From positions 62,001 to 126,000 of the forward strand of contig JAEHOE010000042.1 in NCBI GenBank assembly GCA_016858145.1: a stretch of 64,000 nt of DNA, read 5' to 3'. The notes beneath the pieces are model-generated. The model did not search any database. It saw only the letters and a list, made by a program, of their open reading frames with translations, and was not told where the DNA came from. Positions 1-64,000 of the stretch are shown here, in pieces. Positions within the stretch are counted from its first letter, which is position 1. Each line of letters starts with the position of its first letter. The translations under genes and the position numbers were made by a program. The stretch comes from Edaphochlamys debaryana. Its lineage: Eukaryota; Chlorophyta; Chlorophyceae; Chlamydomonadales.

Positions 1-727
1 ATGAAGCGCACAGACAGTACTGGTTGTGCTGGCGACAGTAGTGAACGGACCTGGTCGATGAGTCGGAAAGCTGCGAGCGCCTCCGGCCAGGGAAGCGGCT
101 GGAAGGCGTACACATGCTTGCTCCTTCCGGCACCCATACTGCCAGGTCGTCGTCTCCTAAACTAACAAGCTCGGAATCGGGACCTGCGGTCGATGTCTTC
201 CGGAAGGCATTCGCGCGTACGTCCGAGCATCTATATCGTGACAAGCAAGTATAGGGATACGCGGAGCACAGCGGCACAGAGGTGTGCCCAACCGCACCAC
301 GCGGTACGGCGAATTCCCTGACGCCCCCTCCCGTCACCCCTCGTCACACACGCCCTACACCCCACAACAAGGCGCCTCGCTCTACGTTGATATCTTCTAA
401 CCCTCGGCACGCGTGCCCTGCAGCCGTAATACATGCAATCTCCCCTAGTCACCTCTCGGCAGGTTCGAAAGGCCTGTCGTCTCGGCCTGCATCCGCGGCC
501 TGACGCCGCACAGCCCCTAGCCCCAAGGGGTTGGGTGGGGCGAGCTCACCCCTGGGCCCAGCCGGCCAGGCCCCTCAGGTCGCCCCCTGCAGCGCTTCGA
601 CTCATCAACCTCGGCAACATTATCCAGGTGCTTGACGGCAAACAGCCAACGCACGGGGAAGGTTCAAAGCGCCCGTCCTGCCCCACTCCCCGCCGCTCCG
701 CAGACGGGGGTCCTCGGTTCCCGGTCC
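1..727. other. Left-edge stretch without a supported gene
   Basis: Likely 3' UTR and flank of the minus-strand gene ending at 728. Short open frames exist on both strands but none has recognisable protein character or splice partners. Confidence 0.3.
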
Positions 728-2058
728 TCAGTCCTTGCGCAGACCCCCCGCCAGCAGCGCTCCGCCCATGAGCGCAGAGCCCACCGCGGCCACGGTACCT
801 GACTGCGGGCGCCAGGAGCGCAAGGGGGGAGGGCGGGTGGGTGTCACAAAGTGTCCGAAGTCAGTTGACCCTGGCCTCGTCCGCCCTCGTCCGCCCTCGT
901 CCGCGCCCCTTTAACCCTTACCTCCTCTTACCTTGTCGTGTTCCACGCCTCTCTGGGCCCACCTCAGTCGCGGTGAGCGTGGCATCTCTTTCCTCCCAGG
1001 CCCGCGGCCGTCCGCCCCCAAACACGCCCTCCCACCCGGTTCCCGCACGCCCCTCCTCCGCACCTCCTTGGGCTGGGCCCCCGTGCGGACATTGTTCGCG
1101 GTGAGCGCCCCCGCCAGCACCCACGCCGCCCCGGCAGTCTTGAGGAATCGCTTCTTGGCCTGATGCGAGGAGCCGTCAGGGCAGCTACGGTAATCCGAGA
1201 AGGAACTCACGCCCCGAAAGGTGGCTCTGGTCTGACCATAATCAGGAAGACCGACAGGCGGGACAGCTTTGCACTCTAGGGGGGGCCCGACCGGGTGGGT
1301 GGCCCGGGCCTGCTCTCCCTGACAGCCCCTACCTTAGGGTTGTCCGAGTCCGACACGATGAGGGCGCTTGCACCGCAGCTGTATGGGTTGGTGAGCAGGG
1401 GCGGGGGACAAGAAGGGCAAGGTAAGTCCACGACTGGCGCACGGGCCCCATGGCACCTGCTTCGCACGAGCATGTGGTGCTAAGCCTCAAGGCGCAAGGC
1501 CTTGCCTCAGGATGTTGAGGCCCCAGAAGCGGCCGAGCTCAGGGTTGTTGGGGTGGTCCTGGTCGTCAGGATGGGACATGGGGATTGGGGGGCGACCGGG
1601 CGAGGAGGAGAGCGAACTACAGGGCAATCTGAGGGCAATAGGCAGGCCGCAGCGCCGCACCCCATCCACGCTTAGTTTGCTCTGCCCACCTTCATGAAAA
1701 AGGCATTATGCCAAAGCTTTGGCGCCACCATGGCCGGCAAACCCAGCAGCACGGTTGCCGCAGCGTTGGTCTGCGGGAAGGGCGTGGGGATAAGCGCGCT
1801 GCACCCTGCGGGAGGCTGCGGGCCGCTGGCTGGGTACGTCGAACACGCCAACTGTTGGCCCATGCGTGCGCTAATAGTGCGACGCACGGGCACCTGCTCA
1901 TGTAGCTTTTTGCACGTACATGCGAGTTCGCTGTTGCGCGCTTTGCGCGAGCGTGAGCTCTGGACCGACGTGCCACGTCACTCGCAGCTACGCCAATGCT
2001 GGCTCTTTTGCAACGACCGCACCTTAAGCAGGGCATCGTCAGAGATACGAGGAGCCAT
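728..2058 (-). CDS. Small four-helix membrane protein, paralog A (tandem pair)
   Basis: I do not recognise the family. Six exons join in frame: 2023-2058, 1690-1770, 1506-1558, 1333-1378 (or 1333-1366), 1064-1159 and 728-802, giving 124 or 128 residues from MAPRISDDALLK to GGALLAGGLRKD. There are four short hydrophobic stretches (around VLLGLPAMVAP, ALIVSD, AAWVLAGAL and VGSALMGGALLA) separated by basic linkers such as KKRFLK, so a small integral membrane protein is likely. No signal peptide or catalytic motif is visible. The neighbour at 2,745-4,338 is a paralog with the same exon lengths and phases, which is strong evidence that both are real genes. Intron 3 appears to start with GC instead of GT (exon end at 1506). 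Exon 4 has two in-frame acceptors 12 bp apart. No TGTAA signal was found downstream within the window. Confidence 0.72.
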
Positions 2059-2744
2059 CGGGGTGATCAGGACTATCGGCGGGAACGCGCCGAAGACAGC
2101 GAGGGATTCTCGAGTCCCTTTGCCGGCCGGCGTGTGAAGGAGCGCTGGTACCAATATCCTCTTGCAAGTAGCACTGTGACTATCGACAACGAGCAGCGGG
2201 GAGCGGGGTGTTGCGTTCGAACTTGCGCCGGCAGTGACCAACCGCCCCGATCTGGAGTGCCAGGGCTGGCCAGGGCTGCCCTTAAGACACCTTCATCTTA
2301 ATGCGCCTCCTCCTCGAGCTAGGAGGAGCTAGCACTAGCCCATCCGGACTCTTGTTGCCTCAGAGCCTCCCATGCCCGCCCCCACGGCCCATCTCACAGT
2401 TGTCAGTCCCCAGTGCCCTCCGCACAATCACACAATGCCCCCCGCCCCACAAGCTGTTCACAAATCGAGGCCGTCAGCACAAGAGGGGAGCCATCAACGC
2501 ACCCATAAACCCCACTTTACTGCCTAGTGCCAACGCGCACAAGCCAAGGCCGGGCTAGGCTTGGCCCACACTCCAACCCCAGCACGCCACACACGCCCAC
2601 GCGAGCATCCTTGCACCGGAGGCACTGCCTCGGGGCACCGCCCAGCACTCCGCAACAATCTTGTCGCAGGGCCCCCAGCCCTGGGGGCCTGCACAGGACC
2701 TAGCCGCTGCGCCTCAGTCCTTCTCAATCCCGCGACAGTGCACC
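2059..2744. other. Spacer between the tandem paralogs
   Basis: This 686-bp stretch should hold the promoter and 5' UTR of the left paralog and the 3' UTR of the right one. No open frame with splice support and no TGTAA on the minus strand was seen. Confidence 0.4.
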
Positions 2745-4338
2745 TCAGTCCTTCTTGAAGCCACGGGCCAGTAGGAAGGCGCCCAGAGCGGCACTGCCGG
2801 CGGCGGCAGCGGTGCAGGTCTGCGGGGCGCGGGCGGGCGTTGCGGCGTTGCGGCACGGGCCAGGCGTGTGCAACTAGCAGCTAGCATACCTGGCCGTGGA
2901 GCAAGCACAAGGGCATGTGAAGCTGGAGGCAAGTACGGTCTTGACGCCGCCGCAAACGCAACAACTTGAAGATCCCCCAAACGGATGCCCGCCGTTGTGA
3001 GCCCTTCATCGGATGGCAAACGGCGACGGCCCCCTCCACCCCTCTCCCCGCCCCGCCCCTCCTCCCTTGCTCTCGACATCCCCCCCCCCCAAAACACACA
3101 CAAACGCCCGGGTTATCGCGCATAACCCGAGCATCTAAACACACACGCTCACGGCCGGCCGGCTAGTCACCGCCCTACGTTTCCCGGCCTCTACACGAGC
3201 ACCCCTGATCGCACCCGCTCACCTCCTTGCGCTGCACCCCGCGGCGCACGTTGTCGCCCACCAGGGCGGCGGCGGCCAGCCAGGCCACCCCCGCCTGCTT
3301 GAGGTAGCGCTTCTTGGTCTGGGGGCAGGGGCAGAGGGGCGGAGAAACAAGGTGTTGTCGGGTGGCTGCTGGCTGTGTGCCGCGCTGTGTGCAGAGGTTC
3401 TGTTGCACTGCAGCTGTGGTAATTGCGCAAGGAGCATCCTTGCTGTGCACATTCCCGCACACGCGGGGCCACGTACCTTGGGGTCATCGCTCGCGCCGGC
3501 GATGAGGCCGCTGGTGCAGGTGCTGTTGGGGTGGGGTGGGGGCGGGGACGTTGGCGCAGGAACATCCCAACAGGATGTTATGGAGGGTCAAGCCGATCAT
3601 TGGCGGCCAATTGACGTGTGGGTGGTCAGTATGTTGTCATATCAAGGGGAACAGCGCTGCAGGTTTGGGGCGGGCGCAGGCAGGGAACCCAGCAGCCATT
3701 GTGCCTCACAACCCCTCCTCTGCGCCCCATGTGTCGCGCATCCCTCGTGCGGGGCTTTACCTCATCATGCCCAGGGCAAAGAGGCGGCTGAGGTCAGGGT
3801 TGTTGGGTTGGTCCTGTCGAAGAGTAGGCAGGGAGGAGCACGAACGAGCACCAGGTTGGAGGTGGGGGGATGTCGGATGAGGGCCAGGTGCTGGCGGTGG
3901 GGCTGCCCTCCTCGCCCCCCTCTCCCTCCCCTCACCACACAGTTACCCGAGGTTGCATCTCGATGCTCCTTGATTCACTCCTTGGGTCGTGAGCCTTGGC
4001 CCTCAAACCCTCAACCCAACATCTGCTTTGAACCGCCAACTCTTCCCGGGGCCCGGGCCCTCCCGTGCCCTCCCCAACACGGGGCCGACCTTGGCGAAGA
4101 ACGCCTTGTGCCACTGGACCGGTGCCACCATCGCCGGGATCGCCAGTCCCATAGTCGCAACCCAGTTGCCCTGCGACGGGATAACGGGCCGGCAGGAGTA
4201 GGCTCGTAGGAGTTGCAGCGTAAGGTCATTGCTTGCAGGGTCGCGCGCGACAGCTCGACAGCAGCAGCGCCAATCGCTTTATCTTATGCAGCATGGACGC
4301 ACCTTGATGACGTTCTCGTCAGAGAGAAGCGGCGCCAT
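2745..4338 (-). CDS. Small four-helix membrane protein, paralog B (tandem pair)
   Basis: Six exons join in frame: 4303-4338, 4090-4170, 3761-3813, 3477-3510, 3223-3318 and 2745-2819 (36, 81, 53, 34, 96 and 75 nt), for 124 residues. All introns are GT-AG. The start MAPLLSDENVIK matches MAPRISDDALLK of the copy at 728-2,058. Shared blocks include IPAMVAPVQWHKAFF, DQPNNPDLSRLF, SDDPK and KKRYLKQAGVAW. Four hydrophobic segments suggest a small polytopic membrane protein. Function is unknown. The C-terminus FKKD is basic but is not a canonical KKxx retrieval signal. The gene lies head-to-tail with its paralog, 686 bp apart, consistent with tandem duplication followed by intron divergence. Confidence 0.75.
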
Positions 4339-5387
4339 GGCGGAGGTGGCCTACGAACGCTGAGCAAGCGCGTGCCGGTAGACGCTTCGGTCGCGCTGTG
4401 TCGCACTAACGTCCCAGTGACAAGCTCACGTGTATGTATGCACACCGATGTATGCTGTCGCGCTAGTAGCAACATGTAACAGCTGGTATTGTCAATCGAA
4501 GTCAACCGTCTCGGAAATCCGCATGGGGTTCCGGAAGTCCACCTCCATGAGTAGCAGCAAATGCGTCCTTGAGCAGTCCCACATGCGCAGGCCATATGGG
4601 AAGGCCAGGCGGGCGGGGGTTACGGAGAATGGCTTCAAGACCTTGCCCTCACCGCTCGTCACTGGCTGACAGGGGTGGCAATGGAGGGCAAAGGCGATCA
4701 GCCGCAGACGGTACCGGCAACTGACTCTCGCCGTTCAGTACACTTCAGGGATCGCCACCAGACACGGCAGGCAGCACCTCGTCACAACCAGGCGTGCCAG
4801 CCCGCTGCCCCGCTGATACTGTCTGCTCAGGTCACCCGTTGCGTGCTACCGTGTTGGACAGTGAAGTAAAGTGGACAACGCTGCAGATAGGATACGATAG
4901 GCCGATACTAGACATCACGGAGGCGTCGGCACGGCGCCGGCACGAATGCACCAGCCCCCCTCCCCGCGCTGCACCCCGGCCCAACTCCAGCAGAGCCGGT
5001 GCTCAGCTGCCTCAAAATTGAACGCGTCCGCGCAGTGCAACTCCCAGGGTTTACCGGCCCGGGCAGTTGCCCCAGCCCAGCCAAGTAGATAGCGAGTACC
5101 GCTGTGTGCCGACAAGCGCAAACCGCCTGCAGACTCACCACCTGCCCCAATCTCCTTCCGGCTCTCCTCAAGTTGCCGACCAGCTGGGGAGTGCGCCCTG
5201 TCACTTGCCCTGCCCTGCCGCTCTGTCCGCGCAGTACTACCATGTCGCCCGGCCTCCCGCCCACAAAGTGCTTCGCTCATTCATGGCCCAAGCCATCACG
5301 AGCCCTCAAGGGCGCAACGTAGTCGCACAGCCGGGTCCCCGAGACAGTCAAGGCCGCTAATCACGCCATACGATAATTCCACCCGCA
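4339..5387. other. Intergenic stretch upstream of paralog B
   Basis: This stretch lies between the start of the small membrane-protein gene (4,338) and the stop of the LRR gene (5,388), both on the minus strand. It should contain the LRR 3' UTR and the promoter of the downstream gene. I searched for the minus-strand TGTAA signal and saw none. Confidence 0.35.
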
Positions 5388-5652
5388 CTACTCCTTGCCC
5401 ACGATGTGCACCGTACGGTCATTCCACAGGTCGTACAGCACGATCCCGGGCCGCTCCGAGACGGAGCACAGCGGCAGCGCCTTGGCCAGGCGCTCGCGCC
5501 ACGTCAGCTCGCGCCGCCGCTTCTGCCGTAGACCGGCCCCCGCCGCCGCCGCCCCGGCCCCGCCCGCCGAGCCCTCCGCCGCCTCCATCTCCTCATCCTC
5601 GCCCTCGCCTTCCTCGGACGCCACGCTGCCCGTTCCGGGACCGCTCCGACGC

Positions 5653-5683
<31 letters not shown>

Positions 5684-8600
5684 ACCCTGACATGGAGCCG
5701 GCTCGGAAGTAGCCCGGCATAGACATGGTACGCAGCTCCGGAGCCACGTCCAGCGACAGGTGCTGGAGGCCGTTCAAGCCACAGATGATGGGGAGCGCCA
5801 CCTTGTCGAGCGCGGCAGCGTCCAGGGGCTCAGGCAGGCTCCACTCCAGGTGCCGAAGCGCCGAGGCGAAGCGGAGCACGCTGAGCGACGCGTGGGTGAT
5901 GCGCGGCAGGCCCGAGCCCGGGGCCCCGGTGCCCATGTCGGTGCTGGGACGCGCGGAGCCGGGGCCGCTCTTGGTCCCGGCCGGGCCCGGGCCCGAGCCC
6001 GTGGCTGCGAGGGCGGCGGGCGAGGGCCCGGCGCCGACGTGCGTGGCGCAGCGGACCACCAGGTGCTCCAGGCGGGTGAGGCCCTTGAGGCCCCCCAGGG
6101 ACTCGTCCGAGACGCCGCTCACGTCCGTCAGCTCCAGGTGGCGCAGGCCTGGCCGGGGAGTTCAACATTGGTTGATCGGTTGATAGAGAGAGGTTCTGAT
6201 GGACCATTGCCGCCCGTGATCCTCACCTAGCTCCCGCCGGAAAACCCCTAGCCTGGACCGCCCAGCTGGCCCCTACTGGCAACGCGCCGCCCACCATCTG
6301 CCCTGCGCCCCAACGCCTCCGTTTCTAAACCCGTCGCCCAGGCCCGCAGCCAGCCAGCCCTCTCCCTCACGCCTCACCCGTGGCGCCCGAGAGCACCGCC
6401 GAGAACACGTCGTCATTGGTGGCGCAGCTGTTGAGCTCCAGCTGCGTCAGCCGCGACAGCACGGGCGGCAGGCTGTGCCCGGCTGAGTGCCGCTCGGCCA
6501 GCGCGGGTGGGTGGGCCTCGCTGGCCGAGGGGGTCCGGCTGGGCGGGCCGTCCGGCTCCTTCAGCTCGGCTGCCTCCAGGACGAGCGCGGTCAGGCCGCG
6601 AGGCAGGTAGCGGGGCACGATGGGTAGCACCAGCGCCTCCATCTCGTCGTCGCTGGGCAAAGAAGTTAAGGCAAGGGAAGGGGAGCGTGGCTCGGCGGTT
6701 GCAGACCGAACGGTACCGGTACCCCTTCCGCACGCCGCGATGCGGGCTGCCCTTGCTGCAGCCCCCAGGCGTCCCGCTGCCCCCGTGCCCACCAGTTGTA
6801 GTCCAGCGGCGCGAAGAGGGAGAGGGAGGTGAGCTTACGGAAGTTGTCCAGGAGGCCCAGGGCCTCGGGCACCACCTGCAGTAAGCAGAAACGGACCGAC
6901 GATAGGTGACAGAACGGTGGAGCTCTCCACGTGTGCGAGCCGATTCTATCGCCTGCGCTGCTTAGGCTCATGGGCCAGCTGGGCTCAGCACCAGAGTGTC
7001 CCGCCAGGGCCCCCTAGCAGCTGCCACTCCGAATCGGCACCAACCTCTGGCTTGGCCATGGCCGAGAGGCTGAGGCTACGCAGGTTGGGCCAGCTGAGCG
7101 CCAGCATGCTGAGGGGCAGGGCACATGTAGAGGCACATAAGTCCAGGGTCTTGGGCGGCGTGAGCGCGGAAGCCCCTCCCCGCCAAGCCGCCCCGCCTCA
7201 TCCATGGCTCCTCGCCTACAAGCCCACCCGCCGCACCCGCCGCTTGCTTCTGTACAGAGCTGACCCACGGCAAACGACGCTTGAAATTCCTCCCCAGAAC
7301 TTACAATCCTGACCCCCTACACCCTCCGGCTCGTTCCGTTGCAGACATTCCCCGCCAAGCCGCCCCGCCTCGTCCGGGCCCGGCGCCCCGGCGCACCTCA
7401 CGAGCTTCACCGACAGCGGCAGGGCCAGGTCCTGAGTGACCGCGAACTCCAGCGTCTCCAGCCGGGATAGCGAGGACAGCGCGCCCAGGCCGCAGGCGAA
7501 GGGCCGCCCGCCCTCGGGTAGGCTCACCTGCGGGCAGGGGCAAGCGAGCCAGGCGGCAGGGAGTTCGGTCCTGGGATACTGGACAAGAATCGCCATCCCC
7601 GCAGCAGCGTCTCCGCGGAAGCCGGCTAACAATGGCACGCTCTCCCGCCCCAGTCGGCCTGGCCGTGCGGCAGGAAACGAAGCCAGGATACTAGACAAGA
7701 CATGGTTATCGTCTGAGTAGCTTCTCCGCGGGAGCCTGTTAGGAAAAGGATGCTCTTGTGCTCCACTTCAGCCTGCCCACGTGGCAGGGAAAGAACGACA
7801 CGAGCGGTCGGGAACGGCCTGGTGCGCTCACCCCCATCTTGAGCTCCGTCAGGGCGGTGAGCGTGCCGAGCGCCAGCAGGAACGCCCCGTCGGTGGCCTC
7901 CAGCGTGGCCAGGCGCAGGGAGGTGAGGCAGGGCCGCAGCAGCAGCGTCAGTGTGGAGAAGAAGCCGGAGGCGGAGGCCTCGGGGGAGTTGAGCACCAGC
8001 CCCAGCTGCGGAGGGGAGGCCTGCGAGCGCGGGGAGGGCCCGGGACGGAGAGGGCTTTCGGGATCCTGGCCGGGTCAGGCTGGGGAGGGGGATGGGCCGC
8101 AGCAGGCCAACGAAGCCGTCCATCCTGGCAACCCACTGAGCAGCCGCAGCCGCGGCCGCGGCCGGTCTGGGCAGACTCAGCTGAGCCGCGTCGCCGCTCC
8201 AAGGCCCTGGCCTCAGGGGCCTCCCCAGTCCCACCCCACCTGAGCCGCTGTGTCCCGCGCGTCGTCGTCGCTGATGAAGCCCTTGACGCTGGCCACCTGC
8301 CGGGCCTCGTGCAGGCCCACGTCCAGGCGGGCCAGGCGGGGCAGGCGGGCGGCCAGCGCGGCCAGGCCCTCGCGCGTCACGCACAGGCCCAGGGGCACCA
8401 GGGAGAGGCGCGTCAGGCCTGGGGGGAGGAGGGCCAAGGGGTGGAGGGAGGGGAGAGCTGGGTTGAAGATGGTGGCGTGGGGTGTTGCCAAGGCGGCAGG
8501 GAGGAAGAATACGGGGGACGGGGCCCCGGCGCAACCTGGCCCTGCGCATTGCCCTTTCTCCAGCTGCCAGCGGCGCCCCTAGCCCGCTGTGGGCTCAACC

Positions 8601-9836
8601 CAATTCCGCCCACGGCCTCCCTACTCCTACGTCCTACCGCCTCATAACCCCACGGCTTCGCTAGCCCTGCTCTGCAACCGGCCCTCACCCGTCAGAGCGC
8701 CCAGCGCTTTCACGCCCTCGTCCGTGACGCTCTCGCTGGCGCGCAGGCTCAGGGAAGTAAGGTTCGTGAGCCGGGCTGCGCCAGAAAGTCCGTCGTCGTC
8801 CATGCCATCCATCCCCTCGTCCGAGTGCGGCCGCACAGCCAGCTCCGAGAGGCGCCGCAGCGATGTGAGGACGGACAGGTCGATCCCGGAGAAGGGGATG
8901 TGGCCGCCCGTGACGCGCAGGCTGGTCAGGTTCTGTCGTGGGCGAGGGGGTCGCATGGGCGGGGGCGGGGCAGGTGAGGAAGGCTGCGAGGGTGCCCTGA
9001 CAGAGGAAGACACTGAAATAGGACTCATCACGCCCATCGGATGATGTCACGATTGGGGCAGCGTCAAGGGGACCGGCGGTCGCTCGGGGTGCAAGCCGGT
9101 ATGCCCGTGCCGTGCCCTGTCGTACCAGAAGCTCAGCGCAGGCCACCAGCGTCGGCTGCTCGATGCGGCTATGGGTAGGCAGGACCAGCTCCAGAGACTG
9201 CAACGTGGTCGGCGGGCAGAGCAGAGCAGTCAAGTCACAGGGAGCGCTCTGCATTGCTTGGCAGCGGGTAGCGCATGCCCCAGCGGCAGCTTCGCTGCAG
9301 GGCCGCAGTGCGGAAGCCCCCGTGCCTGCTGACGCACAACCGTGCCAGTCGGACATCCGAACAAGGCGTACCTGGAGGGAGTTGAAGAGGAAAAGCAGCC
9401 GGATGCTCTCCGCTGCTAGCTGCGTGGGTACGCGGCTGGGCACGCCCAGACGCACTGCACGCGTATCACCGCACCTGGGGGCCGCGGAGGTGAGGGCGAG
9501 GGGTGGGGGAAAAGGTCAGCACGGTGCCGGTTGGGGACGGAGCCACGCGAGTTGACTTCTTGCTTACCAATCTTTCAGGTGTCCTATTTGCCTGCAAAAG
9601 AAGATGAAGGGGATTCAGCGGGGAGGGACGATTACCGAGCGCGCATCAGCAACCAAACGTCGCCCAGGAGCTTACTGCATCCAGACCGCCTCATTCGTGT
9701 GCAGCTCAAGCTGAAGGGTTTTGGTCTCTTCCGTGGCTCCATGGTCGGTCTGCGCGATGTGCGGATGCGGGCTGTTGCAGAAAGTCCCAGCCGCTCTTGG
9801 CGCCTGCTCTTCACAAACCTGCTGTTCGTTCGCCAT
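5388..9836 (-). CDS. Leucine-rich-repeat protein, 756 residues
   Basis: Twelve exons join in frame: 9676-9836, 9568-9591, 9372-9474, 9126-9197, 8689-8932, 8240-8418, 7832-8005, 7397-7527, 7045-7108, 6793-6875, 6378-6652 and 5388-6148. From about residue 110 the protein is a run of irregular LRRs such as LTSLRVTGGHIPFSGIDL, LTRLSLVPLGLCVT, LTSLRLATLEATDGAFLLAL and LRHLELTDVSGVSDESLGGL, of the RNase-inhibitor/AMN1-like type used for protein binding. The last exon carries low-complexity Gly/Ala/Ser and acidic inserts, then a compact end, ERPGIVLYDLWNDRTVHIVG. There is no signal peptide or transmembrane segment, so the protein is probably intracellular. The first ~95 residues have no recognised domain and no F-box is evident. 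The start at 9,836 is the first ATG of the open exon; an earlier non-coding or coding exon cannot be excluded. The partner is unknown. Confidence 0.8.
7574..7797. repeat. Imperfect 112-bp tandem duplication inside an LRR-gene intron
   Basis: Two diverged copies, 7574-7685 and 7686-7797, both open with GGATACT(G/A)GACAAGA and share TCTCCGCGG and (G/C)GTG(C/G)GGCAGG-like blocks further in. They make up most of the 304-bp intron between the exons 7397-7527 and 7832-8005. No coding role is visible. Confidence 0.5.
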
Positions 9837-11443
9837 AGTTCTTATGTGATCCAGCAAGCTGGGGCCTCGTGGCCCGTCGGCAAGATGTAAACCGCTGGTT
9901 CACAGCGTTGACGCCGCGCCGTGCGCCCTGTGTTCCTAGCTGTGGGGCTACAGAGGAGCACCCTCGGTTGCGGTCTGCGGACAAGTGTGCTGCTGCCACA
10001 TGCCCATCGCTGTACGGCTGCACCGCGTGTGCGGCGCCCCCGTGTTCCCCCGGCCCCCGCCCCGACCCGCTTGAGGTCACGCGGGCTCGCTTTGCTTAGT
10101 CACCTCAGGGCACAAGTGAGTCGAGCACGCAGAACTTGAGGTGGGGCCGTTCGCGGATTCGTGCCCGAGGGGCCAAGTCGGCGCTGAAATGTGGCGCTCT
10201 GCCCATGTCGTGCCATAAATTTTGCTGGCACGTAGCGCCGGATCCCGTAGGCTCAGGCGTGGCTCATGAGCCTGGAGTTGAGGCAGTAAGAAGCAAGCCT
10301 GGCTCATGCTGGGCTGGCGATTCCAAGGCGCCATGTTGACAGGGTGGACGCCGTGCCAGGGGCGTCCTTTCGTAGCCATACCTACTGGCAGCTGGCAGTC
10401 TTGGTGAGCGACTTCTGGGTATCAAGCCAGGCCCAAACTTCAGGTAAAATTGAGGAACAGGACGAGACGTATAAGCAGGGTATAAGACTTTACGGCGGCT
10501 GCTAACCCGCACGGCACGTGCAGCACGCCAAGACGGTGCGCCCGAAGCCCCACCGGTTAAGGGGACTTAGGGGGGTGAGAGCCATGCATGCTTGCTTGAC
10601 ACGATACACTGATATCACAGCAGGCCGCTTGTGCAGGCATTGGCGCGCCCAAATGCGAATCAGGTGCTGTGAACATGCACGTTTCCCAACCACTCCACGT
10701 CACAAGAACTCACGCAGTTCACAGGAAATAATGCCTCCTCAGTCCTCAGAACCCCTCCGCTGATCCCTCGCTGGCGACCGCCCAGGGCTATGGTGCAGAC
10801 ACCAACAGGATCCCTGATTCGCAGGTTTCCGCCTTCTGCCCCCACTGCACGGCTGGCTATGCCGCATTGCCACTGCTTCAGTACTCATGCGCTTGTTGAC
10901 AACCATGCACGTACGCACAGTATTCAGTGCTTCCACGGATCCCGTACCAGTCCCGGCTAACGAGAGATGCGTCACAACGCGCGTGTCACCCGACAGCAAA
11001 CAGCCGTAGTAGGCATAGACTTGCCGTGCGTCCACTGCGGATTCAATCCCACCCAGCTATTCACTCAAGCAATACCTATGCTCGCTCACACATCTCTGTG
11101 TCTAGCAACATGCCCATAGCCTAGGCGGCGCCCGGGTGCTTCCAGCCCAAGCCCACGGCACGCTCGGACCTGCCAGCCCGCACATATATACCAAGTGCAT
11201 CACGGGCTAGTGCAACCTGTACAACCTGTACAACCACGCAGTGCACTCAAGTCATCCTTCTGCGCAGTGCAACTTTGCAATTCAGTCCAATACGCACAGG
11301 CTCAACCAATGTGCGCAGGCTATGTGTTCAGTTAAGCACACGTGCATCTGTCTGGACGCCGGGCGCCCCCTCTACAGTGCTTATCAGTGCGAAGCAATTA
11401 ACAATGCGCTGGGTGGTCCGTAACAATAAGATTGGCTGCTAGA
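9837..11443. other. Intergenic stretch, LRR promoter and giant-gene 3' flank
   Basis: This 1.6-kb stretch lies upstream of the LRR start and downstream of the giant-gene stop, both on the minus strand. It is less GC-rich than the genes around it. It contains a small direct repeat, ACCTGTACA twice, near 11,215-11,235 and a short ATATATA run near 11,185. No minus-strand TGTAA, RNA gene or coding exon was recognised. Confidence 0.35.
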
Positions 11444-14400
11444 TTAAACTTGTGACGCACCATCATGGGGTGAGTCAACTTGCCCCAGCTCCGCCTGCTG
11501 CCACGGCTGCAACCCCTCCTCATCCCCTATGCTTGCAGAGTACCCATCCGTGAGCCCTCCATCCTCCTCCCCGCCCTCGCTCCGCACCAGCTCCCCGGGC
11601 TGGCTCCGCGGCACCGCCGGCTGCAGGTGCGACTGCGGCCGATTTCGGTCCCTTAGCAGCCTCTCCAGTCGCTGCATCACGGCTCGCTCCGTACCAGATC
11701 CAGATCTCATACCGGCTCGCGGCAGCCGCTCCCTCAGCCCCCGCTCAAGCGCAAGGCCCGCCGCCTCCACCGCCGCCGGGTCTCGCTGCAGGCCGGGGTA
11801 CCCGGCAGTGCTGGAGCCCACGCGCAGGCGGCTGACCTGCACCCGCGCCGCCGTGGCGGAGCCGGCCCGCGGCGTCGACCCAGGCGACGCTCCGTCTTCG
11901 CTCCGCAGCGTGAACGACAGCGGCGGCAGGCCGGCGGCGGTGGCGGAGGCGAGGCGGAGCGCAGCGGCGGTGAAGGACGGCTGCGTGGGGCTGAGCGCAG
12001 GCGGCGGAAGTTGGTCGAACCGCCGCTGCAGCCGCCGCCGGATGCCCCAGCCGCGGTGCGCCTGCTCGGCAGCCGGGCTGTGGGGGCTCCGGCCTCCCGC
12101 CAGCAGGCTGCCGGCAGAGGGGGGCCGGGCGCCCTGCCGCGTGCCGGGGTCGGCCGGGCTGCGTGGCGTTCCCTCGGACTGCTCCCCGGAGCCAGTCCCC
12201 CAGCGGCCGGCCGCATCCGCTGCCCCGGCCGCGATCGCGAGGGGCCGCAACAGGCCGCCCGCCGCGCGCGCCAGTGCGGCGGCGGCAGCTGAGAGGGGCT
12301 TGACCGTGGCGCCAGGGCCGCCGCTGGAGGCTCCCGCAGCCGAGACGGGTGTGGCGGCAATGTCTGAGGACCCGGCCGTCGTGGCGGGGGCCCCCGGGGA
12401 AGAGGCGGGGAAGCCTGGCGAGGCGGGGAGGGCGGCCGGGGAGGAGACGGCGGCCGAGGGTGACGCTAGGCCGGAGGCTGGGCGCAGGACCGCCAGCCGC
12501 AGCGGGGCCGGGTGCACGAGCGGCGGCTGGAAGGGCGCAAACGGCGACCGGGGCGTGGGCGGCGAGGCCTCCGCTGTGGCAGGCGCCATACCGGGTCCGT
12601 AGTAGCGTGGCGTGGCCGCTTGCGAGCCAGGCAGCGATGCGAGCGCAGCGGCCTCCGCCCTGTCCGGCTCAAGCGGGGCTGACGGCGCGAACACGCCGAG
12701 GTCAATCGTCCGACGCATGAGGTTCCGCCGGCGCTCAGGCGGCGCCGCCGCCAGCTCCTCCGCCAGGCGCTCCAACAGGCATACTACGCCCATCTGGACC
12801 TCCCGTGCCGCCGCGAGCTGCCTTGACATGTCCTCCGCCGCCGCCAGGAGGCTCAGCGTAGCCGACACCAGAGCGGCCGTGGGTGCCTCGGCCTCCACGC
12901 CCTGGCCCTGTCCCTGGCCCTGGCCCTCGCCGCCCTCGCCGTCGCCGTCGCTTGCGGGCGTGACTTCCTCCGTAGCGTGTGGTGCTGGGAGTGCAGCTGC
13001 GGGGCTCTTGGGCAGAGCCACCGCCGCTGCTGACGCCGCCGTCGCCGTCGCGACCGCGGCACTAAAGGGGCGTCTGTGCACCAGCCGTGCGAGGGCGGAC
13101 ATGGGTGAGCCACTGGCAGCCCGGGCCCCGCTCTTCCGTCGGCCCCGACGACCGCTCGAGCAAGGGCTGAGGCCGGGGCTGAGGCTGCTTGCAGTGCTCC
13201 CAATTTCCAGCGCTATGGTAGCCGCATCAGGCTTCAGCGCCAGCGAAAGCAATGGCCCCTGCGGCTCCTCAATTTGGGCTGCGGCCTCGCCAGAAGGCAG
13301 GCCGCCGCGGCGGCGAGAGGACCTGGACCGAAGCGGCGACCAGGGCCGGCGCCTCGACGGCGTGCCTGAGTCAACGGCCTCCGCCTCGCCTTTCCGCAAG
13401 AGCCCAATCGCCACCGTGCTATGGCTGCTACTGCGCTCCCTGCTACCCGCTGGGGCCCCCGCCCCGGCCTGTTCGCCATCGGTGGCGGCGGCGGCGGGAG
13501 CGGCTCCGTCTCCGGGGCCTGGCAAGCGAGGCCGCCGCGGGGAAGCGAGGTCCAGGCTGTCGAGGAGCTTGCGGCTGACGGCCGGCGGCGGCGCGGCGTC
13601 AAAGCCAGCAGCAGCCGCAGCGGCGGGGGCGGGCGCAGGCCGGGCGGCGGCGGTGACGAAGGCCGTGGCGACGGCTGACCCCTCGGACCCCGCAGGCGCG
13701 CCGCTGGAACCGGGCGACGCCTGGCGCGCGGGACCCGCCGCCGCCGCCGCCGCAGCTGCTGCACAGCCGCTGCTGCCACTCGCGCCGCCGCTCCGGCTAC
13801 TGCCGGACCCTGCGCCGGTAGCATTATGGGCGGCGCCCGACCCGCCCTCGACGACTAGAGCCACCGCAGGTGCATCCACCGGCGGTCCCACGGGCGCTGT
13901 TGCGTTGGGTGCCTGCACCAGAGGCACCACAGAGTCGGCCGAGGGCCGGCCCGATGACGGCACCGCCACGCGCCAGTGCGAGGGCAGACGGCGGCGGAAG
14001 GCCGCTGCCGCCGCCGCCAGGACCCAGGCGCCACGCGGCAACGACACATCCGCGGCGGTCTGGGGCAAGGGCGCTGGAGGCAGCTGCGGCCCTTCCGAGA
14101 TACCCGCACCAGCGCCCGGAGCCGTCAACGCCTCGGGAGATGGGCCCGGCTGTGCCAAGGCCGGAGCCTTGGGTGCGGTGGCCATGGCAGCTGCGCGTGC
14201 CCACAGCCCTGGCCTTGGGGCGGTCTGCGGCGCAGGGGCCTCGAGGGGCTGTGCTGCTTGGGCTGCAAGCGCTGGAGCCACACGAGACCAAAGGCCCCGC
14301 TTGGCTGATGATGCCGCCGAAGGCCCCGGCGGCGGCTTGGGCGCTTCTGCGGCGGCTGCCGCGTCTTGCGCGTCAGAGGCAGCCGCGGCCGCCCTGGCGG

Positions 14401-16218
14401 CGGCGGCTCGACGCCAGCGCGTCATAGCTGCAGCGGACGCAGCGGCCTCGCTGAGCCCCGGCGGGGCCTCCTCTGTCGCCGCCGCCGCGTCCCTTGGCTG
14501 AACAGGCCTCACCAGCCGCCCCTGCTTGGCGCGCAGGTACGCGGCCTGCGCCGCTCGCATCGCCTCCATCTGTACGACAGTACGGCGCGTGGCCGATCCG
14601 CCGCCCTTGCCGTTGTTCAGGCTGGCGGCGGCGGCGGTAGCCGCCGCCGCCGCCCTGGCAGCCGCCACCTCCTCCACCGTCCGGCCTTCGCTGGCCCTCG
14701 CGTTGCTGGTGCGGCCGCCGCTGAACCGCTCCTGCTCGTGCTCTCCTCCGCCTCCGCCGCCTCCGCCTCCGCCGCCTCCGCCTCCGCCGCCGTCATCAGC
14801 GGCGCCTGGGCCCGCGCCTGGCGTCCGGCGGCTTGACAGCCGGCTGGTCTGAGTTTCTAGCTGCCGGCTCTTGGTGCTGGTGCTTGGGGCCAGGTTGCGG
14901 GTGGACGCGCCGTCCCTGGACCCGGTGGGGAGCAGCCGCCTGCTGCTGGACTTGGCTCTCTCTCCGTGCGGCGGAAGAGTGAACGCCAGCGGTTCAATGA
15001 TGCCGGCGGGGAGCATCAGCGACGGCGCGAAGGCCTTTGACGAGGCGCCGGTGGCCAGGAGGGCCGTGGAGATGACTCGCTGCGAGGTCGTGCCGCGGCT
15101 GACGGGGGTGGAGCGCATGAAGGGGGCCATGGCGCTCTGGGCCGTGCCGGGGCCGGACGTGCGATCGTCCGCCGCATCCGACACCGTGACACCGTAGCGC
15201 TTGGCTAGCCTGTGGGTCAGGGCACAACGGCAACAAGTGAGGGCGGACATGGCACGGAAGACTGGCATCTGAAACGTGTAGAGCCGCGCTGGGCACTGCG
15301 TGTAAGGGGCTGGAGGCTTCCCACGACCGCCCCTCACCTTTCCATGGTGCGGGCGACCGCTTGCACCGCCTTGACTGCTTCCTCGGGGTCCTCAGCGCCA
15401 CCGGCGGCGGCCCCAGCTGCCCCCTCCGCGTGCGATGCCCCCGCTGCCGTTGCCCCTGCGGCCGCCGCCGCCGCCGTCGCGCCCGCAAACACGCTGAGCA
15501 GCCGCCGACTGCCGGAGCCGCCACGGGTCGGGGCGCCGGCATTGGGCCCGCCTCCGCCGGCCGTCACCGCCGCCGCCATGACGCTGCGCCACTTGCCGCC
15601 CGCGACCGGGGCGCTCGCCCTTTCTGCTCCCAGCGGCGCTCCTGAGACACGGTCCTCTGGGATTGCGGCTGAGCCCGGCTCCTCTGCCACCTCACGGACG
15701 GACGCCATGTGACTGCCCAAATGCGCCCAGCTGTTGCCTACGGGCATGGTCCCGCCTGAAGCAGCAGCAGCCGGCGCAGGGCCGGCGCCACCCGCTGGGC
15801 CCGTGATGCTGCTGTCGCTCCTGAGCATGCTCAGGCCCTCGGCCCCGCCGCCGGCCGTCGCGGCCGGAAGCGAGCCCAGGGCGCTGAGGTGCCCTCCGGG
15901 TGCCGGGTGGACTTGGGACGTCGTGGGCGAGAGTACCTCCTCGAGCATCTCGATAGTGAGGCCTCGCGATACCTTGTTTGAGAGCATAGCGGAAAGGAGC
16001 TTTCTAGAGGTGGTAGATGTGCGACCGAAGACGGGTGGGCCCGCGTCGCCACCGGCGGGTCCGGCGCTGCCAGGGCTGTTGAGCTGCAGACCGGCGGAGC
16101 GCCCGAGGGAGGTACGAGAAGGCCCGGCCGAAAGCGCCGCCCAGCCCTGGAGCGACTTTTGGGAGAGGCGCTGCATGGGGCAAGAGCGGTGGCGCCACAC
16201 ACTGTCAGGACTCCACAC
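11444..16218 (-). other. Cytosolic low-complexity tail of the giant channel
   Basis: The last two exons (15338-16218 and 11444-15209) encode about 1,550 residues with no predicted membrane segment. They are dominated by Ala, Gly, Ser, Pro and scattered Arg, including many poly-Ala stretches. A few less biased islands occur, such as SRGLTIEMLEEVLSP, LAKRYGVTVSDAAD and the final LERLLRDRNRPQ region. This end should be inside the cell, after S6. No EF-hand or clear coiled coil was recognised, unlike animal PKD2 tails. Confidence 0.6.
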
Positions 16219-19200
16219 CTGATGGCCGCTTCCCTCGACGCATGGTACGCGTACAGCACTCCGTCAGTGAGATGATTGGCGTTCAAAAGAATACCCCTGC
16301 TCCCTGTGCCCTAACCTGCAGTCTGTCGACCAGCGAGCTGCGCCGCAGTCGGTGCACCTTGGGCGTCAGGCGCCGGAGGGCCTCCAGCAGTGCCGTCGAC
16401 GAGGGCGCGCGCCGGAACAGCCTTTGGCCCATGGACCTGAAGATGAGGGCCAGGTCCTGTGGCACGCCGGGCGCACCTCTGCGGTCACGGAGGGGGCCGA
16501 CGCGCGTGTGAGCACGGGGGACTCGAGGTCTGCAGCTAGGACCAGACGACCGGGACGAAGAGGATATGGGTGCAGAACCCCAGGTCGACCAAGCTTCTGA
16601 GCAGGGACTGTGCAGGCCCATCACAGGCCCACCACATGCCCTCTCGGCGATCCCACCGCCCTGTCCGCTCCCCCATGCGCTCACTCGACCGCCCAGGTGG
16701 TGCAGTAGAAGTTCCACGCCAGGATGGCCAGCACCATGGTGAAGACCACCAGCAGCAGGAAGGGCGCCAGCACGGCCACGAAGAAGGCCAGCGCCGCCTC
16801 CGCCGCGTTGGCGTAGTCCTGCACGCTGGAGCCGCGGATCTCCTGCACGTGCGACAACGGATTGTGATTTCGGTCGGGGGATGAAGCAGGGGGGGGGAGT
16901 GAAGCAGGGGGCCAGGGCTGGCGGACGGGGCAGAGCTGTGCCCCCAGGCGGCCACGGATTGCAGCCTCTGTCGCCAGCCCCTCGCCTAGTGGGGCGCCGC
17001 ACCCACCGATAGCGCCTCTCGCGCCTCGCTCTGCACGGTGCCCTGGATGGCGATGTCCACCATGAGCTTGGCGGCGTCGGGAATGCTGTGCACCACGCCC
17101 ACCCGGTCTCCGAAGCCAATGGAAGCTGCGCGCGACGCAAGGCACAGCAAGCAGACAGGCCCGTGAGGACCGAGGGCCAAGGCATGCATGGGCGCTTGCA
17201 AGAACGGTGGCTCAATGAAGGAGCTGGCTGCAGCGCGCTCTGCCTTGCCGCTTCCCTGCCCTGCCCTCTGGAGCCTCCCTTGGGCCTCCCGGGTCCCGGC
17301 CTGCCTCAGAAGACCCAGCCTGATGCGCCACAGTGCACCATCTACGGGCGCCAGCACACCTGGTAAGGGTGACTAGTGCCGTACGTACCGTACTCCGCCC
17401 CCGTTCAGCCCCAACCACGCACCTGCCGCCCCCAGCATGAAGACCAGTGCCACCATGACTAACGCCACGTGGAGCACCTCTGGGATGGACAGCAGCAGCG
17501 TGCCCGTGATGACGGAGAGGCGGGGCTGGAAGGACACGTGGCTCAGCAGCCGTACGACAAGGCACACGAGCACGATGCCCTGGGGCGGAGGGGCGGAGGT
17601 GGTAAGTGAGAAAGGGAATCGCAGGCAGGTAGATAAATTGAACGCTACGTTGGGCGGCAAGCGGCTTGTGAGATCACCATTACCCGTGTACGCCGCGTGC
17701 CGTACGCACCTGGAGCAGGCCGTACCACGTGATGTACGAGGTCATCGTGTCTGCGGTCGCCACCATGTTGCCAGTTGAGACGAGGCCGGAGGAGTCCTCG
17801 GGCAGGGCCCAGCGCCCCTGCTCGCCGGGTCGAGGCAGGGTCGTGGTGTTGCCGGCGCTTAGGGCCGCCGCCAGCATTGCGGCGGCGCTACTGTTGCCCG
17901 CGCCAGTGGCGTTGAACGGGTCTGACGCCTGCACCTCCGCCGCCGCTGCCGCCGGCTCCCGGCGTCGTAGCATGAAGTAGCGGGCTGGCGCGGCGCCTTG
18001 AGCGTCGTACACGTCGTACCTGGCGTGGAAGTTCAGGGCGTGGATACTAGTAAATCTGCTAGCAAGGTGATGACCAGATCCGCTGCAAATGGGACGCGGC
18101 GGTCCATCGGCCGGCTTAATAGCTCGTTTGCATTTCCAGTAACCTGTACCAGCATGCAATTCTCGGACCCACCTGCCCAGGCAACCCCGGCTGCGCTGCC
18201 CTCCGCACCCCCACGCCCCACCTCTCTGCAAAGGCGTTCATGTCGCAGAGCTGGAAGGTGTAGACGCCAAGCACCGCGAGCGCAGCGATCATGGTGCCAC
18301 AGATGAAGAGCTCGAAGACAATCCAGCCTCTGGAGAACATGGCCAGGCGAACCGCCGTCGGGCGAGACCGGTCCGCCATCTCTCTAGCGCGCCATTGCGC
18401 CAGCTGTCGGGTTGACAGAAGCGGGCATGGAGATGAGTGGAGCGGCTCAGTGATTACGCATCAGGGCCCTTGGGAGGAAGGTCGGTGCGGGACGGTGATT
18501 CCCTGGATTGCCCTGGACCGGAACCCGCCAATCACACGACAAAAGCCATGCGAGGTGAGGTGCTTACATGCGGCGGCAGACCAGGGTGCGTGCCGGAGGC
18601 CGGGTCGGGCCCTCGGGTCATGCGTCGGTACATGCGCAGGCTCTGAAAGAGGTCCACCGCTACCAGTCCCACGTAGACCGCGACGAGCAACACCATAAGC
18701 AGGTCGGGCACTCGCTGCCTGGCGGTGGTGCCCTCGGCCTGTGTTGCCGGCAGGCCGTAGATCCGTAGCGCGTTGGAGATCCGCCCGTCGCCCATCCACG
18801 ACAGATCCATCCGTACGTATCCCAGGACCGTCAGGACGGGGTTGTAGACCAGGAGGCGCAGGGAGAGGGTCGAGGTGAGAGCAGGCGAGAGGTAGGCCCC
18901 TTGGGAAAGGTACTCGAGGACCTGAGGGATTTGGAAAGGAGCGGGCATGGCATGACAGAGGCTCTTGGTCATCAGCCGGCACGCACAGTGGCCACGGTCG
19001 GCTGAGCAGCACGGGTTCTGACTGGGGCATGTTAGCAGCACACCGCTCGTAGGGTCTGAACAGGCGGCAGGAACATTCACAAGGGCTACCCATGGCGATA
19101 ACCCTTGCGAAATACGTACCTGCTGCGCTCGCCGCTCGTTGACGCGTGTATCAATCACTATAGGGTAGCCGTCGGGGAAGCCGCGGATGGGAGCATGGAA

Positions 19201-22200
19201 AAAGCCGAACGGGGACCCGCCTGGGCCCAGCTGGGCCCGCGCCAGCGCTGCATCCAGCGCGGCCCGTGCGCTGGCATTTCGGCCTGACGCTGTGTACACG
19301 GACGATAGGACCGCCTCCGTCACGGCAGGCGCCCGCAGGGATGAATTGTAGTATGCAGCTGCGCGGAAGTCCTTTCGGTACAGGGCAGAGCTGGGCATAA
19401 AGACCGGGTCAGTGCCGATGCCGCCCAAGTATCCCGGCGGTATGGACGTTCGGGCCGTGTTGCTGCAGGCGCTGACGAGCCCCGAGTAGCGGGATCGGCA
19501 CGCGGCAGCCGCGCCGCGGCCACCGGAGCCTCGGGTGTCGAACCGCACCGTGAGGTCAAGTGGGTCGCGCCGCGTCTGGTGTAGCAAGAGTCCCACGAGC
19601 ACGTGGTTGGTCGAGCCCTCGCCCACGTGCCGTGACACGTTGCTGTACTGCGTACGGCCGGTGTCGTACAAGGAAGAGGTGACGAGGTAGCCCCGGTAGG
19701 ACTGCAGCGCAGCAAGCAGGGAGGACCGCGGCCCCCGGAGCTCCTCGCCGCCGCCGGTGGAGCCATCGTTGCTGTTGCTCCTACTCCCCCCGCTGCTGCT
19801 GCCGCCACTACCCCCGCTGCCGCCCCCGCTAGTCCCACCGCCGCCTCCGCCGCCGCCACTACCAGTTGCTGCCAGCCTCCGTCGCCTGTCATGTAAGCCG
19901 TTCCCGCCAAAGCTGAAGCCCTTGCCGCCAACACCACCAGGACCACCGCCAAACTGCAGCCGGCGTCTGCGGCTGTCTGGTGAAGGGGGCGACGGCGGGC
20001 TGGGCGGCCGCGGCGGGGGGCTGCCAGGCCCCAGCGAGGCGCTCCCAGTGGCGAAACGGTAGACCGCGCCGTCACCCTGGCGCTTGTCCAGGCACAGGGC
20101 GTAGGCTGCGATCTGGTCTACTCCGTAGAGTTCCAGCGCCGTGCTGGAGTTGAGGCTCGAGGAGTCGAGCCCTTCCGCCAGGCCGACCAGTGTCGCGTTG
20201 AGGACAGAGTTGGTCAGCTGGTACAGGGCTGTGGTCACGAGCGCCGCTAGCGCCCCCACGGCCTGCCGGTTGACTCCCTGATGGGCGGGACACACGGCGG
20301 AGGGCACACGGGCATGAAGGCGTACGGTGGTCGTGAGTCAAGCCGGATGTCCGGCGCACAGCGGTACATGCCCGTTCTACGCAGGTAATCAAACCCGCTT
20401 TGAATAGTTTGCGCGACAGCGTGCCGCTTTGTACCACGCTTCCCACCGCCCACCTGTGCTGCCAGCGTCAGTTCCAGCAGCCTCGAGGCCTCCGCCGCCT
20501 TGGCCAACACCGTCGCCACCGACGCGTGCGCAGCGTCCCGGAGGCCCCCGATGGCAAGCGCGTATGCGTCATCCGTCGCATCGAACCGGTTGCCGTACAG
20601 TGCCGTACTTGTGTTAGCGGCCACGATCGTGACTTCAACAGCTCCAAGGGCGTCGGTGACGTCCAGTAGAGCACCGGAGATCGCAGCCAGGGCCAGGGCC
20701 GTACCGTCGACCGGCGGCGTAAGGCAGGAGGCCGTCGGCGGCGCGTAGCTCGTGATCTGCCCTGCGCCTGCCCCGGTGGATGCGTTGGTGCTGGCGGTGA
20801 GGTTGGCTGTGGGCAGGCGCAGAGCCTCCAGCCCACAGGTCGACGTATCGTTTGGGGACGCAGGAGCCGCCTCCGTCAAGCCGCGCCGCTGGTCCCACGT
20901 GCCGCCGAGCTGCAGGTACCCAAGGGCAGCGTCCAGCCGGTGAGACGCGCGGCCCAACGCACCGCTGCCCACGTCCGAGCCTGTCGCTTCTGGGGCGGCT
21001 CCGGGCGGCACCAGTATCGGTCCGTCCGACTGCGACAGTCCCAGGAGCGCTCTCTCTAAGGCCTGGCGGCGGCGGCGGCGGCGCGATCCGGATGGCTCAG
21101 CGCCGGCGTTGCTTCCGCTGCTGCTCAGCAGATCAGAAGAGGCCACGCTGAGACGGAGTGACAAGACGACGACGGCTGTCGTCCAGTCCTGTGACGTTGC
21201 CACCGCCACCTCTGCTGATAGGACCTGGACCTGCCGTACGCGCTCAGGGGCAATGCCGTACGCTGGTGCCAGCTTCAGCGCCTCCGCCAGAGCCGTCCCG
21301 CTGTCGCCGCGAACCGCCGCCACGAAGGCAGCGGCGGCAGCTGTCGCGTTGCCGGCGCCTGGCAGGGGGCCGAAGGTCACGTTGGCCCCAACGACCACCT
21401 CCGCCAGGGCCTCGACCGTCAGCTGGAGATCTGCCGTGGATGTACGGCCCTCGTCATCAGTCACCGAGTAGCGTAGCGTGTAGTTGCCGGGCAAGCACGT
21501 GCCGTCCGTAAGGTCCCCCGGGCTGCAGCGATAGCACCCTCTGGCGTCTTCGCTGTCAGTACCGTCACCACTTGTCGTCAGACCATCCTCGAAACCTGTA
21601 TCGCCAGCGGCGCTTGGCAGCAGCTGGCGGCAGGGGCTGACGTCAGCAGCCGTGACGTTGGCAGACAGGTCCAGCACCGCCGCTGCGTCTGTTGCAATGG
21701 CGGCGCAGCGGCCCGCCAGGCCCTCCGAGACCGACCCACACGCGGCCAGGCTGACTGGCGCCGGCCGCCGGTAAGCAAGCGCCATGCTCCTGCCTCCCCC
21801 CACAGCGCCGCCCACAGTCCCGTTGCCTGCTCCCAGGCTCGGCAATAGCACCAGCCGTGGGCTTGAGCTGCTATCGCCGGTGGTGGCGGCAACGAGCGCC
21901 TTTCGAGAGTCGCACGTCATGTTGACGCAGAGCCCGTCGCAGTAGCTCTGGCCCGTGCTACAGCCCGCGATCTGGATCACGCGCTCGACGGTTGCGTTGG
22001 CGCCCCGGCTGTCGTACACTGCCAGGACGAGCCGTAGTACCGCCCCTGGTCCACGTGTCTCTGTACGGATGCCGCAGTCAGCGATGGACTTGACGGCTGG
22101 CGCGTGGTCGAGGCATCCCGTGGCCGCACAGCCGGGCGGGGGACACAGCACAACCCTCGAGGTCAGGTTGGTAACCTGCGCGTCAGCTGCAGTGGCACCC

Positions 22201-25200
22201 GGCTCGCAGGGCAGCCGTGCGGTGGATGGCTGGCCTCTAGCGCACCACAGATACGGCAACCCGGGCGGCATGAGGACGGGATCCATGGCATTGGGGTTGG
22301 GAAGCAGGGCGATGCTGGGCGGCGCTAGACCGCCGCTAGTGGTGCCAGCTACGCTGCTGGTGGTTGATGCAGCAACAGCTCCGGTCCCGAGGTCGGAAGC
22401 GCAGACGTCATCGGCATCGGCGCAAGTCCCATCGTCGCAGGTTCGGCCGCTGCAAACCGCCACGACTCGGACCGTCCGCACGGTGGTGACGCGGGCGCCG
22501 TCCAGTCCGTATGGCAGCAAGAAGGTGATGTTGTACGACCGTACGACGTTCGTGTCAATGGCGCAGTACGACAGCCCGACGAGCTGGAGCGGCTGGGGGT
22601 CCTGTGGGGCCGGAGCGAATTGCACGAGGATTGGCAGGTAGGCATCTGGCGACTCCAGGTTCTACACGGCGAGGTATTGCTGCATGCATGCATGCCAGCC
22701 AAACCAACCCCGCGCACGGCTTATTACTCTTTCCGCAAAGCTCAACCTCCGGGCACTAAGCAGCACTCTTGTGCGCCGGGGAGGGCCGTTCCCATAAGCA
22801 AGGGGGCCCGACACATTCGACGCCCGCCAAAGCGTCCACCGCCCCCGCTCACCTGAACGCCCTCCGCGCAGGCCAGCACGTGGCCGTTCAGATCTCCGTA
22901 CACCGAGCGGTTACTGGACCCCGTGGCTCCAAGATCGCAGCCCACGTCATCCGTACAGCCCCAAGTGTACCGCCCGTGCTGCAGGACAGTGACTGTCTCC
23001 GGGCCGTTAAGGCTCAGAAGTGGCGGCTCAGCTTCAGCGCCCGCGCTATCCTCATCACTGCCTCCGCTGTCGCTACCTGGGGCCAGGCTCTGCAGCCCGG
23101 CAGCGCAGATGCCCTCAACGCTGCATCCCATGTAGGGCCCGCTGGGGTCCTCGGGGTTCGGGCAGGGTATGGTGTCCCTTGAACACTCCACCACCAGCAA
23201 ACGCACTGCCTTGGGCGCGGGCAGAAGGGCGTTATCGATAACGGAGTAGGAGAGAACGTAGGGCGTGTCGGGACGGGTCGGGCGCTTGGTGTCAATGGGC
23301 CGGCTTGGCTCAATATCGAGGACGATGCGGTCGGTTATGTCGGTGGTGGTTGGCGGTTGGCCGGGGAAACCGTCCTGCCAGTCCGTGGCGGTTGCGCCGG
23401 GGTCCGTGTACGTTGTACCAACGGTCACGTAGGTGATGACTCGGATGGGCCCGCCGTGGGAGTTGACAGAGGGGCTGGAGGGTTCGGCAAAGAGCGAGCT
23501 CCGTAGGCCCTCGCCATCCAACAACAGGGAGATCTGCGGTGGGATGTTGTCTGGCGGGCGGGCCGGCGGCACGGGCTGGACCTCTCCCACCCCCTCCGTG
23601 CCGTCAAGAGGCGGGGGAAAGAGAGCGCCCAGGGAGCAGTCTCCGTAGACGCTGCACGTACCCGTCTCCCAGCACCTCCGCTCGCCGCTCTCGGCGCAGC
23701 TGTCGACCACGGACACGCGCCGCAACGCCACTGCGGTGTTGCCGGCGCGGTCGGTGGCTAGGTAGGAGAGCACGTAGGGCGAGGCCGGGGGTGTTACGGA
23801 GCTGGTGTTGAGGGGCGGTCCCAAGGGGCCCACGTCCACCGGCACGCGGCCGTCCACGTCATCTACCGCGTAGGCGCCTGCAGGGCAGTCCAAGGCGCCA
23901 GGTCTCAGACAAAACGTCAAAAGGCGCTTAGGGACGGTGCGCTACCGTTTACCACCGCTCTGGACAAGTACTGATACCAGTACGGGTGCACACATACATG
24001 AGATGGGTTGGAGGTCTCAGCATGGTGAGGCAGTGGCGGCCTGATCAACTCACCTGGCTCAATGTAAGGCGAAAAGACCTCCACGGAAACGTCGGACAGC
24101 CCCACGAGCACAATGGTGGGGCTCGTCGTGTCGTTGGTCCCTGCGTCGCCCTGCACGGCCGCTAGCCAGTCACTCGGTACCAGGGCTGCGGGGGCCCAGG
24201 GCGGTGGAGCGGCAGGCGGCGGCCCAGCGAACAGCTCTGCCAAGGTCTTAGGCGGCCGGGGCGAGGGCGGGGACGGCGGCAGCGGCGGTGAAGGAGGGGA
24301 CGGAGGAGGGCGTGGGGGTGGCGCGGTCGGCGGGCGCATGGGGAACTGGAGCGCGGGAGGCGAGTTGGGTTGCGTCTCTGTCTGGAGCTCCGAAGGCGGC
24401 GGTGTGGACGGTGACGGGCCCAGGGAGGGTGGGAGGAGGGGGACGAGGAGAGGAGAAGGCGGTGCGGGCGGGGGCACGCCTGGTTGGGGGGCAGGTGACG
24501 GGGGCTCTGGCACTGGGGGCGAGGGAAAGGATGGTTGGGGAGACGGTGGCGGAAGCGGTGACGGTAGAGGCGGTGAGGGTCTACCAGGCTCCAGCCGCGG
24601 TCCGGGCCCTAGCGGTGGAGGGGAGAAGTTGGAGGCTGGCGGCGCCGCGATGATCTCAACCGCCGCTGACGTGATGCCGTACTTCACAATGTACGGCTCG
24701 TCGAGCCGAATCATGGGTTCGAAAGCAAACGCCTCCGTCGCTAACACAAGAGCCGGCCTGGATTCGGACCTTGACGGAAACAGGTTGGCAACCACCACCA
24801 CGCTTCCTGGTGAAACGGACACAAGGTCACAGGACCCTGCGCCTGTGGCTGAAACCAAAGCTGCCTCAGTGTCTGACCTGAAGCTCTCAAGCGTCGCCGA
24901 GACCAACGCGAAGTCAACGCCGGTCAATGCTGCCCTCATCTGCACCGGTTCAGGAGCAGGCGATGCCGGAGGGGTAGACGGTGGCGGGGATGCGGGAGGC
25001 GTCGGAGCGGAGGAGGGCAGTGGAGACGGAGCTGGGGACGGTGGGAGTGGCTGAGCCGGGAGACGCGGCGGGGTAGGCGCTAAGAACGGCGGCAGTGGAG
25101 GACCCGGGGGGACAGCTGGTCTAGGAGCGGGAGACGGAAGGGGAGAAGCCGAGGGCGGTGAGGGCGGAGGGGGAGGCCCTGCCACGGGCTCCGGGGCCGG

Positions 25201-28200
25201 GGGCGTGGACACGCCAGGCGGCGGAGGGGGAGGCCCTGCCACGGGCTCCGGGGCCGGGGGCGTGGACACGCCAGGCGGCGGAGGGGGAGGCCCTGCCACG
25301 GGCTCCGGGGCCGGGGGCGTGGACACGCCAGGCGGCGGAGGGGGAGGCCCTGCCACGGGCTCCGGGGCCGGGGGCGTGGATACGCCAGGCGGCGGAGGGG
25401 GAGGCCCCGCCACGGGCTCCGGGGCCGGGGGCGTGGACACGCCAGGCGGCGGAGGGGGAGGCCCCGCCACGGGCTCCGGGGCCGGGGCCGTGGACTCGCC
25501 AGGCGGCGGAGGGGGAGGCCCCGCCACGGGCTCCGGGGCCGGGGGCGTGGACACGCCCGGCGGCGGAGGGGGAGGCCCCGCCACGGGCTGCGGGGCCGGG
25601 GGCGTGGACTCGCCCGGCGGCGGAGGGGGAGGCCCCGCCACGGGCTGCGGGGCCGGGGGCGTGGACACGCCAGGCGGCGGAGGGGGAGGCCCCGCCACGG
25701 GCTGCGGGGCCGGGGGCGTGGACACGCCAGGCGGCGGAGGGGGAGGCCCCGCCACGGGCTCCGGGGCCGGGGGCGTGGACACGCCAGGCGGCGGAGGGGG
25801 AGGCCCTGCCACGGGCTCCGGGGCCGGGGGCGTGGACACGCCAGGCGGCGGAGGGGGAGGCCCTGCCACGGGCTCCGGGGCCGGGGGCGTGGACACGCCA
25901 GGCGGCGGAGGGGGAGGCCCCGCCACGGGCTCCGGGGCCGGGGGCGTGGACACGCCAGGCGGCGGAGGGGGAGGCCCCGCCACGGGCTCCGGGGCCGGGG
26001 GCGTGGACACGCCAGGCGGCGGAGGGGGAGGCCCCGCCACGGGCTCCGGGGCCGGGGGCGTGGACACGCCAGGCGGCGGAGGGGGAGGCCCCGCCACGGG
26101 CTCCGGGGCCGGGGCCGTGGACACGCCAGGCGGCGGAGGGGGAGGCCCCGCCACGGGCTGCGGGGCCGGGGGCGTGGACACGCCAGGCCGCGGAGGGGGA
26201 GGCCCTGCCACGGGCTGCGGGGCCGGGGGCGTGGACACGCCAGGCCGCGGAGGGGGAGGCCCTGCCACGGGCTCCGGGGCCGGGGGCATGGACACGCCAG
26301 GCCGCGGAGGGGGAGGCCCTGCCACGGGCTCCGGGGCCGGGGCCGTGGACACGCCAGGCGGCGGAGGGGGAGGCCCCGCCACGGGCTCCGGGGCCGGAGG
26401 CGTGGACACGCCAGGCGGCGGAGGGGGAGGCCCCGCCACGGGCTCCGGGGCCGGGGGCGTGGACACGCCAGGCGGCGGAGGGGGAGGCCCCGCCACGGGC
26501 TCCGGGGCCGGGGGCGTGGACACGCCAGGCCGCGGAGGGGGAGGCCCCGCCACGGGCTCCGGGGCCGGGGGCGTGGACACGCCAGGCCGCGGAGGGGGAG
26601 GCCCCGCCACGGGCTCCGGGGCCGGGGGCGTGGACACGCCAGGCGGCGGAGGGGGAGGCCCCCCCACGGGCTCCGGGGCCGGGGGCGTGGACACGCCAGG
26701 CGGCGGAGGGGGAGGCCCTGCCACGGGCTCCGGGGCCGGGGGCGTGGACACGCCAGGCGGCGGAGGGGGAGGCCCTGCCACGGGCTCCGGGGCCGGGGGC
26801 GTGGACACGCCAGGCGGCGGAGGGGGAGGCCCTGCCACGGGCTCCGGGGCCGGGGGCGTGGACACGCCAGGCGGCGGAGGGGGTGGCCCTGCCACGGGCT
26901 CCGGGGCCGGGGGCGTGGACACGCCAGGCGGCGGAGGGGGAGGCCCTGCCACGGGCTCCGGGGCCGGGGGCGTGGACACGCCAGGCGGCGGAGGGGGAGG
27001 CCCTGCCACGGGCTCCGGGGCCGGGGCCGTGGACACGCCAGGCGGCGGAGGGAAAGGCCCCGCCACGGGCTCCGGGGCCGGGGGCGTGGACTCGCCAGGC
27101 GGCGGAGGGGAAGGCCCCGCCACGGGCTCCGGGGCCGGGGGCGTGGACTCGCCAGGCGGCGGAGGGGGAGGCCCCGCCACGGGCTGCGGGGCCGGGGGCG
27201 TGGACTCGCCAGGCGGCGGAGGGGGAGGCCCCGCCACGGGCTCCGGGGCCGGGGGCGTGGACACGCCAGGCGGCGGAGGGGGAGGCCCCGCCACGGGCTG
27301 CGGGGCCGGGGGCGTGGACTCGCCAGGCGGCGGAGGGGGAGGCCCCGCCACGGGCTCCGGGGCCGGGGGCGTGGACTCGCCAGGCGGCGGAGGGGGAGGC
27401 CCTGCCACGGGCTCCGGGGCCGGGGGCGTGGACTCGCCAGGCGGCGGAGGGGGAGGCCCCGCCACGGGCTCCGGGGCCGGGGGCGTGGACACGCCAGGCG
27501 GCGGAGGGGGAGGCCCCGCCACGGGCTCCGGGGCCGGGGGCGTGGACACGCCAGGCGGCGGAGGGGAGGCCCCGCCACGGGCTCCGGGGCCGGGGGCGTG
27601 GACACGCCAGGCGGCGGAGGGGGAGGCCCCGCCACGGGCTCCGGGGCCGGGGGCGTGGACACGCCAGGCGGCGGAGGGGGAGGCCCCGCCACGGGCTCCG
27701 GGGCCGGGGGCGTGGACACGCCAGGCGGCGGAGGGGGAGGCCCCGCCACGGGCTCCGGGGCCGGGGGCGTGGACACGCCAGGCGGCGGAGGGGGAGGCCC
27801 CGCCACGGGCTCCGGGGCCGGGGGCGTGGACACGCCAGGCGGCGGAGGGGGAGGCCCCGCCACGGGCTCCGGGGCCGGGGGCGTGGACACGCCAGGCGGC
27901 GGAGGGGGAGGCCCCGCCACGGGCTCCGGGGCCGGGGGCGTGGACACGCCAGGCGGCGGAGGGGGAGGCCCCGCCACGGGCTCCGGGGCCGGGGGCGTGG
28001 ACACGCCAGGCGGCGGAGGGGGAGGCCCCGCCACGGGCTCCGGGGCCGGGGGCGTGGACACGCCAGGCGGCGGAGGGGGAGGCCCCGCCACGGGCTCCGG
28101 GGCCGGGGGCGTGGACACGCCAGGCGGCGGAGGGGGAGGCCCCGCCACGGGCTCCGGGGCCGGGGGCGTGGACACGCCAGGCGGCGGAGGGGGAGGCCCC

Positions 28201-31200
28201 GCCACGGGCTCCGGGGCCGGGGGCGTGGACTCGCCAGGCGGCGGAGGGGGAGGCCCCGCCACGGGCTCCGGGGCCGGGGGCGTGGACACGCCAGGCGGCG
28301 GAGGGGGAGGCCCCGCCACGGGCTGCGGGGGCCGGGGGCGTGGACTCGCCAGGCGGCGGAGGGGGAGGCCCCGCCACGGGCTCCGGGGCCGGGGGCGTGG
28401 ACTCGCCAGGCGGCGGAGGGGGAGGCCCTGCCACGGGCTCCGGGGCCGGGGGCGTGGACTCGCCAGGCGGCGGAGGGGGAGGCCCCGCCACGGGCTCCGG
28501 GGCCGGGGGCGTGGACACGCCAGGCGGCGGAGGGGGAGGCCCCGCCACGGGCTCCGGGGCCGGGGGCGTGGACACGCCAGGCGGCGGAGGGGGAGGCCCC
28601 GCCACGGGCTCCGGGGCCGGGGGCGTGGACACGCCAGGCGGCGGAGGGGGAGGCCCCGCCACGGGCTCCGGGGCCGGGGGCGTGGACACGCCAGGCGGCG
28701 GAGGGGGAGGCCCCGCCACGGGCTCCGGGGCCGGGGGCGTGGACACGCCAGGCGGCGGAGGGGGAGGCCCCGCCACGGGCTCCGGGGCCGGGGGCGTGGA
28801 CACGCCAGGCGGCGGAGGGGGAGGCCCCGCCACGGGCTCCGGGGCCGGGGGCGTGGACACGCCAGGCGGCGGAGGGGGAGGCCCCGCCACGGGCTCCGGG
28901 GCCGGGGGCGTGGACACGCCAGGCGGCGGAGGGGGAGGCCCCGCCACGGGCTCCGGGGCCGGGGGCGTGGACACGCCAGGCGGCGGAGGGGGAGGCCCCG
29001 CCACGGGCTCCGGGGCCGGGGGCGTGGACACGCCAGGCGGCGGAGGGGGAGGCCCCGCCACGGGCTCCGGGGCCGGGGGCGTGGACACGCCAGGCGGCGG
29101 AGGGGGAGGCCCCGCCACGGGCTCCGGGGCCGGGGGCGTGGACACGCCAGGCGGCGGAGGGGGAGGCCCCGCCACGGGCTCCGGGGCCGGGGGCGTGGAC
29201 ACGCCAGGCGGCGGAGGGGGAGGCCCCGCCACGGGCTCCGGGGCCGGGGGCGTGGACTCGCCAGGCGGCGGAGGGGGAGGCCCCGCCACGGGCTCCGGGG
29301 CCGGGGCCGTGGACTCGCCAGGCGGCGGAGGGGGAGGCCCTGCCACGGGCTGCGGGGCCGGGGGCGTGGACTCGCCAGGCGGCGGAGGGGGAGGCCCTGC
29401 CACGGGCTGCGGGGCCGGGGGCGTGGACTCGCCAGGCGGCGGAGGGGGAGGCCCTGCCACGGGCTGCGGGGCCGGGGGCGTGGACTCGCCAGGCGGCGGA
29501 GGGGGAGGCCCCGCCACGGGCTCCGGGGCCGGGGGCGTGGACACGCCAGGCGGCGGAGGGGGAGGCCCCGCCACGGGCTCCGGGGCCGGGGGCGTGGACA
29601 CGCCAGGCGGCGGAGGGGGAGGCCCTGCCACGGGCTCCGGGGCCGGGGGCGTGGACACGCCAGGCGGCGGAGGGGGAGGCCCCGCCACGGGCTCCGGGGC
29701 CGGAGGCGTGGACACGCCAGGCGGCGGAGGGGGAGGCCCCGCCACGGGCTCCGGGGCCGGAGGCGTGGACACGCCAGGCGGCGGAGGGGGAGGCCCCGCC
29801 ACGGGCTCCGGGGCCGGGGGCGTGGACACGCCAGGCGGCGGAGGGGGAGGCCCCGCCACGGGCTCCGGGGCCGGGGGCGTGGACACGCCAGGCGGCGGAG
29901 GGGGAGGCCCCGCCACGGGCTCCGGGGCCGGGGGCGTGGACACGCCAGGCGGCGGAGGGGGAGGCCCCGCCACGGGCTCCGGGGCCGGGGGCGTGGACAC
30001 GCCAGGCGGCGGAGGGGGAGGCCCCGCCACGGGCTCCGGGGCCGGGGCCGTGGACTCGCCAGGCGGGCGGAGGGGGAGGCCCTGCCACGGGCTGCGGGGC
30101 CGGGGGCGTGGACCTCGCCAGGCGGCGGAGGGGGAGGCCCTGCCACGGGCTGCGGGGCCGGGGGCGTGGACTCGCCAGGCGGCGGAGGGGGAGGCCCTGC
30201 CACGGGCTGCGGGGCCGGGGGGCGTGGACTCGCCAGGCGGCGGAGGGGGAGGCCCCGCCACGGGCTCCGGGGCCGGGGGGCGTGGACACGCCAGGCGGCG
30301 GAGGGGGGAGGCCCCGCCACGGGCTCCGGGGCCGGGGGCGTGGACACGCCAGGCGGCGGAGGGGGAGGCCCCGCCACGGGCTCCGGGGCCGGGGGCGTGG
30401 ACACGCCAGGCGGCGGAGGGGGAGGCCCCGCCACGGGCTCCGGGGCCGGGGCCGTGGACTCGCCAGGCGGCGGAGGGGGAGGCCCTGCCACGGGCTGCGG
30501 GGCCGGGGGCGTGGACTCGCCAGGCGGCGGAGGGGGAGGCCCTGCCCACGGGCTGCGGGGCCGGGGGCGTGGACTCGCCCAGGCGGCGGAGGGGGAGGCC
30601 CCGCCACGGGCTCCGGGGCCGGGGGCGTGGACACGCCAGGCGGCGGAGGGGGAGGCCCCGCCACGGGCTCCGGGGCCGGGGGCGTGGACACGCCAGGCGG
30701 CGGAGGGGGAGGCCCTGCACGGGCTCCGGGGCCGGGGGCGGTGGACACGCCAGGCGGCGGAGGGGGAGGCCCGCCACGGGCTCCGGGGCCGAGGGCGTGG
30801 ACACGCCAGGCGGCGGAGGGGGGAGGCCCCGCCACGGGCTCCGGGGCCAGGAGCGTGGACACGCCAGGCGGCGGAGGGGGAGGCCCCGCCACGGGCTCCG
30901 GGGCCGGGGGCGTGGACACGCCAGGAGCGGCGGAGGGGGAGGCCCCGCCACGGGCTCCGGGGCCGGGGGGCGTGGACACGCCAGGCGGCGGATGGGGGAG
31001 GCCCCGCCACGGGCTCCGGGGCCGGGGGCGTGGACACGCCAGGCGGCGGAGGGGGAGGCCCCGCCACGGGCTCCGGGGCCGGGGGGCGGGGACACGCCAG
31101 GCGGGCGGGAGGGGGGAGGCCCCGCAACGGGCTCCGGGGCCGGGGTCGTGGACACGCCAGGGCGGCGGAGGGGGAGGGCCCGGCCACGGGCCTCCGTGGC

Positions 31201-34200
31201 CCGGGGGCGTGGACACGCCAGTCCGGGGGGTGGGGGGGGGGGCGGAGGGGGGAGGCCCCGCCAAGGGCTCCGGGGCCGGGGGGGCGTGGACACGCCAGGC
31301 GGGGCGGGAGGGGGAGGGCCCCGCCACGGGGCTTCGGGGCCTGGGGCGCGTGGAACACGCCAGCGGCGGACGGGGGGAGGGCCCCGGCCACGGGCTCCGG
31401 GGCCGGGGGCGGTGGACACGCCAGGCGGGGGAGGGGGAGGCCCCGCCCACGGGCTCCGGGGCCGGGGGCGTGGACACGCCAGGCGGCGGAGGGGGAGGCC
31501 CGCCACGGGCTCCGGGGCCGGGGGGCGTGGACACGCCAGGCGGCGGAGGGGGAGGCCCCGCCACGGGCTCCGGGGCCGGGGGCGTGGACACGCCAGGCGG
31601 CGGAGGGGGAGGCCCCGCCACGGCTTCCGGGGCCGGGGGCGTGGACACGCCAGGCGCGGAGGGGGAGGCCCCGCCACGGGCTCCGGGGCCGGGGGCGTGG
31701 ACACGCCAGCGGCGGAGGGGGAGGCCCCGCCACGGGCTCCGGGGCCGGGGGCGTGGACACGCCAGGCGGCGGAGGGGGAGGCCCCGCCACGGGCTCCGGG
31801 GCCGGGGGCGTGGACACGCCAGGCGGCGAGGGGGAGGCCCCCGCCACGGGCTCCGGGGCCGGGGGCGTGGACACGCCAGGCGGCGGAGGGGGAGGCCCCC
31901 GCCACGGGCTCCGGGGCCGGGGGCGTGGACAACGCCAGGCGGCGGAGGGGGAGGCCCCGCCACGGGCTCCCGGGGCCGGGGCGTGGACACGCCAGGCGGC
32001 GGAGGGGGAGGCCCCGCCACGGGCTCCGGGGCCGGGGGCGTGGACACGCCAGGCGGCGGAGGGGGAGGCCCCGCCACGGGCTCCGGGGCCGGGGGCGTGG
32101 ACACGCCAGGCGGGCGGAGGGGGAGGCCCCGCCACGGGCTCCGGGGCCGGGGCCGTGGACACGCCAGGCGGCGGAGGGGGGAGGCCCCGCCACGGGCTCC
32201 GGGGGCCGGGGGCGTGGACACGCCAGGCGGCGGAGGGGGAGGCCCCGCCACGGGCTCCGGGGCCGGGGGGGCGTGGACACGCCAGGCGGCGGAGGGGGAG
32301 GCCCTGCCACGGGCTCCGGGCCGGGGGCGTGGACACGCCAGGCGGCGGAGGGGGAGGCCCCGCCACGGGCTCCGGGGCCGGGGCCGTGGACACGCCAGGC
32401 GCGGAGGGGGAGGCCCCGCCACGGGCTCCGGGCCGGAGGGCGTGGACACGCCAGGCGGCGGAGGGGGGAGGCCCGCCACGGGCTCCGGGGCCGGGGGCGT
32501 GGACACGCCAGGCGGCGGAGGGGGAGGCCCCGCCACGGGCTCCGGGGCCGGGGGCGTGGACACGCCAGGCGGCGGAGGGGGAGGCCCCGCCACGGGCTCC
32601 GGGGCCGGGGGCGTGGACCACGCCAGGCCGCGGAGGGGGAGGCCCCGCCACGGGCTCCGGGGCCGGGGCGTGGACACGCCAGGCGGCGGAGGGGGGAGGC
32701 CCCGCCACGGGCTGCGGGGCCGGGGGCGTGGACACGCCAGGCGGCGGAGGGGGAGGCCCCGCCACGGGCTGCGGGGGCCGGGGGCGTGGACACGCCAGGC
32801 GGCGGAGGGGGAGGCCCCGCCACGGGCTCCGGGGCCGGGGGCGTGGACACCCAGGCGGCGGAGGTGGGAGGCCCTGCCACGGGCTCCGGGGCCGGGGGCG
32901 TGGACACGCCAGGCGGCGGAGGAGGGAGGCCCTGCCACGGGCTCCGGGGCCGGGGGCGGTGGACACGCCAGGCGGCGGAGGGGGAGGCCCTGCCACGGGC
33001 TCCGGGGCCGGGGGCGTGGACACGCCAGGCGGCGGAGGGGGAGGCCCTGCCACGGGCTCGGGGCCGGGGGCGTGGACACGCCAGGCGGCGGAGGGGGGAG
33101 GCCCTGCCACGGGCTCCGGGGCCGGGGGCGTGGACCACGCCAGGCGGCGGAGGGGGAGGCCCTGCCACGGGCTGCCGGGGCCGGGGGCGTGGGACTACGC
33201 CAGGCGGCGGAGGGGGGAGGCCCCGCCACGGGCTGCCGGGGCCGGGGGCGTGGACACGCCAGGCGGCGGAGGGGGAGGCCCCGCCACGGGCTCCGGGGCC
33301 GGGGCGTGGACACGCCAGGCGGCGGAGGGGGAGGCCCCGCCACGGGCTCCGGGGCCGGAGGCGTGGGACACGCCAGGCGGCGGGAGGGGGAGGCCCTGCC
33401 ACGGGCTCCGGGGCCGGAGGCGTGGACACGCCAGGCGGCGGAGGGGGAGGCCCTGCCACGGGCTCCGGGGCCGGGGGCGTGGACACGCCAGGCGGCGGAG
33501 GGGGAGGCCCCTGCCACGGGCTCCGGGGCCGGCGGGGCGTGGACACGCCAGGCGGGCGGAGGGGGAGGCCCCGCCACGGGCTCCGGGGCCGGGGGCGTGG
33601 ACACGCAGGCGGCGGAGGGGGAGGCCCCGCCACGGGCCTCCGGGGCCGGGGGCGTGGACACGCCAGGCGGCGGAGGGGGAGGCCCCGCCACGGGCTCCGG
33701 GGCCGGGGGCGTGGACACGCCAGGCGGCGGAGGGGGAGGCCCCGCCACGGGCTCCGGGGCCGGGGGCGTGGACACGCCAGGCGGCGGAGGGGGAGGCCCC
33801 GCCACGGGCTCCGGGGCCGGGGGCGTGGACACGCCAGGCGGCGGAGGGGGGAGGCCCCGCCACGGCTCCGGGGCCGGGGGGCGTGGACACGCCAGGCGGC
33901 GGAGGGGGAGGCCCCGCCACGGGCTCCGGGGCCGGGGCGTGGACACGCCAGGCGGCGGAGGGGGAGGCCCCGCCACGGGCTCCGGGGCCGGGGGCGTGGA
34001 CACGCCAGGCGGCGGAGGGGGAGGCCCCGCCACGGGCTCCGGGGCCGGGGGCGTGGACACGCCAGGCGGCGGAGGGGGAGGCCCCGCCACGGGCTTCCGG
34101 GGCCGGGGGCGTGGACACGCCAGGCGGCGGAGGGGGAGGCCCCGCCACGGGCTCCGGGTCGGGGGCGTGGACACGCACCAGGCGGCGGAGGGGGAGGCCC

Positions 34201-37200
34201 CCCCACGGGCTTCCGGGGCCGGGGCCCGTGGACAACGACCAGGCGGCGGAGGGGGAGGCCCCGCCACGGGCTCCGGGGCCGTGGGCGTGGACACGCCAGG
34301 CGGCGGAGGGGGAGGCCCCCGCCACGGGCCCCGGGGCCGGGGGCCGTGGACACGCCAGGCGGGCGGAGGGGGAGGCCCTGCCACGGGCCTCCGGGCCGGG
34401 GGCGTGGACACGCCAGGCGGCGGAGGTGGGAGGCCCCGCCACGGGCTCCGGGGGCCGGGGCGGTGGACACGCCAGGCGGCGGAGGGGGAGGCACGCTCGC
34501 CACGGGCATCCGGGGCCGGGGGCGTGTACACGCCAGGCGGCGGAGGGGGGAGGCCCCGCCACGGGCTCCGGGGGCCGGGGGCGTGGACACGCCAGGCGGG
34601 GGGCGGAGGGGGAGGCCCCGCCACGGGCTCCGGGGCCGGGGGCGTGGACACGCCAGGCGGCGGAGGGGGAGGCCCCGCCACGGGCTCCGGGGCCGGGGCG
34701 TGGACACGCCAGGCGGCGGAGGGGGGAGCCCCGCCACGGGCTCCGGGGCGGGGGCGTGGACCACGCCAGGCGGCGGAGGGGGAGGCCCCGCCACGGGCTC
34801 CGGGGCCGGGGGGCGTGGACACGCCAGGCGGCGGAGGGGGAGGCCCCGCCACGGGCTCCGGGGCCGGGGGCGTGGACACGCCAGGCGGCGGAGGGGGAGG
34901 CCCCGCCACGGGCTCCGGGGCCGGGGGCGTGGACACGCCAGGCGGCGGAGGGGGAGGCCCCGCCACGGGCTCCGGGGCCGGGGGCGTGGACACGCCAGGC
35001 GGCGGAGGGGGAGGCCCCGCCACGGGCTGCGGGGCCGGGGGGCGTGGACACGCCAGGCGGCGGAGGGGGAGGCCCCGCCACGGGCTCCGGGGGCCGGGGG
35101 CGTGGACACGCCAGGCGGCGGAGGGGGAGGCCCGCCACGGGCTCCGGGGCCGGGGGGCGTGGACACGCCAGGCGCGGCGGAGGGGGGAGGCCCCGGCCAC
35201 GGGCTCCGGGGCCGGGGGCGTGGACACGCCAGGCGGCGGAGAGGGGAGGCCCCGCCACGGGCTCCGGGCCGGGGGCGTGGACACGCCAGGCGGCGGAGGG
35301 GGAGGCCCCGGCCACGGGCTCCGGGGCCGGGGGCGTGGACAACGCCAGGCGGCGGAGGGGGAGGCCCCGCCACGGGCTCCGGGGCCGGGGGCGTGGACAC
35401 GCCAGGCGGGCGGAGGGGGGAGGCCCCTGCCACGGGCTCCGGGGCCGGGGGCGTGGACACGCCAGGCGGGGCGGAGGGGAGGCCCCGCCACGGGCTTCCG
35501 GGGCCGGGGGCGTGGACACGCCAGGCGGCTGAGGGGGAGGGCCCCGCCACGGGCTCCGGGCCGGGGGCGTGGACACGCCAGGCGGCGGAGGGGGAGGCCC
35601 CGCCACGGGCTCCGGGGCCGGGGGCGTGGACACGCCAGGCGGCGGAGGGGGAGGCCCCTGCCACGGGCTCCGGGGCCGGGGGCGTGGACACGCCAGGCGG
35701 CGGAGGGGGAGGCCCCGCCACGGGCTCCGGGGCCGGGGGCGTGGACACGCCAGGCGGCGGAGGGGGAGGCCCGCCACGGGCTCCGGGGCCCGGGGGCGTG
35801 GACACGCCAGGCGGCGGAGGGGGAGGCCCCGCCACGGGCTCCGGGGCCGGGGGCGTGGACACGCCAGGCGGCGGAGGGGGAGGCCCCGCCACGGGCTCCG
35901 GGGCCGGGGGCGTGGACACGCCAAGGCGGCGGAGGGGGAGGCCCCGCCACGGGCTCCGGGGCCGGGGGCGTGGACACGCCAGGCGGCGGAGGGGGAGGCC
36001 CCGCCACGGGCTCCGGGGCCGGGGGCGTGGACACGACATGGCGGGCGGAGGGGGAGGCCCCGCCACGGGCTCCGGGGCCGGGGGCGTGGACCTCGCCAGG
36101 CGGGCGGAGGGGGAGGGCCCCGCCACGGGCTCCGGGGCCGGGGGCGTGGACACGCCAGGCGGCGGAGGGGGGAGGCCCCGCACGGGCTCGGGGCCGGGGG
36201 CGTGGACACCTCCAGGCGGCGGGAGGGGGGAGGCCCCGCCACGGGCTCCGGGGCCGGTGGGCGTGGACACGCCAGGCGCGGAGGGGGAGGCCCCGCCACG
36301 GGCTCCGGGGCCGGGGGCGTGGACACGCCAGGCGGCGGAGGGGGAGGCCCCGCCACGGGCTCCGGGCCGGAGGCGTGGACACACGCCAGGCGGGCGAGGG
36401 GGAGGCCCCGCCACGGGCTCCGGGGCCGGGGCGTGCGACCACGCAGGCGGCGGAGGGGGAGGCCCGCCACGGGCTCCGGGGCCGGGGGCGTGGACACGCC
36501 AGGCGGCGGAGGGGGAGGCCCCGCCACGGGCTCCGGTGGCCGGGGGGCGTGGACACGCCAGGGCGGCGGAGGGGGAAGGCCCCGCCACGGGCTCCGGGGC
36601 CGGGGGGCGTGGACACGACAGGCGGCGGAGGGGGAGGCCCCGCCACGGGCTCCGGGGCCGGGGGGCGTGGACACGACAGGCGGCGGAGGGGGGAGGCCCC
36701 GCCACGGGCTCCGGGGCCGGGGGCGTGGACCGCCAGGCGGCGGAGGGGAGGCCCTGCACACGGGCTCCGGGGCCGGGGGCGTGGACACGCCAGGGCGGCG
36801 GAGGGGGAGGCCCCGCCACGGGCTCCGGGGCCGGTGGGCGTGGACACGCCAGCGGGCGGAGGGGGAGGCCCCGCCACGGGCTCCGGGGCCGGGGGCGTGG
36901 ACACGCCAGGCGGCGGAGGGGGGAGGCCCCGCCACGGGCTCCGGGCCGGGGGCGGTGGACACGCCGCGGCGGGAGGGGGAGGCCCCGCCACGGGCTCCGG
37001 GGCCGGGGGCGTGGGACACGCCAGGCGGCGGAGGGGGAGGCCCCGCCACGGGCTCCGGGGCCGGGGGCGTGGACACGCCAGGCGGCGGAGGGGGAGGCCC
37101 CGCCACGGGCTCCGGGGCCGGGGGCGGGACACGCCAGGCGGCGGAGGGGGAGGCCCCGCCACGGGGCTCCGGGGCCGGGGGCGTGGACACGCCAGGCGGC

Positions 37201-40200
37201 GGAGGGGGAGGCCCGCCACGGGCTCCGGGGGCCGGGGGCTTGGACACGCCAGGCGGCGGGAGGGGAGGCCCGCCACGGGCTCCGGGGCCGGGGCGTGGAC
37301 ACGCCAGGCGCGGAGGGGAGGCCCCGCCACGGGGCTCCGGGGCCGGGGGCGTGGACACGCCAGGCGGCGGAGGGGGAGGCCCTGCCACGGGCTTCCGGGG
37401 CCCGGGGGCGTGGACACGCCAGGGGCGGCGGAGGGGGAGGCCCTGCCACGGGCTCCGGGGCCCGGGGGCGTGGACACGCCAGGGCGGGCGGAGGGGGAGG
37501 CCCTGCCACGGGCTCCGGGGCCGGGGGCGTGGACACGCCAGGCGGCGGAGGGGAGGCCCGCCACGGGCTCCGGGGCCGGGGGCGTGGACACGCCAGGCGG
37601 GGCGGGAGGGGGAGGCCCCGCCACGGGCTCCGGGGCCGGGGGCGTGGACACGCCAGGCGGCGGAGGGGGAGGCCCCGCCACGGGCTCCGGGGCCGGGGCG
37701 TGGACACGCCAGGCGGCGGAGGGGGAGGCCCCGCCACGGGCTCCGGGGCCGGGGGCGTGGACACGCCAGGCGGCGGAGGGGGAGGCCCCGCCACGGGCTC
37801 CGGGGCCGGGGGCGTGGACACGCCAGGCGGCGGAGGGGGAGGCCCCGCCACGGGCTCCGGGGCCGGGGGCGTGGACACGCCAGGCGGCGGAGGGGGAGGC
37901 CCCGCCACGGGCTCCGGGCCGGGGGCGTGGACACGCCAGGCGGCGGAGGGGGAGGCCCCCCACGGGCTCCGGGGCCGGGGGCGTGGACACGCCAGGCGGC
38001 GGAGGGGGAGGCCCGCCAACGGGCTCCGGGGGCCGGGGGCGTGGACACGCCAGGCGGGGCGGGAGGGGGAGGCCCCGCCACGGGCTCCGGGGCCGGGGGC
38101 GTGGACACGCCAGGCGGCGGGAGGGGGAGGCCCCGCCACGGGCTCCGGGGCCGGGGGCGTGGACACGCCAGGCGGCGGAGGGGGAGGCCCCGCCACGTGC
38201 TCCGGGGCCGGGGGCGTGGACACGCCAGGCGGCGGAGGGGGAGGGCCCCGCCACGGGCTCCGGGGCCGGGGGCGTGGACACGCCAGGCGGCGGAGGGGGA
38301 GGCCCCGCCACGGGCTCCGGGGCCGGGGGCGTGGACACGCCAGGCGGCGGAGGGGGAGGCCCCGCCACGGGCTCCGGGGCCGGGGGCGTGGACACGCCAG
38401 GCGGCGGAGGGGGAGGCCCCGCCACGGGCTCCGGGGCCGGGGCGTGGACACGCCAGGCGGCGGAGGGGGAGGCCCCGCCACGGGCTCCGGGGCCGGGGGC
38501 GTGGACACGCCAGGCGGCGGAGGGGGAGGCCCCGCCACGGGCTCCGGGGCCGGAGGCGTGGACACGCCAGGCGGCGGAGGGGGAGGCCCCGCCACGGGCT
38601 CCGGGGCCGGGGGCGTGGACACGCCAGGCGGCGGAGGGGGAGGGCCCCGCCACGGGCTCCGGGGCCGGGGCGTGGACACGCAGGCGGCGGAGGGGGAGGC
38701 CCTGCCACGGGCTCCGGGGCCGGGGCGTGGACACGCCAGGCGGCGGAGGGGGAGGCCCCTGCCACGGGCTCCGGGGCCGGGGGCGTGGACACGCCAGGCG
38801 GCGGAGGGGGAGGCCCGCCACGGGCCCGGGGCCGGGGGCGTGGACACGCCAGGCGGCGGAGGGGAGGCCCCTCCACGGGCTCCGGGGCCGGGGGCGTGGA
38901 CACGCCAGGCGGCGGAGGGGGAGGCCCCGCCACGGGCTCCGGGGGCCGGGGCGTGGACACGCCAGGCGGCGGAGGGGGGAGGCCCCGCCACGGGCTCCGG
39001 GGCCGGGGCGTGGACACGCCAGCGCGGAGGGGGAGGCCCCGCCACGGGCTCCGGGGCCGGGGGCGGGGACACGCCAGGCGGCGGAGGGGGAGGGCCCCGC
39101 CACGGGCTCCGGGGCCGGGGGCGTGGACACGCCAGGCGGCGGGGGAGGGGGAGGCCCGCCACGGGCTCCGGGGGCCGGGGGCGTGGACACGCCATGCGGC
39201 GGAGGGGGGAGGCCCCCGCCACGGGCTCCGGGGCCGGGGGCGTGGACACGCCAGGCGGCGGAGGGGGAGGCCCCGCCACGGGCTCAGGGGCCGGGGGCGT
39301 GGACACGCCAGGCGGCGGAGGGGGACCGGCCCCGCACTGGGGGCGTGACACGCCAGGCGGCGGAGGGGAGGCCCCGCCACGGGCTCCGGGGCCGGGGGCG
39401 TGGAACACGCCAGGCGGCGGAGGGGGAGGCCCCGCCACGGGCTCCGGGGCCGGGGGCGTGGACACGCCAGGCGGCGGAGGGGGAGGCCCTGCCACGGGCT
39501 CCGGGGCCGGGGGCGTGGACACGCCAGGCGGGAGGAGGGGGAGGCCCCGCCACGGGCTCCGGGGCCGGGGGCGTGGACCACGCCCGGCGGCGGAGGGGGA
39601 GGCTCCCCGCCCACGGGCTCCGGGGCCGGGGGCGTGGAACGCCAGGCGGCGGAGGGGGAGGCCCCGCCACGGCTCCGGGGCCGGGGCCGTGGACACGCCA
39701 GGCGGCGGGAGGGGGAGGCCCCGCCACGGGGCTCCGGGGCCGGGGGCGTGGACACGCCAGGCGGCGGAGGGGGAGGCCCCGCCACGGGCTCCGGGGCCGG
39801 GGGCGTGGACACGCCAGGCGGCGGAGGGGGAGGCCCCGCCACGGGCTCCGGGGCCGGGGGCGTGGACACGCCAGGCGGCGGAGGGGGAGGCCCCGCCACG
39901 GGCCTCCGGGGCGGGGGCGTGGACACGCCAGGCGGCGGAGGGGGAGGCCCTGCCACGGGCTCCGGGGCCGGGGGCGTGGACACGCCAGGCGGCGGAGGGG
40001 GAGGCCCCGCCACGGGCTCCGGGGCCGGGGGCGTGGACACGCCAGGCGGCGGAGGGGGAGGCCCCGCCACGGGCTCCGGGGCCGGGGGCGTGGACACGCC
40101 AGGCGGCGGAGGGGGAGGCCCCCCCACGGGCTCCGGGGCCGGGGGCGTGGACACGCCAGGCGGCGGAGGGGGCGAGGCGGTCCCAGGTGCAGGCGGGGGC

Positions 40201-43200
40201 GAGGGAGCAGCCGCGGGGGCTTGCCCTGGCGGGGAGGCGGCTCCAGGCACTTGCGGGGGCGAAGGAGCACCGGCGGGGACTTGCACTGGCGGGGAGGCGG
40301 CCTCTGGTGCAGGCGGTTGCGCTACTGATGGAGGTGTCGCAGAGGGGACCTCCGCCGGGGAAGGAGGGATCGCCGGGGGCTGTGGGCTTGGAGGAGGAGC
40401 CCTTGCCTGGACAGGTGAAGGCGGCGTTGCCGTGGGCTTAGGGCTAGAAGGAGGAGCGGTGGCCTGGACAGGAGACGAAGGTGCAGGCGTGGGCTCAGTT
40501 CTGGGACGAGGAGGAGGGGTGGCCTGGACAGGGGACAGAGGGGTCCCCGTGAGCTCAGGGCTGGGCGGTGGAGTGGCTTGCACTGGCACAGGCGGAATCG
40601 CCGTGGGTTCGGGGCTGGGCGGTGGAGTGGCTTGCTCAGGTGTAGGAGGGCCTGCCGAGGTCTCAGGGCTGGGAGGTGGAGGAAGCGACTGGGATGCGGG
40701 AGGAAAGCCTGCCAGTGGGGAAGGTGATGGCGTGTTGGGTGAGGGAGGCGGCCTGTTCTGCACCGGCGATGATGGTTGAGGAGGGGAGCTGTTGGAAGGT
40801 AGCGGAGGCACTGGGTGAGGTGAAGGCGGCGGCCGCTTCGGCGGAGGCGAAGTAGGAGGATTGGTTGAAGGGGGCGCTGGAGGCGGAGTGCCTGGTGGCG
40901 GCGACGGGATAGGGCCGGCAGGTGTGAAGGGCAGGGTGCCGGAAGGCGAAGAAGGGCTGGGAGGGGGAGGCGGCGACGGACTGGGAGGGGGAGGAGGCGG
41001 CGGTGCCTGGAGGGGGCGGCGGGGACGTATTGGGAAAGGGAGGAGGCGAAGGGCGGGGAGGAGGAGGAGGAGGAGGCGTGCCTGGCGGGGGCGGCGGGGA
41101 TGGGGTGGGAGGAGGCGGTGGGGGAAGGGCTGGGAGGGGGAGGAGGCGGGACGCCGGGAGGGGGCGGCGGAGATGGGCTGGGAGGAGGCGGTGGGGGACG
41201 GGCTGGGAGGGGGAGGAGGCGGGACGCCGGGAGGGGGCGGCGGGGATGGGCTGGGAGGAGGAGGCGGGGACGGGCTGGGAGGAGACGAAGGCGACAGGAG
41301 AGGAGGAAGAGGAGGCGGCGTGCCTGGAGGCGATGGCGGGGACGGGCTGGGAGGGGGTGGAGGCGAGGGGCTGGGAGGCGGAGGAGTCGGTGTGCCTGGA
41401 GGGGGCGGTGGGGACGGGCTGGGAGGGGAAGGGGGGCAACGGGCTGGGAGGGGACGGAGGCGAAGGGCGGGGAGGGGGAGGAGGCGGGACACGGGGAGGA
41501 GGCAGCGGGGAAGGGCTGGGAGGAGGAGGCGGCGAGGGCCGAGGAGGAGGAGGAGGCGTGCCTGGAGGGGGCGGGGGGGGGACGGGCTGGGAGGGGGAGG
41601 AGGCGGGACGCCGGGAGGGGGCGGCGAAGAAGGGCTAGGTGTAGGAGGAGGCGAGGGGCGGGGAGGAGGAGGAGGCGGTGTGCCTGGAGGGGGCGGCGGA
41701 GAAGGACTAGGAGGGGGAGGAGGCGAGGGCCGAGGAGGAGGAGGAGGAGGAGGCGTGCCTGGCGGGGGCGGAGGGGACGGGCTGGGAGGGGGCGGTGGGG
41801 ATGGGCTGGGAGGGGGAGGAGGCGGGACGCCGGGAGGGGCTGCGGGGACGGGCTCGGAGGAGGAAGAGGCGAAGGGCGGGGAGGCGGAGGAGGCGGGACG
41901 CTGGGAGGGGGCGGCGGAGAAGGGCTAGGTGGGGGAGAAGGCGAGGGCCGAGGAGGAGGAGGAGGAGGAGGCGTGCCTGGAGGGGGCGGTGGGGACGGGC
42001 TGGGAGGGGGAGGAGGCGGGACGCCGGGGAGGGGGCTGCGGGGACGGGCTCGGAGGAGGAAGAGGCGAAGGGCGGGGGAGGCGGAGGAGGCGGGACGCCG
42101 GGAGGGGGCGGCGGAGAAGGGCTAGGTGGGGGAGGAGGCGAGGGCCGAGGAGGAGGACGAGGAGGCGTGCCTGGATGGGGCGGAGGGGACGGGCTGGGAG
42201 GGGGGAGGAGGCGGGACGCCGGGAGGGGGCTGCGGGGACGGGCTCGGAGGAGGAAGAGGCGAAGGGCGGGGAGGCGGAGGAGGCGGGACGCCGGGAGGGG
42301 GCGGCGGAGAAGGGCTAGGTGGGGGAGGAGGCGAGGGCCGAGGAGGAGGACGAGGAGGCGTGCCTGGATGGGGCGGAGGGGACGGGCTGGGAGGGGGGAG
42401 GAGGCGGGACGCCGGGAGGGGGCTGCGGGGACGGGCTCGGAGGAGGAAGAGGCGAAGGGCGGGGAGGCGGAGGAGGCGGGACGCCGGGAGGGGGCGGCGG
42501 AGAAGGGCTAGGTGGGGGAGGAGGCGAGGGCCGAGGAGGAAGAGGAGGCGGTGTGCCTGGAGGGGGCGGTGGAGACGTACTGGGAAAGGGAGGAGGCGAC
42601 GGGCTGGGAGGGGGAGGAGGCGGGAGACCGGGAGGGGGCCGCGGGGACGGGCTGGGAGGAGGTGGTGGAGAAGGGCGGGAAGGCGGAGGTGGTGGGTGTC
42701 CTGGAGGGGGCTGCGTGGAAGGGCCGGGAGGTGAAGGAGGCGACGGGTGAGGAGGAGGAGGGGGAGGAGGCGGGTGTCCTGGAGGGGGTGGTGGGGACGG
42801 ACTAGGTGGGGGAGGAGGCGAGGGGCTGGGAGGGGGCGGCGGGGACGGCGTGGGAGGAGGAGGAGGCGTGCCGGGAGGCGGAGGCGATGGCAAGCCAGGA
42901 GGAAAGTCAGGTGGTGGGGCTGGAGGAACGCCGGGAGGCGGAGGCGGGGGCGTGCTTGGTGGCGGAGGTGGGGGCACGACAGGAGGCGGTGGAGGTGGGT
43001 TGCTCGGGGGTGAGAGGGGCGGTGGAGGAGGTGGAGGCGGGGGCAAAGAGTTTGGAGGCGGAGGCGGCGGCAGGCCCGGCGGCTCAAGCGGGGGAGGTGG
43101 GGGTGTCATAGGAGGCGGGCGTAGGGGTTCAGGAGAAGGTGGCGACGGACCGGGCGGATTGGGCCTCGGCGGCCGTGGAGGCAACTGCGGGAGGAGGAAT

Positions 43201-46200
43201 CCTGACACCGCAAAAAGGATTGCCGGGCTGTCTGAGGAGCCCGGGGCGCTGTCCGCAAACAAGGCAGTCGTGGATGTGATGTCGTGCCACATCTCCTCGC
43301 TCATGACTGGTGGCATCGGATAGGATCCCTCGCTTGCTGCCGGCCCCTGAAAGAGATCGAGGACTGCGATGTAGCCCGGAATTGTGGCCGTGTTGTTCCG
43401 ATCCCGACCCCGGACGGGCGAGTAGAAGGTGGCTCGGTCGGGCGCAATCGCTACCCAGTACCGATAGCCGCCCTCGAGGACCACGGGTCTCTGTGGGGAA
43501 CAAGGCACGGAAGGCGTGGATCAATCCTGCCTCAAGGCACAGCGTCGTGCCCTCAATCAGGAAAGGCAAGGTCAGATAGGTCGAAAAATACAAGAAGGAA
43601 AAGCCCTTGGCCCCAGTGCTTCCGCGCCCATCACCAGGCCGTCGTAACCCCAGCTGTAGTCAGCAGCCGGGCTGCAGTTATAGAAAGCTGAAGCCACATT
43701 GCCATTGCTAGGCCCAGTGCCCAAACCCACCTCGGGGGCGAGCTGTACATCGTGCCACAGCGCGTCTTGCTGTACGACAACACGAAAGTCCGTGGATCCA
43801 GATCCGAGGCGGCTCATGAAGGATACGTTCGCCGCTGTACTGGCCGCAGCCGGGTCGGGCAACGGGGAGCGGTACAGGGCCGCTGAGTATGAGCTCCCCG
43901 CCGCCTTATCCTTGGTGGGCAAAACAACTTGAGACAAATGGCACCTAGGTGCATCGGGAGCAACGTCGAAGGCCGCAGCAATCAAGTTGCTGTATGTCTC
44001 CGCTCGAGGGTTTTGCTCGCCCCAGAGTTTGGTGTCAAAGACTGTGACGGCAACGATTGGGCTAGGCGGACCTACGTGCGGGGGGAAAAGAGATACAGAT
44101 TATAATTGTTGCATGGCGCAGATCCGACCCAAACGAGCCTTAGGAGCCGCTAGGGTCTAAACTTAGATCCCGCGTATGCAGTGTGTCAGCTAAGCCTCTG
44201 CAAAGGGCGAGATTTTGCAATGGGGCGCGCTTCTAAGCAGCCGTGTCTCATCAGAACACCTGACACATAGAAAAAGCTGAGCGGGGGCATGAGCCTACTC
44301 ACGAGGGGGGGACGGCTCTCCAGGCGGCAGGTTTGGCGGGCCGGGAGGAGAGGGCGGGGGGGACACCAGGCGGCGGCCCCCGTGGCGGCCGCGGCGACGG
44401 CGGCGGCGGCACGTCAAGCGGCGATGGTGGGGGAACTCGGGGTGGCGGGGGCGGCGGGGCGCCCGGAAGTGGGGGGCGGTAAGATGTGCGGCGGAGGCGG
44501 AGGTGGAGCATCCGGCGGCGGGGGCGGGGGCACATGGGGTGGCGGGGGCGGTGGGGCGTGCGGCGGCGGCGGTGGTGGGGTGAGCGGCGGGGGTGGTGGT
44601 GGGGTGAGTGGTGGCGGCGGCGGCGGGCCATCTGGCGGCGGCGGTGGGGGGGTGAGCGGCGGCGGGGGCGGCGGAGCGAGAGGTGGGGGAGGCGGTGGGG
44701 GTGTCCGGTGGCGGAGGCGGTGGGGTGAGCGGTGGCGGAGGCGGCGGGGCTTGCGGCGGCGGAGGCGGTGGGGTGAGCGGTGGCGGAGGCGGTGGGGTGA
44801 GCGGTGGCGGAGGCGGTGGTTTGTCTGGTGGCGGAGGCGGTGGGGTGAGCGGTGGCGGAGGCGGTGGGGTGAGCGGTGGCGGAGGCGGTGGGGTGAGCGG
44901 TGGCGGAGGCGGTGGGGTGAGCGGTGGCGGAGGCGGTGGGGTGAGCGGTGGCGGAGGCGGTGGGGTGAGCGGTGGCGGCGGCGGTGGGGTGAGCGGTGGC
45001 GGAGGCGGTGGGGTGAGCGGTGGCGGAGGCGGCGGGGTGAGCGGTGGTGGGGGCGGCGGGGTGTCCGGTGGCGGGGCCGGCGGGGCGTGCGGTGGCGGCG
45101 GCGGTGGGGCATCCGGCGGTGGAGGCGGCGGGGCTAGCGGTGGCGGCGGCGGTGGGGCAAGTGGAGGAGGGGGCGGCGGCGCGTCCGGCGGCGGAGGCGG
45201 TGGTTTGTCTGGTGGCGGAGGCGGCGGGGCGGTGGGTGGTGGCGGCGGCGGGGCGCCCGGAGGCGGTGGCGGCGGCACGTGCGGTGGCGGCGGTGGTGGG
45301 GTGAGCGGCGGCGGAGGCTGTGGGATGAGCGGTGGCGGAGGCGGTGGGGTGAGCGGTGGCGGAGGCGGTGGGGTGAGCGGTGGCGGCGGCGGTGGGGTGA
45401 GCGGTGGCGGAGGCGGTGGGGTGAGCGGTGGCGGAGGCGGTGGGGTGAGCGGTGGCGGCGGCGGTGGGGTGAGCGGTGGTGGGGGGCGGCGGGGTGTCCG
45501 GTGGCGGGGCCGGCGGGGCGTGCGGTGGCGGCGGCGGTGGGGCATCCGGCGGTGGAGGCGGCGGGGCTAGCGGTGGCGGCGGCGGTGGGGCAAGTGGAGG
45601 AGGGGGCGGCGGCGCGTCCGGCGGCGGAGGCGGTGGTTTGTCTGGTGGCGGAGGCGGCGGGGGCGGTGGGTGGTGGCAGCGGCGGGGCACCCGGCGGCGG
45701 TGGCGGCGGCACGTGCGGTGGCGGCGGCACGTGCGGTGGCGGCGGTGGTGGGGTGAGCGGCGGCGGAGGCGGCGGGGTAAGCGGTGGTGGGGGCGGCGGG
45801 GTGAGCGGTGGCGGAGGCGGTGGGGTGAGCGGTGGCGGAGGCGGTGGGGTGAGCGGTGGCGGAGGCGGTGGGGTGAGCGGTGGCGGAGGCGGTGGGGTGA
45901 GCGGTGGCGGAGGCGGTGGGGTGAGCGGTGGCGGAGGCGGTGGGGTGAGCGGTGGCGGAGGCGGTGGGGTGAGCGGTGGTGGGGGCGGCGGGGTGTCCGG
46001 TGGCGGGGCCGGCGGGGCGTGCGGTGGCGGCGGCGGTGGGGTGAGCGGTGGCGGAGGTGGCGGGGTGAGCGGTGGTGGGGGCGGCGGGGTGTCCGGTGGC
46101 GGGGCCGGCGGGGCGTGCGGTGGCGGCGGCGGTGGGGCATCCGGCGGTGGAGGCGGCGGGGCTAGCGGTGGCGGCGGCGGTGGGGCAAGTGGAGGAGGGG

Positions 46201-49200
46201 GCGGCGGCGCGTCCGGCGGCGGAGGCGGTGGTTTGTCTGGTGGCGGAGGCGGCGGGGCGGTGGGTGGTGGCGGCGGCGGGGCACCCGGAGGCGGTGGCGG
46301 CGGCACGTGCGGTGGCGGCGGTGGTGGGGTGAGCGGCGGCGGAGGCTGTGGGATGAGCGGTGGCGGAGGCGGTGGGGTGAGCGGTGGCGGAGGCGGTGGG
46401 GTGAGCGGTGGCGGCGGCGGTGGGGTGAGCGGTGGCGGAGGCGGTGGGGTGAGCGGTGGCGGAGGCGGTGGGGTGAGCGGTGGCGGCGGCGGTGGGGTGA
46501 GCGGTGGTGGGGGCGGCGGGGTGTCCGGTGGCGGGGCCGGCGGGGCGTGCGGTGGCGGCGGCGGTGGGGCATCCGGCGGTGGCGGCGGCGGGGCTAGCGG
46601 TGGCGGCGGCGGTGGGGCAAGTGGAGGAGGGGGCGGCGGCGCGTCCGGCGGCGGAGGCGGTGGTTTGTCTGGTGGCGGAGGCGGCGGGGCGGTGGGTGGT
46701 GGCAGCGGCGGGGCACCCGGCGGCGGTGGCGGCGGCACGTGCGGTGGCGGCGGCACGTGCGGTGGCGGCGGTGGTGGGGTGAGCGGCGGCGGAGGCGGCG
46801 GGGTAAGCGGTGGTGGGGGCGGCGGGGTGAGCGGTGGCGGAGGCGGTGGGGTGAGCGGTGGCGGAGGCGGTGGGGTGAGCGGTGGCGGAGGCGGTGGGGT
46901 GAGCGGTGGCGGAGGCGGTGGGGTGAGCGGTGGCGGAGGCGGTGGGGTGAGCGGTGGCGGAGGCGGTGGGGGTGAGCGGTGGCGGAGGCGGTGGGGTGGC
47001 GGTGGTGGGGGCGGCGGGGGTGTCCGGTGGCGGGGCCGGCGGGGCGTGCGGTGGCGGCGGCGGTGGGGCATCCGGCGGTGGAGGCGGCGGGGCTAGCGGT
47101 GGCGGCGGCGGTGGGGCAAGTGGAGGAGGGGGCGGCGGCGCGTCCGGCGGCGGAGGCGGTGGTTTGTCTGGTGGCGGAGGCGGCGGGGCGGTGGGTGGTG
47201 GCGGCGGCGGGGCACCCGGAGGCGGTGGCGGCGGCACGTGCGGTGGCGGCGGTGGTGGGGTGAGCGGCGGCGGAGGCTGTGGGATGAGCGGTGGTGGCGG
47301 CGGCGGGGCATCCGGAGGCGGTGGCGGCGGCACGTGCGGTGGCGGCGGCGGTGGGGTGAGCGGCGGCGGAGGCGGTGGGGTGAGCGGTGGAGAAGGCGGT
47401 GGGGTGAGCGGTGGAGGAGGCGGTGGGGTGAGCGGTGGAGGAGGCGGTGGGGTGTGCGGTGGAGGAGGCGGTGGGGTGAGCGGTGGAGGAGGCGGTGGGG
47501 TGAGCGGTGGAGGAGGCGGTGGGGTGAGCGGTGGAGGAGGCGGTGGGGTGAGCGGTGGAGGAGGGGGTGGGGGTGAGCGGTGGAGAAGGCGGTGGGGTGA
47601 GCGGTGGAGGAGGCGGTGGGGTGAGCGGTGGAGGAGGCGGTGGGGTGAGCGGTGGAGGAGGCGGTGGGGTGTGCGGTGGAGGAGGCGGTGGGGTGAGCGG
47701 TGGAGGAGGCGGTGGGGTGTGCGGTGGAGGAGGCGGTACGGTGAGCGGTGGAGGAGGCGGTGGGGTGAGCGGTGGCGGAGGCGGTGGTGTGAGCGGTGGA
47801 GGAGGCGGTGGGGCAAGTGGAGGAGGGGGCGGCGGAGCGTCCGGCGGCGGAGGCGGCGGGGCGGTGGGTGGTGGCGGCGGCGGAACATCCGGCGGCGGCG
47901 GCGGCGGCACGTGCGGCGGCGGGGGCGGCGGGGCGTGAGGTGGCGGCGGCGGTGGGGCATCCGGCGGCGGTGGCGGCGGCATGTTTGGCGGTGGTGGCGG
48001 TGGGGTGAACGGTGGCGGTGGCGGCGGGGCGTGTGGGGGCGGGGATGGCGGGTTGTCCGGCGGCGGCGGCGGTGGCCTGTCTGGCGGCGGGGGAGGCGGG
48101 GCGTCCGGTGGCGGCGGGGGCAACCGCGGTGGTGGCGGCGGCGGGGCATGGGGCGGTGGAGGTGGGGGAGCGCTGGGCGGTGGAGGCGCTGGCAAGGGCG
48201 GGCTGGGCAAGGGCGGTCCAGGAAGAGAGCTGCCGTTTGTGCTCCCTGTGATGGTGGCCATGATCGAAGGGGATGCAGACGCAAAGGACCAAACAGGGAT
48301 GACGGAATCATACGCTGCAGGTGCGCAGAGGGACAGGTCTGGACAGAGTAAGAGCCACAGCATCCGCAACAGCACCGGCTCTTACCCGAAACCGTCGCGC
48401 GTAGGTAGATGCCCTCACCTGGGCAAGGGGGGCCACGATGTGGGTATGGTTTCGGGTTGCGTAATCACATCCTCAACAGTGCATGGCATTGTTGGTTCTG
48501 CCTGGCAGCCCTCCACAGTCATGGATCGAGGGCTACATCAGCAGCGTACACGTCTCACCAGCATTCGGGAACGTTCTTGGCACGTAAGACAGTGCAGTTG
48601 GCGAGCTGACCGTTGCAAGCTTCAGCCACCCAAGCGTGTTAAATGCAACACACCCGGGCGTGCTTTCACATGCCTGCGCGATCGCCTGCCGTCCGATCGA
48701 GCCGACTCTCTTTATGTCGCTGCCTATGATGTCGTACGACTGATAAAAGCAGTAGTTGTACAGTACATCTGAACCGACTGTGGGAGGTGGGGGGGCAGGG
48801 TGTGCAAGTGGGTCGGGGCCAGGGGGCAGGGTCTTGGTGAGGGGATGGCTCGGTGAGAGAGCTTCGCACTGCCATGAATCCCATCAGGGCCCACACCCCT
48901 CATTATGAACAGGAGCTGCCCCGGCTGCATGGTCGGTCCAGCAAAGCAGCCTTAGGACCTGTCGCCTCTGCCGGCCCCTCCTCACCTGGACGTCGTATGT
49001 ATATCCCCTGCAAGGCCAGTGCCAGCGGGCAGGACAGATGGATAAGCACGTCAGCGCATTCCCAAAGGCAGGGGTGCCCTACGGCTTGCGTGCGACGAGG
49101 TACGGTTCATGCTGCGCGTCATGACAGCAACGCAGCCATACCCACGCCCAACAAACTGCTCCTTCTGCCCTCTCAGTCCGAGCCAACCCTTTCCGCAAAC

Positions 49201-50249
49201 CCATGGCCCATGGTGCATGGCCCATAGGCCATAGCCCGCCGCTGGTGCCATTCTAGCGCACCATGTACGAGCGCCGTACCTGGGTTGGGCTAGTGAAGGC
49301 CGTCGACGTTTGCAGCTGTCCGGCCATCACCGTGCTCCAGCCCTGGGTTTTGAGCCAGCCGTCTGCGTGGTGGGCACAAGTTCCACACACGTGGGATAGA
49401 CGTGGAGCTGACGTGCTCGATGGCTGGCTAGACGTGCTCGATGGCATCTGGTGGGGTGACTAGCCAGCCTCCGCCCGGCCCACACACGCAGCAGTTTAAC
49501 CTCATAGCCTACACGCTGCGCCACCGGTGCCAGTAGCCGTCATCGGGGTAACCCCAATCCAGCCTGCCCAGTACAGCCCCGTCGGTTTCTCTCGCGCCCG
49601 CTGTGTTTAGACACTTTAGAGGGCCCTGGTGGACCAAGCCCTCCCTCATCAGCGTCCCAGCCCTGGTGCTGTGAGCTCGTTCCTAAGTTGGCCCTGTAAC
49701 GCAGCCCATACAGCCCCATAGGGCACCGGTACACAGGCATCGGGTAACCATTGCCTTGCCCTAGGCATCACCTCATGGCGCCCATGAACGCACCTGTGTT
49801 GAAGGCCAAGCACTGGGAGTCCAGCAGGCATACGTTGTAAGCTAGCTCCACGACCTCAGCGGTGGTCAATCCCACCACCGAGCACAAGCCCGGGACGAGG
49901 GACTCGAAAGCGCACCGCAGGTTAGAGCCAGAGATGTCCCGTTGCGGGTACCAACAGAACGGGCCGAGCGTGATGAGGGCTGCAAGGCGCGAACGGGGCG
50001 GCAGGTGGGGGGATCGGCACTGTCTTAACAGTTGTGGGGTGCGTTTGCGCATTCGCAAAAGGTCAGGAGGAGGCCCGCCCCAGACCATCCCAATGAAGCC
50101 TGCCGGGACCCTGGCCGCCCGTGACCACCGTGGCACACGGCCGCACACCCCAGGATCCCACAGCACCCCTCTACACAGCGCTCACCCAACGCAGATTTGG
50201 GGCCTGGCGGGCCCACACCCAGGAGCAGCAGCAGCAGTAGCATTAACAT
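11444..50249 (-). CDS. Giant polycystin-type channel protein with hydroxyproline-rich stalk
   Basis: Twenty exons: 50186-50249, 49794-49979, 49280-49362, 48986-49007, 48559-48777, 44303-48338, 43635-44071, 24054-43490, 22853-23877, 20454-22601, 19120-20277, 18568-18921, 18222-18403, 17710-18019, 17423-17579, 17007-17125, 16685-16842, 16316-16478, 15338-16218 and 11444-15209. The CDS is about 34.9 kb (~11,600 residues). Every join outside the two Pro-rich exons keeps phase. Order: signal peptide (MLMLLLLLLLGVG), two PAN-like modules, Pro stalk 1, beta-sandwich, Pro stalk 2 with the 57-bp array, Ig/HYR-like modules, polycystin channel, and a ~1,600-residue Ala/Gly/Ser/Pro tail. Acceptor alternatives exist, for example exon 6 could start near 48,319. 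The Pro-rich exons are not open in one frame because of single-base indels, so the real protein length is uncertain. Two separate genes (stalk and channel) are possible but less likely, because splice phases link them cleanly. Confidence 0.75.
14744..14792 (-). repeat. (CCTCCG)n microsatellite encoding poly-Gly in the channel tail
   Basis: A run of CCTCCG/CCGCCG units reads on the minus strand as about 16-18 consecutive glycines in the cytosolic tail, just after GAADD and before EHEQERFSGG. Such tracts are slippage-prone, so copy number may vary between strains. Confidence 0.7.
16316..20277 (-). other. Polycystin channel module (TOP-like ectodomain plus S2-S6)
   Basis: The exon 19120-20277 holds the extracellular polycystin-type domain with GTDPVFMPSSALYRKDF, YYNSS and GFFHAPIRGFPDGYPIVID. 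The next exon continues with VLEYLSQGAYLS and LRLLVYNPVLTVLGYVRMDL, the hallmark strand pair that follows in PKD channels. Hydrophobic helices follow: S2 (VPDLLMVLLVAVYVGLVAVD), S3 (WIVFELFICGTMIAALAVLG), S4 with FQPRLSVITGTL, S5 (VLHVALVMVALVFMLGAA), a pore-loop region (IPDAAKLMVDIAIQG) and S6 (AFFVAVLAPFLLLVVFTMVL). Family knowledge: polycystin/TRPP channels are cation channels of cilia and membranes. No clear S1 precedes the ectodomain, and the acidic GD filter of PKD2 is not evident. Confidence 0.78.
20454..24200 (-). other. Ig/HYR (DUF5011-like) ectodomain modules
   Basis: About five beta-sandwich-like modules lie between the Pro-rich stalk and the channel. Signatures are SPTIVLVGLSDVSVEVFSP with DDVDGRVPVDV and YVLSYLATDRAGNTA, then VTVGTTYTDPGATATDWQDG with YVLSYSVIDNA, then LLSLNGPETVTVLQHGRYTW with SYNITFLLPYGLDG, and two more degenerate copies ending in GNYTLRYSVTDDEGRTSTAD. 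Cysteine-rich linkers (CSVEGIC, CDGLCVNMTC) separate them. Such modules usually act as extracellular spacers or adhesion units. Confidence 0.65.
24600..24960 (-). other. Globular island at the membrane-proximal end of stalk 2
   Basis: Between the 57-bp array and the next Pro-rich linker the minus strand encodes a non-repetitive segment. It includes ALTGVDFALVSATLESF, GSCDLVSVSPGSVVVVANLF and ALVLATEAFAFEPMIRLDEP. The pattern of a short helix, a cysteine and a GSVVV strand resembles small SEA-like or related ectodomains in algal Pro-rich proteins, but I cannot assign a family. Confidence 0.4.
25163..40172 (-). repeat. 57-bp coding tandem array, about 263 copies
   Basis: A head-to-tail minisatellite of 15,010 bp. 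On the minus strand one unit encodes GVSTPPAPEPVAGPPPPPP (19 residues), in frame with unique Pro-rich sequence on both flanks. Recurrent variants are V to E at position 2, the second P of TPP to A, E to Q at position 9, one P to R near the end of the proline run, and a silent GCG/GCA difference. From 25,163 to about 30,060 units are nearly all exactly 57 bp. From about 30,060 to 39,700 many units have single-base gains or losses. The last units to 40,172 are clean again. The Ser-Thr-Pro and poly-Pro composition predicts a hydroxylated, glycosylated polyproline-II rod. Confidence 0.92.
40173..43150 (-). repeat. Diverse Pro-rich repeats of stalk 2, distal half
   Basis: On the minus strand this segment encodes Pro-rich units of two kinds: SPVQATPPPSPE-type repeats (about 40,200-40,700) and SPSPPPPPGVPPPPPP-type repeats (about 40,900-43,150), typical of pherophorin and extensin-like wall proteins. 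It lies in the same exon as the 57-bp array. Several single-base length differences in G runs disturb the frame, most clearly between about 42,020 and 42,400. Confidence 0.7.
42108..42493 (-). repeat. Two near-identical 193-bp tandem copies
   Basis: The blocks 42108-42300 and 42301-42493 are essentially identical and a third partial copy follows. The length 193 is 3n+1, so each copy shifts the Pro-rich frame. Both copies share the same extra G in a G run just before GGAGGAGGCGGGAC. Confidence 0.7.
43150..44071 (-). other. Beta-sandwich-like module between the two Pro-rich stalks
   Basis: Exon 43635-44071 and the start of the next exon (upper end 43,490) encode a non-repetitive globular domain. 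It begins SPIVAVTVFDTKLWGEQNP and includes SSYSAALYRSPLPDP, WHDVQLAPEV, SWGYDGL joined to RPVVLEGGYRYWVAIAPDR, and ends near EEMWHDITS. The order alternating strand, WHD, and GYRYWVAIA resembles choice-of-anchor or carbohydrate-binding beta-sandwiches in secreted proteins. The assignment is by pattern only. Confidence 0.5.
44303..48250 (-). repeat. Pro-rich stalk 1: (PPPPPPxxP) repeats
   Basis: The 4-kb exon encodes, on the minus strand, hundreds of 9-residue PPPPPP-plus-three units (LTP, DAP, HVP, TAP, DKP and others) after a short globular lead that contains DSVIPVWSFASASPSIMATI. It is a classic hydroxyproline-rich glycoprotein rod. A few G-run length differences (near 45,484, 46,968, 46,998 and 47,570) break the single frame, so sequence or assembly errors are likely. 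Confidence 0.75.
45060..47075 (-). repeat. About 1,028-bp higher-order tandem duplication in stalk 1
   Basis: Blocks starting GTGTCCGGTGGCGGGGCC occur at 45060, 45494 and 45993, and again at 46089, 46521 and 47020. The offset is constant at 1,027-1,029 bp. Finer marks inside, such as GGTGGCAGCGGCGGGGCACC near 45,672 and 46,699, keep the same offset. A recent duplication of about 1 kb is the simplest reading. Confidence 0.75.
48559..49979 (-). other. Two PAN/Apple-like cysteine modules at the N-terminus
   Basis: Module 1 (exons 49794-49979 and 49280-49362) has FCWYPQRDISGSNL then CLLDSQCLAFNTDGWLK. Module 2 (exons 48986-49007 and 48559-48777) has YCFYQSYDIIGSDI then CESTPGCVAFNTLGWLK. The two align closely, so the module was duplicated. 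The C..xxxC.AFN..GWLK pattern matches PAN_4-like domains, which bind carbohydrate or protein. They sit just after the signal peptide, at the far tip of the predicted rod. Confidence 0.62.
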
Positions 50250-51761
50250 GCGAGCTCGGGGCCAGCTGGTAGGGTTGGAGGGGCCAAGCCTACACGGCGC
50301 TGCGGCCGGGGTGCCGGGCCCAACACCAGGCGGGCGCTTGGCCGCAACCGTCGGCTCCGACGCGCAGTGAGCTGGTCGCCCCGACGTTGATGCCTCCATT
50401 AGGCCAGTACCGGCACATCCCCGTCGGTTCATAGGGCTTGGATCGCGGCCCCTTTCGCACGCACGGTAAGCTTGCGACAGGATGCACGCGCTGTTCAGGG
50501 TGTTTCCCGCTGCATCTTTATGCGGTCCAGCATCGTAAGTTGATTACATCTCTCGATGATGGGCGTAACTAGTCCTCGGCGTGGCAGCCATGTCGGTGCG
50601 AGGTACTGGAACGCAGCGCTGGCGAAGTTGGGTTCACGGCAGCCTTCAGGAGGCTATCTGGAACAATCGTGGGCTCGTAGTTGCGCGTGTGCGCTACGAT
50701 GCCCTTAACCGGTTGAGCGACATTTGCTGGGAAGCTGTCCCAGACACCAGGTCAGAAGTCTATGTGATGTCAAGCAGGTTGTGTTGCACATACGGGCTGG
50801 TGTCGTTACCGGTGGCGAGGCGTAAGCCGTACGCGTCTGGCACGCCCTGGGACGTGTGACTTGCCCTGCATGCGCCCCCTCCCAGGGCCCTTGCCTTGTC
50901 CTTGTCCTACAGTCGTGCAACCTCGCGCCTCAGACTTCCTCGCCAGTCTTGGACAGCGATAAACGGCCTTCTCCGAGACACAACGAAGCCAGCCTCACAG
51001 CCGCACGCACGTGCTCCTTGCTTGGGGTTGGATGCGGCGCCCTAATGCTGGAGACGTGACACGTCTGAGAGAGAGAGTACACAGGCTGATGGGGGTGGGG
51101 GCGTCCAGGCACGCAGCTAAGTCACCAACCATCGGTGGCGCCACACCAGAGCGGAAGAGAAGGAGGACTATGCCGGTACCTGAGTCAAGCCACATATTGC
51201 TCCACGGGCTCCCGACAATGCGCTAGCGCTAGTCCCGTAGTGAAGCCCCTTCTTGCTGATCATCTTAGGAGCCCTTGCAGCGGACGAGTGCCTCCTTATG
51301 GGCAACCGCCGCCCCGCCGGTAATAGCTGCGGCCATGCTGAACTGCAGGATGACAGATAAGGGGTGATTGTAACCCTCCTTACTGTCGGCCAGACCCGGC
51401 TGTCAGTTGCCTTGACCCTCTCTGCATGCCCCGACGCCTTTCATCACAAAGATGAGTCGCCCAGCCACCCCCCTCGCGCATGCTGATGGCCCACGTATCA
51501 AGCCCTGCGCCCCATTGCTGTGCTGACGCTGCTCCACGCCAGAGACCCCAAAGCTGCCGGGTCCTTTGACACCGAGCTGCCGGGCAACTGCCACCTGCTG
51601 CCCCACGAGCTGCTTGGGAGGCCAAAGTACCGGTACCCTGTAGCCACTCCTTGTGAGCTCCGCTGCGCAAAATGCCCGCGGCCCCAGAGAACGCACCGCG
51701 AGGCACAGCCAGGGGCACGGTACCGGGGCCAACGCACGAAGCAGTCTCCCTTGTGTACTCG
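50250..51761. other. Intergenic stretch between the giant gene and RPS14
   Basis: This 1.5-kb stretch should hold the promoter and 5' UTR of the giant gene and the far 3' flank of RPS14. No coding exon was recognised. The reading frame ahead of the giant-gene ATG stays open for about 180 bp, so the exact start rests on the signal-peptide sequence. Confidence 0.35.
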
Positions 51762-51766
51762 TTACA
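51762..51766 (-). terminator. TGTAA poly(A) signal of RPS14
   Basis: TTACA on the plus strand is TGTAA on the minus strand, 129 bp past the RPS14 stop. TGTAA is the usual poly(A) signal of chlorophycean algae. Confidence 0.65.
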
Positions 51767-51894
51767 GCACTACCGACCACGACCGCAGCAGCAGCACCAC
51801 ACGGGCTAGGCGCCGAGGCGCCCGGACCTCCACCAGCAGCCTCCGTTCCTGCCTCCGCTGCTGCAGCTGCCGCCGCTGCTCCACAGCCGCGCCT

Positions 51895-54047
<2,153 letters not shown>

Positions 54048-55794
54048 GGCTGCTGTAGGGGCTCAGCAAAGCAAAGGAGAGGGCCATGTGCAGCGCACAC
54101 GCTTGCCTATGCCCCTCGCAAACAAGCTGTACGGCGTCATGCGGCGCCGGCTCCTAGACAGCGAGTTGCGAGGTGGCTCGTGAAGTGCAGAGCTCTAGAC
54201 GCACTCCGCTTCCTGCTCAACACATTGTAAGAGTTGCAGGCTCGGTGCCGCGTGCCATGTGTGCACTCGCGATGGGCCGGGTTCGCGCGGTCGGGACGCG
54301 CACAAGGTCTTCGGCCGCGGGGGGACGACGGGTTTACGTAACAACAGTCTTGTAGAGATGCGCGGGAGTTCTGGAAGGCAGCTCGCGGGCTAGAGCGTCC
54401 ATGCCCCCAGCGCATGCGCACAGTGCCCCTCTGTGTTCCGCGCTTCCAGGTGATATGAGCAGCATTCGCTTGCGATGACCATCGCAGCTGCTCATCAGTG
54501 CCTTGCCTGCGAAAGGCCCCTCGGAACCCCTCCCTTTCGAGCCCGGGTGTTAGGGCGCTGCTGGCAGAGGTTCGTCGCCTTCAGGCGCCTTCGCTTCACG
54601 GTAAAGCTGTGCATGGTACATGCAGCTCTCTAGCCAGTGAAGGCAGTGACGCCGCGGGGGGGGCGCGGCACTCAAGAGTGCAAATGGCGGGACAGGGGGC
54701 TGGCGGGGGCTGGCGAGGCCAGCGGGAGACCCACACGCGGCAGTCGCCGACGCTCACCATTCCCCCGGGGCGCTGCCGCTCACATTGAGTGCTTCCTTAC
54801 AAACGTGTCGTGGTCACATAAGCTTCTGAAGCTTCCAACACGAGCACAGGGACTGCCTTCGGTTGCTCATTTCCGCGCTACCTCGCAAAGTCCGGAGACC
54901 ATTGACACGCGGGACTTGCACACGCTTCTCGGCCGAGTATGAGCACGGCTGGGGGCGATACAACCTACAAAGCCCAGCCATCGCCAGCAGCCTCGGCGCT
55001 CTCGACCGAGAAGCAGCTCCTCGTGAGTCTCACTTTGCTAGCGAGGAGCTGATGAAACGACCATACAAATGAACTGCTCAGGCTGTGCGTCGGCCGGTCT
55101 GCTCGGCCGCCATGTTGGGCTGTCTCACGGCGGGCTCAGTGCAGACACTGCCAGGGCCGTACCATCACAACGTAGAGCCCCATCAGGCCTTACTTGACGC
55201 TGGTGCAGTCGCGGCAACCGGTGGCGTGCCCCCCCTTGAACCCTTCCCGCATTTTCCCCATGCCCTTCCCCAGGCTCGCCAGCTTCAGGTGGCTGTGGCC
55301 GAACTCAAGAGCCTCAAACCCGAGCGGGTGAGCTCAGTTTCCACGCAAAAGTATCCTCGCACGGACCACGGGGCTAACCCTGCCTGGCCGGCTAACCGGT
55401 CCTCCCCGTGTGCAGAGGGTCTTCTACCGAACTGGGGACGTGTTCCTGCTTTCGACCCGTGACGAGCAACTCGCACGCGCTAACGGTGGGAGCTGCTGTG
55501 AGCGTTAGAACATGTGCGTGCTGAGTTTGTCATGGCAACACCGGCCGCAAACTGCTACGTGCTCTTGCCCTGCTACTCCTCCCTTTCCAGCGGGCCTGGC
55601 GGCGCTCCAGCCTACCAGCGGAGCTGCAACACCCGAGCAGAAGTGAACGCAAGCTCGCTCCTAATTGACTGCAAGCCTGCCGGATAAGGGTCGGCGACTT
55701 CAGGACTGAGCCCAGGCGGACCCAAGCCGCTCCCAGCAAGCAGCAGGCGGGACCAGCTAACTAGCCACTAGGAGGCGCGTGCGGTACAGCGCTA
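54048..55794. other. Divergent intergenic region between RPS14 and REXO4
   Basis: This 1.75-kb stretch must carry both promoters and 5' UTRs. Some short frames are open on the plus strand (for example near 55,085-55,462), but they lack matching splice sites or recognisable protein sequence. A separate small gene cannot be excluded. Confidence 0.35.
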
Positions 55795-58385
55795 ATGGCT
55801 CAGGGCGGTCGTGGGGGCCGGGGTGGCTGCGGCGGCGGTGGGGGTGGCCGCGGCCGGGGAGGGCGCGGGGGCGGGGGCGGCGGCGGCGGCCGGGGTGACG
55901 ACAGCAGTGGCGGGGCGGGGCGGGGCAAGGGCCCTGCCCGGTCTCCGTCGCCTCACCAGCGGCCGACTCAGCAGAAGCAGGGGCAGCAGCATTCCTCCAA
56001 GGCGCCTGCCGAGGCACCGGCACAGGCGCAGTCGTCGGGACCTGAGCTGAGCGGCAAGAAGCGCAAGCAGCCCGAGGCCAAGGCCACGGGCCAGAACCCG
56101 CAGGCGCAGCCCAAGCCCCAGGGCGGAGGGGCCAAGCAGGAGCAGCCACAGGGAGGGCAACCGCAGGCGGGCAAGAAGGGCGGCCGGGCGAGGAAGCGCG
56201 CCAAAACCGCCTCCGACGGCGCGGCGGCTGCCGCGGCTGCGGCGGCCGCGGTGGAGGCACGCAAGGCCGCCAAGAAGGCCCGCGTTGCCGCGGCCGCGGC
56301 CGCGGCTGCGGCGGCCGCCGCTGCCGCCGCCGCCCCGCCCGGGTCCAACTGGGAGAAGCTTAAGCAGGTCGCTGCCGCCAAGCGGCCGCCGCCGCCAGAG
56401 CACGTGCTGCGGAAGCGCGAGAAGGCAGCCAAGGCCAAGGGAGGCGCGGGGGCGGGCGGCGAGGCGCCGGCGGCCGCCGGCCGCCGGCCGGGCGTGGTTG
56501 GGGACGAGACGGGCTTGACCAAGGTCCTGGCCATTGACTGTGAGATGGTGGGGACGGGGCCCAAGGGCTCTGTGTCAGCCCTGGCGCGAGTGTGCCTCGT
56601 CAACAGCGCGGGTGCCGTACTGCTGGACACGTTCGTACAGCCCAAGGACAAGGTCACGGACTACAGGTTAGCGGTGCACGGGAGCTGGTTGGGCCCTGCG
56701 TTTTTGTGCCGGATGCCGTGGAACATACGCCGATGCCGGCTCCATGGACGGGCGGTGGGCTGCAGGGAGAGGTGCTGCCCCGGTCGCGGTGGTGCAGGGC
56801 GTGGAGCGGTGAGGGCTGCCCTCGACCTTGGCTGCGTGCTGCACCCCTCCCTCTTACCCTGTCCGCAGGACCTGGGTCAGTGGCGTGCGTCCTCAGGACC
56901 TGGCGGGCGGGCGGCCGTACGACGATGTGGTGCAGCAGGTACGACACGCCCGCTTTGCATCTGTTGGGAGAGAACACTCCTCACACCTCCTTCGAAGTTG
57001 GTGCTCAACTTGCCTGCGCGTTGCATTGTTGGGGCAGGTGGGCGAGATGGTCAAGGGGCGCATCCTCGTGGGCCATGCCATCGGCCACGACCTCCGCGCG
57101 CTGCTGCTGGAGGAGCACCCGCGCCAGCTGCTGCGGGACACGAGCAAGTACCCGGTGAGGAGAGGATAGGGGAGGAGAGGGTGGGGGGAATGGGGCCAGG
57201 GGCGTAGGGATAAAGGGGTATGGGAGGGGCGCCCTTGCGGGCGAGGCCGATGGGGGCCTGGGCTTCTCCGCGGGCTTCTTCGTGCGTTCCTGATCGTAGG
57301 TCTAGCTGGCGTTGGGGGGTAAGTATGCGGCGACTTATGTGCTCCTGCCCGTGTGCCTCCCGCTGACTGCCAGGGCCTGATGAAGGAGCTGCCGGGGGGG
57401 CGCAAGGTGTCGGCCTCGCTCAAGGTGCGTTGCGTGCATTGCCCCACCGGGCAGCACGCCCGTACTCGCACCTCAAGACCAGTTCGGTCAAACGCGCCTG
57501 CTGCCCATCCACACCATACGCGGCCTGATGGACGCTCGTCACTCATTCGGCCCCAGCCATCCGCCGGCGAAAGCCCCATCGGTGCTGTTGTTACAAGCGC
57601 CGGCGGCAGCGTGACTGGTCCCCTCTTCTAGTTGTTTGTTACTGCCCTCAACTTTGCCCTCTCTTCCCTCGCCACAGGACCTGGCCGCCACCCACCTGGG
57701 TCTGGCCATCCAGCAGGGCGAGCACACGCCCGTGGACGACGCCCGCGCTGCGCTGTACCTGTACCAAAAGTACCGGAAGGTACGGCGCTGGTCGTTGCAG
57801 TAACATGCTGGGACCGTACCTGCTTGGCGGGGCGCAGTACTGCGCTGACGCACGGGCTGCAATAGGCACTAGGGCTGCTTCTTGAAATTTTGTTGGCCCT
57901 ATGTTAGTAGCAAGTCCTACAAGCTAGACCTTGGCTGAAGCTGTGCACGGGGCGTGCTCTGCCCACAGGAGTGGGAGGCGGCCGTGGCGTCTGGACAGCT
58001 GCAACCAGTCATCGGCGGAGCAGGGAAGAAGGAGACCGGCGGCCGGGCGGTTCGCAGCGCCGAGCGACGAGACGCGAGGCGGGCCAAGGTGCGCCATGCC
58101 AGGGCGGGATGGAAGGGGGCGCAAGGCATCAGGGGTACGTGCGCTGCATAGGCCCGTTGAACATGTCGCGCCTTCGCATGCCCGCTGAGCTGATGCCCTT
58201 GGTCCCATGGCCTTCAACCCTTGTAGGGCAAGTCGAGCCTGGGCGTGCGCGAGGGTGGCGTCAGCAAGCGGCGGGACCTGGAGGGGCGGGGCTCTGCGGC
58301 GGGCGGCAAGGGTCGCGGCAAGGCGGGGGCGCAGCCGGCGCAGCCGACGTGGTCCCTGGAGAACGACCCCTACGCGGACCTCTGA
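55795..58385 (+). CDS. REXO4: RNA exonuclease 4-like DEDDh nuclease
   Basis: Seven exons, 55795-56666, 56869-56938, 57038-57154, 57374-57424, 57678-57779, 57969-58088 and 58227-58385, encode 496 residues. The DEDDh 3'-5' exonuclease core spans about 244-404: ExoI LAIDCEMVGTG (D248, E250), ExoII GHAIGHDLRAL (D332) and ExoIII HTPVDDARAALYLY (H386, D391). All five catalytic residues are present. REXO4/Rex4 proteins act in the nucleolus on pre-rRNA. The N-terminal ~240 residues are Gly/Arg-rich (RGG-like), then Lys-rich and poly-Ala, which fits nucleolar targeting and RNA binding. The C-terminus is basic and ends NDPYADL. A TGTAA signal lies at 58,921. Confidence 0.92.
56221..56337 (+). repeat. 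Poly-alanine (GCN) tracts in REXO4
   Basis: Two runs of Ala codons (about 11 and 17 residues) flank VEARKAAKKARV upstream of the exonuclease core. They use mixed GCG, GCC and GCT codons, so they are less prone to slippage than a pure repeat. Confidence 0.8.
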
Positions 58386-58920
58386 GCGGAGCCTGAGCGG
58401 AGAAGCTTGGATTTACGGCGATGGCGAGCCCCACGGCATAGTCGAGAGGAGGCGTGAAGACGAAGATCAGACGGGCGAGGATTTCCGCTGCAGGGGAACA
58501 ATGGCAAAGGCTACGCTCGGCTGCGCTGGGCGCGTGCGTGTCCCGAGGGCAGCGTGGCCTGTGCTCGTGAAGTGGTGCACTGCTGTGGTGGTATGGAGTC
58601 ATCCGCTTGTTTACAGGAGTCTGGGGGCCGGTGGGCATAGTCTGGGGGCAGCGAGGCTATCTAGCACCACACGGAGCGGTATGCGCGGACGAAGTAGTCG
58701 GTGATGCGGCTGCATACGGGATACGTTCCAGAGTTGCCGGCATGCTGTCACTGGTAGGAGTCTGGGGGCCCTGCGCTCTGGGCTGGGGCCACTGCAGGAG
58801 GCTGCAGGCGACGTGCAGGCTCCGGGCAGTGCGCGCGGGTGCCGTGCATGTCGCGATCCGTACATCAGATGTTTGCTACGTAACTTACTCGCGGCTACTG
58901 AACGCAACTATAACGTGCTC
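58386..58920 (+). other. REXO4 3' UTR
   Basis: The stretch from the stop to the TGTAA signal shows no second gene. Confidence 0.5.
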
Positions 58921-58925
58921 TGTAA
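58921..58925 (+). terminator. TGTAA poly(A) signal of REXO4
   Basis: TGTAA lies 536 bp past the REXO4 stop and only 75 bp ahead of the next gene's ATG. Confidence 0.55.
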
Positions 58926-59000
58926 GGCCGTTGGTAAGACATGGATACTCCGTAGCCTCCGAACACGCCGTTCGCAATTTGCGGAACGACTACAGCCAAA

Positions 59001-62000
59001 ATGGTTGACGCCACGTCCAGCCGGATCCTTGTCATGCTGTTGCTACTCCCTGCGCGATCGTGGGCAGCAAAGAGCAGAGGCAGCCCGGAAGAGCTCGCGC
59101 TTGCCGATGTCGGGGACTTGGCCACCTATCACGAGGAGCTGGGCAAGCTGAACAACCAGGTGCAACTGTGCTGGCGATTTGCTCTGGCCCGAATGCTGCA
59201 CATGCAGTGCGCGTGTCATCAGCCACACACGGCACGTGCAACATCCCCCGTTCTGCCCGGCGGATGTCTCCGCAACCCGAACCACGCTTGCACCCCCGCA
59301 GTTTGACGAAGCGCTTCGGCCTACTGTGCTATCGGAGGTGTTCAAGCGGAAACACGGGGGGCAGTTCTTCTGTGTGCAGCTGGAGGCGGGCGCAAGCCTT
59401 GGGTAAGGCTGGCTCCGCCCGCTCTGCTGCTGCCCCCTCGAGCTGCTACTCCTCCATCTCTTCCCTTTCCCTCGCATCCTTCTGGCAGCGCCACTCTGAA
59501 CACTTGGTTTGCGGGCATGGCGCTCATGCGGCTCGAAAGCCCCGGCGTGAAGTTCTACCTGGACTGGCTTGGAGCACCCTCGGCGCCCAACCCCTACGTA
59601 TGCGGGTCAAGTGAGCTGCACATGGGAGGGCCTGGGGGCTGGCCTGTACCGGGGCCAAGGCTTGCTCGCATAGGCGACTTTGTCGGTCTGCACATAGACT
59701 TGCAAATGTTGGCTCAGCTGTGTTCCCGGCCGCGCGCCTGCCTTGCTTACAGGCGTGTCTGCGCGTGAGGCCCTGCGCTCCCTCTTCACGCCGGAGGTCA
59801 GAAGGGCTTATAATGTAATGCTGCTGCACGTCAGCAGGCCTGCACTGCATGATGGCTTGCGTTGGGAGTGGGCAGGACCGGGACTGGGACTGGCATTGGG
59901 GCTGCGGAGGGCTGCGAGCCTTCACCACAAGCAGCCGCACCGCCAAGGGCCCCAAACCGCCGCCAACACCTGCTCCACAGTCCCTGCCTTCCCTGGTCCC
60001 ACCCAACCGGCCCCTTGCTCCCCCCCTCTCCTCCAGCTTCTCCCCCTCGGTGTGGAGCCGGGGAGGGGCTGGCACGAGGGCTCCGCAGACTGCCTCCACA
60101 TGGACCTCAGCATGATGGGCACGTGAGGGTGGGGGGGCGGGGGCAGCGGGCTGGGGCGGGGGGCGTGGAGGCCAGGCGATAAGAGTTGAGGGCCACGTGG
60201 GGAGCGGGGCAGGGCTGGGTGAAAGCGGCCGAATCTCCACGTGATGTCAGCGATGCACGGTCCAGGCTCCTCACGCACGTCAGCATGCGGCGCGTCCCGT
60301 GCACGTGGAGCTAGACAGGTGGTGAGGGGTGGGAAGGAAGGGACCAGACGTCGTGGTATATAGTCTTGATAAGGGTTACACAACCAAGATCTTCCGACAC
60401 AACCCCCGCAGGTTGGGCCGGAAGTACTCCGGGGTCTTCCGTACTTGGGTCCGAGCAGAGCCTGACGCTACCGAGAGGAAGCTCCGGCTCAGGACGGTGA
60501 GGCTCAGAGGGACGGCATGAGTCCTTTGCGTTGGGGTCACTGGCAGCAAGGATGCTGCGACATCGTTGATGCAAGCACAGCTGCTGTGGCTTCTCCCGCC
60601 ATCCATGCTGCCTGAACCTGCCCCTGCTTTAACGCCAACCCTTCCAAGGTCCGGCGGGCAATGTTGGAGGCCACGTGCCCAGTGGCGTACGGCATGTGGC
60701 GAGCGCTACGACCGGAGGTACGGCTAGGGTTTTGGCTACGGCTCCATTAACCGTTTCAGGCCGTGACGGCCGCAGTTGTCATGCTGCCGTCCGTTCATCG
60801 CAATCCTTCCGCACCCATTTTCCCGCCAGGTCCGGGCCGAGTCGCGGCGGATTTTGGCGGCTGAGCTGTCCAGCCCCGCAGAGCCTTTTGTGGCGCTTCA
60901 CGTGCGGGGTAGGCTGGTGGGATGCTTTAGCTCTGTTCAGAAAGTGATAGCGAGAATGCCGGGTTTCTACGTGTCGCGGCCTTGGCCGCAACCCTGCGCC
61001 CCCAACTTGGGATTGCGGGTGGCCCCCTCCACGCAGGCGGAGACATGACGGACGAGGACCGGGCGTGAGTGGCCGGGAGGGGGCATTGGGCCATACGGTA
61101 CCACCTCGCACCGGGAGGCGGGGCTCGCCGCTCAAGCCCCTTGCCCTCCCTGCCACTTTGTACGCAGCTGCACAGCTTGCTCACACACCACACCGAAACG
61201 CTTCCTCACCCCTCCTTCTCCTTCTGCCTGCTCGCTCCCCTCCTGCGGTGGGTGTGCAGGGACGCCGAGCGGGGCTCGGACCGGTCCATGGGTCGGGGCA
61301 TGGCCCAGCTGCTGGCGGAGCACCCGGGCGCCCGCAACCGCACCTGCTTCATCCTGGGAGACGACCCGGAGCTGGCCGACGTGGGTTGGGGGCGGGGATG
61401 GATGCACGAGGGCCTGCTGAGCGGGAATGGGGGCAACAAGGGGCAATCCTGCGTGCTCCTGAAGCCTGCCCGCCGACCCGGACCTGGCTTGAGGAGGGGG
61501 GTGGGACCGTGGGGGCCAAGAGGGCCTAGACGCAGGGTGGTCACGACGGAAGCCAGGACGGCAGGGTCCGTGGACATGTGGTTGCTCAGCAGTCCTCACT
61601 ACCGTACGAGGCTCAGCGCTCTCCGACCTCACTCTCACCCCTTGCACGTTCCTCGTGCTTACCCTACCCCCGCCACGCCACCACCGCAGAAGGTGCGTGT
61701 CAAGGCCGTAGAGGTGCTGGGCTGCAAGGCGGTGGTGGTGCGAGCCACGCTAGCTCACGACGCCGAGTCCTTCGCCGCGCGGCCGCTCGAATACCGCTGT
61801 GACACCGCGCAGCAGGTGAGGCTGGGGGCTTGGGACCGGGCAGCACAGGACATCTTGTGGGTTGCTCGTGCGGACGGGAGTCTCACAACATGCAGCGCGC
61901 TTGTGACTTGCTTGCCCTGCATTGCCTTGCATCACCTTGCCTGCGCGTTGTTCTGCGCGGCCTTGCATTGCGGAGCCGCCCAAAGCCAAGACCAAGACCA

Positions 62001-62465
62001 AGTGCAGCCGCGCCTGGGGGGAGATCGAGCGCTGGTTGCTGCGGTCTCGCCCCCTGCCTGGTTCCTGCCGGGCGTCGTCAACGCGTCCCGACCATGGTAT
62101 CGTTGACCTCGCTCGGCCCCCGCCCCCCTAACGTGTGCAGGTGTTGGTGGACCTAGACATCATGGGGCAGGCCACCTTCTTCGTGGGGTGAGGTGGCGGT
62201 GGAGAGGGGAGGCACGGGGGAGCAACGGGGGGCTGGAACGGCACAGGGGTGCGGAAGCTTGCAGGGCAGGCGATTGTTCACTCCCCGGCACCACCGCCGC
62301 CAGGTCTGCTCAAACCCCTCCCCCGTTGCCCTCCTCCTCCCCCTCAGGGCCATGGTCTCGCACGTGGCGGTGACGGCCTTCTGGCTGCGCTCCTGCGTGT
62401 ACCGACACGACATGCACACGCTGGTGGACGCCGACGGCATCAGCGACTGGCACATGTGGTTCTAG
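59001..62465 (+). CDS. Fucosyltransferase-like secretory-pathway protein
   Basis: Thirteen exons, 59001-59159, 59302-59402, 59489-59610, 59753-59796, 60037-60122, 60412-60496, 60649-60717, 60830-60908, 61037-61064, 61260-61380, 61690-61815, 62141-62187 and 62348-62465, encode 394 residues with every phase kept. An N-terminal hydrophobic stretch, ILVMLLLLPARSWA, looks like a signal peptide or short signal anchor. Around 242-252, PFVALHVRGGDM fits the HxRxGD donor-site motif of the GT-B fucosyltransferase superfamily (FUT8, O-FucT, plant FUT). ILGDDPELAD (about 289-298) and VDLDIMGQATFFVGAMVSH (from 341) match its later motifs. The likely role is fucosylation or a related sugar transfer in the Golgi, but acceptor and linkage cannot be read. 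The first 200 residues are not recognised. No TGTAA was seen downstream. Confidence 0.6.
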
Positions 62466-62921
62466 CCATCATTCTCGACCTTAATCATGGTCATATGCGG
62501 ACGTGCATTGCAAGGAGTGCATGAGGGCACGGCGTGCGTTGCTCAAGTGAAGAGGTGCTGAGGAGGGGAGTGCGTCGATGCAGCGTGTGCCGCGGGCGCG
62601 CTTGCGTGTGGGCTAGCAGCAGGAATGCAGCGCTCGGTGTGTTGGACTGAGACCCATGCGCAGGGCAGGGCCGAGTGCACCAAGGGGTTGATAAGCGAAG
62701 CATCTGACGATTGCGGGTTATTTATGAGATGGTATTCTGCGCGTGATAGTTCCTTTCTTCAACGGAGCCGGTCAGGGCGCGGGGGCGGAGGGGTGCCGCG
62801 CAGCGGCTGGGCAAAGCGTGTGGGTTTGGCACGATTTGGCTTGAGCGGTCGGGACAGCAGCCCGCGCCTGAAGCTGCGGTCACTATTCGCAGTCGTCCCT
62901 TAGTGCTCATCTAGCTCCAAC
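62466..62921. other. Intergenic stretch before the right-edge gene
   Basis: 3' flank of the fucosyltransferase-like gene and promoter of the next gene, both on the plus strand. Nothing else was recognised. Confidence 0.35.
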
Positions 62922-64000
62922 ATGTTGCTCACACGGACCTTGGCCCCTAGCGGCCTGCACCACTCAGCCTCATCCGCGCAAGCATCCACGAGTGCTCGCG
63001 TTGCAAGCGCAGCACCCATCAAGGGCCATGCGCTCAACGCACCCAGGAGCAGGAGCATGATTTGCAGGAACAAGCTCGGCGACGACTTGCTCGATTTCGT
63101 GCAAGGCGAGGCGTGCAAGCGCGCTTCAGGGAGGAATGCTTAAAGGAGGCCCTCAGCACCCTGCTGCATGTCCAGAGAGCCATTATCATAGCTTAAGTTC
63201 GCGCGGCTCGCAACCCTAAGCACGGCCCCTTCCATCTTGCCACTCGTGCTTCTACAGCGGGACCCAAAATGCGCAAGTGGTATGGAGCAGGAGAGCGGCC
63301 GACTGACGGCGGGCCGGCACCACAGGTGCGTGCCTGGTGGGAGCGGGGCGACGGGTATGCAGGGGGTCGGCACCAGTCGGCACGTCGTGGCGCCGGCCTC
63401 CCCGCAGGCTCCCTGCACGAGTCTCCGCGGGCCCCGGTGCACTCCATACTGCATTGATGACCAGCGAGAACTCTTGCCTCAACGCCGCTGTGGCTCTGCA
63501 GGGTCAGGAGGAAGAGGAGCCTGAGGCGGGGGACGTGGTGGTGGTCACAGCCGGTGCGTTTGCGCTTGACTGGACAGCGAAGGAGCAAGAGGGGGCGGAA
63601 GGCGGGAGCCGCGGAGAGCCGGCCTAGGAACCGCGCGCAAAGGTATAGATATGAAGTTGCATCGGAGTCAGTACCCGCTTAAAGGAGACTGCATGGGGTT
63701 GGGGACCCCGAATGGCAGGTGCTCCAGACCCGTTCACACAGCCGCCCGTTCCCTCCCTGCAGCGGACAGCCCTGTGGGAGAGCAGGTGGCTCTACAGCTC
63801 ATCCTCGCGAGGTGCGTTGCCACGGCTGAGGGGCACTACATCCCTGACAGCTCTAAACCAACATGCCGCTACAGCCGGTTGCGCCAGAGGGCCCGGCTCG
63901 CTCCAGCCCGCTCCGCCCGATTTGCATGCGTGCTCCCTCCGCCTTACCCGCAGGCAGCAGCTACGACTAGCGGTGCGCGACGTGGTGGCCACCAAGACCG
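62922..64000 (+). CDS. Plastid-type NAD(P)-binding Rossmann protein, 5' part only
   Basis: Five exons are visible: 62922-63105, 63258-63325, 63502-63553, 63763-63811 and 63954 to the window edge; the gene continues beyond. The start has a chloroplast transit-peptide character (MLLTRTLAPSGLHHSASSAQ, rich in Ser/Ala/Arg, few acids). Then comes DDLLDFVQAGPKMRKWYGAG, matching the AGPKxRKWYGA block seen ahead of plant plastid Rossmann proteins. DVVVVTADSPVGEQVALQLI begins a Rossmann fold, with a degenerate glycine motif in place of GxxGxxG, followed by LRLAVRD. The role is likely in an atypical short-chain dehydrogenase-like protein of the plastid; the exact member cannot be named. The first intron seems to use a GC donor (after 63,105). 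Confidence 0.6.

Follow-up and report, generated by a model that had tools for sequence, protein, structure and literature searches.

The locus described here raises the question of whether a secreted start, two proline-rich stalks, an Ig-like region and a polycystin channel, which follow one another on the minus strand, belong to one giant gene, and what kind of protein such a gene would encode. The window analysed is a 64,000-nucleotide stretch of contig C42 of Edaphochlamys debaryana, a unicellular volvocine alga, and searches of the genome covered the assembly of 141.9 Mb in 502 contigs. The published assembly is described as comprising 142.14 Mb in 527 contigs, built from PacBio reads and polished with Illumina data (PMC8226300). 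We consider it probable that the locus is a single gene for a giant glycoprotein with a flexible tether, a half-polycystin resembling MST3, and that it works by the mechanism proposed below; MST3 is the PKD2-like core protein of Chlamydomonas mastigonemes (PMC11015965). From position 50,249 to 11,444, the minus strand accommodates 21 exons and 20 GT-AG introns of 71-431 bp, laid out as follows (the bases of each assignment are in brackets):

50,186-50,249, minus strand: exon 1, start codon and hydrophobic, signal-peptide-like N-terminus (exon model, hydropathy)
48,386-49,979, minus strand: exons 2-6, two cysteine modules sharing a ...C.AFNT.GWLK motif (exon model, weak PAN_4 match)
44,303-48,314, minus strand: exon 7, stalk 1, 8-residue units of the PPPPPPLT type (24-bp period, proline content)
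43,731-44,071, minus strand: exon 8, start of a globular domain, with an alternative end at 43,635 (exon model)
40,173-43,490, minus strand: first part of exon 9, rest of the globular domain, then stalk 2a (exon model, proline content)
25,163-40,172, minus strand: exon 9, stalk 2b, 57-bp (19-residue) tandem array PGVSTPPAPEPVAGPPPPP (repeat analysis)
24,055-25,162, minus strand: 3' end of exon 9, Pro-rich linker, SEA-like segment (our own label, given without a Pfam test) and start of the Ig-like region (alignment with TSOC_007762)
20,454-23,877, minus strand: exons 10-11, Ig-like region (PF16403)
18,568-20,277, minus strand: exons 12-13, TOP (polycystin) domain and S2 (MST3 match, hydropathy)
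16,316-18,403, minus strand: exons 14-19, S3-S6 with the pore region, and beginning of the cytosolic tail (Pfam, MST3 match, hydropathy)
11,444-16,170, minus strand: exons 20-21, cytosolic C-terminal tail and stop codon (exon model)

This model amounts to 34,830 bases, nominally 11,610 codons. Its phases are consistent between exon 1 and the beginning of exon 7, and again from the 3' end of exon 9 as far as the stop codon; exons 10-21 contain no internal stops, and exon 8 joins exon 9 in phase if it is taken in its own frame. Read literally in a single frame, exons 7, 8 and 9 contain 2, 4 and 13 stops, respectively, because the stalks shift frame repeatedly. The agreement of phases outside the repeats, put forward in a preliminary description, holds for the two outer portions; within the stalks, the frames are broken. 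Outside the stalks, the G+C content was 78.7% at third codon positions, against values of 62% for second positions and 61.9% for introns, which matches the expectation for coding exons in such a genome. TGTAA is the poly(A) signal motif; on the coding strand from 50,548 to 7,305, its sole occurrence, at 18,568, is a splice donor, so that no obvious poly(A) signal divides the stalk from the channel. The next TGTAA 3' of the stop codon is ~4 kb distant.

The polycystin channel region proposed earlier was confirmed by a PF08016 match of 23.7 bits (cut-off 22.4) and by an alignment of exons 12-19 with Chlamydomonas MST3 (PDB 9b4h_X, 8,572 aa), which runs from the TOP domain to S6 over ~490 residues with an E-value of 7.2e-68. 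This MST3 (Cre06.g309951, PDB 9b4h chain X), which we take to be the Mstax of a second 2024 paper, was the sole PDB match of the channel query at E 0.001; a 1,945-residue query including the channel had no PDB match at E 0.01, whereas the channel alone did. A search with the Polycystin_dom profile gave no match, either here or in the controls, and thus did not yield SIP. Hydropathy analysis revealed five hydrophobic segments (exons 13, 14, 15/16, 16/17 and 18) and none between the stalk end and exon 12, ahead of the TOP domain. Since a complete polycystin-2 has six helices including S1, and only five segments with S1 missing were found, a complete channel was rejected; the five segments would fit an S1-less half-polycystin with its N-terminus outside. 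The locus shares with MST3-like half-polycystins a channel region, S2-S6 only, and a large extracellular part with Ig-like and poly(proline) stretches. The segment count is support for this assignment and not a proof of topology, because at this threshold three weak segments are also picked up in the extracellular portion of TSOC_007762, a partial Tetrabaena socialis protein (P0001, 2,740 aa) that is the best homologue found. The putative filter region reads IAIQGTV, presumably unlike the PKD2 filter.

Ahead of the channel, the Ig-like modules were recovered in part above threshold, with PF16403 scoring 29 bits in exon 10 (cut-off 27) and 21.2 bits, below the cut-off, in exon 11; the Ig region had no PDB match. 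In the Ig region, TSOC_007762 is 49% identical to the window protein over one stretch of 239 residues and 43% over another of 549; in the channel, identity is 42% over 600 residues. Its record starts inside a Pro-rich stretch of PSPEPSPLPP units, a lead-in like that of the window, and continues with the SEA-like segment (48% over 40 residues) and the Ig region, so that Pro-rich stretch, SEA-like segment, Ig region and channel are all found in one annotated protein. At 24,054/23,877, one of the two joins singled out in the preliminary description, SPYIEPG/AYAVDDVDGRV of the window aligns with DTYQEQG/AYAMDDTDGRV of TSOC_007762. The annotated protein runs through this join and thereby provides independent support for a single reading frame there.

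The N-terminal half yielded less. A mean hydropathy of 3.17 across residues 1-12 agrees with the signal peptide claimed for exon 1, and an in-frame Met may lie upstream of the modelled start at 50,249. Neither the "PAN-like" nature of the cysteine modules nor a sticky tip was borne out: the best PAN profile (PAN_4) matched one module of the two with E 0.12 and 12.8 bits against a cut-off of 27, the whole head had no PAN profile match at E 1, and no domain match of the head was significant. A PDB match of the head to TAL-effector repeats was judged to be due to chance, with no stretch passing on its own. At two other places in the genome, the cysteine modules of exons 2-6 were weakly matched (E 0.002 and 0.0025). 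For exon 8, there was no Pfam match and no other match in the genome; searches with the globular domain of exons 8 and 9 gave nothing useful, and exons 1-8 had no homologue among the 15 proteins compared. The second of the two joins, 43,490/43,635, is possible but without homologue support, and a donor at 43,731 fits equally well. At the opposite end, exon 21 had no Pfam match, and the tail of exons 20-21 was unmatched in the homologues compared.

Two Pro-rich stalks are indeed present. Stalk 1 has a 24-bp period, several frame changes and a best-frame proline content of 72% over 48,200-44,303; the corresponding value for stalk 2a is 60% over 43,180-40,180, and proline runs in the window stalks reach at most 9 residues. 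In the 57-bp unit of the array, 10 of 19 residues (53%) are prolines, and an array 33-mer had at least 178 matches, all of them on C42 among the matches listed. The array and its flanks share one frame at both array ends. At 25-30 kb, 83 of the 85 units have a length of 57 bp, the other two deviating by +1 and -1, whereas elsewhere in the array only 57 of 149 intervals are 57 bp, with 138 indels in 128 units, 126 of them of a single base. Counting only units of up to 75 bp, 71 of 127 deviate from 57 bp at 30-40 kb versus 2 of 83 at 25-30 kb. Such clean ends and a noisy interior point to consensus error, with the look of unpolished long reads, rather than to biology. Because of the one-base indels throughout the interior, the ~260 copies, the 11,610 codons and the length of 1.5 micrometres are all nominal, and the 11,600 residues of the preliminary description, although countable, share this status. 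Openness of the array alone is no evidence of coding, because two plus-strand frames, 5,128 and 5,067 aa long, are open as well. Among 83 array units, 27 codon changes were synonymous and 42 were not, which gives no sign of purifying selection; copying within the array makes these changes dependent on one another.

The published scale for such stalks is 133 nm for 429 residues, or 0.31 nm per residue, and according to Dai et al., helices with 2-3 prolines in every 3 residues should be rigid and cased in sugars (PMC11015965). At 0.31 nm per residue, the array of 15,010 bp would span ~1.5 micrometres if fully extended. Its ~1.6 prolines per 3 residues (53% proline), however, suggest a flexible chain and make a rigid rod unlikely. 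With 10 prolines in 19 residues and an unreliable copy number, the earlier picture of a micrometre-long rigid rod fails.

The likeness to MST3 raises the further question of which E. debaryana gene is its orthologue. When an MST3 fragment was compared with the genome, C112 ranked first (pieces of 45-63% identity) and the window gene came well behind (37-53%); in the channel, identity to Chlamydomonas MST3 was 54% over 322 columns for C112 versus 39% over 401 for the window. The C112 locus (~142,000-171,000, plus strand) combines a C-type lectin exon (1.9e-9), proline runs, an Ig region and a channel. From 145.5 to 156.8 kb it contains 98 runs of at least 10 prolines at spacings of mostly 69 and ~126 bases, equivalent to ~55 repeats of ~66 residues, which is the MST3 register. 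No Lectin_C match was found in the window pieces scanned, which covered the gene except for the stalks, exon 20 and the beginning of exon 12. The strict P13/P11(XXP)3 pattern (P13YnP11(XXP)3) occurs once in C112 and nowhere in the three minus-strand frames of the window; proline-run length and spacing make the better test, because even C112 has the strict pattern only once. In a tree built from 24 rows and 488 columns, with the alignment anchored on the window, P0006 and P0007 omitted and P0011 a duplicate of C5, C112 joined Chlamydomonas MST3 with a support of 1.00, and the window gene joined C170 (0.71) and then TSOC_007762 (0.78) with moderate support. The Ig pieces of C170 lie at 222,429-223,687, 8.4 kb from the contig end.

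These comparisons identify C112 as the E. debaryana orthologue of MST3, and the window gene as an MST3 paralogue with its own 19-residue repeat. A homologue of MST1 was also found, with an exon at C172:171,107-174,226 (PDB 8tx1 Mst1, E 2.4e-78), so that, judging by homology, the window gene exists in the alga alongside a true MST3 and an MST1 homologue. If each repeat adds 19 nm, the ~55 repeats of C112 would give a hair of ~1 micrometre; for Chlamydomonas MST3, 42 repeats are reported (PMC11015965). At least eight further family loci were seen in the genome in a match list of 25 pieces. In the homologue searches, a 682-residue channel query had no homologue among 7,999 scored candidates, presumably because the length rule of the search shuts out its long relatives, and longer queries had 7 among 7,987 and 9 among 1,960 candidates. 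In Chlamydomonas, MST2 and MST3 have locus numbers not far from one another (PMC11015965); none of the 35 genomic Ephrin_rec_like matches, sought as a sign of an MST2 neighbour, is on C42 or C112, and synteny was uninformative.

As to the kind of protein, MST3 is described as having a secreted start, a polyproline stalk, an Ig-like region, an S1-less PKD-like domain and a long cytosolic C-terminus (PMC11015965). The window protein has the same order of parts; in contrast to MST3, it has no P13/P11(XXP)3 repeats and no lectin match in the pieces scanned, its repeat is 19 residues long, its head differs and there is a second stalk. With this paralogy to MST3, the "structural hair anchored by a channel domain" suggested earlier names the right class, that of the published MST3 model (PMC11015965). 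In that source, MST3 and seven further Chlamydomonas proteins have S1-less domains that SIP completes in predictions; the seven, predicted SIP binders set beside the window by description only, have a large extracellular part, an incomplete PKD domain and, in all but one, poly(proline) (PMC11015965). Agub_g13042 of Astrephomene gubernaculifera (P0009, 6,228 aa) also has a hydrophobic start, a Pro-rich stalk of ~1,700 residues, a Pro-rich linker, an Ig-like region and a channel, but it clusters with other paralogues and has a different repeat and annotated (precomputed) Apple/PAN domains. Animal polycystin-1, likened to MST3 by Dai et al., has a large Ig-containing extracellular part and pairs with PKD2, but carries extra transmembrane helices (PMC11015965). 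The kind is thus already known from MST3 and its seven partial-PKD relatives; as far as our searches go, the stalk repeat, the nominal size and the presence in the same genome as a true MST3 are new, and apart from PMC11015965 the open-licence literature gave no report of a mastigoneme protein from E. debaryana or of a polycystin with a proline stalk from a volvocine alga.

Several other explanations of the locus deserve attention. It is improbable that two genes are present, one (exons 1-7) for a hydroxyproline-rich glycoprotein of the wall or surface and another, starting near exon 8 or 9, for a half-polycystin. No homologue among the proteins compared spans exons 1-9, one stalk-1 frame hits a stop at 44,295-44,297, immediately past the proposed donor, and frame noise masks the true phase, all of which a split would accommodate. 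Nevertheless, a GTGAGT donor sits right at the stalk-1 end and is matched in phase by a TAG acceptor after 231 bp, an intron length near the published median of 198 bp (PMC8226300); no TGTAA lies between the two parts; and exon 8 needs an exon ahead of it, since its frame is closed by a stop immediately upstream and lacks a Met. In the window at 44,295-44,303, the GTGAGT donor overlaps the in-frame TAG of one stalk-1 frame, and a transcript left unspliced at 44,303 would yield a short secreted stalk without a channel. The chances are even that the array is real while its assembled length is wrong, the true stalk being much shorter or longer than 5,000 residues: besides the contrast of clean ends and noisy interior, Illumina polishing of a PacBio assembly may be poorly placeable within 57-bp repeats, whereas the units differ among themselves, which aids assembly.

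That the window gene is itself the MST3 orthologue, and hence the core of an MST1-clad mastigoneme, is scarcely credible despite the similar overall architecture and 9b4h_X as the only PDB match at E 0.001, because C112 matches better and has the lectin exon and proline-run register, and neither P13/P11(XXP)3 repeats nor runs of at least 10 prolines were found in the window stalks; this orthology was dropped once C112 outranked the window gene in the genome search. Unlikely, too, is a wall or matrix glycoprotein for which the half-polycystin is a mere membrane anchor without a role in ion flow or sensing. A proline content typical of hydroxyproline-rich glycoproteins, the missing S1 and a filter region presumably unlike that of PKD2 would suit such an anchor. 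On the other hand, the TOP domain and S2-S6 are conserved relative to MST3 and other family members, which suggests a selected role in a channel complex, and MST3 is described as lost or reduced in pkd2 and sip mutants (PMC11015965).

For the single MST3-like half-polycystin that we favour, the following mechanism may be proposed by analogy with MST3. A secreted head would be followed by two long proline-rich stalks, presumably hydroxylated and glycosylated, and then by the Ig-like region, the juxtamembrane TOP domain, S2-S6 and the cytosolic tail. SIP would supply the missing S1 and TOP helices, and the completed unit would join PKD2 in the ciliary membrane, as proposed for MST3, while the stalk, a flexible tether or thin hair, would keep the head at a distance from the membrane. 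Since the window stalk does not have the MST1-binding proline pattern of MST3, it probably bears no MST1 coat; the protein is probably SIP/PKD2-associated rather than MST1-clad, and may form surface filaments of a second kind, in addition to the true mastigoneme.

MST3 provides the precedent of a polycystin subunit bearing a micrometre-scale glycoprotein hair, and the function of mastigonemes is, in the words of Dai et al. on this point, still to be uncovered (PMC11015965). A sensing role of the window protein, such as the gated spring of the preliminary description, may be envisaged. If expressed as modelled, the window gene would give one cell a second such subunit, with a stalk longer than that of MST3 and no MST1-binding pattern, and would thus separate the channel complex's need of a hair from the contribution of the MST1 coat. 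The stalk would be a coding minisatellite, of which natural length variants may exist. A bolder and rather speculative reading is that there are two types of channel-anchored ciliary hair, one MST1-clad on the C112 MST3 and one an unclad single-molecule filament on the window protein; the length of this filament, perhaps as much as 1.5-2 micrometres on stretching, would depend on an expandable coding minisatellite of 19-residue units, and array-length polymorphism would then tune the reach of the sensor.

Some minor observations concern other loci. Upstream of the giant gene and on the same strand lies a ribosomal protein S11/uS11 gene (window 51,766-54,062, minus strand); its first exon matches PF00411 at 4.1e-21, and with a TGTAA at 51,766 it ends before the giant gene. 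Two close half-polycystins, one of them HYH03_002176, are found at C5:686,001-696,000 and 742,001-752,000, ~55 kb apart and in opposite orientation. On C20, a cluster of Ephrin_rec_like exons occupies both strands at ~122,000-186,000, and one piece of it is weakly Mst1-like as a whole, with no single stretch passing. At C142:228,752-230,227, the Ephrin_rec_like matches form regular 105-base repeats within one open frame of 916 residues.
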